Source: Ianthella basta (taxonomy: Eukaryota > Porifera > Demospongiae > Verongiida > Ianthellidae). From it: a stretch of DNA of 64,000 nt. The first letter of the stretch is position 1, and each line of letters opens with the position of its first letter. Both the position numbers and the translations under genes were made by a program. The DNA is taken from positions 6,970,159 to 7,034,158 of the forward strand of contig OZ025868.1 in assembly GCA_964019415.1 (NCBI GenBank), given 5' to 3'. This document shows, piece after piece, positions 1 to 64,000 of the stretch. Under the pieces are notes generated by a model. The model did not search any database and was not told the DNA's origin. It worked only from the letters and a program-made list of their open reading frames with translations.

Positions 1-356
1 CATTTAGAACCAGCAGTGGGAATGAAGTCAAGGTATAATTACAGTATGTGACAATATAACGTTAACGTTCTGTTTTTATAAAACAAACAGAATGTCCATT
101 TTTATAGAATGGCGGAAAAACGGCTGGAAAAATGCACGATACCGTTGGTCAAATCAAACGAAAGAAGTACGTATCCAATGGATCTAGATGGTTCGGCGGG
201 CAAATACAACAATGTTGTCACGCATTTGGGGCACCAGCGGAAGAATACGACGTCTTCGAGTCATTTGTCCCTCTTTCCGGAGCTACGCACTGCCCTTGTT
301 CCTGTTCCTGAGCTACGTACTGCACCTATTCCTGAGCTACAGTTCATTTCAGAGCA

Positions 357-3300
357 ATGACGTTCAGAACAGCTATATTACATCTGGAGAGAGAAGGTGA
401 GTGCATTAACCTTACCCAATGTACCAACACACACACACGCACACACACAGTTACAGCGCACATATCCATGCACTGTCAGACACATGTACATGTGCACATG
501 AGTGGACATACAGCAGCACACACACTTCAAATGTGTGTGTCTTCTATCCTTAGTGTCTCACTGTCTGGTGTATTGGACTGAAGAAGATAGCATAACAGTA
601 ATACGCAGACATCAGGTGATGTCAGAACTCATTGAAGTTTGTAAAGAAACAAAAGTGAAGTGGGGGAAGCAGATCTCCAGTGGGAATAGCAACAATTGGT
701 AAGTATGGTATGGTATGGTATGGATATCTTATTTCACCTGGGGAAGCCTTTAGCCATGAGGCTACTTTACAAGGCACCCAGAACAGTACAGACACAAGCA
801 CAGTAGAATAAATAAAGAGGGGTGGGGTGGGGTGAGGGGGAATAAATGAATATAAAGAATAAAAAGGCCATGCATTAATAACAATAGAATTAAATTTAAG
901 CATTTGAAATAAAGAGTGAAGAATTGTCATGCAGGCATACACAAGTAATGTGATACAGCAGAGTACATGCATATATATGTGAATGTCAGGTGGCGTTAAA
1001 TGGAGTAAGTCAGCAAGTGAGATTTGATGGAGCTTGAGATGTCGTTACTCTTGCTAGTTCTGATACTCACTGGAAGTCCATTCCACCTTAGCGCTCCTCT
1101 GAAGGCAAACGCCTTCTTCCCAAGTTCGGTCCTCACTTGAGGGGCACGGATACCTCTGCAGGAGGCGGACCTGGTGGCATGTTGATGGGTTCTTGCACAT
1201 TGCTGGAATAATGCAGACAGATAGGCAGGGCCACAACCAGAGACACTTTGGTAAGCTGCCACAGCTTCGCTCACTGCCCTTCTGGAAGTCAGTGTGGGCC
1301 AGTTCAGCTCCCGCCGCATGTCAGTAGCTGAGGCATCCACACGTCTGCGGAGGATGATACGGGCAGCATAATTCTGGAGGTGTTCCAGACTTCTGCTTTG
1401 CCCTTGTGTGCAAGTGCCCCAGACTGCATCTGCATAGGTGAGGTGAGGGAGTATGTACGCATTGTACATGGTGCAGAGGGCTTGCCTAGGTAAGAACCAA
1501 GACAGTCGGCGGAGGAGGCCAATCCCCTTGGCAGCTTTGCTTCGAACAAGGTCAATATGCTGACTCCATGAGAGAGTGTCACTGATTACCACACCAAGGT
1601 ATTTGTAGTTCTGTACCTGCTGAATGAGGGTACCATTGAGTTGAACATCAAGGGGTGACAGGGATCTCCGACGAGAAGAGTGGATGAGCATACACTTTGT
1701 CTTTGCCGCATTCAGTCGCAATCCGCTTTCCAGAAGCCATTTGTGTGCTGAGTCTAAGGCATACGACAGCATGGCTGAAATGTCAGCTGCAGATTTGCCA
1801 ATGACATACAGTGTGGTGTCGTCTGCAAACATGACTGTTGACACCCCTTCAAGGTGGCTTGGCAGACTGTTCACAAACAGTGTGAAGAGGAGGGGTCCAA
1901 GAACAGAGCCCTGCGGGACTCCAGATGGGACTACAGCTTCGTCAGAGAAATTGCCATCAATAGCAGTGCACTGGTGACGATCTCTAAGGTAGCAACTGAA
2001 CCACTCACAGGTAGCATGGTCAAATCCAAGGTTGGCAAGACGAGAGAGGAGCAAAGTATGGTTGACTGTGTCAAAGGCTTTCGCAATATCCAGAAAGACA
2101 GCACCAACAATGAAGCCTTGGTCAAGAGCAGAGTACCATTCACTGGTAACATGCAATAGCGTGGTTGTTGTGGAGTGGCCTGGACGAAATCCTGACTGCC
2201 ATGGGGACAGAAGGTTGTGGTCCAGAAGATGAGACATCACCTGGTCCCTGATCACTGACTCCAGGACTTTACTGGTCACAGGGAGAAGGGAGATAGGCCT
2301 GTAGTTGGAGGGTGCATCTCTTGAGCCACCTTTGTGCAAGGGCTTCACCAGGGCCTTTTTCCAGATAGATGGGAGTGAACATGTGGATATTGAAGTATTG
2401 ATAATGGAACAAACAGGAAGGGCAATGACAGGACTTGCAATCTTCAACATGGAAGCAGGTATGCCATCAAGGCCAGTGCTCTTACGAGGTTGGAGCTTTG
2501 ATAATTTGATTTCACACTCTTCAGGTTGGATGGGTTGAAGACTCAAGGGTGGAAGTTGACATGTGCGGGTTGGATTTGCACAATGCAGCTCAGGTGGAAT
2601 GGAATTGGGAGCTGAAGATGACACCGAGATGAAATGATCATTGAACATAGTAGCTAGAGTCTTGGCATCAACATTGAAAGACGACCAGCTGGACATGCTG
2701 TGTGGTAGCACAGATTTGAGGGCCCTCCAAATGGTAGCTGGCCGGGCTTTGTTGGTAATTAGGCTGGAAAAGTGTTCTTTCTTTGACACACGTAGCAGGG
2801 CTGTAACCCTGTTACGCTGCTTTCTATAGGCTTCCCAGTCTTCAACGCATCTGGTGACTCTAAAACGACGAAGCAGCTTGACCCTGGTGTCCATCTGATC
2901 TCGGATGTCCTTGGTTACCCAAGGGCAACCATTCTTCTTCACCCTAATCCTACGCAATGGGGCATGATCATTGAGAACTTGAAGGAATAGTCGATTGAAG
3001 AAGTCAGTTTTGTCGTCCACACAGTCAAAGGTGTCCATAACTGACCAGGGAGCCTCGGAAAGATCTGCCTTAAACTTGTCTGGGTCAAATCTCTTGAAGG
3101 ATCTGCGTAGTACCGTACTTGATCTTGGTTTGGGCTTGCTCCAACAAAGGCCTAGACTGATGGCAGAGTGATCACTGATACCAATGTCGACAACATGTGA
3201 AGATCTGACAATTCTTTCGGATGAAACAAGGAAGATATCAAGGAGGGTGGCGCTATTGCAGGTAATCCTAGTGGGTGAAGCAATAGGCTGAAGCAGGTTA

Positions 3301-4204
3301 CGAGATTTGATGAATTCAGATAAGAGGATAGATTGAGGATGGTCTGAGTCCAGAAGGTTGATGTTCAGATCTCCACAGACTACAACATGGTCCCGCAGAG
3401 TGAGAGCATGATCGATCATATCTAGGAGGAACTGAACACTGTTCACACCAAGGCTGGGAGGACAGTAAATGCAACCAACTAGGATCTTAGATGGAACTGA
3501 ACGGGAGTGAACCTCAAGCCAGATTGACTCAACTGAAGATGTTGAGGAGTTATTGCTGATGGAGACCTTCCTGCAAGTAAGAGAGTTGCGTACATAAATG
3601 CAGACACCACCACCATGGCGATGTCGATCAGCTCTGTGGATAGTGAACCCTGGAATGGACAGCATGGAGTCATCAACACTGGAGTCTAACCAGGTTTCGG
3701 ACAAGGCTAAGATGTCAGGGGAGGCAGTTTCGGCAAACTCAGTAACTTGGTCGAGGTGCCGAAAGAGGCTGCGAACATTCAGATGAGTAAATGTGAAGGA
3801 TGGTACTTTGTCACACCTCCTAGAAGGATGCTGGCATCCACAAACAGGACCGGGATTTGTCTCAACATCGCCGCACAGCACTAGCAAGAGGAACCAGGGA
3901 CTGCCAGGTAAGTTCGCTGGAAGGGAGCACCTCCTACGCTCAGGAGAGCAGCGAATATCCACCCGCCGCGGCAAAGACTGAGTACTGGAAGAGAGCGCGA
4001 GAGCTACTGACAACGGTACCTCAAGTTCAGGGGCGAGCAAGACAGGATTGTAGGGATCAGGATGCACTTGGCTTTGCCTGAAATCCTGGAGACAGGATGC
4101 GACCCGCGCAGCAAGAACAAGCAGAGCGACAACAACAACGACTTTCGGACTTTCCGCCATTTTTTCACACGTGATTTGATCAAGTGTGAAAGTGTGTCCT
4201 CTGT

Positions 4205-4262
<58 letters not shown>

Positions 4263-4372
4263 ATGTGTGTATGCGAGTGTGTGGTGTGTGTGTGTACATG
4301 TGTGTATGTGGGTGTGTGGTGTGCGTGTGCATGGTATGTGTACATGTGTGTGCATGTGTGTATGCATGTGTG

Positions 4373-4404
<32 letters not shown>

Positions 4405-4413
4405 CGTGTGCGT

Positions 4414-4464
<51 letters not shown>

Positions 4465-6273
4465 GTAGAATGAATGCTACACTGTGTGTAGTCTCATGTA
4501 GCCAGACCGCCATTTTCCTCACCTCCGCCTCCCAAAAGGAAGGTCTGGGGACATTAGGCCTTCGGTTTAGTGCAGGAAGTCAGTGAAAAGTCGAACCGTC
4601 ACTAATTAATAAGCCTGTATATGGCGAAGAGGTCAGCTCGTCACCTCATGGTTGCAACCAAGGAGGTGTGAGGGCCACAGGTGACTCAGAAGAAGTCAGT
4701 AATTGAATCAAGTACACAAACACCGTGAATGAGTAAAATTGCTCGTGCAAGCACTGCAGTAAGTATTCTTCCACTTTTTCTCTCTGTAGTTTTGCGCAGC
4801 AACAAGATGTGCAGGACCTGGGCAAAGGAATATACCGGCACCACAGTATGCATGTATATTCCTCTGCCCAGGTCCTGCTCATCTTGTTGCTGCGCGAAAC
4901 TACTGAGAGGAAGAGTGGACGCATACTGACTGCACTGCTTGCACGAGCCGTTTTATTCTGGGTGTTTGTGCACTTAATGCAATTGCAGCATTCCTTTGGC
5001 CCTGACACCTCCCTGGCTGCAATGGCAACCACAAGGTGACAAGCTGACCTCTTCGCCATTAGTCTGGCTCGCTAGACCGTCCCATCTAAACGTCGGGCAC
5101 TTAGGGCTGGGAAAGGACGGTCTAGCTGCAGTAACGATTAGTTCACACTGATTTGACCAATCAGATATGCATTTGGCAGGAATTTGTGCAAATAGTATTC
5201 ATTGGCTTTAGGAGCTTTAGTTATGCAAGAGTGGGTCTTTGTGGCTGTGGCTGTGCTCTAGCTTTCGTGATTGACGAGGGCTCGAAGCTCAGCTTTCCGT
5301 CACTCTATTCCTCTCTTGGATCACTTTCTGGCTGGAGATTGACCGAATGACTGCGGAGAGGGTTGCAATGAGCCATTCGCTTGTTTAGAATTTGAGAAGA
5401 ATGCACCAGCAGTGTTATCTCACAATGTGCGCTTCCTTGCTTCACGCCAGTTCAGAATGCTAGAGCACGGTTAGATAGCGAGCAAGACAACTTTCTTCTT
5501 GGTCTAACGATGAACTGTCACAAGTATTTTCCCCACTACAGTTAGCCTATCAGTCTTTCACCAACCTGTAGTTCTGTTCTGGTGGTTGGCAGCAGCAATT
5601 GCAAAAGTTGTTGAATTACACAAAAGTAGTTGCATTAGCTACTATATATTGATACCACTGCTGCGACTGGAAGTTTGTCGAGTTGGGGCGGCAGCCCCAC
5701 AGGTTTTTTAACTTGAAATACTTGTTTATGTACTAATGATATCTCAAATTGCCCTATTTGCATTTAATAAAATGTACAATTTGCTTCACTTTTAGATGGT
5801 GATGATGGTGAAGGAAGAAAAGATGAACAGATGCCAAAGAAGAAAAAGTGGCAACAGAAGGCAAAGAGGGCAGCAGAAGACATAAGGCCAACTGAAGAAA
5901 CCCCAAAAGAAGATAGGCTAGGAAAAGCAGAAAGGTAAATAATTATGTTTTTACAAGCCCATCTTTGTTGTGCATGGTACCACATACATGGTTACAGTAA
6001 TTGTACCATCTTCTCTTTTACATCATATACAGAAGGCATCATTGTTGTGGGATCACATCCCTCTCCAATCACAAGAACCCCTACGCCACTGCAGTCTCAT
6101 CAATTAGACCAGCTCTGTTTCCTGCGTCCCCTACTCCGTCATCTCCCCTGCCATCACTGCCTTCCCCTATTGCTGGCAGATCACCTATAACCCCTGCATT
6201 CCCAACTTCCAACCCTCGAACTCCCACTCCATCATGGCAAGCTCTGCATGAGAGTTATTTACAGCTCATGTAG
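357..6273 (+). CDS. Multi-exon gene of unknown function (partial model)
   Basis: Exons seen: 357-396 (ATG at 357, ends phase 1), 554-698 (phase 1 in, phase 2 out), 5796-5934 (phase 1 in, phase 2 out) and 6033-6273 (TAG). Each has an AG acceptor and GT donor. The first two join to read MTFRTAILHLEREV then SHCLVYWTEEDSITVI, a compact N-terminal module I do not recognise. The third exon is very basic and acidic (KKKKWQQKAKRAAED), suggesting a nuclear protein; the last is Pro/Ser/Thr-rich. Exons two and three do not join in phase, so at least one exon between 698 and 5796 is missing from this model. That gap also holds the reverse LINE. Function unknown; the gene call is likely, the full structure is not. 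Confidence 0.55.
996..4160 (-). CDS. LINE polyprotein: signal-like N-terminus, 2A motif, APE endonuclease, reverse transcriptase
   Basis: I choose the ATG at 4160 (MAESPKVVV...) because the longer open frame upstream is only translated CA repeat (His/Thr). The product is about 1,054 residues. Residues 1-25 form a hydrophobic, signal-peptide-like stretch. Residues 91-105 end in DVETNPGP, the 2A ribosome-skipping consensus. The APE-type endonuclease follows, with LNVRS, SETWL, GDLNINLL, LLDIFLV and SDHSA motifs. The RT has NYRPISLLP, QSGFRPGHST, FLDIAKAFDTVNH, PSGVPQGSVLGPLLF and the catalytic FADDTTLY. No stops or frameshifts are seen, so it may be active or recently active. No separate ORF1 was recognised. 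RT motifs suit the CR1/L2/Rex group; the exact clade needs a tree. Confidence 0.9.
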   Translation of the reverse strand: MAESPKVVVVVALLVLAARVASCLQDFRQSQVHPDPYNPVLLAPELEVPLSVALALSSSTQSLPRRVDIRCSPERRRCSLPANLPGSPWFLLLVLCGDVETNPGPVCGCQHPSRRCDKVPSFTFTHLNVRSLFRHLDQVTEFAETASPDILALSETWLDSSVDDSMLSIPGFTIHRADRHRHGGGVCIYVRNSLTCRKVSISNNSSTSSVESIWLEVHSRSVPSKILVGCIYCPPSLGVNSVQFLLDMIDHALTLRDHVVVCGDLNINLLDSDHPQSILLSEFIKSRNLLQPIASPTRITCNSATLLDIFLVSSERIVRSSHVVDIGISDHSAISLGLCWSKPKPRSSTVLRRSFKRFDPDKFKADLSEAPWSVMDTFDCVDDKTDFFNRLFLQVLNDHAPLRRIRVKKNGCPWVTKDIRDQMDTRVKLLRRFRVTRCVEDWEAYRKQRNRVTALLRVSKKEHFSSLITNKARPATIWRALKSVLPHSMSSWSSFNVDAKTLATMFNDHFISVSSSAPNSIPPELHCANPTRTCQLPPLSLQPIQPEECEIKLSKLQPRKSTGLDGIPASMLKIASPVIALPVCSIINTSISTCSLPSIWKKALVKPLHKGGSRDAPSNYRPISLLPVTSKVLESVIRDQVMSHLLDHNLLSPWQSGFRPGHSTTTTLLHVTSEWYSALDQGFIVGAVFLDIAKAFDTVNHTLLLSRLANLGFDHATCEWFSCYLRDRHQCTAIDGNFSDEAVVPSGVPQGSVLGPLLFTLFVNSLPSHLEGVSTVMFADDTTLYVIGKSAADISAMLSYALDSAHKWLLESGLRLNAAKTKCMLIHSSRRRSLSPLDVQLNGTLIQQVQNYKYLGVVISDTLSWSQHIDLVRSKAAKGIGLLRRLSWFLPRQALCTMYNAYILPHLTYADAVWGTCTQGQSRSLEHLQNYAARIILRRRVDASATDMRRELNWPTLTSRRAVSEAVAAYQSVSGCGPAYLSALFQQCARTHQHATRSASCRGIRAPQVRTELGKKAFAFRGALRWNGLPVSIRTSKSNDISSSIKSHLLTYSI
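3846..3890 (-). other. 2A-type ribosome-skipping motif in the LINE ORF
   Basis: The encoded peptide LLLVLCGDVETNPGP carries the D-V-E-x-N-P-G-P consensus of 2A peptides, where the final Gly-Pro bond is not formed and translation resumes at Pro. It lies just before the endonuclease and after a hydrophobic leader, so it would release an N-terminal piece of about 104 residues. 2A-like motifs are known at LINE N-termini in trypanosomes and in sea urchin and amphioxus CR1-like elements. Confidence 0.85.
4207..4466. repeat. TG/CA microsatellite, interrupted
   Basis: Long TG runs with interruptions (CATG, GCG, GTGGTG). The His/Thr and Cys/Val open frames across it are artefacts of the repeat. Confidence 0.97.
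4621..5059. repeat. Foldback element (near-complete inverted repeat)
   Basis: It starts ATGGCGAAGAGGTCAGCT and ends with the matching reverse complement (AGCTGACCTCTTCGCCAT). Pairing continues almost to the centre, where GCGCAGCAACAAGATG and CATCTTGTTGCTGCGC-like arms flank a short loop, so nearly all of the 439 bp folds on itself. The open frames on both strands here are mirror images caused by the symmetry, not genes. It lies in the intron of the first gene, next to the LINE. Confidence 0.85.
5676..5733. repeat. Copy of a hairpin repeat (CGAGTTGGGGC...AACTTGAAATACTTG)
   Basis: A short palindrome family with arms like AAGTATTTCGAGTT around a GGGGC-GCCCC core. Other copies are at 18026-18085, 26490-26522, 54660-54722 and 56716-56787. 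At 18, 26 and 54 kb it forms one end of a roughly 1-kb repeat. Confidence 0.75.
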
Positions 6274-6648
6274 TCTCATGCAGAGCTCAGCCAACGGGAC
6301 TGCAGGCTTGAGGAGTTGTTCCTCAAGCCCATTGACATTGAGCCTTCAGACTTACTCTGTCAATCCTCACACACAGCCACCCTCGAGCTCCGTGGCACCA
6401 CAGCCACCCTCTGTGGCACCACAGCTGCCCTTCACGGCACCACAGCCGCCCTTCGCGGCACCACAGCCGCCCTCCGCGGCACCACAGCCGCCCTCCGTGG
6501 CACCACAGCCGCCCTACATGGCCCCACAGCGGTCCCCCATCAACTCTTTGTAGCATCACACCAACACTTGCTACAGCTGTGCATGTACTATGTACGTAGA
6601 TATCGCCACTTCCACATGGCCTGTACTCCAACACGGTCGGCCATGTAA
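6274..6648 (+). other. Same-frame open region after the stop of the first gene
   Basis: After the TAG at 6271-6273 the same frame stays open to 6648 and begins SHAELSQRDCRLEELFLKP, which looks like ordinary coding sequence rather than 3' UTR. It then runs into a 15-bp tandem repeat (GTTAAL-type peptide in this frame, Pro-rich APQPP in another). Either the TAG is a recent premature stop, or a small intron removes it (an AG acceptor-like site lies near 6291), or this is a 3' UTR that was once coding. Confidence 0.4.
6378..6535 (+). repeat. 15-bp minisatellite
   Basis: About eight to ten imperfect copies of a 15-bp unit close to GGCACCACAGCCGCC. The unit length is a multiple of three, so any reading frame through it stays open, which explains the overlapping Pro-rich and Thr/Ala-rich frames. 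Confidence 0.85.
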
Positions 6649-6902
6649 CTCTGCCACTTGCAGTGAGAATCGTTTTCTCATGCAACTAACCTATGTAATC
6701 TTGCAGAAAATAGTCATTGTTTTCTTTGTAGCTGTACATGTTGGAATGGTTTTGTCCAACCTTACGTATACCCAAGATAGCCTCTATTCTATGTCTTACT
6801 ATTTGTGCCACCACTTTCACAAAATTGAACCCACATCTGCATCCAAATCAAGGGGTAATGAATATAAACATTAATACTTTTGATGGCAAGTGTTTAAAAT
6901 GT

Positions 6903-7012
6903 TATTTTTAGGGGCTGCTGCAGGCACCCCCAATATTGCTTTTGTTTTTGGCATTTTGTTGTATGGCTTTGCCTTACGCTTCCGGTGGTATAAATGTATG
7001 TATGTATGTACG
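6903..7012 (-). repeat. Copy of the AATATAGGGGC terminal repeat
   Basis: A degenerate inverted copy: AGGGGCTGC-type hairpin, AATATTG, then ATGGCTT and GTTCATGTAATA. It matches the terminus seen at 18930-19013, 24965-25000, 30520-30595, 45855-45915, 53668-53740 and 57540-57600. Confidence 0.6.
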
Positions 7013-7050
7013 TTCATGTAATATTTAGACCACAGTTGGCAGAGTGTTAA

Positions 7051-8654
7051 CCCTTTAAAGTACATGAGCCACTATAGTAGCTTTGCTACAATTATATGCG
7101 AACGTTCAGGTGGTAGTTAGTTTTCCTGATTTCGTTCGTACTTGGTATACGTGTTCTATGAATCATCTTTACTTCATTTGTACAGTTGCAGCAAGATCCC
7201 TTTAACCCAATAGTCCCAAATGACGCATATATGCATCATTTGTTAGAATGCGGATAATCATGAATGACGCATAGATGTCATGGCGAAGTAGGCTCAGAAA
7301 ACATCTCTTTTCTCTGGCTACAAGTAGTCCACGGCAGCGTCTCTTTCACAGGACTTGCAGCAGTATCAGAGCCTTCCTTTGGCATACCTACCTCATTTCC
7401 TGGTCATGTAAGCTGCGTGAAACGAACTGCTTTATTTGCGAGCGATATTATGCAACGTTTCGTGCTCATATTTTAAGCTTTGGTATGCGTGCGCCAGCAT
7501 GAATTGGTGTACGAAGAACTCCACATCTCCCTGCGATACGAATCAAGCAGCAAATGTTCATCGTCATGGTTTGAGGCTGAGAAAAGGGTCGGGCAATACA
7601 AATGTTTGCAGGCTTGCTCACAGGAGTCACGTACGTACACGAAGAGTCGGGATTGTGCCTGAGAATGAGTCGACTGTACTGAACTACTTTTTGAAACCGA
7701 TCATTCTTCCTACAACGCCGTTAGGGTGGAGAAATGGCTTTAAAGCATCAAAATACGGCATTGTGAATTTCTTCATATGCGTAGCCATTTTTATTTCGGA
7801 AGTGGGAGCTGGCGCGCAATTTAAACCTGGAGACTAATGGGTTAACAGAAAAGGAGATACAGGCAAGTGAAAGTTCAGTTATACTGAGATATACAAAGAG
7901 AATACAGGAAAACACAGAAAATTGACGCCACATTTAATGAAAAAGGGCAGACGCATACGGTGATTGGTTCGGATTTTGGCTTGAAACTGGTGGATCCAAA
8001 GTTCTGCACATGAAAGGCTGGACCCATTTGATCATGCATCCAAACAGATGAGCAGAATTCATCGTTGAGTGCCCGCCTTACAACAGATATTGCGCTGGCC
8101 CAGATTTTCACTTTAAGGGAAAGATGGCTGTCTTGAAATTGTGCAGTTGGCGGTGCTTCTAGCAAAGGAAGAGCTAATTACTTCATAGAACAGAGACTGG
8201 ACATGATCGCACAGTTAGGTACTTTCGCTGTCTTCCTGAACCTCAGATTTCAACCATTTGTCTTCCCCAAGTGAGCCATCAAGCATTTCATGCATTTACT
8301 TTACCCCTAGTCTTGCTTGTTGGCTCAGTGTGACAATTGCCGCGGGTGTACTGTGGTAGTGAGTTCTGTAATGGCACAATTCTGTTAGCTGCAGCATTAG
8401 AATCACTGTTTACATTCGCAACTAACCGTCTGTAGGAAGTTGCCGCGGATTTGCTGCGCAAAACTGTCAGACAAAAACCTTGGTGTTCGAATGAGGGTAT
8501 GATAACCGAACTTAACAACAATAGGTAGCAATTGCAGACAAGAGCTTGCTTCGCACTACGATGATCTGTTGAAATATGTAAATTTTCAAGCCACTATAGG
8601 GGTTCATGCACGTTTACGCACAAATGGAAACTGAGTAACTCGAACAGTAAGGGG
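7051..8654. mobile_element. Possible TTAA-flanked (piggyBac-like) non-autonomous element
   Basis: TTAA at 7047-7050 is followed by CCCTTTAAAGTACATGAG; the far end reads AAGGGG followed by TTAA at 8655-8658. The inner arms share CACTATAG and CATGA-like words. Terminal matching is weak, so the two borders may belong to separate events. It contains the clearer nested element at 7206-7841. No transposase was recognised. Confidence 0.4.
7206..7841. mobile_element. TTAA-flanked (piggyBac-like) MITE
   Basis: TTAA duplications at 7202-7205 and 7842-7845 flank termini CCCAATAGTCCC and, reversed, CCCATTAGTCTCC. TTAA targets with CCC termini are typical of piggyBac-type transposons. The open frames inside are short and unlike known proteins. 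Confidence 0.65.
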
Positions 8655-8658
8655 TTAA

Positions 8659-10796
8659 GCTGTTTAATCTTAGTGCTCAACGATGATGCAATAAAGATCA
8701 AGCTTACGTAATACACAAGCTGTAAGAAAGTGAATTACGCAACCACAACCTTTAATATTGGTCATCCGAGAATGCAAATTTTTAACAGTGCAGTGCCTGC
8801 CAACGTTGTCTAAATGTTTAATGCTGATCACATGACATCGGTCCAATGACATTCGAACTTGTTGTTATTTACATTTTTTTTTCAATGGAAGAGATGTAGC
8901 GCTCCCTCAATTTGTAGGTCCCATGGAACGCAACACTGCAAACAGCCACCAAACTGCTTTTGTGAACTTTACAAGACTTTCCTAACCCTTCAGAGCAAGT
9001 GTTCTGCCAACTATGCCACGTCTCCATCCAACATTTCCAATATGGGAGCAGCAACAAGTGATCGGCCAGCAGCTTCGTCATTCTGGACACAATGAAAGAC
9101 GACGCCATTCGCTCCATGCGCCCATCTCCAATGCGATGGACTTCTTCTGCTTGGCTTGGATGCAAAAAGCCGGTGGTCAGCTTTTGCTCTTTGATACGGA
9201 TGTAGAATAGCTGTTGCTGACTGGCTCGCTATTTGAAAGAGCGTCATTTAGTCACAACAAAGTCAAACGGATTGTTTTTGCCTAACAAGCTGTGTACATC
9301 TAGGCCTGGAATGTGTACTTAAAAGTGTGCATTTACAACTTAATGCACATGTGCATTTAAGTGATTTTACCGTCAGTAATGTGACCCATTATAAGGATCC
9401 CATTGGCTAGAGGTCACATGATCAGCATTAAATACTATGTAAACTGCAGTAGTATAACCGTGCTTGCATTTATATAATATTGTATCAACGGAAGTATTAA
9501 AGCTAGGGAAATTGTATTATCAGCCATTTTATTTGCCTCTTTCACGCCAGAAGGACAGAGGGAAGGACTTTGAAACCAGCTTCTAAATGTCGCTCTGCGC
9601 GGAGCATAGTCGTCTTCTGCCTTCAAAATTGTAGAACAACAACCACACAACCTATGGTGTGAAGATGTACAGAAAGCAGCCAGATAGCACCTAGCAATTG
9701 GTTCACATGACGCTTTCAGTCATGGCCGCCCCGTTGAAGGACATCAGTTCCCTGTTTCAGTGAAGTGACAAGAGCAACGTATAACTTGGTGAGCACCACA
9801 AATTCGCAAACTTTTGCTGACAGTCTGTAGCGTTTAAAGCTCAAACGCGCTCGGTCTATGGAGCTAGACCTCTTTCGCGTTAAGGAGTGAACAGAAGTAA
9901 TCGCTTGGGGAGGATGAAAGAAGGTCTAGCAGAGGCTATTAATATTCATAGACTGTTACTTAGCGGCACATTGCGCACTTAGAAAGGAACGATCATGCTG
10001 CTTGAGCAAGAGTGCAAGACAGGCATGCACTATTTACTGCTTGGATTAGGGATAGATGTTTTCTCAAGCTATCCGTTGCTCCTTCGTAGTGCAGTTGATG
10101 AATTCGAAGGACTATGCTGGCTGGGGTACGACATCGCAAAGCCCATGCAATTTGGACGCACTTAAGAGCTTATAAAGACATTGTTGTGAGCGTCCTTTGC
10201 AAGTCCCTTGTCTACTGTTTATTGCCGTTCTGTGCCGAAAGCCTCCTCCGTACCATTCTTGTAGCCAGACCCACATGCGCTGCAGCGGGGCGCGCACATG
10301 GGTCTGGGTATGAGACTACCTCCATACGTTTAGGGACAAGACTCCATTGTAAGGATGCTCACAAATAGATTAACGTCTCCATCTTTCAGTAGGTTCTGAA
10401 CTGCTCGGGGTTTGCACTGTCGTTCCCCAGCCTGCTTACTCCTTCGCAAACTGCGCTATGAAGAAGCAATAGACATGAGTGGCGACCATGAAATGGTGAG
10501 TGGCACAAGGATTCTTGAAGGAGAAACTGCTGGTTCTTGGAACAGTTCCCAGCAGCTGTTCTTGGCTGACAGTTATGGGTACAAGTCCGTTGAGCCATCA
10601 TGCAGTACACCTAGCATTTCAAGCAGTACTTGAGAGCAATCATACCTTAAAGAGAAGGGCTGGGTAAGAGGCTACACCGTTCTCCCGGGGATGCACGTCA
10701 AAGTGTATACAACCTTGGATAATTCAAAGGTGTCGATGAGGGGTCGTCAAGGTGCAACTACTAGCTGAACGTGGTACGACACTGAACAGGCTTTTG
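8659..10796. other. No gene recognised
   Basis: Several short open frames on both strands, none with recognisable motifs or paired splice sites. Short palindromic pieces recur (GGTCTAG near 9990; CCAGACCCACATG and CATGGGTCTGG near 10265-10310), suggesting eroded small transposons. Confidence 0.5.
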
Positions 10797-11010
10797 TTGT
10801 ATGAGGAAGCCATACATCAAAGCAAGCTGCAGTGTACTAATTTCGCATAACGCCACTGTTTACGCTTTCACACCTCATAACACACTGCATCGAATGGGGC
10901 TCTTATTGGTTCACCCAATTGCTTTTCAGTCTTAAGCAAACAGACTGTCTATTGTTTTGACAAAACTTCTTTGATCTTCATCACCTTGTGAACTTTCTCA
11001 TAAGCTATGT
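10797..11010 (+). repeat. Left direct repeat flanking the Crypton
   Basis: About 200 bp starting TATGAGGAAGCCATACATC. It matches 13012-13425 in the same orientation, with shared words such as AAGCAAGCTGCAGTGT, TTTACGCTTTCAC and CACCTTGTGAACTTTC. The pair brackets the tyrosine recombinase gene. Confidence 0.8.
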
Positions 11011-11189
11011 AACCCATTAGAAGGATGGGTAGTTATCTAGCACAGTGCGGAAAAAGACAATTTTCACATGTTTAATTGCATATTGACTAATCCACACAGC
11101 TTAACATTGATGAAGATACTTTGTAAGAAACACAATAATAAACAGTTTACACAATTTGATGAACACACCATTTAAAATGTTAATAATGA

Positions 11190-12827
11190 CTAAAACTGAA
11201 GAAATTCATTAATGTCAATGCTTGAATAGTCTTCAGCTACGATATCTTGTGGTTCAGGTTGTTGGACCGGTACGTTGATAGTGCAGTTACACCAAGTGAA
11301 ACTAAACTGCTGTGCTGACTGTAGCTGTGGGATAGTGAGGGCTTGTTGTATCGCTGGCTGGAGCTGCTGCTGGATAGAAAAGGCTTGCTGCAGTGCTGTT
11401 TGAGGCTGATGTGGTGCAGCGAGAGCTTGGTGCATTGCAGGTTGTAGCTGCTGTGGGGCAATGAGGGTTTGCTGAGGCTGCTGTGGGGTATCGAGGGTTT
11501 GCTGTAGTGCTGGCTGAGACTGTGGTTGGAGAGTGAGAGTGTGGCGCAGTGCTGGTTGAGGCAGATTTGAGGTGAAGATGGCTTGCTGTGGTACTAGTGC
11601 TTGTTGTTTCTGCACTGGAGTTGTGCCATCTAAAACACTGCAAACCTGCACAATCTGTTCCTCTCCGACTCGTTCATATTTTCGTAGTGCCTCCAGTGAC
11701 CGGTGCCCTGTTCTTTGCTGCACTAGTTTCTCTGGTACATTGCTTCTAAACAACTCTGCTGCCCCGTATGCCCGAAGACTGTGGTTGGTAACACCCTTCC
11801 CCAAATTGGCCTCTTCAGACATCGTTTTCATCATCTTTCCTAGGGTGTTCGCACCAACAGGGATGCTGCAGTACCATGCAGCAAGCGAGTCTTTTGGGAC
11901 TACATCCTTTGGTCTCAAATAGAATAGGTCCTTCTGTCTGGCTTCTGGAGGTAACTTCTGAATGTACTTGTCCAGTAGTATGACATGACACCTGTTGACA
12001 TTTTCACTCTCATATTGCTGAACAACCTTATTCTCCATTCTCAGTTGTTTAAGCCCGCCACTTCTGTTCTTTGACCCATATTCCGTGTATGTGTAGCACA
12101 CTTTCATTGTCCCCTGCACAGACACCACCTCTCTCTTTAATTGGCTTAACTTAAGGTCACGGTGTTCCTGTCCTCCACGCAGACAGAATTTTTTTCCATT
12201 CAGGAAAAAGACACAGTTTAGTAACCCCTGTGGTTTGTTAGGGTTCAGAACTCCAGACTGCCACAGTTTCTCTTCATCCTCTCTCGTGAGAAGTTCTGTA
12301 CTTTTGCTGGAACACCCAATGCCCTCTTGATGCAGTTTGCGATAGTACGAGTCCAGTATCTTCCTTAAACCATGAAACTCACGGTCTCTCATGAAATTCA
12401 CCTGGGTACTGATTTCTGCATTGATACTGCGCTGCAGTCCAAAAAGAAGTAGTTGCAACGTCTTTGGGGGATAGGCCCTGCCATCTTTCCTTCTCACTTC
12501 CACGACAAAACGCCCCAACCACTCAGCTAAACTGACCAAATCATTACCTTTCAGAAGATCTGCTGGAACCTGACTGTCTGGAAATGCACTATTTCGCTCT
12601 TCAGCCCAACTGTTGAATGCCTTCACACACCATTCATTATTGCGAGCTGTTGTCTTTGGGGTATATCCTGCTTGCAGTTCTTCGAAGTCGTCGTCTGTTA
12701 AGCTGAAGTTGAACCTGGACAACTTTGCAGGGGTTGAATTACTCTTCTTCGCTGAGCGCTTCAACATGAAACTTCTCTTTAGGCACAAGAATTTGTGTAC
12801 ACGAGTTTCCATAGGAACGTCGGGCAA
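11190..12827 (-). CDS. Crypton-type tyrosine recombinase (DUF3504/ZMYM-like)
   Basis: A 545-residue intact ORF. The catalytic set of a tyrosine recombinase is present in order: Arg217 in LRGGQEH, His349-x-x-Arg352 in NHSLR, His375 in TGHRS and the nucleophile Tyr384 in RKYER. The N-terminal half (AGYTPKTTARNNEWCVKAFNSWAEER) is the usual core-binding region of the Crypton/KIAA1958/ZMYM family. The C-terminal 140 residues are Gln/Pro/Ala-rich repeats, ending in an acidic tail, and may be an activation or linker region. Cryptons cut and paste circles without terminal inverted repeats. The ATG at 12827 is one choice; MLKRSAKK further in is another. It could be an active element or a domesticated host gene. 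No introns are needed. Confidence 0.85.
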   Translation of the reverse strand: MPDVPMETRVHKFLCLKRSFMLKRSAKKSNSTPAKLSRFNFSLTDDDFEELQAGYTPKTTARNNEWCVKAFNSWAEERNSAFPDSQVPADLLKGNDLVSLAEWLGRFVVEVRRKDGRAYPPKTLQLLLFGLQRSINAEISTQVNFMRDREFHGLRKILDSYYRKLHQEGIGCSSKSTELLTREDEEKLWQSGVLNPNKPQGLLNCVFFLNGKKFCLRGGQEHRDLKLSQLKREVVSVQGTMKVCYTYTEYGSKNRSGGLKQLRMENKVVQQYESENVNRCHVILLDKYIQKLPPEARQKDLFYLRPKDVVPKDSLAAWYCSIPVGANTLGKMMKTMSEEANLGKGVTNHSLRAYGAAELFRSNVPEKLVQQRTGHRSLEALRKYERVGEEQIVQVCSVLDGTTPVQKQQALVPQQAIFTSNLPQPALRHTLTLQPQSQPALQQTLDTPQQPQQTLIAPQQLQPAMHQALAAPHQPQTALQQAFSIQQQLQPAIQQALTIPQLQSAQQFSFTWCNCTINVPVQQPEPQDIVAEDYSSIDINEFLQF

Positions 12828-12904
12828 GTTCGTTCGACAAAACGATTCGACGCATGGCGAAATTGAAGGAGCTTCAGCCAGTAGGATTCCTCCAACCGTC
12901 TCAA

Positions 12905-13023
12905 CAAGTAAGTTATAACGTGGCCGCTCAGGCGCTTAGCTGATTTATCGCACTCGGGCGCTTTGCGCCCTCGTGTGATAAATCAGCCAGCACCCTCGCG
13001 GCCATGTTATAACTAGTACTTGT
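12905..13023. repeat. Hairpin MITE family, copy 1
   Basis: Arms AACAAGTAAGTTATAAC and GTTATAACTAGTACTTGTT enclose GATTTAT...GGGCGCTTTGCGCCC...ATAAATC. Other copies are at 14380-14495 and 24838-24965. It lies between the recombinase 5' end and the right direct repeat. Confidence 0.85.
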
Positions 13024-13425
13024 TACATGAGGAAGCCATACATCAAAGCAAGCTGCAGTGTGTTAATTTTGGAAAACGCCACTATTTACGCTTTCACCCC
13101 TCATAATGCTCTGCGACGAATGGGGCTCTTATTTCCTTTCCCAATCACTTTCTAGCTTTAAACAAACATTTTGTTTACTGCAGGGTTGAAAACCTTGCCA
13201 ACGTTTCGCCCAGATGCTCTGGTCTTCTTCAGGGCGAAGATGAAGAAGACCAGAGCATCTGGTCGAAACGTCGGCAAGGTTTTCAACCCTGTTGTGAAAC
13301 TGGTATTGGAGAACCAACCCTTTCTGATGCCTGAGCCAGCTGAGAAGCCCTCACTTCATTTTGTTTACTGTTTTAGTGAAATGCCTTTTCATATTATGCA
13401 CCTTGTGAACTTTCCTATGCACATT
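13012..13425 (+). repeat. Right direct repeat flanking the Crypton
   Basis: The second copy of the 10797-11010 repeat, split by a 176-bp insertion at 13181-13356. The similarity resumes after the insertion at CACCTTGTGAACTTTC. Confidence 0.8.
13181..13356 (+). mobile_element. Short insertion with hammerhead-like inverted arms (Penelope-related candidate)
   Basis: Flanked by a perfect 14-bp target duplication CATTTTGTTTACTG at 13167-13180 and 13357-13370. The first part is an inverted repeat whose arms read GACCAGAGCATCTGG followed by GAAACG. On the minus strand one arm begins CTGAAGA, so the pattern resembles the CUGANGA-stem-GAAAC core of hammerhead ribozymes found in Penelope-like elements. 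No protein is encoded. Family assignment is an inference. Confidence 0.6.
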
Positions 13426-13429
13426 GGCT

Positions 13430-14380
13430 CTTGAATGATGAGTGCTTGGGACTTGAAAACATGGTCATCAACATAAATTTAAGATATGGCCACATGCTCT
13501 TCCGAATCCGAAAAATGAACTAAACAAACTGGTCATTTGTACGTTTGCCCTGTCACACTGCGTGCTTGGCCAAATTGGGTACATCACGTGCTTAGTTGGC
13601 CATTGAAGTTTGGTCCGGCGAATGACGCGCCAAATATGAACAAGAAACAGCTAGTTCTCGTTCTTCTTCTGCTGTTAAAGAAGCTCCTGCTGCTTTAGAC
13701 GTCCTGCTTTTTGCTTTGACATCATTGGCCATGTTTAACTTCATCAGGCAAGTGCCCACGTACATGAAATCAGCCAATCAGATGGCTACAAAGAAGAATG
13801 CTTAAAATGGAGGTCGACATGTCGAGTGAATGAAGAATGCTGAAATTTCTATTCGTCATTCGGCAAAATCATTCGTCACATCCATTCGTTGTTTACTTTT
13901 GACACCTTTAGACGAGCGTGTGGCCTTATCTTTATGCCACGCCACAGCAACAGTGCATGTGAATGTTTTATGGCACTGACTTGTAATTGTGCATGCAATG
14001 TCTTTAGTGATAGAGAAATTCAAGATGACCTGAGTTCACTTGATTGACATGAATTCAATCTGAAGGTAGGTCTCGCCACTTCCAAGTTCACCAGACCTTC
14101 CATTCATAGTACACTGCCTAAAAGGGAAGTTCTCACTTCTTACACTGCTTGTAGGAATTCAAATCATCTGCACTAGTGCCGACTCAAGTGACACCAACGC
14201 TTTAACAGTAAAGGAGACCGCTGGCAACCTTTTTCTGTGGAGCTTCTCGGCTTTCACCTTGTGCTGCGAGAAGAGCTGGTTCTCTGGTTTCTATAGAAAC
14301 TTTGGTCAGGTTCATTCAGCAAATTCAGTTGACAGTGAACAAATTCTAGCACTAATTGCTGCTGTTTGAATCGTAACAAG
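13430..14380. other. No gene recognised
   Basis: I looked here for extracellular exons of the downstream receptor and found no open stretch with good splice sites and phase-1 borders. Confidence 0.45.
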
Positions 14381-14495
14381 CCAGCTATAACATGGCTGCT
14401 CAGCCGTATAGCTGATTTAATGCATTCGGGCGCTTCGCGCCCTCGTGTGATAAACCAGCCAGCACCCTCACGACCATTTTATAACTGGTACAAGG
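14380..14495. repeat. Hairpin MITE family, copy 2
   Basis: CAGCTATAACATGG ... GGGCGCTTCGCGCCC ... ATTTTATAACTGGTAC. Same layout as copy 1 at 12905-13023, with diverged arms. Confidence 0.8.
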
Positions 14496-14834
14496 AGATC
14501 TTAAATATGAAGCCATAATCCATCAGATGTGGAAGAAGTTTATCAACTAGGTGAATCATACTGCTCTATCCATGTGAAAGTGATGCATGCATGTGGTAAG
14601 CCAGGAACTTGTCTTAATTAGATGGTAAGTGTGGAATCGAAATATCTTATTTGACATTAACCTCAGTAGGATTGGAATACTTGTCTGTTGCAATGTTGAT
14701 TGGTAAACTTCTGCCATAGGCCAGCTAAGCACATCATGTATAGGTGTTCTACATCACAGTTTGCAGGCTATAGTTTGTATATGCAGCACTATAACTGCGA
14801 GGTTGTCAATGCATATTTCTCACTTGTTCTCTAG

Positions 14835-14942
14835 GGTTGGTAACTTCAATTGTTGTCGCTGCCATCATCTTGCTCATTGCAGTTGCAATGATCATGGCCA
14901 TGATTGCACTGATGCTTAATCATCATATGAAGCATATTAGAG
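14835..14942 (+). CDS. Exon encoding a single transmembrane helix
   Basis: A 108-nt exon between CTCTAG and GTATGT, phase 1 on both sides. It encodes 35 residues starting LVTSIVVAAIILLIAVAM, about 26 hydrophobic residues, then LNHHMKHIR. A phase 1-1 exon with a basic stop-transfer end is typical of modular receptors. Confidence 0.78.
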
Positions 14943-17900
14943 GTATGTTCCCTGCATGTCTTTAGCAGTATTTTGTATGCTTGACTGCGCCGGGTGCATA
15001 ACATTTGTGTCTAGTAATCTAACAGAGTCACTTGCAGTGCATTAATCACCGCAGATGCTTTAAATTTTGTGGGGTTTAATGTTTGCAGCTTTCGCGGATC
15101 AGCAGCCATCCAAAAAAGTTTATTCCGTGAAATTTTAGATGTTACTGCAAGCGTACACAACACAGAGCCAGTAATTGATGATGTCATGCATAGCTAAAAT
15201 GGCGATAATTAATTACAGGACAACCTCGCCTCATGTTAGTTCCTTTGTTGGCCGAGCACTTTGCCGAGGTTCTTGTTTGATCTGTCACCAACGCCTACAT
15301 CCTGTACCGGTCACTACCATCTGTACCTGGCAGTAAGAAGGTACTACTGAAGGACTTCAGAGTGGCCCTTGCTGATCAATTGATCAATATCTACAATGGC
15401 AGGAAAAGGATGGGTTCACCTTCTGTTTCACCAGCTCCTAAAAGGTTCTGCCCGTCGCACTTCCCTTTGAACACACAGGGTAGTTATACCAGGAAACCTG
15501 TACTTTAGGTGAAAGGTGTGGATAACCGCTAAATTCCGTTCATCAACAGTTTCAGAGAGAGAAACTTAGTGATGTCACGAATGACATCACTGATGTCACA
15601 AATGACATCACTAAGTTTCTCCCTCAGAACTTATTAATGAAAGGAATTTAGCGGTTATCCACACCTTTCACCTAAAGTACAGGTTTCCTGGTATAACTAC
15701 CCTGTGTGGGCCTATGTAATGGTGGCGTCATACGGTATGGCCAGAAATTTTGACGGATTGCTGAAATTTCTGTATTTGGCGGAATTTACTTTGGCGGTTT
15801 GGCAAAAAGCCTGTGCCATAATTATATTTATAGCAAAATGGCTAACCCGGACGAACAGTGCTAGATTGCTGAAGAGTCTCTGAGGACTACACGCGCTGTT
15901 GTTTGACCATAACTGGGTTATTTTCACTCCAATCCTTAGCTTTTCGCACGAGTAGTTAAGCCTTCTTTTGGCCGATCTGCTGACGCTCGCCTGCAGCCTG
16001 TGACCTCGCACAAAATTGTACCGCTCCAACGCAGAAACAGAGAACACGCTGTCGAAATCTGCCGCAGTCAGTTACCGACAATGATCTCAACGTCAGTCTT
16101 CACTGCGACCGCATATACGACGCCGTTCGGATTGCCTTTGGCTTCCTCGCGCTCTTCTTCCACCTCCGGTGTGCAAAACTCTTTAGAAACGTAGTGTCCT
16201 TGCGCTGCTGTCATTTGTGAACTCCATGCTGACGATTAATCTATAGACCTGGCGCAACCAGGCTTGTTAAGCGGGAAAAAAAATCTTATGATTGCACAAA
16301 TTTTGGCGGAAGAAATATTGGCGGATTCCTCTCAAAACCGCCAATCCGCCAAAATAAATTCCCCGCCAAAATTTCCGGCCATACGGTAGTGTGTGGGAAA
16401 GAATGTGTTATGGTTTAGTACTAGTGTATAAAAATTACTTTAGAATTAAAAGAGATTTAGGAATGGCCAGCACTAAAAGCGTAGAAACAAGCAACATTAA
16501 CTTAACACCACAATGAACCACATTTCCGTGAAGTTCACTCTGTATTCCTAATTTCTTTGTAGCTACATGGACTCAAATGTCTAGCTAGCTGTCCCATCAC
16601 GGTGTTGAGCTAATGCTGCTTGTTTCTATGCTTTTTCTCTTTTCCTAAACCTCTATTAATTCTAAAGGAATTTTTATACATTAGTTTGTACAGTTTTTGG
16701 ATATCCAAAGGACTATGGCTACATCAGATTAATACTAGCGCTGACTAATACCCCTTCCCTATATTTGTTGAAGATTGGGCAAAGCGTTGAGCACAGTTAT
16801 GCCACTTTAGAAGAGGTGGCCGCCATGTATCATACGGTTTACCAGAGCAACAAAATGACGGCACTGGGGTATCTTTAATACACGGGGATGACAAATTTCC
16901 TGCCCGCTCCAATGCTGTTGTTATTGGATTGCCACCGGCTCTCAGATCCTAGTCCTTGACTTAGGTACGTAAGTCCTCATGCACAATTTAGGTGCATAGG
17001 TGTCCTGCGTCGTGCGCCAAGAGCGCACAAATATTCTGTGGGAAGGAGAATAGTAAGAATATGAAAAGAACAAATGTGGTACGAGCAGCCTATGATGCTA
17101 TTCTCTTATGTGTACTCCAGGTCGCCTTTGGGTGCGCTTGAGTCTTCAATACATCCAAAAAGAAAAACTATCCATGGCCTTTAATTGTTCTTTGCCACCG
17201 TCGTTTGGTTAGTTTTGCTGAAGCGCCCTAATACATTAAGATAAGAGACGCCATTTTGCACCGGGCACATTTCTAAATAGACGTCACAAGCGTGACGTCT
17301 GATATAATAGCTCTCAATTTAGTTGGACTTGCAGATGTAAACTTGTTATAGATGGTAACGTTCAAACAATGGGTGAACTGGAAATTTCGCTTGCAGCGCA
17401 AAGTTGATGCATGTGTATCCTAAATGTATGTTGTTCTTATCTGTTGTATTTGCCTTGGCTACGTACATGATGTGTATATGAACATTTTTGCATTCTACAG
17501 TCAGGCAGGATTATGAACTCCAAGCAAGATCTGTGAGCACAAGTGAAGAGGTTGAACTCCAAGTGAGACGTGTGGGCGTAGGTGAAGAGATTAATCTAGA
17601 CTCGCAGAATGAAGTGAGTGCACCACTGAGAAGGAGGGTTGTGGCACGTCCAGATTCAAAGGATGAAGTGAATGCATCACTGAGCAAAAGAGAATTGTCT
17701 AATACACCCAAAGAAATGAGTATTCTACAAAGCAGAGTGGAGACAGCTAATCCAGATGCAATCACGTCTAGTGTTCAATTATTACTTGGTAAGTAAATTG
17801 GATGGTTGCAAGCATTATACTACAGAGCCAAGATCAGTCACAGCAATTGTACTGTGACTGATGTATTTGGCATGATGTGGACAGATAGCTAGAATTGAAT

Positions 17901-18151
17901 GCAATAAGTGGCTTTATGCATGCACTGACAATGTGAAATGATGTAGCTGTTGTAAAGGCATTCAAAGAGCTGTATAGCTAATTGGTAAAAAGGAAGCAAA
18001 GAGGAGTCTAGCTATATATAGGTGGAAACAAGTATTTCGAGTTAAAAACTCGTGGGGCTACCGCCCCAACTCGAAATACTTGCTCCCTTCGGTCGCAGCT
18101 CTGTCACACAATAGGTAAACATGACATCGTGTCATAATACCTCAGTAACCT

Positions 18152-18236
<85 letters not shown>

Positions 18237-21200
18237 ATTATCACCAGACACATGAGACACACACACACACACACACACATGCACAGAGAAATCTCCAGCA
18301 ACGACAGACTCATGACTGCTTATATCACATGCATTTACAATGAGTAATTACAGACAAATAATGTACCAAGGAACCCACAGTCGCCAGAGTAGCTAGTGGT
18401 CTGTGTTGGCAAAAGCTACATACGTTTGCTACAGCGCAGTACACGTGGGCCAGGTTCTGAAGAGCATTCAGAAGGGCAACGAAGGGCGAGTTAAGCTTTT
18501 CAATGCTACAAACGGTTGAAGAATGTTAGCGTCTACATATTACGGCGTTCACCAGTTTCTACGTTGCTCCTGTCATGTGTTCCAGGCAGCGGAGTGAAGT
18601 CCTCTGAGGTGGGCGCGGCCATTATCGAAGAAGGCGCAGGGCGAAGTCGATGACCTGTTGGGCGCTGTCTCGAAGCTGTGTCTTTGCCCATCGACCAGAA
18701 GTGCTGTAGGAGTCTGTTCCAGGATCAGAGGCGGAAGAAAACATTCAAAGTTCGCTAAGACGTCGTTTAGAAGCCGGTTTTCAAAGTCCCTTGGCCTCGC
18801 ACACAGTCCACTTCCGGCCGAATAAAATGGCCGACAATATAAATTTCATATACCCAATACTTCACCCAATACATTCAATATAAATGTAAGCATTGACGTA
18901 CAACCATAGGTTGGCGTATTATATATATATATATATCCGTAACATGAAGCCATATGAAAACGTCAATTTGAAAACAATATAGGGGCTGCCTGCGGCAGCC
19001 CCTAAAAAGATGATGCATAAATCCTTTCTTCCTCTGTACTATCTCAGGTGCAGCTTTCGCACTCCTAGTCAAGCTATGTGCTACATGATCTAGTGCAATC
19101 CACCTACTTCTATGCTGCACCGACATCTTCTTGACTACAGTGTGCTTTGGTAGCTATATAGCGGGTGTCCCATTGCCAGCGAATGCGTGCCTTTAGTATG
19201 GTGTCATGTGGTTGCTGATTTGCAGCAATATGGTGCCATAGATATTGTTAGATGCAGCTCTGTTGCCAGGCAAAGTGCGAGCGCTCTCCCTGTAGCATGG
19301 CTTAGATAACTGGAATTCCGTATGCACAGTCCATAAACGCACAAAGAACTTGGTGTCTTTCCCCTTAACGGAGGGAAAATGTGTGGCACTCTTGACCCTT
19401 CGCAGGCACAGCAAATCGTCTTCCATCTACCCCCTTATGACTGTCTCCATGCCATGCCCAGTAATAGTTCCAGGTTTGGCGGCAATCGTGCGTGAGCTCG
19501 CGAGGAGTTTGCGAACAGAGGATTTCAGCTCTACCAAAATATATATAGAGATTGTGATGTCATAATTACGTAGACTGGTATGATAGATTGGCCACCCATT
19601 CAGCAACCAACCACAAGTATGCATGGTAGGGGTTTCTTTTGGGAAATCAAAAAACGGAATAGCATTCATTTTGCTGCTTTTCAACAAGAAAGCCCACTTG
19701 TGTCTCCACGTCTCAGCATATTTGTTTTTTATGTGGACAGTGTGCATTCACTTCCACCTTCACTCTCACCCTCCCATCTTCCCTACAGACACTGCCTTCA
19801 TGTGGTTTTAGCTTTTGTGTGTTCATAAGCATGTGTTAATAGAGTGAAGCAAATAAATAGACTAACAAAGGGCTTTACTTTGAGACACTGTACCAATTAT
19901 TGCAATTTGAATGGCTGACATTGTAATATCTTTATATTTCGCCGTGTATCCAAAGAATGCAAAGGGACATCACTCTGATGTCACTTGATGTACTGTATGT
20001 TGCAAAATGTTCATGACTGAATAATTTCACATACCGCTTTCAAAATGGAGGAGCAGAAATATTCGCAAATAGAATTTTGCAAAGGAGACTATAATACTAC
20101 ATTGGCAACTAAGGGTTTCTATTACCAATATTAGGAGCAGTAGCTTCTGAAATTGAGAAAACAAGTGCTTCTGTCAGCGTTCACTAGTTTGCCAACTTAC
20201 TATGATGTCATAGTACATATTTTGATTATACCATTCCCATTATTGTGTACATAAATGTTCACGATAGGAATATTTGTGACTGTGCTCCATTTGCGAAAGT
20301 TAAAAACATTATTAATCGCAAACATTTTGCGACATATGGTATCATGTGTGCCATGTTCTTAACTATCAGGACTGGCACTACATCTCCTTGGTAGTGCCAC
20401 CTCTGTTGTTGTAACCTGCTTGCTGGTCTTTCATGCTTGAATTTGAGAAAAGAACAATATCAAGTAACAGTAATAGTAGTAAAACGTTTTTACATGTTCA
20501 TGAGATACAGCCTCAAATACAAAGAAGTTGAACAGATCATTGGTCAATGAAGGAGATAAGGGAATAATGGCATTACCACTTAGGGCAGCCTTTTATAGCA
20601 AGCATACTCCTCCAGGTACACAGTAACATGTACATCCTTGTTTGGAATGTTATGATGTCAATCATGTCTGGATACTTGAAACCTTGCACACTAACAGCCT
20701 ATAGCATGCTAATCTATAATTGGGGTGAGTGAAGCAAAGCCCCTCTCTTCTGGGTGGTGCGAAACCAGAAATTATGGTACAGTGCGTTTGCGCAATCGCA
20801 TTGTGCAATAGTTTTTGACATGTTGTGGTCGCGCAATAGTTTACCATATATGGTTTGTACGTAGATTATGGCCCGGGGAACCAATATTTGTCTGATACAC
20901 TTGGTCCTAGGACCTTATTTTTAAGACCAATCTCAGTCTCATTCCCGGGGCTGGGAATGAGGCTAGCTGTCTCTCGGCACAAGCAGAGTGCACGATCTGC
21001 TCTATTAACTCATTAGGACCAATTTCGAACTTCACGCTCGTGTACTGTGAGCCCAACTTAAAAATGGCAGCTACGTACAAACCCCGTACTCTTGCTTTTC
21101 GGTGGCTTTCCTGGCTTCCATCGCACAAAATGTTGACATCTGGTTTTGCATTCCATGGTGCTGTTTCTTAGGAAGGCTATGGGATGCTCGTGGTCCAGCT

Positions 21201-24200
21201 CTAGATTCTTCGTAAGTGTGTGCAGCCGAAGAAGACAAGAATGATAAGCGAACGCTTGTATTTTACTTACTGGCACTTCTATGACCCAGAAAAGGTCCTA
21301 GGAGCCGCTTTAGCTGCTGGACTATTTGTGCAACAGTTGACTGCATTTGTTCTTGTTGCTACATGGTACGTGGTAGCTTTCTGGTCACACACCTAAATGG
21401 TGCGAAACTTTGCAAAATGTTCGGCGCTTGATTGCGCGGCACACGAACGACCATAAGAGATGGCAAGAAGCTGAAATGATGGCCAAATGACTACTAGGCA
21501 TTCTGTGAATAGTTCATATCATTCCTCCGTTCGTGGCAGCCAAATGAAGGGAAAGTTTGTCTTGATACAAATCTGCGTCATTGGGCTTTAAGCGCATAGA
21601 AATACTTGAAGCAAATTTGCGTCTATGGCCCTAATGGGTTAATGCCGCTGGCTTTTAGCATTTTGCCCGCTAGCTGTTGAGAATCCGCTGGATGAGGCAA
21701 CTGCCAGGATAGGGAAGGGGAACTGGACACACACTGGCTACACAAGGACTGTATATGTCAAGCATGAAGTGTGCTGTAGTTTGCTGGTTCTCTTGCTCAT
21801 CATGGAAGTTACAGCGGTCCAGTAGAGCTTCACATACGTACTTACGCACCTGCTGGATGGCGTGCCCATCAGAATCATGAGTAAGGGTGTACTGGACCAG
21901 TTGGCTCTACAAGGACTGCACGGGCGGGTTTGGAAGTGTTCTGCAGCTTTGCTACCATTTAGCTACCTACTCTTACTCAGACTTGCTTGCTGTAGCCGAC
22001 GTTAACTTTGCCTCGGTCTATTCCTTGTACACATTGTGCACTTGCAGTTGCGCAGTCTGACCTGCATGCAGGGCATACCTTACGCTTGTGTGATATGTTC
22101 GTTTTGTTTACGTAGGCTGAACCCAGTTTATACAACACCTAAGGGTGTCAAATACCAGTGTTGGCATGGCTACCCGTGTGATGTCATGTGATGTGCTCGT
22201 GTTGCAAGGAAGCCTGGAGCAAAATCGTCATGAAATGTCATTTCCGGACAGTACAAGTGTATGCTGGGGAAGGCGAATCAGACTATGACAATAGTATTGG
22301 AACTGCTACACTACTTGGCGAAGAAGGTCGAGCGCAATGTGCACCGCAAGGTACAGTATAGGTAGCCACGCGGGAGAAGCAGGCTCAAGCATCAGTAATC
22401 GTCACAGGCCCACAGCTTTCGGTCACGAGAATGTCATGTGATACGCCCAGCAAATCGGTTATTTCACCATGGCTTTCACTGAACTGCTTTGCTGTATTCA
22501 TTGAGCAGGTTTTCTCATGGGATGAAAATGAAAATGGTTAATCAACTGAATTCTCTAGCTTCTCAATGTGGGCAAATGCTACGCAAGGTTCCTGTCTAGA
22601 GTTACATGACCTTAAATGTTTCTAACCAGAAAGTAGTCTCAATTTCTTATCATAGCTTCACAGTGTAATGGCTTAACAGCTTTGCTCACATGCAAAAGTT
22701 AAATATCACAAATGCGTATGGAATGATGCCACTTTTCCTCTGAGACTTCCCCTTCAATACGGCATTTACCGCTATTGTAGTGCCTTCACTATCGTCGATA
22801 TATCTCGCTGTAGTAAAGCTCTATTAACAAAACTCATGTTACAAAGTTACAAAAGGGTTCTTCCACCGTACTTGTCTTGTTCTGGTCCAGCTGCCCCTAG
22901 TGGAGATATAAGCGAAAAAAGCGAAGGTCAAAATCGGCCATGGCAGAAGCCGCATGGTTTGCATAGGGCATGTTCCACATGCGTAATGCAAATCCTGCTG
23001 TCTCCGTCATTAACATTAACCTGCATGCATATACCCCCGCCCGCTCCCACATTGTTTTATATTTGTCTAGTAATATCTTTGGGCTGTCAGCAATGCTCCA
23101 TCCCCAGCTATCTAAGCTTTAGAACTTTCACAGCATAGCTAGTGTGGAATTGCTAGTAAGTAGTTCAATGTCAGAGGCGCCCCGGCACCCCACGAGTTTA
23201 GAATAACTCAATACTTTTTTTATTTGTTGCAATTATTCATTCACTGTAATGGTACTGCTTAAAGTATAATGTGACTTAGATATTGAGATAATCATAAAGA
23301 GGGTGTATTTAAAATGGGTAAAAAGCAGTTTAAGGAATTATCAATACGATTACAGAACATTACATAATGAGTACAATCATATTCTATTTTAATATAACAC
23401 ATAAGACAGGCTATTATGATTAAATATGTAAATGTAACAGAGATTCCTACTGAAATTTAGTGGAAGAATTAAGATTGAATTAAAATTCAATTAAATACAT
23501 GTAACAATTTATTTAATTGTACAATTAAATTAATTGTTACATGTATTTATTCTGTCCCTCACAGGAAAATGGTTAGATACGCTTTCTACTATGTTACTAT
23601 CATTTAAACATGTTCTAGAAATACCTTTGTTCTTTGGATACACAGGGAAATACAAAGAAAGATCATTTTGAGCATAGCAAACAGAGAGCGTCAATCGCAG
23701 CCATTTACAATGTCCGTTCGTGATAATTGTAGCTGTATCTCGCAAGAGAGTTTTTCGTTAAGCTGTTTACAAGTATCACTCTATTAACACATGTTCATGA
23801 ACACATTTCGCTTGATTGATAGACGGCGAGATGATTTTAAGCTTTGTAATAAAGAACGACGTGAGCGCCGCCATTTACAATGACAGAAATATACATACAT
23901 ACATACATACATACATACACACATGTAGCCATATGAATACTTATTTGCCGTTGCTAGGTGGTTGCTATGTTTATTGAGTGACTATAAAAGTGCTACTTGC
24001 AGTGAGAGGTGACAATTTGTTATCAGACAGCGATTATATCTTATTGGAGAGCGATTATATCTTATAGGAGAGCGATTATATCTTATTGGAGGGCAAGAAT
24101 ATCTAATTGGGTTCGGTGTGATTCAATCAATAGCAACAATACTTCACATGCAAGTGCTTGCATTCAGATCAAAACACAAGAACAGTGCAATGAAGCATAC

Positions 24201-27200
24201 AGTAACTCTACACTACCCGACCATTAATATGGTTGGGTTTTGAATATCTATGGTGCCACTGTAGTTTTAGTCATGGAAAAGGGCGCAAAAAGCTTAAGCT
24301 TCATCTTATTGGAAGCACTGAGCAAACTGATTACTGGCGTTCTACCGTACTACAGCTATCGATTCGACGAAATTTGTGTGTCGATGGGTGGCTGATTCTT
24401 CTGCACGAGAGGACCCGGTCGGAAAGACATCTCAAGTATGTAGCTAGATACCGAACGAACATAGACTCTCAGATCACGGTCAGTTCCAACGCAGCTGATC
24501 ACCGATCCGTCGTGCTGTCCCACCGTCAGATTCCTCTGAGCTAGCTTGGCTCCCTCCGCCTCCAATGCTGTCGGGCGCACCTTCCACCGACCACGATTAA
24601 CCAGCCAAGTCTTGTTGGCGCCTTCGATCGCGTTGCAGGAGCGGGCAAGACGTCTCCTCCGTAGAGGAAGAGGTTTCCGGAGGTGTAGTGTACCGACGTT
24701 TCTGCCTTGGCTCCTTGCTAGCTAGCTCTCATAATGAATAAAAATGCATTGGATTCGCCCACGCTCCCCTAATTATATTCTTATTTGGCAAGAAACCAAT
24801 TAACATTTGCCCACGCTTCCCTTTGTTCAGCAAATAAATCACTTATAACACCTCCTTTTCGGGATGTCGCTGATTTATAAGCACTCCCCCCTCGGGCGCT
24901 TCGCGCCCTCAGGCCTCGTGCTTATAAATCAGCGACATCCCTCAAGGAGGTGTTATAACTAATACCTAAATCTGAAAACAATATAGGGGCACCAAAGCCC
25001 AAAAAATTGAAGAGTGCTGCACCATATAGTACTACACTCCTGCATGTAGGGGCAATGGTGAATGCTCCACTGTGTAGTAGCATTTCCTAGTTTCTGTACT
25101 TTTTATGCCAGCCATACGTCTTTAGTAGTTTTTGTAGAAATTTTTTATTCTTTCTAGTTTCTGCACTTTTTGCAGCGTAAGCTCAGATATGATACATTAC
25201 CACTACCACAGGACAGCAGTGCATGTATATGTTTTTATTCTGGAGTGGAACCGAAGTGGCAGCTAGAACCTAAACTCTGCACTAACTCAGAAACGTCCAC
25301 TGGAAGCTAATGGCTGCCTTCTGGCACACCACAGTGAATTTCCTTCTAAATGGCACGCTGGCTATCGTTGGCCGAAGCTTGTCCCATATGCTCATGCGAA
25401 CACTCATTTGACCGCATTGTGGGGCTATCGGCCTAAAACTTCATTTAAAAGAGACTATTCACTAAGCGACCAACCGTGGTACATGGGATTATGTCATTGT
25501 AAAATGGCGTCTTACCCCTAGCAACGTCTCACAAAACTGGGCAACCTCCCATTTGTGGACTGGATCGCAGAGCCATCTAACCTACAAAAGGCACTTACCT
25601 AGCGAAAGCCTCATAGAACTATGTGTAATATATCCTCCTACTCCTTATCGTTCGGGAGCTATAGCTGATGGAGTAGTAGAAGAAGAAGAAGAAGAAGACA
25701 AAACAAGGGAAAAGGCGATGACGATTTCTACACGACAGCACCCTGGCACTTGGAAGTATGGCTAGCTCTGTAAACTGTACAGCCTCCTTTCCTCGCTGGC
25801 GGCTCCTTTAGTCAGTTCTTGGTTCTGTTCAGGAGTAGCGCTACTTTTCGTTTGTATTACAGCAAACTAACAACCACGACCACCCCTACATAGACAGCAC
25901 TACCGTGTTGTCTGATAAGTGAAGCTACGGGTGTACACCAATGCTTACATTTGTATTGAATGTATTGGGTGAAGTATTGGGTATAAGGTATTTATATTGT
26001 ACAGAATTTTATTCTGCCGGAAGTGGACCGTGTGCAATACCAAGGGATTTGCAAAACCGCCTTCCAAACATCGTCTTTGTGAACTTTGGACGTCCTCTTC
26101 CGCCGCTAATTGTGGAACAGACTCCTACAGCACTCCTTGTCGACGGGCACAGAGTCCAACAGGTCATCCCTGCGTCTTCTTTTGTAATGGCCTCCCCGCC
26201 TTGGAGGCCTTCACTCCACCCCCTGAAACATATGACAGGGTAACGTAGAAACTAATGATCGCCGTGATTTGTACACACTAACATTTTTCAAACCCATGTA
26301 GCGTTGAAAAGCTCAGCGCACACAATTGCCCTTCTAAATGCTCTTGAGAACCTCGTCCCCGCTTGCTGCGCTGTAGCAAAATATGTAAGTAGCTTTTGGC
26401 ATCATAGAACACTAGCTACTGTGGCGACTGTGGGTTCCTTGGTACATTAAGTTTCTACTAATACTGTGTGTCTGTCTTTGCTGGAGCTGCAGCCCCACAA
26501 GTTTTTTAATTCGAAATACTTGTCTTCATTCTTTGTGGCTGCACAGATATATGTGCAACCCCCTAGTCACTTACAACTTGGTAGCATGGTAGTAGGATGT
26601 AGTACACAGCCGGTTTCACTGCCCGTACACAGCTCCGGTTTTAGTCGATTTTCTATGACGGCCATTTTTTCGAATTAATCTCCCTTCCTGCCTTAAATGC
26701 TCATGTGAGTGCGCTGAACCAGTTTGCAGGGCCATGTGATAGAGGGAGTGGGTTCTTGAATCTTATCTCCTATGTGTAATTGCTAAATTGTCTTGTCATG
26801 GCATCACATTTGTTTCTTATCACCTATGCTGTAGTGCGGCCAACTCATGATGAAACACATGCTCCTCATGAAACAATTTCTGCTTTGGACCTGGCTGTAA
26901 ATGTACCCATGTTTACAAATCCTGCTTATGAGGGCATCCCCAGATTGGCACCTAATTTAGCTGATGTCAGCATGACAAGGAATCCTGCCTATGTGTCAGC
27001 CCAGCCTCACCGCCGAGACTATATGACCTCCCATCAAGACTACCTCACTGAGCCAAGTCCTGCCAAGTCACGGCCACTACCTTGCCCACCTGAGATAGAG
27101 ATGAAACGTAAACAGAGACAAATGCAGAACGAGATACCACCAACATCACTTCCTCTACCAGTGCCAATGAAGTCGACCAGCATTGTACCCAGCAGTGATG

Positions 27201-30200
27201 ATGCTTTGTGCGTGGATGAGGCTGTGGTTGTGCCATTCAACACAGTTGCCCACCCTGATAAGGTGTGTACAGTAATTTACATAGTTCCTGTAGATAGTGG
27301 TCACATTATGGTCAAACTGCTGCAATAGAATGCCCCTGTTTGGCAATCACACTGCATGTTGCGTGTGATTAGCATCACTGTGGCACTGACAGCCATGGTG
27401 ACGATGATGATGGCGGCTGTAGATGGTGGCAGTAAGTGAATGCTATGGTAGAGTGTGGCATAATGAGGGCAACAGCCATACATGACCAAAGTGGTGTATT
27501 GATGCTTTGGAAGCTGGTAAGTATTTGTTTTGAGCTGATTACTGAAAGAATGGGAGCAGATGCAACCATAAGACAATATTTTTCAAGGTCCTACAGTCTC
27601 TGCCTGCTAATATTACTGGAAGATGCAAAAATGACATGTCAGTTACTTGCAAGGGTGCATTTATGGGGGAGAAGGAAGGGCCTTCTTGCTGCGATCTCAC
27701 CCCCCCTTGAAAGTTTGGCAAGCTATATGTTAATATATAGTATACCGTTACCAAGGAAACCATGTTTTCTCAGGCTTATACCGTATGGTCGGAAATTCTG
27801 GCGGGGAATTTATTTTGGTGGATTGACGGTTTTGAGAGCAATCCGCCAATATTTCATCCACCAAAATTTGTGCGATCATATAGTTTTCCGCTTAACAAGC
27901 CTGGTTGCGCCAGGCCTATAGATTAATCGGCAGTGAAATGATGTGACGTCGTCAGACTCCGGACGCACGCACACCTCAGGCGGGGAACCCGACCGTCCCA
28001 GAGACACAACACGATAACAGACGATCACGCGGGAACCGGTAACTCACTTCACGGTACCAACACAAGCACGAGGCCAATCATCAACTGAGCATGCGCACAC
28101 ACCGTATAAAACTTACATGCATAATGTAAGATGACGAAATACACATGAATCAAGGTGAGCAATAGCAAATGACCAATACCACACACATGCTTAACCACAA
28201 ATCAGACGTATACACTACAGGCAGCTTTAAGTTCACAACTGACAGCAGTGCGAGGACACCACAAACTCAAAGAGTTTTGCACACCGGAGGTGGAAGAAGA
28301 GTGTGAGGAATGCCAAAGGCAATCCGAACGGCGTCGTATATGCAGTCGCTGTGAAGACTGACGTTGATATCATTGTCAGTAACTTACTGCGGAAGATTTC
28401 GGCAGCCTGTTCTCTGTTTCTGCGTTGGAGCGCTACAATTGTGTGCGAGTCACAGGCTTGGGGCGAGCGTCAGCAGATCAGCCAAAAGGAGGCTTAAAAG
28501 CCTTTGTACGTTGCAGCATTCCCTGGAAAAGCTAAGGATTGGAATGAAAATAATCCAATTATGGTCAAACAACAGCGCGTGTACTCATCAGAGACTCTTC
28601 AGCAATCTAGCTCTGATCATTCGGATTAGCCATTTTGCTATGAATATCATTATGGCACAGGCTTTGCCAAACCGCCAAAGTAAATTCCGCCAAATACAGA
28701 AATTTCAGCAATCCGCCAAAATAAATTCCCGCCAAAATTTCCGGCCATACGGTATTTCCTATTTGCACGTTTTCTTGCTATTGGTATATGTATAACATAT
28801 AGTACGGTAGGGAGGTCTATCGCTGATATATAGGACCAGTGTAAATATAAGCGCCTAAGTCCTATATAGATCCCGTTACCATGGTAACAGGCATTCTAAG
28901 CGCCGTTTCTAGAACTCATAGACTTTCTCTTGTATTTCGCGCGGGATCTAAATCATTTAGATACCGGGTGTCTAAATCCCGTAGATCCCTGCAGCTGTGA
29001 TAACAATTGTTGCGCCATAACATACGATACGATGCGCAGGTCGCCCGGCTTACTTGTTTCGTTGATAAATAGGGTAGAGCAACAATCCGGCTACGAACCA
29101 GAGCCAAGGAATTGGAAATACAGCTAGTTACAAGCTACGCGGGGAACAGGCTTTGGTAGCTACGTACACGGCTCTGGGAAACGCTGTGGCTGACGTGGCT
29201 GACAGTGAGTAAGCTTATGCTTAGCTGACGTGCCGCATCCACTGCCGACCTGTAAGAAACGTCAGCTGCGAGATGAACAACCCAACTTTAGACCCGAATC
29301 ACACGACGTTTTCTCCGCCATTGAGGAGTAGCTAACTACTTCCGGTAGACACGTGATGTCAAAGCTCCCATACATGATAAAAATTGCCCCTCTACTTCTG
29401 ATTCCACATCGAAGACAGTCTTCCTTCTTAAAAGAAGCATTTTCCAGACCCATCGTGCAGCACCCTGTCACGACCACAACCGAAACTGCTGACTGTGCAT
29501 TATTTTGAACTCAGTTACCTGTCAACTCACTGGTCAACATGCTGCCAAAAGGTGTGCAGTATTCTCATTAGTCAGCCTATTGTGACGTCACACAGGCGTC
29601 TACTTAACACTGAGTGTGCTGGCTAAAAGGCTACCGTAAGTGGTAATGCGATTGTCTCTCATTGGCCAACAGGTTGTTCGACCCTGTTGTATTTGGGGCT
29701 GTACCTCGCATGAGAAGGGTTGGGTAAGCTTTCTACTACAATACTATCACTTAAGTAGGTTCTAGAAAGTCTTTGCATTCTTAGGATACAGGACGAAATA
29801 GAAAGATGATTTTGAGCCTACCACACAGAGAGCAATGAGCGCAGTCATGTTACAATGTTCGTCTGTGATAATTGGAGCTGTACCTCACAGAAGAATCTTT
29901 TTACGAGTATCACTCTATTAACACATGTTTATGAACAAATTTTGTTGGATTGAAAGAAGGCGAAACAGCATTAGAGATGATTTTAAGCTTTGTAAAGAAC
30001 GACGTGAGTGCTGCCATTTGCAATGACAGAAATATAATATTATACGATGTAATCCACCTAATTCAAATCTGTGTGGAGCACAAAGTGAGTTTGATTTATC
30101 AGGTTTTTTGACTTACGAGAATCCCTATTAATTCAAAGTTTATAAGCCGTTAAATCACAAATTCCGATTAACAGGAATTGAACACAGCCAATGGATGTAA

Positions 30201-33200
30201 TTGTAGAGCTAAATAACACAAGGTAAACTCGTGGATGCATTTTATTCTTTGGCTGTGATAAAAATGGTGGACTGGTTCGTCTGGGCTCAGGACTACACGA
30301 TGTACAGTGTATGTAATGAGCACATACGTGGCTGGTTGTTCATACTTGTACATTTCTACATATATTTGTGTATTATTTTGGCTACTTTTTTTGATTTAAA
30401 CAGAATTCTCTATGAAAGTTTTGTATTGGCTGATAGCAGGACCAGAACAGAAGTTTGAAATAAGCGAAAATTTGTCCTAAACGGATTCAGATTAGGTGGA
30501 CTACACTGTATAAATATACATGATTACGAAAATGAAACCATACAAAAACAAAAATCTGAAAACAACATAGGGGCCTCTTTGGCGCCCCAATAAAGCTGTG
30601 GAAAGTATGTGAAGCTGTTACCGAAGTGTTATATTTTACGGTCAAGAAGCCAGTGCAGTGATAACAATGAATTACTGCTGTTTCAGTAAGAATTACAGGC
30701 TGTGAATGAGTCAAGTGTTCTCTTGCACATAAATGTTGGCAGATTCTGACATAAAGATTACCCTGCATGATTTAGTCTCACCATTTCAATGAAACCCCCA
30801 CTTTCACAGCACTGTACTTCGTCCCTCTATGGTCTACTGTATGGTTGACACATATGTCAATGCAGTGATGTTTAAGGCATGTCCTACCTCCTGTGTCAGT
30901 TCACAGAGTGCCATAAACTCCAATTATTTACTGGTGATTAAACACACCAGCTATCCCTACCCTCTCCCCTACTCACTATACCCCTCCACACCCCCTGCAG
31001 GTGGTGTATCTTGCCCTCCCAGAGCCACTCCAAAGTGTGAAAAGGCTTGCTTATGACAGATACCAGCGACTGACCTTCGCAGAAGGACAGAAGGTACAGT
31101 ACACTAAAGTAGCTGTACTAGAGAGTGCCCCTAAAGCAAGACAGAAGGGAGACTTCCTGAAGCAATACCGAGACTGCGGCGTGCGACCGTCCGAAGGAGT
31201 GGCTGAAGAAGTGACAGTCGATGACTTTCTGCGCATGGGAACCCAGCAAAACCGAATCATTTACGGACAACCTGGCATAGGTAAAACCACTTTTGTCAAG
31301 AACCTGTGTCAGAAAGTGGCCAACAATAGGCCAAGTGAATTCTCCCTCATCCTTTACTTCCCTCTGCGTGACAAGGCTGTGGCACAAGCTCTAAAAGATG
31401 ATGGTGAATATGATTTGGAACAACTTCTTCGGTACTACATCCCAGGGAAGAAATGTTCTGCCTCAGTTAATGCACTGCTGGAGAGTGAGGGAGAGAATGT
31501 ACTCATCATCTTTGATGGAGCCGATGAGATGCATAGCTTAATGGCCAGCCCCGATGGATCCCTCCTAGTGTCTCTCTTGCAAGGTCATCTGCTTCCCCAA
31601 GCACACTTCATAGTGTCCACACGCCCCGGTGGATGCCCACTACTACAAGAACACAGCTCTCTCTTCTATGAAATACTTGGATTTGATAACAAAGCAGTGG
31701 ACTCGTATGTGAAAGAGTTCTTCAAGAGTGAGCCGGGCAAAGGGGAGGCCATGCTCTCTGATCTGAGGGCTCGTCCAGACCTCATGGGAGAAGCATATAT
31801 GCCTAAGAACTTGGGCATCTTCTGTTCTATCTACGAACACGGTGTTGCAGGCAGGTCGGTGTTTCCTGCAACCATAACTGAGTGCTACAAGTCCTTCATC
31901 GCCAAGACTGTCACTCGAGAGAAGCAGAAACAGAAGAAAACAATCAGAATCAATCCATCTCTCACTAACCTACCTCAGGATATTGAGCAGCTCCTCTTCA
32001 ACCTCGGTGAGCTTGCTTTCAAAGGTCTTACTCAGGATCCTCCCAACTACATCTTCCAAGAAGATGAAGTGCGTCATGTTTTCCATGCCACGGTCAAGTG
32101 CAGCAAAATCTTGGAAGATTCATCCTTTGGAGGCTTCCTTCACTTGCACCCTGACCAGGATGGTTCCTCAAGTACACTCAACTTCAGCCACACAATGAAG
32201 CAGAAATTCTTTGGCGCTTACTATATCTCCCTGTTGCCCGAGACAGAACAAGCTGCCTTCTGGAGGAAGAACCGTCTCAACCCCAAGTTCGCCATCGTCC
32301 TCAGATATTTTGCGGGTCTAACACGATTAATATCAGCAGAGGTCAATGAGGCCATCCTTGCCCCAGGCAGTGACCTGCCAGTGGAATGTGACTCTGACCA
32401 TCCTTATCTTTTGTATGTGTTTCATGCTTTATTTGAGTCTCAGAATGAGTCTCTCACCCAGAGTGTAGTCACTCGTTTAAATAGCTGTCTCAGCTTTGAT
32501 TTGTACCTTACTCCTTTTGACACCATGGTAATCTGTCACTGCCTCACCAAGTGCAAGCACCTGGCTGAACTAGACCTAACATCATCACATTATTTATCCC
32601 CCACCAGTTTCCATCATGTTTGTTCAGTTGTGCAGTGCAACCCTCCTTTACAGTCACTGTCACTAGCTGTGGACCAGTTCTCCAGTGAAGGTGAGTGACT
32701 GGGACCACATCCACTAATTGTTAGTGTAGTCCACTGTTGTATGGAGGTTGTGTATGTGTGACCCCTTCAATTGTTGTCTAGCAATGGCAACCACACACAT
32801 GATATAAGTATTGTAAATTTAAGGTAGTAGGTATGGCTAAAAGCTTCCTTTAGGTACATTACTTTTGCCTATGCAACTCTTCAACCATAAATCCACCAAT
32901 GATGATTGTTACAAATGTGATAAACAGGTAAATTTCCCATAATTTGGTGTCACTTGGTAATTGATAAGTGATCCCGTTATTGAGATAATCTAAGTGAAAG
33001 TGAAAAATTATCACCTTGATTGAAGTCAAGCAGCTCCAGGGAAATTCGATCTTCTTCCTACCCCCAAAGGCTGAGTAGGACCAAACCTGGGATATACAAT
33101 CTATAGACATGTGTGCACAATCCTATGGCAGCGATTTACTAGTTTCCAAGTAGTTGTGGAGTTATTCTCTATCCCTTTTTAACTTACGAAATTTGCGATA

Positions 33201-36200
33201 ACTCGTTCACAGAAACGATTTTCCGCTATCGCTGCCATAGGAATCTGCCCAACGTAATGCTCTACACAATGAAGAAATTCGCTTCTGGATCGGTTGAGAC
33301 GCGTCATATTAGATAGGTCAGCAACACCTTTGCCTCACGCACTAAAGTGCAAGAGCAAGCACCCTTGAAGGCTTGGCGCCTATTGGCTGTGCTCAGCTCT
33401 AGGAACTATATACATGAAACAGATTCACGTGCCTTTCTAGCTTCTCGGTCAACGCGATCACCTACGCGAGGCCGACATTCTTCTGGGAAACGTCGAGTCC
33501 AATGAATCGCGGTTTTCACACCTCACCTCACACCTAATCTCACACCTGACACCCTGTTACGCAATGCGTGTTTGTTTATACCGTTATACATAACAAAAAT
33601 TCGTTTACATTCTTGCTGTGCGCAAAACAGCTGATCATTACAGTTCAGTGCTCTAGCAGGCGTATCCCAAGCTTCAGCGGTAGAGTTTAATAGCTTGGGA
33701 AATGCCTGCCTGAACCAGTAGTAGCTACGGCAAACAGTGCGCGATGCCAAAAATGAAGAGTGCAAAGAGACGAGCTCACCTCACGGACATCAGCACCCAC
33801 GGTCACGATACGCGTGGAGTAGGCCTAGACAGCAGACCGTCGGTTGACTTCGAACTCCCCTCGGGTTGGACTACCGATGAATGACGAGTTGGCTCTGAAA
33901 TTCGGACTGGCTATCGTTCTCCCACCGGACGATACTTCGCGAGCAGGAAGGCGGTTCTGGAATTCATCGCTGGCCCTGAAATGACGGCAATCGAAGCGGA
34001 CACTCCATCAATGGACGAATCTGGGTCTGAATACTTACCCACGCCAAGAAAAGGCCGTCGCCTCCAAGCAATACTCGAAGAATCTACAACCAGTATTGAA
34101 GGGCAGCCAGAGCAGCTTGAAAACTGCCTTTTTTTCACGGAGTTGAGAGCTTTCACGACGTTTATAGAAGAGTTGTGTGCACAGAGGAAGTGTACCACTG
34201 AGGGCTGCAATGGTAGTCTTAGGCCTGTGTCGGTGGACAGAACAGGTCTTGGTGGAGGTGCTCAAATCAAGTTATGCTGTGATGGATGCACATTGAGCAA
34301 TCTCCGCTTCAATACCTCCACATTGGTCCAGGAGTCACGGCGACAGGTGGCAGTCCTATCTGTAGCACTTGCCTTCCTGCTCACTGGTCACATGCACTCT
34401 GGCTACCACAAGGCGTTGGGCCGTGGCCTAGGCATACCAGTACTCCGGCGCAAGAATGTGTACATCATTTTGAAGGATGCCTATCCGTACATTGAAAGGA
34501 TGCTGAAGGATATGTGTAAGCAAGCGAAAGAAGACATGAAGGCACTACCAGTAGAAGATTTCGGAAGCTGGCAAAATGCAGTTACAACGGCAGATGGGTG
34601 CTGGCTCACTCGGGGACACTTTAGCCAGAACTTCACATTCATAGTGAAGAACTATTTGAAGAACACCATCTTGTTCTACGGCCATGCTTGTATGCAGGGT
34701 AATGATGATGTCATTGATGAGCCCTTGTACCCTGGTACATCGAAGTCTGCAGAAGGGTACCTGGCTGAGAAGCTGTTTCAACAGGCGAAGGATGAAGGGT
34801 GTCGAGTTGCAGTGAACTGGCAGGACAGTGATTCTTCATCGGTGAAATCAGTCACATCCGTGTTTCCATCTGCACAGGTCATGTACTGTGCGGGTCACGT
34901 TGGACGTGCACATTCAAACCAACTAAATGACCTAAAAGGAAAGAAAGTGTTCACCAAGACCTTCATTGACAAGTACATCCAGGTACATCCAACTGTCTCT
35001 ACTGTCACCTGCTGCTGCGCAAAGGGAAAGCACAAGGCTGGCTGTGGGTGCATCACGGAAGGGTTTATTCGAAATGCCAGAATCTGCCATTTTCTCGTTT
35101 GCATCCAGTCTGAGAAAGACCCCAACATCTACGCCCAGCGGATGAGGGAACTTGGGAGATACCATGCTCGGGGCATCCACAGCTGGGAAGGTGGCCAACG
35201 TTCCTTCCACCCCTCTGTCATCTGTTCCTGTGGTCAATGTGATGACGTGGACAACCTCTGCTGTGTGGGAAAGCCATATGAAAGCAAGTATGTCCTCTCG
35301 TGTGAGTTGCACTCACTAGGGTATGAGATCGAATGCGAGAGGAGGGCTTCAATGGCAGAAAGTGTAATCCACTCAGTAATGGGTCGTGGCCATTCTAACC
35401 TTTGCGAAGCAGCCTTCAATGTTTTGCCCCGATTCCGGGCAAAGAATCTTGCTCTGCACAGGCTCTCCTAAATGGCTCTCACCATTTGGGGACTGATCAT
35501 GAGTTGTGGTGACACGGATGATGTTTCTCCATATGTTACCTTGTACAGCGAGATGGGGCTGCCTATACTTGATGGTATGGCAGACATTTGGAGGGCAGAC
35601 AGGGAAGAAAGAGCCAAGGTGCTTGGGAAGGAGAAGACTGAAGAGGTGAAGAAGTACAGACTTCAAATGAAGACTGCACGTGTGGATGAGCAGCAAGAGC
35701 GGAAGCAGTGGGCCAAGCGACAGCAGATCTTGCACAGTTATGGCAACCAGGAAGAGGAACTCGAGCCTGCAGACGACCAAGCTGACCCTGTGGAAAGTGA
35801 TGATGCCCTGTATGCACTCGTTGGTGGCGAGTCCAGCACAGAGGGTAACGATGAAGGGGACTTGCTTGTTTTGGGGCACACAGCTGGAGTTGATCGCCCT
35901 GCAATGCAGACTTCACGAAAAGGGAAAGAAAAGAAGCCGTGCAAGTGTGGATCTACTTCGCATTCACGTGTGTCATTTCATGGGTGCCCTCTGTATAAGA
36001 AGTAAAACATATCTAGCTATGCATGATGCTCTTTGCCTGTTTTTCAGACTGATTTCACTGTTTGTTTCTTGACAACACAACAATTACATTTGTGATGATT
36101 TCTCAACTATCCAATATTTCACATTTCATTTAAATTTGTATAGTACATCATTTGCATTGTACATGAAGGTGTGCATGTGCTACATTTGTGTATTTTAGTT

Positions 36201-39200
36201 TTAAAAGAATTACTGCTTTGAGAAAATGAAAATTTGGAATGTAACGCAATAGGCAACTAGCTATAGATTGAATAAGTACCACTGACTATAAAGAAGTCAG
36301 TGCTTTCGCCCGCGCCTAGAAGACTGCTTACGCACCGTAGAGGGTGATGAGGTCTTTACTGCAGGCCACTTAGCCTGGACAAGATCTTGGAAAGTTACTT
36401 CGTATACCTGTATGTGTACGAATAGATGTATACACTCATCTGATTTATATACAGCATAATAATTTTATACACGTATATATATATACAGGTGCACGTGTAC
36501 CGAACTTCCCGTGGGGTCAGGACTTTCCTCCGCAGTTAGCTCATCCGGGAAGCGTGCCCTGATCACTGCTTTCAGTGCCTCAGGAAAGATGTAAGTTGGC
36601 GCGCTTCCTTCAAAATGGCCAGCTCCGACGTGTGCGCCGTACTGAAGTGAAAAACAAGAACGCACACTGTGGACTCAAACACAGCTGTCGCGAATCATGC
36701 ATCACACACCCATAAGATGCCGTAAATGCGCCGGTACAGCTTGGAACGTCCTGCTCTCCCACTTTCCTCTCCGTATCCTGCCCGTAGCAAGGTTATTAGG
36801 GCCGGTGGAGCGTTCTCGCAGCTGTAGTGGCAGAAATCATTCTCGGTAGATGAATTATGCCGTTCTGCCACAATTATATAAGAGACGCTCACCCGTTGTC
36901 CACAAATTTAGCCTCTAGAACAGCGAGGCTTTCTTCTACTGTCATCCTGGCTGCCATTTCCCTTGTCTTTGTCAGCAATTACCATTTGGACCATTAATTA
37001 ATCGAGTAACACTTGGAGTTCGACACAATTTTCACTATTTTCTTTCTTCTATAACTCGCGCAAGCTAATACCGTCGGGCACAAAACTTTGGAAAAGTAAA
37101 TCAGACCCATAACTCTACCTCTGTACCAAAAATTGTGCAGGTTTGATTTCGTCACTTTAGCCGTACCTACTACCTTAAGTGTTGATTGTCAAATAGTATA
37201 TGATGTAATCAACATGCTGCAACTCACTCCCAGCAGTCCTGTCTGCCCCCCATGCTTCTTGCTGATTTACATGGAAAAATGACTAAGTACAATCACCTGT
37301 TGCCATGGCAGCAAGTACTCGATATCTCTTATTTTCCCCTGTATCCCTTTGTGTAGCTGCCAGATGTGTCTCTATTGTATTCCTCCATTCTCCCTTATGC
37401 GCAACCCTCGAAATCACAAGTTGTTTTAATGTTGATTGTCAATGTATTCTACAGTAAGATGCATAGAAGACATTGCTTTATCCAAAACAGTTTAGGTTAT
37501 TGTTGTTTAATGCTAATTAAAGAATGGTGAACCACTAAACGTTAAAGCTAGCGAGTAACGGTTAGCTAGTTACTTAAGGATATCAATAATTGTAGGTGGA
37601 GCTTAGTGTTCAGACAGGTAAGAATGGCCTAATCAGTGTACATATTGGAAGCAGCAGATCACACAACTGTAACCCCCCTTTCACATGCGCAACTTAAACC
37701 GGTTTTATTGAACCGGTTTCGACCCGGTTTCGCAACATCGCGTTCACATGAGCAAGGAGCTCGGGCCACGCGGCGTACGATGACGTTAAGTTTTCGATTA
37801 AAGCATGGCTACCGTGGATTGGCAAAGTGCGGGTTTGTTGTTGTTCAGCTTATTCTGGGTGTGGCGAAGACGGAGACAACGAGGAATCGCTGCTAATGCC
37901 AGAACAAAGGCTTCAAGAAGACGAATGAAAGCTTTTCTTCGCTATCAAGCGAACGTTGCGCTCCTTGCGCTGTTTGTTTGTTGGCGGCATTTGTCATTCA
38001 CTGCAAGACAGAGGAGGATGCTGTGGATGAAAGTAAGAAGTCAGTCGTTCTTTGCCAACATTGTTATGCACTGGGATGACGTTGAGTGGAAGCGAAACTT
38101 CAGAATCGGCAAGCCTACCTTTCGTTTCCTTTGCACGCAACTCCGTTCAACTCTTCTGCGTAGGAATGTAGTTCGACGACAGTTATCTGTGGAGGAAAGA
38201 GTTGCTATTACCTTGTGGAGGTTGGGGACCAACATTGAGTACAGATCAATTGCACATTTATTTGGTGTGAGTTTGTCAACCGTATGTGTGGTCGTCCATG
38301 AAGTCTGTGCTGTGATAATGAACACCCTCTCTTCAAGGTACATCAGGATTCCTACAGGTGAAGATGCTCGAACTGTTGTAGATGTTTTTTTACGCACCTG
38401 GGGCTTCCCACAATGTTTTGGGGCGATTGACGGCAGCCACATCCCAATCATAGCACCATCAACTGATCCCTTGGACTACTACAACCGTAAGGGCTTCCAC
38501 TCCATCGTACTTCAAGCCCTTGTTGACCATGAATACAAGCTCATGAACATTTTCATCGGCTGGCCAGGAAGCTGTCACGATGCACGCATTTTGGCTAATT
38601 CTAGTATATTTGCCAAGGCGGAAGAAGGCAGTCTCCTGCCAACTACAACAGAGAACATCAGTGGAGTTGCTGTGCCAGTAGTAATTCTTGGTGACCCTGC
38701 CTACCCTTTGTTGCCTTGGTTGATTAAGCCTTACTCTTCTGTGGGCCAATTGACAAGGGAACAAAGGTGTTTCAAAGGTGTTTCAATTACCACCTTAGCA
38801 GGGCAACAAGTGGTAGTGGAATGTGCCTTTGGTTGTCTCAGAGGACGTTGGAGGTGTCTCTTAAAGCGGAATGATACCAAGCTGTCCTTCATGCCTACAC
38901 TGGTTACAGCTTGCTGTATCTTGCACAACTTGTGTGAGGTGCATAGTGATGGATTTAATGAGGACTGGATGTGTGAGGAAGATGAAATTGACAATACGGC
39001 TTCCAATCCTCATCCATCAAATGCATCTACTGTCACATCGGCAGAGAACATTCGGGCAGCTCTATGTAGGTACTTTGCATGAATGAACTAGTTGATGCTG
39101 TCACAGCTATATGCCATACAATTACACTTCGTCATATTATGTATTCAATCAGCACAACTTTATTGAAGTTATAATTATCATGTTCAGGTGAAAAGTGAAT

Positions 39201-42200
39201 GGTCAAACGCTACATTAACACGAGTTTAAGGAATCAACATAACTGAATGCCATGTACTCAGTCTGACTCAGGCTCCTCAGTTTCTGGGTCAAAGCTATAG
39301 ATAGCTCCATAGCTAGGAACAGTGCTTGATGCAACAGGTCTCGAATGGGGTTGCAATGATGCTGAAGGGCCAGGGTTCTGACTTGTGTTAGCAACATATT
39401 GTGCAAACAAGGCCATAAACTGATCATCCTTTAGTGACTCACGCTTAGCTCTTTCCTCTTCGTGCTTCATTCTCTCTCGTTCCAACTGTACGAAATCATT
39501 CCTCTGCTCATCTAGTTTCTTCATGATTCCTTCCAACATGTCAGCACTTGCTTTTTCTGCCCTTTCCATTTTTGAAACCTTCCTCTTCTACTTTTTCGAC
39601 GTTGGCTGTGAAGCAGTTCTCTTTTCCCCTGTGGAGTTGGTAGCAATAATGGGCCCAGATTCAGTGCTGTCTTCGATTGATGGAGTCTGCCTCCCACTAT
39701 TCAGTTGTGCCGTTGGAGTCTGGACACGACTGCTTGGTTGTAGACTTGATGGAGTCTGCCTCCCGCTAGTTGGAGCCTGGACACGACTGCTTGGTTGTAG
39801 ACTTGATGGAGTCTGTCTCCCAACACTCCCTTCCACAGATGAAACTTGAATCTGCTCCTCTTCAATGCCATCCCCTCCAGACTCTTCTATATCATGCGGC
39901 ATGAACTGGAGCAGCTCATCTTCCTCGCTGTCTTGATGCGAAACATCAGTTTGCTGTGTGTTAGTGCTGTCCATGACATGGGGTGGGTTAGTGACTGCCC
40001 TATCCTTCAAAACAGCGTGCATGGCGTCAAACCACGGAAGATCCTTCACTGATATGTCATCGTCACTCTCGTTTCCTGCGCCACTCTCCCTGTTCTTGTC
40101 AATAACACTCTTATAACTTCTTTTCAGGGACTTGATCTTGTCCTGACACTGCTTCACGGTTCGTTGGAAATTGTGAGCCGCCAGAACCTGCACGATCTTC
40201 TCGAAAGCTTTCGCATTTCTCTTCGAGCCCAACAGATAGCTCTGAACAGTTTTCTCGCTCCACGCTTCAATGAGCTTCGCTGTTTCTGCTTCGATCCAGG
40301 TCTTTCCGCGTTCCGCCATGTTTCCTAACACCTCGAACCCCGTTGCAACCAGGTCGAACCCACTACCGCAACTGGGGTTGCGCGAACCGGGTTCGACCCA
40401 GTTTATAAATCGTCATTCCACACCTCGAAGGTGTGAAACTGGGTTCAACCCAGGTCGAAAGTGGCCATGTGAAAGGGGTCTAAGTTTGAACAAAGGCCTG
40501 CCGCAGCAGACACAACGGTATGCCATTTTGAGGGTTGCTTCATACCTTACTAAGGCATTACGTAACCTGTAAAATGGTGCATCTCAGGCGTGCGCATCTT
40601 GTAGCACCATGCCTATCTGGAAGATGAACCTACAGCTTCAGTTATCAATTCGATCATAGCCCTTTTATACGTAGGTTGTGAGCGTGTATATATAGATGCA
40701 CAACCATTACCTTTTAACGGCACCGGTCTTCCATCTTATGGCGTATTTAAGACTTTACTGGAGTGTTTGCAACCAATAGTAGAGATGGCACGTGAAAGTG
40801 GGATTCAAAGACGCAGAAGCTTAACTAGCAGTTGAACTGAAGAACATTTTCCCATGGCCTTCAAAGGAAAAAGTTAAAGCCAAAGCACCAGAGTCCTTTA
40901 GGAGGTATCCCAATACTCGTATTGTTATGGACTGCAGTGAATTCTATATACAAAGGCCATCATCATTACAGGAACAACTTCTTACCTTCTCAAACTACAA
41001 ACATCACAATGCTTTTAAAGTTCTAGTTGGTATATCTCCAGGAGGGGTAATTACTTTTGTGTTCAAGCTTTGGGGTGGAAGGGATTTCTGACAAAATGAT
41101 CACAGAGAAGTGAGGATTGCTGGAGCTGCTTGAACCTGGAGACAATGTTATGGCGGACAGGGGATTTGATATGGGTGATGTTTTACAACATCATGGTGTC
41201 AATATTCCTCCTATCCTTGGAGAACAAAGTCAGTTAACAAGTCAAGAAGTGTGCTATCGGCAGAGTTAACTATCGGATTTTACTGCGGTACCTTTCCCCA
41301 TTACTGTAGCTAATTTATCATCTGACATTCATAATAATGTGATCAACTTTTGTAAGCCTGTTTTACCTGTGGATGAGTAACTGTCTTGTGTGATGTTCAA
41401 TTAATAGCATGATAACTGTACATTATATACATGTGCATGAGTGTATTCAGTTACACATCTGTCAAATCTGTCAAATCATCTGTTGAACTCTACGGGTTAA
41501 AATGTCTGGTACAAGTATCTTCACATAGAAACTCTGCAGTTTAGGGATGACAGTGTTGGTCCACGGCCTCTCATCAAATGTAATTTCATCAACAAAAGCG
41601 TCAGCTTCTGTCCACACCATTTACACCGCATGATTGCCAATTCAGCTTGCACCTGATAGCAGTAGTTACTGCTCCTCTTCAGTCTGAGTCTATTCTTACT
41701 TTCTTGATGAAAAACTGTTGTGAGAAAGCCTGTGCTATTTCAATCAGTGGCATATTGCGAATGGGCGTCTTTCCAATGGAATAGGGACACTTGATTTCCA
41801 AAAGCCCATTTTGTCCTTGTGGTAGCGATGACTCAGTATTACTCCATCTGATGACACGCCCAATGTAGGAGTGACTGGGTAACAGTGTTAGTCCCGTTGC
41901 TTTGCAGTGCAATTCTTTGTGCCCCTGTTTCTTCATTTTGGCAACATATGCATTCCTGGCAAGAAACTCCTTTTCTGTGCCCCACCGAATAGCCAGAGGC
42001 ACACCTGTCATTTGTGTGTACCCCATAATAGCCCCGTTTACACTAGCAAGTTAAACCGGTTTGAAATGCGAATTAACTAAATCTGGGTTAAGTGTAAATG
42101 CGCTAATCCAGGTACGAAACCGGTTTAACTAAACCACCTCCAGAGGTGGGTTAGAAACCGGTTTAACTAATCCAGTTGTCAGTGTAAACGCAGTAACCCG

Positions 42201-45200
42201 GTCTGCGGAAGTGTCTTACCTCTGTTATCGTTCAGCGATGCCTCCATCGACAGAGGAAACGCCTTGACTACAATTTCGTCGCATTGGGAGGACCGCTTAA
42301 CTCCTAGGCTAATCCGTCCAGGTGGCTCTAAACAGTTTTACGTAATCGAGTGTAAACGCTCGTAACCCCAAGTCGAAAGCGGCTTAACTAAATCGGTTTC
42401 GACCCACTCACGCTAGTGTGAACGGGGCTAATGAGTATGTTGGTAGGATCAGTGCTGTCTTTTCTATGCATCATTTCACCAATAAAGGAACTTGTTATCC
42501 TCCCGTTGCGAAGCATTTTCCATAGTTGACATTCACTCTGCCCAGTGGTGCTTTGTTCTATGAAGGCAGATAGCTTATCATTGATCACCTGTTTTTTGTC
42601 AAATTCACTGCAAACCTCTTTGAAATACTCACTTTGGGTGTCAGTTCCTTCACATTCAATTGCAGTGTGGCAGTGAGGAGTTGATTCCATCGAAGATAAT
42701 TAGCTGTTGTGCTAACATCATCAATCCTTCATGCAAAACATCTACCATAGGTTAATCAGGATCTGCAGGTTGTGCAGATGGTGGGGTGATCCAGAAATGT
42801 GAGTCCAGTTGTTGGATAACATGCTTGAACAGTCGTGATGAGTTTCTCCAGAGCAGCAGTGTCTGTTGTAGTTGCAGCCTTTGCCTGAATTTGCTGGTAT
42901 GTCTCCTTTCTCACCTTTCCATAGGGATCTTTATGAAATGTAATAGTGGACACTGGCTTAGGAGCAACATTACATTTAGGTGGTTTGTGCCACTGCTGGG
43001 GTTCATCAGTTACTGTCCTATCACTGGGGAGAGTGTGGATAGCATTGATCGCAAGGTCTTCCAGGTAGAACAGTAAAGCAGCTACATGGCTGCATGCTTC
43101 TCCTTTCCTGGCTACACAGTTACAAGCACCTCCAACAACATAACCAGCGGTTTCGATAACAGTATAAACTGTATTCATCGTCTTGGCCTTCAAGGAGGAT
43201 AGACAATATCCTCTAACAACGATTCTGTCATCCAGATGATGAGCCCAGACATTTTTCACCAGACCATCAGCGAAGTACTTGTAGGCCTTTAGAGACTTGT
43301 AAGCTCTCATGCTCTCTTCATCAAAAGTACCCTCCTTTCTGTCAATCAGGTACTGGTCAAACTTCAAGAACTTTATCCACGTACAGACGAAATGTCCTTT
43401 GTCCACAAGTGAATAGTTTCGAAAATCGGCAGATTTCTCTACTCAGCGGTATTTGATGACTCGGAAGACCGCTGCATGTTGAGGAAGCTGCGCGCTGTTG
43501 TCCCTCACTCTCGCACGCTGACTGAAGATCACATAGCTTTTTCCAGCTGGAGATTAAACGTCCAATGATTTTGGCCTTGACTCCGGAGCATTTCATGGCC
43601 GTCTCCTTACATAGGAACTTGAGACGCTGCATGGTTAAGGGCTGAAGGTTGGCCAGTAACTCCTCCTCGCTTGCAGACTTCTGCAGCTGTAATATCGCTC
43701 GAGCCGAATTCATTCCTTGCTCACTGTCTATGATACTAACACCTTTGCCAATGGTTTTGCCAACATATCTGGTATTATGTAAGAATCATGACGATTTTTG
43801 ACGTCATTGTGCAAGTGGTCTATACAACTCTGTATATAAATCACCCGATAATCCAGACATTTCGATCAGCTGTCAGAAGCTATCCGCTCCCTGATGTGCA
43901 CTGCTACCTCTGACAAGTGACAAGAACAGCACAGAAGTTGGCGAGTGCCGCAAGTCGTCTATACTATAGGTTTTGAAAGTGTCTTTAACATGGGAAAATT
44001 CAGCACGAACAGCTACCCTTTAGAATCGTCTTCAGAAATGGTGCGGGAGTCGAGTACTCAAGCAAACCACCTCTACCTTTACAAATTCATTTTATTTTGA
44101 TTTTGATGTTTTTTCAGGCATACTACGTGATTGTTTGCGCACACCCTTATAATCAGGACACTTCTCTTGTTCCGAAGGGTGTCCGCATTATAGGGGTTCC
44201 ACTATAGTTATACAACTGGAAACTTGAACCTTGGCTATACAGTGTAGATTACTACCATTTAACACTCTTTGGGCATTCGCTGCCAGCCATCTCTTGCACC
44301 ACATTACGTCTGAGGTGCTCCTGCCTTTCCTGAATCCACTTTGGCTTGGGGAGAGGAAGACGTCTAAACTAGGGGCTATCCTGGCTAGAACAACCAGTGA
44401 CAAACACTTGTGGATTGCATTCTGTAGTACCACTGGTCTTAGGTGGGCTGGCAGACCAGAGGATTTGCCTGGTTTAGGGAGTGGTATCAGTAGGCCGCTG
44501 CCTAATCCTATGATACATCCAGAGGTCAGAGCTTTATTTAGGATATTAGAGAGTTTTAGATTGCCATTTACGCCTAACGTCAAACGTGAAAACGTCCCGA
44601 AACGTCACTAAAATATCATGTGATCTCACGTTCATGTTAGCTCTCACGTATGCGTGCCACGTTTTAACGGCTCGACCCCTTGCTAGCCGTTAGGATTTTG
44701 GTTGCCACGCTTTTCGCTCTTCTTTGCTTGTTTGCCGTTTTGTGAGTTGAATTTTGTACAATAACATCTTGTGCAGTTATTCGAATTCCATTTACGTGGG
44801 ATCCTAAGTCTTTCGCAGAGTAAAACTGCGTTGTATGAGAGATGGTAAGTCTTGCGCTAACTATGTTGTTCTTAGCCTTTTTCTGTGCAGGATTTCACGC
44901 TGGATGCCTTCAATCAGGTGGCCAGTGCCTTGGCAAGATGTTGCTAATTGACCGGCAAAACGTTCAAGTCATTTGTTTCGCTGTTGACTCAAGAGTTGGG
45001 GCTGCTATTTTCGTACGTGGTCTCTTCCAGACTTCCTTGGTATGGAAAGATGAATGTGTGCAGTTTACGGCTGAACAAACCTGAGTTTTGCCTCCATTCC
45101 AACTTTTGGACCATGTAATCTCGTACGTACGTACTTCTTTACACGCGAATCTAAAGTTACTTTTCTTTCATGCCTATGAGTACGTGAACGTGTAACGTGG

Positions 45201-48200
45201 TGACGTCACATGGATGTTTGAGGTTAGGCGTATATGGCAATCTAAAACTCTCTATTTGTAAGTTCCTTTGCAAAGGCATCACCTGAGTACTTAAGCAATT
45301 CTCCTGGTACTCCATCCATTTCTGTAGCACGTTGATTGCGTAATCTTCCCAGTGCTGACCTAACTTCTTCCAATATTGGCTGATCTAGTAGACCTGGATT
45401 ACGGATGGATTACAATCCTTGAGTATTTACAGGAGCAAATAGTCCCTTGAACCACTGAGATATTCTGTTTGTACAGGCTACAGGGCTAGCTATTATTTGA
45501 CCTTTTTCATCATGTACTATTAGCTTAGGTTGGAGTTTGCGTCTCATCAGTCGGGTTGCATGAAACATTCTAATAGAGTCCTTTGTTTACTCTACTTCTT
45601 CTCTACTTCTCTAATTCTGTACTTGCAGCCTGGGAGGCAAGCTTCTCTATGGTGACAGTCATTGCTCTCTTTCGTATACAGTGTAGTACTTTGTTATGTT
45701 GTTGCTTCAGTTCCTTTGCCTTAGTGGTGTCTTTGGTCTCATTTATCTGGAGCCTAAGGTCTTCTTGTTTTGACAGGGCGCACCGTGGTAAATGTAAGCA
45801 CCTCGGTCGTATATTTCGGCTATGGACCTCCCTACCGTACTATGGAGTATACATATACGAACATGAAACCATACGATTACCGAAAAGTGAAGAAAATATA
45901 GGGCATTAGCGGCATTATAAGAGAGCATTGATCGCAGGTTAGTTCTGCACTATTGCTTTCAGTTGACTTTATACTTACATATTTTCTTTAACAGTTTAAA
46001 GAATTGCAATCCATCGTGAAGAATATAACGTTTCAAGTGTGAAATTTCAATGTAATTTGAGCATGAAAATGTGTTTTTCCTCATTTTTCTTCATAATAGA
46101 TGGTATTTCTTCAAACCACTTTTGAGATTATGTTACTTTACCATGTTCTGCACCTTATATAGCCACTGATTTGTGTCTAAGACAGCTCGATGTAATGCCA
46201 TTTTTAGTTGAAAGTTGCCAAGTAGGTGCTATATTTCTTCCTCGAACAGATTGTCAATTGATTGGTTGTTTTTCTTGTAAAGCAATGAACGTACTTTACT
46301 ATTTACTTAGTCAAACTTTGTACAAACATACACAGAATGAGACCATAAAGTTTAAAACGGTGCAAACAGCGGCCATATTATAGGTTTTCAGTTATACTAC
46401 CCTGTGGGGTAAGAGAGGGCAAATGACAAAAAGTGTTCAACAAGAGACGAAATTATCATAATATTTTCTATGCACCATACCATATCAACCAAACCTCTTG
46501 TATGGGATGACTCAGCATGATTTGGGATAATGCGTACTGGCCAAAACTAGAAAGTCAGTTAACAGAATATTGACGTTGGTGCCCAACTACCACTATCTTT
46601 TCATGTCATTAGTGTTATTGCATTCGTTCTCTTACACAGATTCACAGACTCTGTGTATGGCTGCTGGGTCACTAAAGAGGCTAAAGTTGAAAGTGCTGCA
46701 GCAAAGTATTTTTGAAGCACTGGCTGAGGTATTTAACCACAATTCACTGGAAGAATTGGACCTTACGTTGGGGAGTGACAGCAAGGTAGACTAGTAGTGT
46801 ACTACTGTATGGCCAGAATTTGTCTTGATGATGGTAGGCTTGATAGGTTTTGATAGGTTCATTGCTGCGTAAGTGTACTGGTGGTGGAGAGTTATTAAGC
46901 GTAATTGCAGCGACTGGATTTAATGATCAATTAAACACTTTCCAGTATGTTTTGGTCTGAGGACCTTTCTCAACTGGTACAAATATGCTTTTGTTTATTG
47001 TATCTGTCAAGAAAGGCCCTCCTAAACATTTGTGTGTTGTACCAGTTGAGAAAGGTCCTTGGACCAAAACATCCTGGAAATTGATCGTAAATCCTGTCAT
47101 TGTGATTATACTCAATAACTCTCTCTCCATACCATTTATTTTGATGATTCACAGATTGGTACTTGGCAGATTTTATATAGTTTGGCGATTTGGCAATGCT
47201 GTACGTAGTTGGATTATGTAAACACGTTTATAGTTGGAAATGTGGCATACTGTCTTCAAACTGCCAGTCTGGTGAAATTAATTCCCCACCTAAGTTTCCT
47301 GCCATTCAGTACGTGCATCCATTCAGTTTGTGTGCATGTGTTGTGAGCACCAATTGTGCAGTTACCACCATCACATCACTGCACCTCTGTGCTTATCCTG
47401 ATGCAAAGTTGTGCCTTTGGTGCTTCAAGTGCAATAATCTGCTCCTAATTGGCATGAAATAGGCTTAGCTGACAGAAATTGAATTTGGATTTTAAGTATG
47501 CCACCCCTACCTGCAAGGGCAGTCTTAAGGTGTTCTGCACTGGCTTTGTCAAATGTACGTACTCTGTGCTATCTTTATTGTATATTTGTTTACATGCAGG
47601 GTGACAGTGCAATGCTAGAGGACATGGTTGCCCATTGCTTTCTAAGGAAACTGCTTTTACTGGGATCTAGCACTGGGCTCTTACCTGTCCTCAGTGGACT
47701 GAGGGATAACTCCTCTGTTACAGATTTGGTTCTCGGTGAGCCCGTCACTATGCATTCTTGCAATTGAGTTTGGTTATTATTCTTGCAATGTTAATGACAG
47801 ATTCAAAGACCATGTACAATTTAACACTGTGCATCTGCCCTTTAGATGACTCCTCAAGCAGCATGGCGACTTCCATAGCTGCGGCCACATGTGTTCAGAG
47901 CATGCCACAGTTGAGAGTGCTTCAAATCAGTGGGATCAGCCCTCTTCCAGTACTCCAGTCACTATCACACAGAGGCTCACCCCTAGATACCGTCACAGTA
48001 TTGATGCCTCAGTTGGTATGTCAATTGCCTATCTTGCATGGCTTGTCAAGATTTGGAATAGTATCTTATCTTCACAATGTACATACTTGCATGCGCATTC
48101 CAAAGTACATACAGTTCCTGTACAGTTCTGTCTTAGCCAGTTTTCACTGTAATTGTAGTTATGGTGTTGGAAGCTGCAAGGAATGTGGAATTTATTATGT

Positions 48201-48681
48201 CGTTACTGGAAACCCATGTACTATCGCAATACATTGGCTAGCATATACATTGACTCTTGTTGAAGCTCATGCTAAGTTCTTCGATGTACATTTTGTTGGG
48301 CTTTACCCGTAGATGCTGCAAATAGCCAACCATCACTTCTGACTGTTGTTGAGCAGCCATTTGTGTCCACCTGCAACGTATTCCCTGAATAGTGTGATGT
48401 TTAGTCTTGTATGGTGTCACCTCATTACCCGTATGGTTATTTTGTATGTACAGGAGGAACTGAGTGAAGTACAGTTGGAAGAGGCAGCTAGTTGCGCTCA
48501 AGTAGTCAACGTGACAATAGATGTGATGGGAAGTTCTGGAGCCAGCAGAGCCCTGGCTGTTGGCTTCAGTAAGAACCCACTACTCACCGAAGTGGAACTG
48601 AGAATGGTACCAAAGGAGTTAGTGGAGTCCATAAGAGGAACACTGTGCACAAACACAGCATTAACTGTGAAGATATTGTAA
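14835..48681 (+). CDS. Transmembrane NACHT-LRR receptor (NLR-like), 5' end not found
   Basis: Eight exons join without phase conflict: 14835-14942 (TM helix), 17501-17788, 26835-27262 (linker/tail), 31001-32690 (NACHT), 46640-46785, 47600-47735, 47846-48015 and 48454-48681 (LRRs, TAA stop). Successive intron phases are 1, 1, 0, 1, 0, 1, 0. The visible product is about 1,060 residues: a single hydrophobic helix followed by His/Lys/Arg, which puts the rest in the cytoplasm; a roughly 240-residue linker with two NPAY motifs; a NACHT ATPase; then LRRs. NACHT-LRR proteins are innate sensors that oligomerise on ATP exchange, and they are normally soluble. The first exon seen starts in phase 1, so upstream (extracellular) exons must exist or have been lost. 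Introns are loaded with transposons. It could instead be two genes, but the frames agree at every junction. Confidence 0.75.
15472..15709. repeat. Foldback MITE
   Basis: Termini CACACAGGGTAGTTATACC and the exact reverse complement. Arms of about 65 bp are nearly perfect, and the centre holds further TGATGTCA/TGACATCA palindromes. It sits in the intron after the TM exon. Confidence 0.88.
15730..16388. mobile_element. MITE family with ATACGGTATGGCC termini, copy 1
   Basis: Starts ATACGGTATGGCCAGAAA and ends TTTCCGGCCATACGGTA; the inner arms carry many GGCGGATT/CCGCCAA words. The core (about 15980-16190) is shared with the inverted copy at 27778-28754. No transposase. Confidence 0.82.
16419..16685. 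repeat. Foldback MITE
   Basis: Arms ACTAGTGTATAAAAATTACT and AATTTTTATACATTAGT, continuing through TTAGAATTAA and TTAATTCTAA. It lies a few bases after the preceding MITE, making three inverted-repeat elements in 1.2 kb. Confidence 0.8.
17501..17788 (+). CDS. Cytoplasmic linker exon 1 of the TM-NLR
   Basis: A 288-nt exon (CATTCTACAG acceptor, GTAAGT donor), phase 1-1. It encodes 95 hydrophilic, Glu/Ser/Arg-rich residues starting RQDYELQARSVSTSEEVELQ, with a heptad-like spacing that could form a short coiled coil. No known domain. Confidence 0.72.
18026..19013 (-). mobile_element. 1-kb repeat carrying captured gene exons, copy A
   Basis: Inverted relative to copy C at 53668-54722. It runs from the CGAAATACTTG hairpin through a CA microsatellite (18154-18236) and a degraded coding-like region (ATG near 18623 on the minus strand) to the AGGGGCTGCCTGCGGCAGC hairpin. 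The two-exon reading frame intact in copy C is broken here. Confidence 0.72.
18154..18236. repeat. CA microsatellite
   Basis: Pure CA run of about 80 bp, with a second run at 18258-18280. Confidence 0.97.
19014..21004. other. No gene recognised; intron of the TM-NLR model
   Basis: Short open frames only. 20715-20850 is an inverted, diverged relative of 55345-55615 (CGCAATAGTTT words and a GGTGGTGCGAAACC stretch). Confidence 0.5.
21009..21638. mobile_element. TTAA-flanked (piggyBac-like) MITE
   Basis: TTAA at 21005-21008 and 21639-21642. Termini CTCATTAGGACCAATTTCG and, reversed, CCCATTAGGGCCATAGACG. Same style as 7206-7841. Confidence 0.65.
21643..23490. other. No gene recognised
   Basis: Intronic if the TM-NLR model holds. 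Only short, unrelated open frames. Confidence 0.45.
23493..23930 (+). repeat. Interspersed repeat family, copy 1
   Basis: Starts with an AT-rich hairpin (AATACATGTAACAATTT with its complement) and continues with sequence shared with 29700-30050 and partly 57270-57540 (AACACATGTTCATGAACA; GAACGACGTGAGCGCCGCC). Ends in an ATAC microsatellite. Confidence 0.7.
24025..24110 (+). repeat. Short tandem repeat, about 21-bp unit
   Basis: Three to four copies of a unit close to AGCGATTATATCTTATTGG. Confidence 0.85.
24838..24965. repeat. Hairpin MITE family, copy 3
   Basis: CTTATAACACCTCC ... GGGCGCTTCGCGCCC ... GAGGTGTTATAACTAA. Arms pair almost perfectly through GATGTCGCTGATTTATAAG. Confidence 0.85.
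25010..25175 (+). repeat. Repeat shared in inverted form with 63645-63860
   Basis: Shares TGCATGTAGGG, a GTGAATGCTC/GTTAATGCTC motif and TTTCTGTACTTTTTATGCC with the end of the window in opposite orientation. Confidence 0.6.
25925..26522 (+). mobile_element. 1-kb repeat carrying captured gene exons, copy B
   Basis: Matches copy C at 53790-54722 without the left hairpin and without the long GT microsatellite. The captured start region at 26187 is frame-shifted (MASPPWRPS...). Ends at the GCAGCCCCACAAG...CGAAATACTTG hairpin. Confidence 0.7.
26835..27262 (+). CDS. Cytoplasmic linker exon 2 with NPAY motifs
   Basis: A 428-nt exon after a strong pyrimidine tract ending GTAG; donor GTGTGT; phase 1 in, 0 out. 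It encodes 142 residues with FTNPAYEGI and MTRNPAYVSA (NPxY, the PTB-domain or endocytosis signal), tyrosines in DYMTS and DYLTEP, and RPLPCPP (SH3/WW-like). These are features of a signalling tail and support a membrane receptor. It ends AHPDK, joining in frame to VVYLALPEP of the NACHT exon. Confidence 0.75.
27263..27777. other. Intron start, no gene recognised
   Basis: A long open frame starts here (27436) but it runs into the MITE at 27778 and has no recognisable motif. Confidence 0.5.
27778..28754. mobile_element. MITE family with ATACGGTATGGCC termini, copy 2
   Basis: Inverted and longer relative to 15730-16388: starts ACCGTATGGTCGGAAATTC and ends AAATTTCCGGCCATACGGTA. The shared core includes a TTTTGCACACCGGAGGTGG block. 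Confidence 0.82.
28755..29699. other. No gene recognised
   Basis: Intronic in the TM-NLR model. Contains short palindromes (GGATCTAAATC and GATTTAGACACC-like arms near 28950). Confidence 0.45.
29700..30044 (+). repeat. Interspersed repeat family, copy 2
   Basis: Follows 23560-23920 in order: CTTTCTACTA, TTCTAGAAA, GAGAGCAATGAGCGCAG, AACACATGTTTATGAACA, AGAACGACGTGAG. Confidence 0.7.
30045..30508. mobile_element. TA-flanked MITE (Tc1/mariner-like)
   Basis: TA at both borders; termini CGATGTAATCCACCTAATTC and, reversed, CAGTGTAGTCCACCTAATC. No transposase. It interrupts the end of the neighbouring repeat copy. Confidence 0.7.
30520..30595 (+). repeat. Copy of the AATATAGGGGC terminal repeat
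   Basis: ATGAAACCATACAAAAAC, then GAAAACAACATAGGGGC and a GGCGCCCC arm. Confidence 0.65.
31001..32690 (+). CDS. NACHT ATPase exon of the TM-NLR
   Basis: A 1,690-nt exon (CCCTGCAG acceptor; AAG|GTGAGT donor), phase 0 in, 1 out. NACHT motifs: Walker A GQPGIGKTTF (exon residues 89-98), Walker B VLIIFDGADE (167-176) and sensor STRPGG (206-211). The following 350 residues match the helical and winged-helix part of NLRs, and the last 60 begin the LRRs (LAELDLTSSHYLSP, LQSLSLAV). The exon starts with an in-frame GTG codon, not a real start; the protein continues from the exon ending at 27262. All key ATPase residues are present, so the gene looks functional. Confidence 0.92.
33744..36005 (+). pseudogene. 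Kolobok transposase with N-terminal MBD-like domain (two in-frame stops)
   Basis: One frame runs from ATG 33744 to TAA 36003-36005 (about 753 codons), broken only by TGA at 33882-33884 and TAA at 35469-35471. The N-terminus has ELPSGWTTDE, then YRSPTGRYFASRKAVLEFI. This is the pattern of a methyl-CpG-binding domain (LPPGW ... YYSPSGKKFRSK ... L). The first stop falls inside it. The transposase core (from about 34200) has zinc-binding-like cysteines, TADGCWLTRGH and NWQDSDSSS (likely catalytic Asp positions), VMYCAGHVGRAH, and a CCCAKGKHKAGCGC cluster. The last part has a charged coiled-coil-like stretch and ends CKCGSTSHSRVSFHGCPLYKK, a zinc knuckle common in this family. The MBD call is by pattern only. 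Confidence 0.75.
36006..37174. other. Non-coding 3' part of the Kolobok element
   Basis: No gene recognised. It is AT-rich after the stop and ends in the terminal inverted repeat. Confidence 0.6.
37805..39082 (+). CDS. Harbinger DDE transposase (HARBI1-like)
   Basis: A 425-residue intact ORF. The DDE_Tnp_4 catalytic residues are present: Asp209 in GAIDGSHIPI, Asp297 in ILGDPAYPLLPW and Glu339 in VECAFGCLRGRW. HDAR and ILHNLC are also conserved. An HTH-like segment (RSIAHLFGVSLSTVCVVVHEV, about residues 147-167) precedes the nuclease. It needs the Myb-like partner encoded on the other strand for DNA binding and nuclear entry. No stops, so possibly still functional. Confidence 0.93.
   Translation: MATVDWQSAGLLLFSLFWVWRRRRQRGIAANARTKASRRRMKAFLRYQANVALLALFVCWRHLSFTARQRRMLWMKVRSQSFFANIVMHWDDVEWKRNFRIGKPTFRFLCTQLRSTLLRRNVVRRQLSVEERVAITLWRLGTNIEYRSIAHLFGVSLSTVCVVVHEVCAVIMNTLSSRYIRIPTGEDARTVVDVFLRTWGFPQCFGAIDGSHIPIIAPSTDPLDYYNRKGFHSIVLQALVDHEYKLMNIFIGWPGSCHDARILANSSIFAKAEEGSLLPTTTENISGVAVPVVILGDPAYPLLPWLIKPYSSVGQLTREQRCFKGVSITTLAGQQVVVECAFGCLRGRWRCLLKRNDTKLSFMPTLVTACCILHNLCEVHSDGFNEDWMCEEDEIDNTASNPHPSNASTVTSAENIRAALCRYFA
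39258..40331 (-). pseudogene. Harbinger Myb/trihelix-like DNA-binding protein, one in-frame stop
   Basis: From ATG 40331: MAERGKTWIEAETAKLIEAW, with conserved Trp spacing and VKQCQDKIKSLKRSYK, is a SANT/trihelix domain (residues about 4-95). Then comes an acidic Ser/Thr linker with three near-identical GRQTPSSLQPSSRVQ-type repeats. A TAG at 39588-39590 falls in a basic stretch (SKK, stop, KRKVSK, probably the nuclear signal). The same frame then stays open to 39258 with a charged coiled coil (LDEQRNDFVQLERERMKHEE). The product would be truncated, so the element probably needs a partner from elsewhere. Confidence 0.85.
40850..41380 (+). pseudogene. ISL2EU transposase remnant
   Basis: Reads WPSKEKVKAKAPESFRRYPN, then TRIVMDCSEFYIQRPSSLQ (first catalytic Asp), FSNYKHHNAFKVLVGISPGG, and, after a frame change near 41090, LEPGDNVMADRGFDMGD (second Asp). 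The end reads FPITVANLSSDIHNNVINF in another frame. At least two frameshifts; the N-terminus is lost. Confidence 0.8.
41440..43713 (-). pseudogene. ISL2EU YqaJ nuclease protein (SAP, SWIM, YqaJ), split
   Basis: Segments in order on the minus strand: 43713-43357 with a SAP-like domain (LTMQRLKFLCKETAMKCSGV...IIGRLISSWKK); 43406-42756 with a SWIM zinc finger (CNCVARKGEACSH); 42690-42432 with RNGRITSSFIGEM; then, beyond the MITE, 42026-41690 with WGTEKEFLARNAYV and the nuclease motif GLLEIKCPYS; a frame change leads to NYCYQVQAELAI, the usual next YqaJ motif. Removing the MITE and one copy of its TAA restores TNILI-MGYTQMTG in frame. Several further frame breaks make it non-functional. Confidence 0.82.
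42029..42428. mobile_element. Harbinger-type MITE inside the YqaJ gene
   Basis: TAA duplicated at 42026-42028 and 42429-42431. Termini GCCCCGTTTACACTAGC and, reversed, GCCCCGTTCACACTAGCG, after an extra TA on the left. It contains AAACCGGTTT words like those near the ends of the Harbinger element at 37673-40480. Confidence 0.85.
44190..45790 (-). mobile_element. LINE fragment (endonuclease-RT linker and RT N-terminal half)
   Basis: On the minus strand it reads SKQEDLRLQINETKDTTKAK (linker), ISQWFKGLFAPVN, RATEMDGVPGELLKYSG, then, across a MITE, LLIPLPKPGKSSGLPAHLRP and LSPSQSGFRKGRSTSDV. The catalytic RT half is absent. Clade not assigned; it is distinct from the LINE at 0.7-4.2 kb. Confidence 0.8.
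44549..45252. mobile_element. TA-flanked MITE inside the LINE fragment
   Basis: Termini GAGAGTTTTAGATTGCC, perfect for 17 bp, with TA at 44547-44548 and 45253-45254. Removing it with one TA restores the LINE frame (AFAKELTNILNKALTSG). The open frame inside has no recognisable motif. Confidence 0.85.
45791..45915 (+). repeat. Copy of the AATATAGGGGC terminal repeat
   Basis: CGAACATGAAACCATACG, then GTGAAGAAAATATAGGGC. It abuts the 5' end of the LINE fragment. Confidence 0.6.
45916..46639. other. Intron, no gene recognised
   Basis: AT-rich; only short open frames before the LRR exon. Confidence 0.5.
46640..46785 (+). CDS. LRR exon 1
   Basis: 146 nt, phase 1 in, 0 out. It encodes SLKRLKLKVLQQ and NSLEELDLTLGSDSK, two leucine-rich strands. 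The upstream intron of 13.9 kb holds Kolobok, Harbinger, ISL2EU and LINE insertions. Confidence 0.8.
47600..47735 (+). CDS. LRR exon 2
   Basis: 136 nt (ACATGCAG acceptor, GTGAGC donor), phase 0 in, 1 out. Encodes FLRKLLLLGSSTGLLPVLSG and NSSVTDLVL, one LRR unit. Confidence 0.8.
47846..48015 (+). CDS. LRR exon 3
   Basis: 170 nt (CCCTTTAG acceptor, GTATGT donor), phase 1 in, 0 out. Encodes MPQLRVLQISGISPLPVLQ and PLDTVTVLMPQL. Confidence 0.8.
48454..48681 (+). CDS. Last LRR exon with stop
   Basis: 228 nt after TATGTACAG, phase 0, ending TAA at 48679-48681. Encodes VVNVTIDVMGSSGASRALAV and LLTEVELRMVP, then a short C-terminus. A possible AATAAA lies near 49678; no closer poly(A) signal was seen. 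Confidence 0.8.
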   Translation, partial: EELSEVQLEEAASCAQVVNVTIDVMGSSGASRALAVGFSKNPLLTEVELRMVPKELVESIRGTLCTNTALTVKIL

Positions 48682-49623
48682 AAAGGAACAGAACGATAGA
48701 TCAGATAATCATGATTGTACGTAGAGTTTTAATGTGACTAGTACTAGAACATAGCTAACCATGCACAGAAGTAGGCACACCAGCAGAACCTCAAGCATTG
48801 TAATTATTATTATCAATATTATATTTCTTTCATGAAACTCTTAAAGTTAGTTGCATGTTGATTGATGCACTTATAAAAGCATTTCAATGTGCAAATATTT
48901 GCATACCTATAGCTAGCATGCATGCACTAGGGACTTTGTTTATGGCTGATGCAGCAAGCTTCCTCTTGCCACATCCTTTCTGTTTGGACCACCGGCTGCA
49001 ATCAATAAGATGTAATCATAAGCTACACATGCATATGATCACATTACAGGTACGTACAACAGCAATTAATGCAATGCTAGTACTGTTCCAGGTCTAAAGG
49101 TAAGTGGGTGGGTGCATACAGTTAGCAGTTGAGACTTCCCCTTCAGTCACACTTGCAATTGGTGGAACATGGTGGCCTTCTTCGTGATCCACAGCAACTC
49201 TAATTTACAACTCCTCAGTTCCTAAGCCTCCCAACAATCTGACATCAGTGATCATGAGTGTAAATGATAAGCTCTTCTAGTAATTATGTTGATTTGGAGG
49301 AAAATTAGCAAGGATAAAGATATTTCATGAGTGATTATCGTGCAAACTGCCCGTGTTTACGTTGTTCCCAAATTATATAACACCTGCATAATTATATGAC
49401 ACCAGGGCATAACACTACACCTCAATCATTACCTGTACACAGTACACTCTCTTTTGCATGTTTTAGCTATAGATTGTATAAGGTAATATCATGTTTAAAG
49501 ATGTGTGTCTCTTTCTATCTTGTTGTCCCCTTACCTGTATGCACAGTGCTACATACATTGTTTTGGTAGCTGCTACCTTGCTACAGAATGTGCCCATGCA
49601 TGCTGTGTGAAAAGTGTTGCCCA

Positions 49624-50094
49624 CCTCTGACAATCAATGTCACTGTTGAGTTCTCCTCTTCTTTGTTGGACAGCTTAATAAAGCACTGATACGTGGTGCC
49701 ATTACTAGGGCGGATCGAAAAACTTTTATGACTGGTTTCCAACACATAAAGGTATAGCTATAAGGAAGCATAGACATTATAAGACTGATACATGCAAATA
49801 CTAGCCAGAGGTGATCTGACCAGTTTCTGGAAACCTTGGAAACACCCCTGGATCCGCCCTTGCATTATACTCCACTGACACATTGGGCAGAGTGAGGTTA
49901 TAAGTAGCTGCACAGCCCCTGCTAGTGGAACTAACAGTGTAGTTGTGCCAATAGTTCCTCAGTTCTGTCTCCAAATTGTGTGGTTCAATGTCATCCCATT
50001 GATGGTGAAGTAAGGGTTGCTCCATGCTGGTCCCCCAGTGTAGCTGCACTGGATCACGAATTTATCACCAATATTCACCTCATTGCAGGGCCAC
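49624..50094 (-). pseudogene. Ig-like domain exon relic
   Basis: Acceptor TATGCAG at 50095; donor GTGGGC below 49624. It reads NIGDKFVIQCSYTGGPAW, then SNPYFTINGMTLNHTI; after a one-base frame change, NYWHNYTVSSTSRG and YNLTLPNVSVEYNA; and, beyond a 152-bp MITE, SNGTTYQCFIKLSNKEEENS and TVTLIVR. The QCSY and TTYQC cysteines and the TVTLIV strand are those of an Ig domain. The frame change and MITE make it non-coding now. No partner exons were found. It may be a relic of a receptor ectodomain. Confidence 0.68.
49708..49859. mobile_element. Small MITE inside the Ig exon
   Basis: Termini GGGCGGATC and GATCCGCCC, with TA (left) and a mutated TA (right). Joining the flanks gives EYNA-SNGTTYQC. 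Confidence 0.7.
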
Positions 50095-52009
50095 CTGCAT
50101 ACAAGTGATGTGCAACAGCATCCGCAGCAGAAATGAGCATATAAGTACTACTTGTCACGATGTAGACTGATAATACGTGCCAGATTAAGCTGGGTATTGT
50201 TAGCTTTGAACATGATAGTCTGTCTGCATAGTATATAATTTTGTGTTGCGCAAGCGCTAAGCCTATATATCAAATCAGAATCCCATTTGTAGGTAGAATG
50301 GGAATTAACGATTCTTGAGCATATTTAATACACACATGCACAGCTACACTAGCTATTCTCACTAGTCTCGTGAGCCAGACTATTGCACAACAGTCTGACT
50401 TTCTGAGACTATATAGCTAGCTATAGTGGTTCGCATTACTTTCGTATGCTACAAACTGAAAGAGTATAGCTACCACATGTACTATGCTCATATAGCTAGA
50501 TATTATATCATTATGCACAATTTGTCATCATGTCAACAATCATGTCCACTAAATGAAATAGCTACTTCAATAGCTTGAGCATGACATTGGCATGTAGCTA
50601 GCTAGCTAGCTTTATCACCGGAGGAGCCAATGAGATGAAGTGGTGCAGTTTACTATTGGTAACGCTTGAATCTGGAACTCACTACAGAAGATCCTATTAC
50701 ACTTGCATGGGACCAAGATGCCGCCATAGCTCGCTATATTATTAGCTAACTAAATAATATCTACAGAATGGTGACCCTGCATGCTTAAGAGCTCGAGGTG
50801 TAGCTATAGCTAGCCATAAGAGCTCGAGGCCACTAATTTTCAACAAAGCATTCAGTGGCCATAGTACGACTGCAAGTACATAGTTGGCACAGCTCGCTGC
50901 TAGTAAGAGGTATCCTTATTAATTAATCAAAACGCATCGGCACGCTGAGAGCCAATCATGAGAACTTCCTCCAATGCTTACTTGAAGGGGGAAGCCCCGA
51001 ATAGTTGCTGAAAACATGGCCGCTCGACCTCCATCTGCAAAGGCACGCATTTATACTAATTCCTAGGAGCATGATCCTCCCTGGACGCCGACTTCAGTGA
51101 GTGTTGATGACTAGTTCTTCTTGCCACTGTGTTCGTTTGAAGGCCATCGAAGGAAGGTAAAGCTAGTTTATCAGCCGACGAAGGAAGCCCGCACACAGTA
51201 CTCAACGCCCCAGAGCTCGCTGTTCGTTAATCCCTGAACCTCCCTGAACGCCGACCTCAGTGAGTAGGAATGACTGACCCTTCTTTGCTCTGTGCTGATT
51301 TGGAGTGAAACCAACGAAGGTAAAAATGTTTCATTACCGAACATACGCAAGCAACCGAACTCGTAAACAGAAAGCTTATCCGGAAGTGTAATAGCTACTG
51401 TTCCTTGGCCTCCTAACCTCCCTGAATCATTGTAGATCTGCTGCTTGAGTGCTACTTGTTAGGGATTCTTGTTGCCTCTGTATTCCTTTGGGGAAATTTA
51501 CACCAAGGAGAAGAAGAAAGGTATACCCTTGGCAACTAGCACACCGTGTGTCTCAGCATAGAAACACGTCAGCTGCAGGTAGTATATATCTATTCTTCTG
51601 CCTACAACAAAATTCATTGCTTGTGAACTGTTGCGTGGTGAACCGTATTGGCCTAATGTATATTACAGTGATTTTCTAGTCAGCATGTTCCAATCCACAA
51701 GGTACGTATATGCCATATTTGTCCGTATTGAAGTCGGATTCGCATAGAGGCTGGGTCAAAAACCAATGCATGGAAAGAAATAGAAGCCTGGGCCTCTATT
51801 TGAGCGAATATGGTAGCTATTTTAGTAGCCTGTTTATGTGGGGGAGGGGCAGTTGCAGGTCATAATCATGCTATCTGCTCTGTATGCTAGCTACCTGTGG
51901 ATATCTGGATGTGCTGTTTGAGCAATAATGCAGCAACATTTTGAAAGTTTTCTGCGTGGCTTTGTTCTTGCATTATTGCCACTGAGAGAAACTCAACTAC
52001 AGTGAAACC
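50095..52009. other. No gene recognised; three diverged direct repeats
   Basis: Around 51070, 51240 and 51420, three blocks about 170 bp apart share CCTCCCTGAACGCCGAC, CAGTGAGT and GAAGGTAAA-like words. They form an old tandem repeat. The rest shows only short AGCTAGCT-rich sequence. Confidence 0.5.
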
Positions 52010-52180
52010 TGTCTAAGACAACCACCTTTGGGCCAGTTCTAACTGACCTTTATGTATGCAGCAGGTGGCTGCTCTAAAGAGGTAGACTGCAATGCTTTAG
52101 AGCTATTTGGAGCCAGGGAGGCTAGCTGTTTTAGAGAGGCGGCTGCCTAACACAGTGACCATCTTAGACAGGTTCCACTG
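52010..52180. mobile_element. Tc1/mariner-like MITE
   Basis: Flanked by TA; termini CAGTGAAACCTGTCTAAGA and, reversed, CAGTGGAACCTGTCTAAGA. This is a widespread invertebrate MITE type. Confidence 0.85.
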
Positions 52181-52642
52181 TATGATCAAATTGTTGGACA
52201 GATGTCTTTGCTATACTACGTAAATGTGCTTGGGGAACATCAGTCAGTTGTAACAGGGTGTGATGAGCACTGGAGTGCAGCAGAAGTTGTCAACCGTCAT
52301 GCACTCCTAGTACATTCACTCAGAGATATTGATTGAAGTGTAACACATTTGCACTGTCTGTTGGACAATAAACTGAAGAGGAGGGTCGTAGTATCCAAGT
52401 GCTCAGACTTGCACTCTGCTACACTCTCTAATTTCCTTGTACGTACATGTACTGTAGCTATTTACATCGATTAGCTAATAATACACATTAATTTAGAAGG
52501 GCATTATACAAGCCTAGCTTGCATGTAGGGTGAACATGACAAAGATTAGGCGCATCAAAGTGTGTGCTCGTTGCTCCTATGGAATATATGATATTTCTGC
52601 TGGCCATTCCTAATGACTTCAAATAATTATTAAAGTAGAAAG

Positions 52643-52648
52643 TTTATT
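52643..52648 (-). terminator. Candidate poly(A) signal of the minus-strand receptor
   Basis: AATAAA on the minus strand, about 350 bp after the stop codon at 52996. Position only; no transcript evidence. Confidence 0.3.
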
Positions 52649-52995
52649 TATAACAATTTTAGATTTCTATGGTAACAGCTGCAGGTCAGTATCTAAAGTG
52701 TGGTTTGCAATTGCAGTAACTTAATTGCAATTGGCCCCAGGCAGCTTCATTTCACACTAGCTGAGTGTGGTATATAACTTAGTGTTACATTTGTGTAGCT
52801 GACTAGTACATACAGCTTCCTCCCATCAACTTTTATATAATAAACAGAATGATGTCGTTGCACATTGTATAAATGGGAGTAGCACAGTTCGCTATACAAG
52901 ACTAGGTAAACTATGCTATATAGTAATACCTATACAATTGCAACTATTAAAACAATGACATTTCTATTGTTGGTCATACACTACAGTTAAATGTT

Positions 52996-53732
52996 TTAAA
53001 GTCTCATTCCACTGCACACCAAATCGGTGACTTTGAGACCACCATCTGACGGGGACTGGAGTCCTGCACAGAAATGATAGCATTATAATCAAGGTATGGT
53101 AACATAATCCTCAGAGAACAATTACTTCATTTTCCAGAATATCATCACAATTTACCATGGGGATACACAACAGTAGACATAAAAAGAGACCTACACTTTC
53201 AAACAGGCAAAAATGGAATCTTAATTCCCTTAAACTCACATCATCAACTGGCTGAATGGGGCATATGTTTGAACAATAACAATTAATCTCTTCATCCACG
53301 TTCCATTTAAGACTTCTGCTGGTTCCTGACACATATGCACTTGTTTGATCATCTGATAAATGAATTCCCTTCATAACTGAATCAACTGAATGCAAGACAC
53401 AGAACAGTCCATCAGTTATGTACGTAAGTTGCACAATGAAGACTACACTGTATACAGTGCACATGTACTCTACTGTGTTGTGTTACAGTAAAAAATAGCT
53501 CACCTGCTGTGCCCCCCCGTCCTCCAGCTGGGTAGCTATCACCAGAATCAGAATCGCCACCTATGGAAAATTAGACAATAGTGTGAGTCATTAGCTATAA
53601 CTAGACAAATGCAAGGCATTGTGGGGGCGAGCGGGAAGTTTATTTAGTTTATGTCCTCAATGTTTTTTTAGGGGCTGCCTGTGGCAGCCCCTATATTGTT
53701 TTCAAATTGACGTTTTCATATGGCTTCATGTT

Positions 53733-53768
<36 letters not shown>

Positions 53769-54430
53769 CACCAACCTACGGTTGTGCGTCAATGCTTACA
53801 TTTATATTGAATGTATTGGGCGAAGTATTGGGTATAGGGAATTTATATTGTCGGCCATTTTATTCGGCCGGAAGTAGACCGTGTGCAAGGCCAAGGGACT
53901 TTGAAAATCGGCTTCGAAACGATGTCTTAGCGAACTTTGGACGTTCTCTTCCGCCTCTGATCCTGGAACAGACTCCTACAGCACTTCTGGTCGACGGACA
54001 AAGAGATAGCTTCTAGACAGCGCCCAACAGATCATCGACTTCGCCCGCGCCTTCTTCGATAATGGCCGCGCCCGCCTCGGAGGACTTCACTCCGCCGCCT
54101 GGAACACATGACAGGAGTAACGTAGAAACTGGTGAGCGCCGTGATATGTTGACGCTAACATTCTTCAACCATTTCTAGCGTTGAAAAGCTTAGCTCGCAC
54201 GGTTGCCCTTCTACATGCTCTTCAGAACCTGGCCCACGCGTACTGCGCTGTAGCAAACGTACGTAGCTTTTGCCATCACAGACCACTAGCTACTCTGGCG
54301 ACTGTGGGTTCCTTGGTACATTATATTTCTGTGAATATTCACGGTAAATGCATGTGCTGTAAGCAGTCATGTGTCTGTCTTTGCTGGAGATTTCTCTGTG
54401 CATGTGTGGTGTGTGCGTGTGTGGTGTGTG

Positions 54431-54496
<66 letters not shown>

Positions 54497-57400
54497 ACAT
54501 GTGTATGTGTGTGTGTGTGTTTGCACATGTGTATGTGTGTGTGTGTGTGTGTCATGTAGCTATGTTTGGTGACTAGTGGTGTATGTATACTGTCACTGAG
54601 GTGTATGACACAATGTCATGTGTTACCAATCATGAGTGACAGAGCAGCGACCGAAGGGAGCAAGTATTTCGAGTTGGGGCGGCAGCCCCACGAGTTTTTT
54701 TTAACTCGAAATACTTGTTTTATTATTATCAAGAACATACATGCACACATGCATACAATTGCAATCAGGATTTAGTTAGAAATCAGTTGTAGCGCATGCT
54801 GTCATAATAATATTGCCGGCGGGCAGATGGGTGGGGTCTGGGTATGACGGAGACTACAGCTGAATTCAGAATGGTTGGCCAAAATGGCAAATGGCAGAAC
54901 GGCCAAATGGCGTGACGTCACTAGTAGTTTTGCTGCTTGCTATTACGTCACGCCTATTGCTCAGTATTGCCATTTGCTGTGACATCACGTCATTTGCCAT
55001 TTGCCATGTTGGCCAGTCATTCTGAAATCAACTGTATATCTGAACAGCCAGGAACTGGCAGCTGCGGTGTGCCAAATATTGCCCAATTCCATAATATGGC
55101 CAGCAAGAGTAAGAGAACTTAACTATCAAAGCAACAGCACACCTCCCACCTGGCCCATACAGTCCTTGTATGGCTAAACCGGCCAGTTCACCTTCACTAT
55201 CTTGACAGTCACCTGTCCAGCAGAAGATTACACTAAAAGCCGGCACCAGAGACTGCTTAATTGCACCAGCGCAAGAGACAAAAGTACCTCGTCACAGAGG
55301 CAGCTGTAGCAAGCAAGCGTAAGAGACCTTAATTACGTACCAAAGATTGGTAAACTATTGCCCAATGCATCGAACGTTCCATATAAGGTAAAGTATTGCG
55401 CAACCGCGACATACCAAAAACTATTGCGCAATCGCGACGTACCAAAAACTATTGTGCAACCGCAACGTACCAAAAACTATTGCGCAACCGTGACGTACCA
55501 AAAACTATTGCGCAACCGCGACATACCAAAAACTATTGCACAACCGCGATGTACCAAACTTCCGGTTTTCGCACCACCCAGATGAGAGGGGCTTCGCTTC
55601 ACTCGCCCCAATCACACAAGCAGAACAACAACGTGAGGACAGGATAAACACTTGCAGAGATGCAAGAAAAGAGTACCAGTCCCTTTTCACAAACCCATTT
55701 GCAATACACGCCCTTCACTCCAGGCTAACCCTTGTGTCCACGCTTTCTGTCTGTTCCGTCTAGGTTGGGTCGTTTCCAAAGGCCATCAGTACCATTCGAA
55801 AATGGCATACCTTTATGACCAGGGTTGAAGGGAAACTGACTGGGGCCTTCAGAGTGGCTGTCTAACTCATTTACACTTGGGGGTGCCCATACTCCCTTGC
55901 ACTCTGCACGATGAGTAAGATCATTATATTTCATAACACATGTAGAAGAACTGGTGGAATTGACATTGCCCAACAAGAGATTTAGAGCCATGCTCACCCA
56001 AGTCTTCTTCTGGAGCAGCAGCATTCATCGCAGAGGACAGCTCCTCTTTCAGACTAACAGAGTCGTCCTCGGGTTGAACAGGAAATGGAAGCTCACAGTC
56101 TAAGCAGAATAAGTAAAATTAAGTAGAGTGAACAGAGGCACAATATGTACATACATACGACTACAGTAACACCAAACGTCCTGTCCTATAGTTAACTCAT
56201 CAGGTTCCAAAAGGAGACTATGATCTTGTTGCAGAAGTATACATGCCTGTGCATGTATACTTCTGCAACAAGATCATAGTCTCCACTTACACTTGTCTAC
56301 CCAAGAAAAACAAGCCAAAACTACAGCTTGGAAAGCAGTGGGGAGGGATGCCCACTCCTGACAGCACAGGCTACCCAGCTTACCCGAGTCTGTCAGCACA
56401 TCAGAGGACGCATTCAGTTCTTTAGAAAACTGCACAGACGGCATCTTTGTGGAATTTCTCTCTGGCACATACCCTACAGTTAGTGTATACAACAATCTTT
56501 GTCTAAATGTGTGGGCAAAGATGCTAACAACAGCATGATAATGTGGACTGACCAGACTTTTTCCGTGAGTCCTTTAACACTGGCTGTACAGGGATAATTG
56601 CCTCCCCATCAGACACCTATATTGGAATAAAATGCATAAATTCCACATGTATGCGAGCAAGACTATACCAAGAAAATTCAGTCAAACATTGTGAAGCCCC
56701 CTTGCAAGCAAAGTTACAACAAGTATTTCGAGTTAAAAAAAAAAACTTGTGGGGCGCCGGGGCGCCCCTGAACTTGAACTACTTGCTAGCAATCTCCCCA
56801 TGAATGTTCAGTAGTTCAGAAAGTTTGGGACACGGCAATGCTGATGGCCTGAAATATACATCAAAATGCAATAGACTGTTGGGTTTGCAAGAGTTTCAAG
56901 TCTCCAGACCAGCCTGTCATCGAGCACCTCTACAACACACACATCCACCCACCCACCTACCCACACCCACACACACACACACACACAGAATGAGGGGGCT
57001 AGACACAGAGTGGGCAAGTAACATTTCAGCGCATGTTACCTGCCCATAGTGTAATTTCAATTCCTCTAGGAGTACTACCCTTTGCACACTTCAGTGTCAT
57101 ATTTCCTGACGTGCGCCGCGCTGTTCTACTGTTTAAACAAACTCCACGAGGGTAGTTTTTCATCCTCAGGCTTTTCGATTGAAGCTCAAGCCAATTCATT
57201 GTTGGTATATTATAATGAACAAATGGTTCAAATCCCCCTTCAAGCAACTAAAGTACTATGCAAGAGAGGAAGTTGAAATAAAGAAAGTCAATAGGGACTC
57301 CTCTCAGACCGCCGCAATTTTGAAATGTCCATCGCTCGGTCTTCGTGATATTTCCTCCTGCTATATCTCACAGGAGAGTCTTTCAATAGGCTTCTTACTA

Positions 57401-60400
57401 GCATTACCGTGTAAACACCCACCTATGTTCTAATTTCGTTTGATAGATAGACGGCGAAAGGTGAACGTAGATGATTGCGAGCCTTGTAAAGCGTAGACCT
57501 CGAGCGCCGCCATCTTGAATTCCCCGAAATATACATAGTCCATTACGAACATGAAGCCATATGAATACCTAAAAGTGAAAACAATATAGGGCGCCCCAAA
57601 AATATAAATTTAGCACTTACCACTTCATAAGCAGATGAAAAGTTCGGCATCTCACAAGGTGCTGTATACAGAAAAGCATACAAGCACACTCATTCTACAA
57701 CATCAAGCCATCCAATACCCATTGTGTCTAAAGGCTATGTAATACAGGTGGGAAGAGAAATGAAATTTGTTTTTCTCTATCACTTCCTGTTGCACATGCC
57801 TGTATGGTACGTAGGTATATTCCATTCACACTAATGCAAAACTCTGGAATGGTCATGTAAATAAATAAAATGGGTATCGTATTGCACTGAATTGGACCAT
57901 TACAGAGTATGACATACCACACACTTCTGCATGGTACCAGTAATATTACAGTACTGCATTGTTTGCCACTTGTTGCATTAACCCTTTACACCGATAGACT
58001 GCTCTAACGATCATGTTACGCAATGCACTTAAACTACGAATGACTGTTTTACCGGTCATGGCGAATAAGGTTTGCTTCACAAGCTTTACTGCAAACTAGA
58101 AGGGCTGCGCCATTCTTTACCGATTGCATTTACTTACCAAGGGTGCATTTACAATGTACAAATAGCACTGAAGACTCAGTCGACTTTTCAACTTGCCAAA
58201 TTGCGTTACTTCCCCACACCATGAACGCACGTGATTTCTCAAGTCCATCACGACACGGAGCTGTAACAGAAGGGCAGTTTCCATGCTCATGGCAAGCCTG
58301 GTGGCCATGGAATGATGAAATGAGACAGAAATGCTTCCAGTGAGCTGCAAGTAGACTCGAAAACTTGGAAATGCGTTCTGTTTATGCACACCCGTGAAAG
58401 TCGCCTTCAACCTGTCGTATGGCAAGCACCAGGCCTTCTTTCATCTTCCACACAAATGTCTAGCTGGTGTTGATTCTGTTCGTTCGACTGTGAGGGTGAA
58501 ATTGTGTTCACTGCTTTCAGCAATTTTTATTTTGTAACATATATACTCGCGGATAAAATGGAATTTTGGGCGTAAAGGGTTAACTACAGGGTTGTTAATT
58601 ACAGTACTGCATTGTTTGCCACTTGTTGCATTAACCCTTTACACCGATAGACTGCTCTAACGATCATGTTGCACAATGTACTTAAACTACAAATGACCGT
58701 TTTACCGGTCATGGCGGATAGGGTTTGCTTTGCGAGCTTTATTGCAAACTAGAAGGGCTGCGCCATTCTTTTACTGACTGTGTTTACTTACCAAGGGTGC
58801 ATTTACAATGTACGAACAGCACTGAAGACACAGTCGACTTTTCAACTTGCCAAATCACATTACTTCCCCACACCGTGAACACACGCAATATCTCAAGTCC
58901 ATCGTGGCATGGAACTGTAACAGAAGGGCAGTTTCCATGCTCATGGCAAGCCTGGTGGCCATGGAACATTGAAATGAAACAGAAATGCTTCCAGTGAGCT
59001 GAGTCGAATAACTTGGAATGCATTCTGTTTATGCACACCCATGAATGTCGCTTAATGGCAGCAGAAAAGGCCCAAATTTGTCTTCAACCTGTCATATGGC
59101 AAGCACCAGGCCTTCTTTCATCTTCCACATAAATGTCTAGCTGCTGTCGATTCTGTTTGTTTGACTGTGAGGGCAAAATTGTGCTTACTGCCTTCAGCAA
59201 TTTTTATTTTGTAACATCTATACTCGCGGAAAAATTGAAATTCTGGGCGTAAAGGGTTAACTACAGGCTGCAGTCGTTGACCGACTTCAGTGGGCTATTC
59301 ACAGATGCTTCCAGGACTTTGCAAAAGCTAGGCAACGGTTAACATTGCTGAACAAGCTGCAGCATAACAGCCAGAGCGAATTGGTCAAGTGCTATTTCCC
59401 ATGTGGACCGCCCAACAGCAGCTTTTCCTCACTCTTCACAGCTAAGTTTGTGTAAACGGTTTGACTTATTTCTCTGTATTGTACTGTCTACACCAACCTG
59501 TCCCATACCAGCTTGTGTAAACAGGGCATTATTAATCATGCCAAGGGTACTCGAGGGTCGATCTAGTGTCTATGGTCATGCAAACTAATCACAAAGAATA
59601 CAGAAGTCTGTCCCATTACATAACATTTCACAAATGTATAAGGATGATACTAGCTACTCAAAAATGCTATTGTGACTGCAAACAATGTCACAATACATGG
59701 CAGCCAGCATCCCTGGGTCCGGACTACATAGCACTAACATTGCACAACAATATTGCAGTCTACCTCTCTAAAGCAAGCACATTACCCTATAGGCCAATGG
59801 TAGGTCCAGTATCAGTGCTAAATACATAAATGCACAGAGAAACTTACTAGGCTTCAGCTTGGCCAGTCTCTTCACATCTTCTTCAGAGAAACATGCCTAT
59901 GAAAATCAGAAGAATGAAGCTGTACAGCATGTTAAACCAGATAGAGTTTGGGTCCAGTAGCACTTACGTGCTCAGAACGTCCATGAAACGATGACAGAAA
60001 GTTGCGGTAGTTCCAGCTTCCAAAGCACTGCAATTACGGACACAGTAAAGGATACAAAGCATACAAACTGCTCCACACAATTTGCACATCTCACATGTCA
60101 TGTCAAAGCTGGTTATGTGTCACTTACAATGCTACTGGAGTCCTGGCTGCTGCTTTCTTCCTGTGTACTGTATGACACATCCTCTACCAATAACTTCTAC
60201 AATACGGAAGCAATCAATACTTATCATCATTGAACTGCATACATTGTCGCGTGGGAGAATGATCATGATAGAATGTGTGTGCACGCATGCGCTGTGTGTG
60301 GTATACATGCAGGAGTTTTGCAATAATGAGCACTCACTGCATGAGACTTTGCATCACCTCTGAAGCGAAGATCCATGGGGAGGTCACCGGGTACTTCTGG

Positions 60401-61989
60401 TTCATTCCTTTCCTACAGTTGTGAATAAACCATGCATTACTATCACTGCTACTACAACCAGTAGGGGCAGCAGAACATATGTACCTCAGCTGTCTCTTGC
60501 AAAGTCCTGGAGCCACCTGTGTGGTTATCAACAAGTCTATTACCATTCCTGTCACGAACATCAGCCTCACCAGCAACTTGGGCTGCTCGTACATTACGAC
60601 GCTTTCTGCAAACCAGACATAATGCAATCTACATGGACAATGCAGAACAATTGTACATAAAAGGGATCCACTCGCTCAGCATAATAACACAATTTTTCAA
60701 AAGTTTGCCAAAACAGAGAATTAGGTCCTTCGGTCTTCAATAATGGTTACCAGTATGACACAATTTCATAATTCTGGTAATGAAATTATTTAATGTACGT
60801 CAACCTAAGGATCATCATTGTTTAAAGGACACCTAGAACATTGCATTGGCAGATTACTATCTAGCAAACGGGTCCAGAGCTAGCCAGATTACAATATCAT
60901 CCTACGTATATAGAACACATATGATGACTGCTCGACCAATTAGTCACTTACTATTACAACAAGTACAGGTACAAGACCAACTACAAGAATGGAAAGAGCA
61001 GCCAACCCACGTCCATCACTTCCTGCAATGGAGAGATCAAGGACCAAATACTCACAGAATCTAAATATTGCACACATAGAGATGCGCTACATACTGCATA
61101 CTTCAGTCCAATAAACGGCTGCCTTTGCATGACTAAGCCTCTGCCTTCTGCAGAAAGCGCCCCCAAGCAGTTTGTCCACATTTATGTATACATATTAAAG
61201 AGGAACAAACGTTTACACATATACACACATGCAGTATACAGTAGCTATCCCTTGCTCAAATACAGTCTCTCCCTTCAGTGGAAAACGAACCACAAAGTTT
61301 GACTGACATAAATTCTGCAGACTGCACAAACACTTTCTGTGTTAAGTTTCGTGCACATTCAACGAATACCACTACAGCTACGTAACTGTGGAGTTCAGAG
61401 CAATTAGTCCAGTTACTTGTGACCCGTATCGTACAGATTGAACTAATTGCAAAAACCTATAATCCATGCATACATGCTTAACTACTACACACCTGACGTG
61501 GGTCCATTGCTCGAACCAGGAGTGCTTGTTGGGATTAGGTCACTTGTAGCAGTACCTGATGGCTGAAAACATTGAAAACACGATTGCAGCAATTTTGGTC
61601 ATAACAGAATAAACACAGACACATTCCTGACTGTTATAAGCACATACCTGTGGGCTTACAGTTGTGTCATTCTGTGAGCCTAAAGTGAAGGCATAAGAAT
61701 TTAGACCACTGACATACATGAATTATAACACATTTGATCTGCAACTCACACAGCCTAATTGTATCCCTCCAATGTCCGATAGTATTAGATCCATAAGAAA
61801 GTGAAATCTCCAGTCCATCATATTGTGGTTCTATCAGCACATGATATACAGTGTCACAACCACCTCTATCACTGGTTGCAAAATTCTTTCGTACTCCACC
61901 AATAAAGACTCTGGGCAATTGGTCATTTGAGAAGTTGCAGCAAAGGTAGTTGACTCCAACATCCAAACACTCAGATGCAAAAGAACAGC
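52996..61989 (-). CDS. Single-pass transmembrane receptor-like gene, at least 17 exons
   Basis: Minus-strand exons, 5' to 3': 61989-61750, 61679-61648, 61562-61493, 61022-60952, 60605-60485, 60412-60338, 60160-60128, 60027-59968, 59896-59848, 57661-57621, 56616-56553, 56473-56384, 56099-55998, 55903-55811, 55212-55150, 53560-53504, 53063-52996 (TAA). All have AG/GT borders, and phases agree at every junction except exon 4 to 5. Product: a Cys-rich, beta-rich ectodomain (CLDVGVNYLCCNFSN ... LEISLSYGSNTIGHW), a Ser/Thr/Pro stalk, a TM helix, KRRN stop-transfer, then about 290 acidic, Ser-rich residues. No known cytoplasmic domain recognised. The exon 4 to 5 mismatch could be filled by a 44-nt exon at 60734-60691 (weak acceptor). 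The signal peptide exon was not found. Confidence 0.72.
54062..54258 (+). CDS. Captured 5' exons of an unknown gene
   Basis: ATG 54062 opens MAAPASEDFTPPPGTHDRSN, donor GTGAGC after 54131 (phase 1). After a 47-bp intron ending TTTCTAG, exon 54179-54258 gives LKSLARTVALLHALQNLAHA and ends at GTACGT, phase 0. The 50-residue frame is open with clean splice sites, as in a real gene start. No continuation is found inside the repeat, and the other two copies are broken. Most likely a gene fragment carried by the repeat. Confidence 0.5.
54427..54560. repeat. GT microsatellite
   Basis: GT runs with two TTGCACATGTGTAT interruptions. Overlapping Cys/Val and His/Thr frames are artefacts. Confidence 0.97.
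55390..55560 (+). repeat. Minisatellite, about 28-bp unit
   Basis: Six or so copies of a unit like TACCAAAAACTATTGCGCAA with CGCGACG. It lies in an intron of the minus-strand receptor; a diverged inverted relative is at 20715-20850. Confidence 0.88.
56213..56284. repeat. Perfect 34-bp inverted repeat with 4-base loop
   Basis: Left arm 56213-56246, loop CTGT, right arm 56251-56284; I found no mismatch. The RNA would be a perfect hairpin of pre-miRNA size. It lies in the intron between receptor exons at 56384 and 56099. Confidence 0.9.
56716..56787. repeat. Copy of the CGAAATACTTG hairpin repeat
   Basis: AAGTATTTCGAGTT, a run of A, GGGGCGCC-GGGGCGCCCC, then AACTTGAACTACTTG. Confidence 0.7.
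57270..57610 (+). repeat. Interspersed repeat family, copy 3, with AATATAGGG terminus
   Basis: Shares ATAGACGGCGA, GTGAACG/GACGTGAGCGCCGCCAT-like words with 23.8 and 30.0 kb, and ends GAAAACAATATAGGGCGCCCC. It links that family to the recurring terminus. Confidence 0.65.
57982..58579. mobile_element. TTAA-flanked (piggyBac-like) MITE, tandem copy 1
   Basis: TTAA at 57978-57981 and 58580-58583. Termini CCCTTTACACCGATAGAC and, reversed, CCCTTTACGCCCAAAAT. The minus-strand frame HGHQACHEHGNCPSVTAPC stays open, as in copy 2. Confidence 0.78.
58635..59256. mobile_element. TTAA-flanked (piggyBac-like) MITE, tandem copy 2
   Basis: TTAA at 58631-58634 and 59257-59260. It is a direct duplicate of copy 1 with a 653-bp period that includes the outside flank GTACTGCATTGTTTGCCACT, so the pair arose by tandem duplication, not by two insertions. 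Confidence 0.78.
60952..61022 (-). CDS. Transmembrane exon of the minus-strand receptor
   Basis: 71 nt, phase 1 in, 0 out. Encodes SDGRG, then LAALSILVVGLVPVLVVI, one membrane helix. The next exon begins with a basic KRRN, consistent with an inside cytoplasmic tail. Confidence 0.7.
61750..61989 (-). CDS. Ectodomain exon of the minus-strand receptor
   Basis: 240 nt, phase 1-1. Five cysteines (CSFASECLD, YLCCNF, GGCDTVY) and alternating hydrophobic residues suggest a small disulphide-bonded beta-sandwich, possibly Ig-like; family uncertain. A possible 15-nt micro-exon upstream (62115-62101, FPFY) would join in phase. Confidence 0.65.
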
Positions 61990-62129
61990 CTGCGCAAGAA
62001 ATGTTGATGGATTAGCTGATAGGGAAGTATAGGCAGAGATGCTTTGAAGCAAGACTTCAAAGCTTGTATTTCCTTCTACACAAGAATACCAGTAACTTAC
62101 TGTAGAAGGGAAAACCTGGAACACACGCA

Positions 62130-62133
62130 CGCA

Positions 62134-62216
<83 letters not shown>
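62130..62216. repeat. CA microsatellite
   Basis: Long CA run preceded by CACG units; on the minus strand it forms the tract before a possible micro-exon. Confidence 0.96.
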
Positions 62217-62219
<3 letters not shown>

Positions 62220-64000
62220 AATACATTAAACGCACACATACAAACATACATGCATGCTCTCTAAAAAGACATGGATGAGAGGAGATGGTCATAGATGGAG
62301 GGTACACAGATACCTGCAAGTGCTTTACAGCACACCAGCGTGAGAGATGCAAACTGAATGACCGACAATATAAATTCCCTATTTTCATACAAACAACCAC
62401 GGCCATCTCTACATAGACAGCACTACCGTGCTGTCTGATAAATGCAAGCACAGTATTATACTAGGGCATACATTAAAATGCAACCAGCCTCGCTTGAATG
62501 TATACAGCTAGCTATTTCAGTAAAGTACAGTCCATGAGCATAACTCGGCCAGGGCAAGTACATTTTCAGCAATAGAACTGTAATCTGCTATCACTGGCTG
62601 TCAGAAAGTAGGGATAGCAAGCCAGACAAAGCACTGGATGGCAGCTGGGCAACCAACACCTACATATTTGGAGCTGCGCAGGGAAGCCCGTCCGTGCTGT
62701 GCTAACACAGTACGCGTTATCGCTTCACCCATGTGAACAGTGGGAAGTGTTCCCGGCCACACGGGGCAAATGACATCAGCCAATATGGCGGAATGACCAA
62801 CAGGCGTGTAGCCCTCGCTGAAGCAATGGGCGACGTTAAACAACAATCTGAACGCAGGGTGCAGCGATGACGTGGAGTGTTGAGCTGTTTCGTGGCCGAT
62901 GGTGGCCAAGTAGAGCGTTTTGCTGTTGTGAGCCCCTGCGGAGAACACTGGGCTATTGTGCAATCTAGGTGTCTCGGATTGACTGAGACGGATATACATA
63001 TATCAGACAGCACAGTAGGAATGGCAGTGGTTGTTAGTATGCTGTAATACAAACGAAAAGTCGCGCTAAGCCTGAAGAGGATCGAAAACCGGCGAACGAA
63101 GCTTACCGTGAAGAAGCGGGGACTAAATAGTGCACATAGCTAACCTTACTTCACAGCGAAGGTGCGCCTACACGTAGATAGCGCCCTCGACATTTCTCAC
63201 GCTTCTTCATCGTCTTCTTTGACAGCCGTAGCGCATGAACCAGAGGGACCAGGAAAATATTTCTTGCACCATATTGCACCATTTTTGGCTGGCTGCATTC
63301 CTTTGTAAGTTAGAAGGCGGCGCGAGTTAGTGCGGAAGACAGCGCTTGCCATGACTCCTGCCGTGTTGCTTGGCCAAGCAGGACGGACGCCATTTCAAAT
63401 TACGTAATTAAACCGGATGAAACCGGAGTGACTGGTGTCATTGTTAGCAGCTGCAGTAGTTAGCTTGTGCACTGTTTGAAGGACTTTCGCGGTCGTGCGT
63501 GCATTTCCCCGCCACGGTTGGCTTCCGGTTGCCGTTTCTCGCTGGGTTAGCGCGGAACCTAGGTGCTAGCCCACACCTTGAGCTTCAGGATTACAGAAAT
63601 GAGGTATAATGCCTGCACCAATGCCCTATGGTTGAGACTAAGTGTGTTGCTTCAGCTTAGCTGTCCACTATAAAAAGTACAGAAACTAGAAATAATAAAC
63701 ATTTTCTACAAAACTTGTAAGGATGTAGGGATGGCATAAAAAGGACAGAAACAAGTAAAGGCTGTTACACAGTGGAGCATTAACCATCGTCTCTACATTC
63801 AAGGGTGTAGGACTATACAGTGCGACATTCTTGCATGTAGGGACCATGGTTAATGCTCTAAAAATATAGAAAAGTGGTAAATTGGAGTTTAACGAGTTAC
63901 AAGATTAATGGCGCCGTCGTGAGTGGCTAATCAAAAGCGAGGGGACTCGCATGTGACCTACACGAGGACCAATGATAGGGGTAGTACCTTAACCGGTGCC
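62217..64000. other. No gene resolved; possible 5' region of the minus-strand receptor
   Basis: 62999-62601 (minus) is open for 132 codons, GC-richer than its surroundings, and could be a first exon or a promoter-linked region, but I see no donor or known motif. 62340-62460 shares short words (ATAAATTCCCTA; TACATAGACAGCACTACCGTG) with 25870-26000. 63645-63860 is an inverted relative of 25010-25175. Confidence 0.4.

Follow-up and report, generated by a model that had tools for sequence, protein, structure and literature searches.

NLRs are regarded as cytosolic sensors, and the premise of a preliminary description of this locus, that they are normally soluble, is right. Membrane-bound versions have, however, been published. 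In the sponges Amphimedon queenslandica and Dysidea avara, NACHT-LRR genes with predicted transmembrane (TM) domains have been termed "putative membrane-bound NLRs" (PMC12909245, citing Yuen et al. 2014); TM-containing NLRs of anthozoans (sea anemone) have been proposed to be membrane-bound (PMC5094078); and AjNLRC4 of the sea cucumber Apostichopus japonicus reportedly lies on the cell membrane, binds microbes, and oligomerises (PMC8699970). The preliminary description had presented a receptor-type NLR as a different way of wiring an innate sensor. A membrane-spanning frame was indeed found, but with membrane NLRs already in print (PMC12909245, PMC5094078, PMC8699970) the idea is less new than that first reading supposed. 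Membrane NLRs as such being known, what is new here, judging from the predicted frame, is an unusually complete Ig-stalk-TM-NPxY-NACHT-LRR gene structure.

The window, i.e., the whole stretch of DNA that was analyzed, comprises 64,000 nucleotides from Ianthella basta (C1:6970159-7034158, in a genome of 209 Mb and 96 contigs). All eight plus-strand exons reported earlier are present within it, each flanked by AG/GT splice sites, and the phases across their seven introns (1,1,0,1,0,1,0) were identical on re-reading. The ectodomain exons had been described as missing. Within the window none is found: a coding-potential scan for such exons, a method that misses short ones, recovered none, and a survey by eye of the ORFs at 4.6 to 14.8 kb of the window yielded nothing resembling a domain. 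Three exons lie in the 8 kb directly upstream (L055), however, coding for a signal peptide, an Ig-like domain, and a stalk, each with a phase-1 donor matching the requirement of the TM exon. Taken together, the upstream stretch and the window give 11 exons that join into one frame of 1,205 residues, from ATG to TAA, with all intron phases in agreement.

The frame runs on the plus strand as follows. Exon 1 (C1:6965200-6965260, L055:3042-3102; residues 1 to 21) is a hydrophobic N-terminal exon with the ATG, fitting a putative signal peptide. It is followed by exon 2, the Ig-like ectodomain (C1:6966181-6966480, L055:4023-4322; residues 21 to 121), and exon 3, a Ser/Thr/Pro stalk (C1:6969899-6969961, L055:7741-7803; residues 121 to 142). 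The first exon inside the window, exon 4 (14835-14942; residues 142 to 178; phase 1-1), codes for the TM helix recognized by hydropathy, exon 5 (17501-17788; residues 178 to 274) for a cytoplasmic linker, and exon 6 (26835-27262; residues 274 to 416), which has a phase-0 donor, for the cytoplasmic tail with its NPxY motifs. Exon 7 (31001-32690; residues 417 to 980) comprises the NACHT domain, the helical domains that follow it, and the first LRR-like repeats. The four remaining exons, LRR1 (exon 8, 46640-46785), LRR2 (exon 9, 47600-47735), LRR3 (exon 10, 47846-48015), and LRR4 (exon 11, 48454-48681), are LRR-like by eye and make up the LRR from residue 980 on; the last supplies the C terminus and the TAA stop.

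The intron between stalk and TM exons measures about 15 kb and that between NACHT and LRR1 13.9 kb, and transposon genes recognized by Pfam lie in introns of the receptor gene. These are a LINE-like endonuclease and reverse transcriptase (window 996-4490, minus strand), a DUF3504/QRICH1/phage-integrase recombinase (11190-12932, minus strand), and a DDE_Tnp_4 transposase (37802-39079, plus strand). A plus-strand open frame of 528 codons in the NACHT-LRR1 intron (33885-35468) has no Pfam match; presumably it too is a transposase, of the KDZ sort by its looks.

A second copy of the gene is found upstream at C1:6892349-6926271 (copy B, the gene described above being copy A), offset by about 73 kb at the first exon and 79 kb at the tail exon. 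It retains 10 of the 11 exons (seven of the eight in the window) in the same order and with identical phases, including exons 1 to 3, all in phase 1. Five exons differ in length from their counterparts in copy A (by -6, -108, +6, +33, and -3 nt, all multiples of 3); the -108 is that of the linker exon, whose 180 nt in copy B keep the same phases. The NACHT-LRR1 intron of copy B is just 306 bp, against the 13.9 kb of copy A that transposon genes occupy. For that intron, this largely answers the worry, raised in the preliminary description, that long introns weaken the single-gene reading; no parallel check applies to the 15-kb intron between stalk and TM. With the upstream exons beginning at an ATG, the 1,205-codon frame, and a duplicate of the same structure in its 10 observed exons, the earlier claim of a single membrane-spanning gene is now much stronger. 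The sequence supports a type I receptor frame with an intact NACHT domain inside, and we propose that this is probably a single-pass type I cell-surface NLR of the order SP-Ig-stalk-TM-linker-tail-NACHT-LRR, encoded by one gene that occurs as a tandem pair.

The putative membrane helix reaches a best 19-residue hydropathy of 3.26 and is the one predicted TM helix after the signal peptide. By criteria fixed after the exon had been seen (phase 1-1, strong donor, pyrimidine tract, and hydropathy of at least 3), the plus strand of the window has no other candidate. The same post hoc criteria returned none on the window's minus strand, none in 30 simulated 64-kb sequences, none on the two strands of the 50-kb copy-B region, as far as it is covered, and none on the single strand tested of a related region on C10 and of two other stretches. 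A search of the whole genome with the TM and linker exons gave three matches, all within the two copies. The TM exon itself was not found in the part of copy B that is covered, which says nothing either way; with copy B covered only in part, we rejected this absence as evidence against the gene.

The assignment of exon 2 to the Ig fold is a tentative one, of modest confidence. Its structure model has a pLDDT of 57.6, and the structure search points to an Ig fold, with no Foldseek match at E≤0.001. Pfam gave no match for the exon, and by sequence its best Ig-type match in the PDB, a single-domain antibody, is weak at E=0.18 and 0.024. The exon is 68 to 72% identical in three other records (P0089 to P0091), where the flanking read-through differs. 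Elsewhere on the same contig, at C1:6.355-6.742 Mb, the Ig exon has twelve relatives, all of them exons on the plus strand (E≤3e-4, 27 to 41% identity). These may constitute a receptor cluster and a source of the ectodomain; for one member (L056), no TM segment or tail was recognized by eye in the roughly 3 kb downstream (2.6 kb for the TM segment).

The claim of an NPxY-bearing tail is borne out: exon 6 has two NPAY motifs, at residues 302 (FTNPAY) and 323 (RNPAY) of the joined protein, as well as an RPLPCPP stretch. NPxY motifs bind PTB adaptors and are of the endocytic type, FxNPxY driving uptake. Between the two copies the tail exon is 75% identical; the second NPAY is conserved in copy B, where the first is NPAH, and in a more distant relative on C10, which has two NPxY motifs like copy A. 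This relative comprises an Ig-like exon (C10:4782498-4782749, 50% identity) and an NPxY-tail exon (C10:4740808-4741008, 42%), both on the minus strand and 41 kb apart.

The NACHT domain is intact, as had been stated: exon 7 matches Pfam NACHT at E=2.3e-23 and contains the segments GQPGIGKTT and LIIFDGADE, which we take to be Walker A and Walker B, respectively. Foldseek matches its AlphaFold2 model (pLDDT 81.4) best to NOD2 (E=1.1e-17), with NLRP3 and NLRC4 among the further matches. The downstream exons are LRR-like by eye, with periodic LxxLxL motifs, and the NACHT exon model terminates in alternating strands and helices, but no Pfam LRR passes the cutoff, the best LRR-type rows being R13L1/DRL21 LRRs (E=0.084) and LRR_4 (E=1.1). 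No Pfam effector domain (CARD, PYD, DEATH, or BIR) was found in residues 1 to 185 or in the tail; the place of the usual N-terminal effector domain is taken by the SP-Ig-stalk-TM-linker-tail part. NLRs that have none of these effector domains are classed as NLRX (PMC12909245), so the missing domain is no bar to membership in the family.

Outside this genome, the nearest proteins to the NACHT exon are two unnamed ones, P0003 (72%) and P0004 (60%). Within it, at least 102 NACHT matches were scored from 469 first-look candidates, an expanded set of the sort that fits a sponge. Two of them (C10:325952-326407 and C10:1316189-1316644) lie within very long open frames (2,224 and 3,877 codons), compared with 349 to 722 codons for the other 100. 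At least 76 other matches are 70 to 82% identical to the NACHT exon itself (77 scored including itself). These NACHT-LRR paralogues are mostly on C17 and C19 and share the phase-0 acceptor region; for those most closely related, the last 300 bp of the preceding intron are homologous as well.

Comparison of the two copies gives evidence of constraint on several parts of the protein. The dN/dS ratio is 0.41 for the Ig exon (Fisher p=0.02) and 0.32 for the NACHT exon (p=4e-21), and the pooled LRR1 to LRR4 exons give p=2e-4; by this measure, all three are under purifying selection. For the tail the indication is suggestive only (0.62, p=0.075, not significant alone; Ig and tail together, p=0.011). 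The signal peptide gives 0.63 on 18 codons, and the linker (1.43) and stalk (1.52) bear no sign of constraint.

The NACHT exons of the two copies (window 31001-32690 in A, C1:6921371-6923093 in B) are, at 78.5% DNA identity, less alike than each is to an NLR elsewhere: among 29 paralogues compared, the exon of A reaches 86.6% identity with L010 and that of B 86.4% with L034 and L035, all on C19 and all with a CARD-like exon. Synonymous divergence is correspondingly uneven. The dS of NACHT (0.575) is roughly triple the values for the Ig (0.16) and tail (0.21) exons, with LRR2 (0.475) and LRR1 (0.30) also above LRR3 (0.17) and LRR4 (0.06; 97% amino acid identity). In windows of 150 bases, A is in some equally near to B and L010 (for example, 89% each) and in others far less near to B than to L010 (66% versus 86%). 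The simplest reading is that the NACHT region was likely converted from other NLRs after the duplication, a sequence-level case that looks as if a membrane NLR and other NLRs had exchanged NACHT exons.

Taking these findings together, we propose that phase-0 splicing might have linked an Ig-type receptor gene to an NLR body, a body that elsewhere in the genome bears other N-terminal exons. The Ig domain would bind a microbial or self ligand outside the cell; receptor clustering would then gather the cytosolic NACHT domains, otherwise held in check by the LRR, and promote nucleotide exchange and oligomerisation beneath the membrane. The NPxY motifs could recruit PTB adaptors that set internalisation and signalling. 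A bolder version, in which the Ig ligand directly drives NACHT oligomerisation in the manner of a receptor kinase, and gene conversion re-arms a constant receptor with changing NLR bodies, we regard as somewhat unlikely.

It is also quite possible, though we would hold to it only tentatively, that the receptor is real but that its membrane and tail part only positions an ordinary, cytosol-facing NLR on the plasma membrane or on endosomes, with the LRR rather than the Ig domain as the sensor. The NACHT body is conserved like that of the genome's other NLRs, the NPxY motifs are of the endocytic type, and linker and stalk evolve freely, all of which favors this reading. Against it, the Ig exon is 88% identical in amino acids between the copies, with no indel and a dN of 0.066, the lowest of all exons after LRR4, and it is conserved in the three other records mentioned above.

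An alternative to the gene itself is that two neighboring genes were duplicated as a block, the first encoding an Ig receptor that terminates with the NPxY tail, the second, downstream of it, an independent NACHT-LRR protein. Since both copies derive from one duplication, their shared order is also expected under this scenario, as order would survive duplication alone. A stop codon lies at most 22 codons past the tail donor in both C1 copies. Beyond the donor, their read-through differs in 7 of 17 residues (10 of 51 bases), after which come an indel and different stops. This lower conservation favors a single gene, but 10 of 17 residues are still alike, and over so few codons the difference from the 75% identity of the tail is not decisive. 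On C10, the relative of the tail reads into an in-frame stop directly after its donor-like site, so that a protein-ending tail is possible there. The only NACHT domain nearby, 17 kb on and on the same strand, is a different one (27% identity across 355 aligned columns), and the intervening sequence has ORFs resembling transposon genes by eye. Even so, the C10 tail may belong to a third membrane NLR of the Ig-TM-NACHT kind.

Relatives of the NACHT exon do have 5' exons of their own, a CARD-like one (so recognized by eye; Pfam and PDB searches gave no support for this identity) lying within 1.5 kb upstream in 6 of 29 paralogues. This CARD-like exon is absent from the window, from the copy-B region as covered, and from both tail-NACHT intervals. 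In copy B, the 5' sequence of paralogues aligns with the final 350 bp of the interval; in copy A, paralogue matches likewise fall near its end, just before NACHT, except for 69 bp about 1 kb ahead of the exon that match, at 75%, the upstream region of a C17 NLR (L051) and favor the two-gene scenario. The preliminary description had named a NACHT exon with its own upstream start as the case to be looked for. Seven short phase-0 ATG-to-donor frames in the copy A interval, which could be chance frames, speak for it; against it, the NACHT exon has no start codon or methionine before residue 79, no CARD-like exon precedes it, and the last 267 bp of the intron contain no ATG-bearing frame with a phase-0 donor. 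The phase-0 donor of the tail and the phase-0 acceptor of NACHT are kept in both C1 copies. Neither copy has an AATAAA or ATTAAA within 700 bp of this donor, a weak point because copy A equally has none within 1 kb of its final stop. On balance, we consider two separate genes improbable and retain the single receptor-type gene.

Finally, a decaying or nonfunctional fusion left by duplication and transposon insertion, which the long introns holding transposon genes and the dN/dS above 1 of stalk and linker might suggest, is very improbable in view of the constraint on Ig, NACHT, and LRR and of the 11 exons of copy A and 10 of copy B, in which there is no stop or frameshift.

The single gene would illustrate how NACHT machinery could sit directly behind a surface receptor, which is relevant to an animal without adaptive immunity, and the tandem pair offers a test case in which the same receptor part is linked to different NACHT exons. 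A homology search for TM-NACHT-LRR proteins, as the preliminary description had suggested, gave with the full-length protein two matches among the best 7,988 candidates scored, both vertebrate NLRC5. No Ig-TM-NPxY-NACHT-LRR protein appears in literature listings or in the relevant passages of PMC12909245, PMC13133943, PMC8699970, PMC8455134, and PMC5094078. The sponge NLRs come from the same phylum, and an Ig-TM-NLR among them is possible; the pertinent passages describe neither an Ig-stalk-TM-NPxY order nor the gene structure nor any tandem copy (PMC12909245). The anthozoan NLRs differ in having three to five N-terminal TM segments, with no receptor-type single-pass plan in the portions describing them (PMC5094078).

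The database gene model LOC144492602 of the shark Mustelus asterias (P0076) combines Ig, NACHT, and LRR domains by Pfam, and its Ig part is followed by a segment that looks TM-like by eye. It differs in having a Pfam CARD too and, by eye, a further Ig-like segment after the TM-like one; a profile comparison of our Ig exon with its Ig gave no match, and it is possibly a fusion error of the gene model. AjNLR-new of A. japonicus is also a membrane protein with Ig, TM, and NACHT, in the reversed topology, with NACHT outside and Ig inside (PMC13133943). AjNLRC4, compared by description only, belongs to a separate lineage and has two Ig domains, two TM segments, and no LRR, and NPxY does not occur in the text that describes it (PMC8699970). 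Like the predicted sponge receptor, however, it has Ig outside, a TM helix, and NACHT inside (PMC8699970), and we count this comparable wiring in favor of the explanation proposed here.
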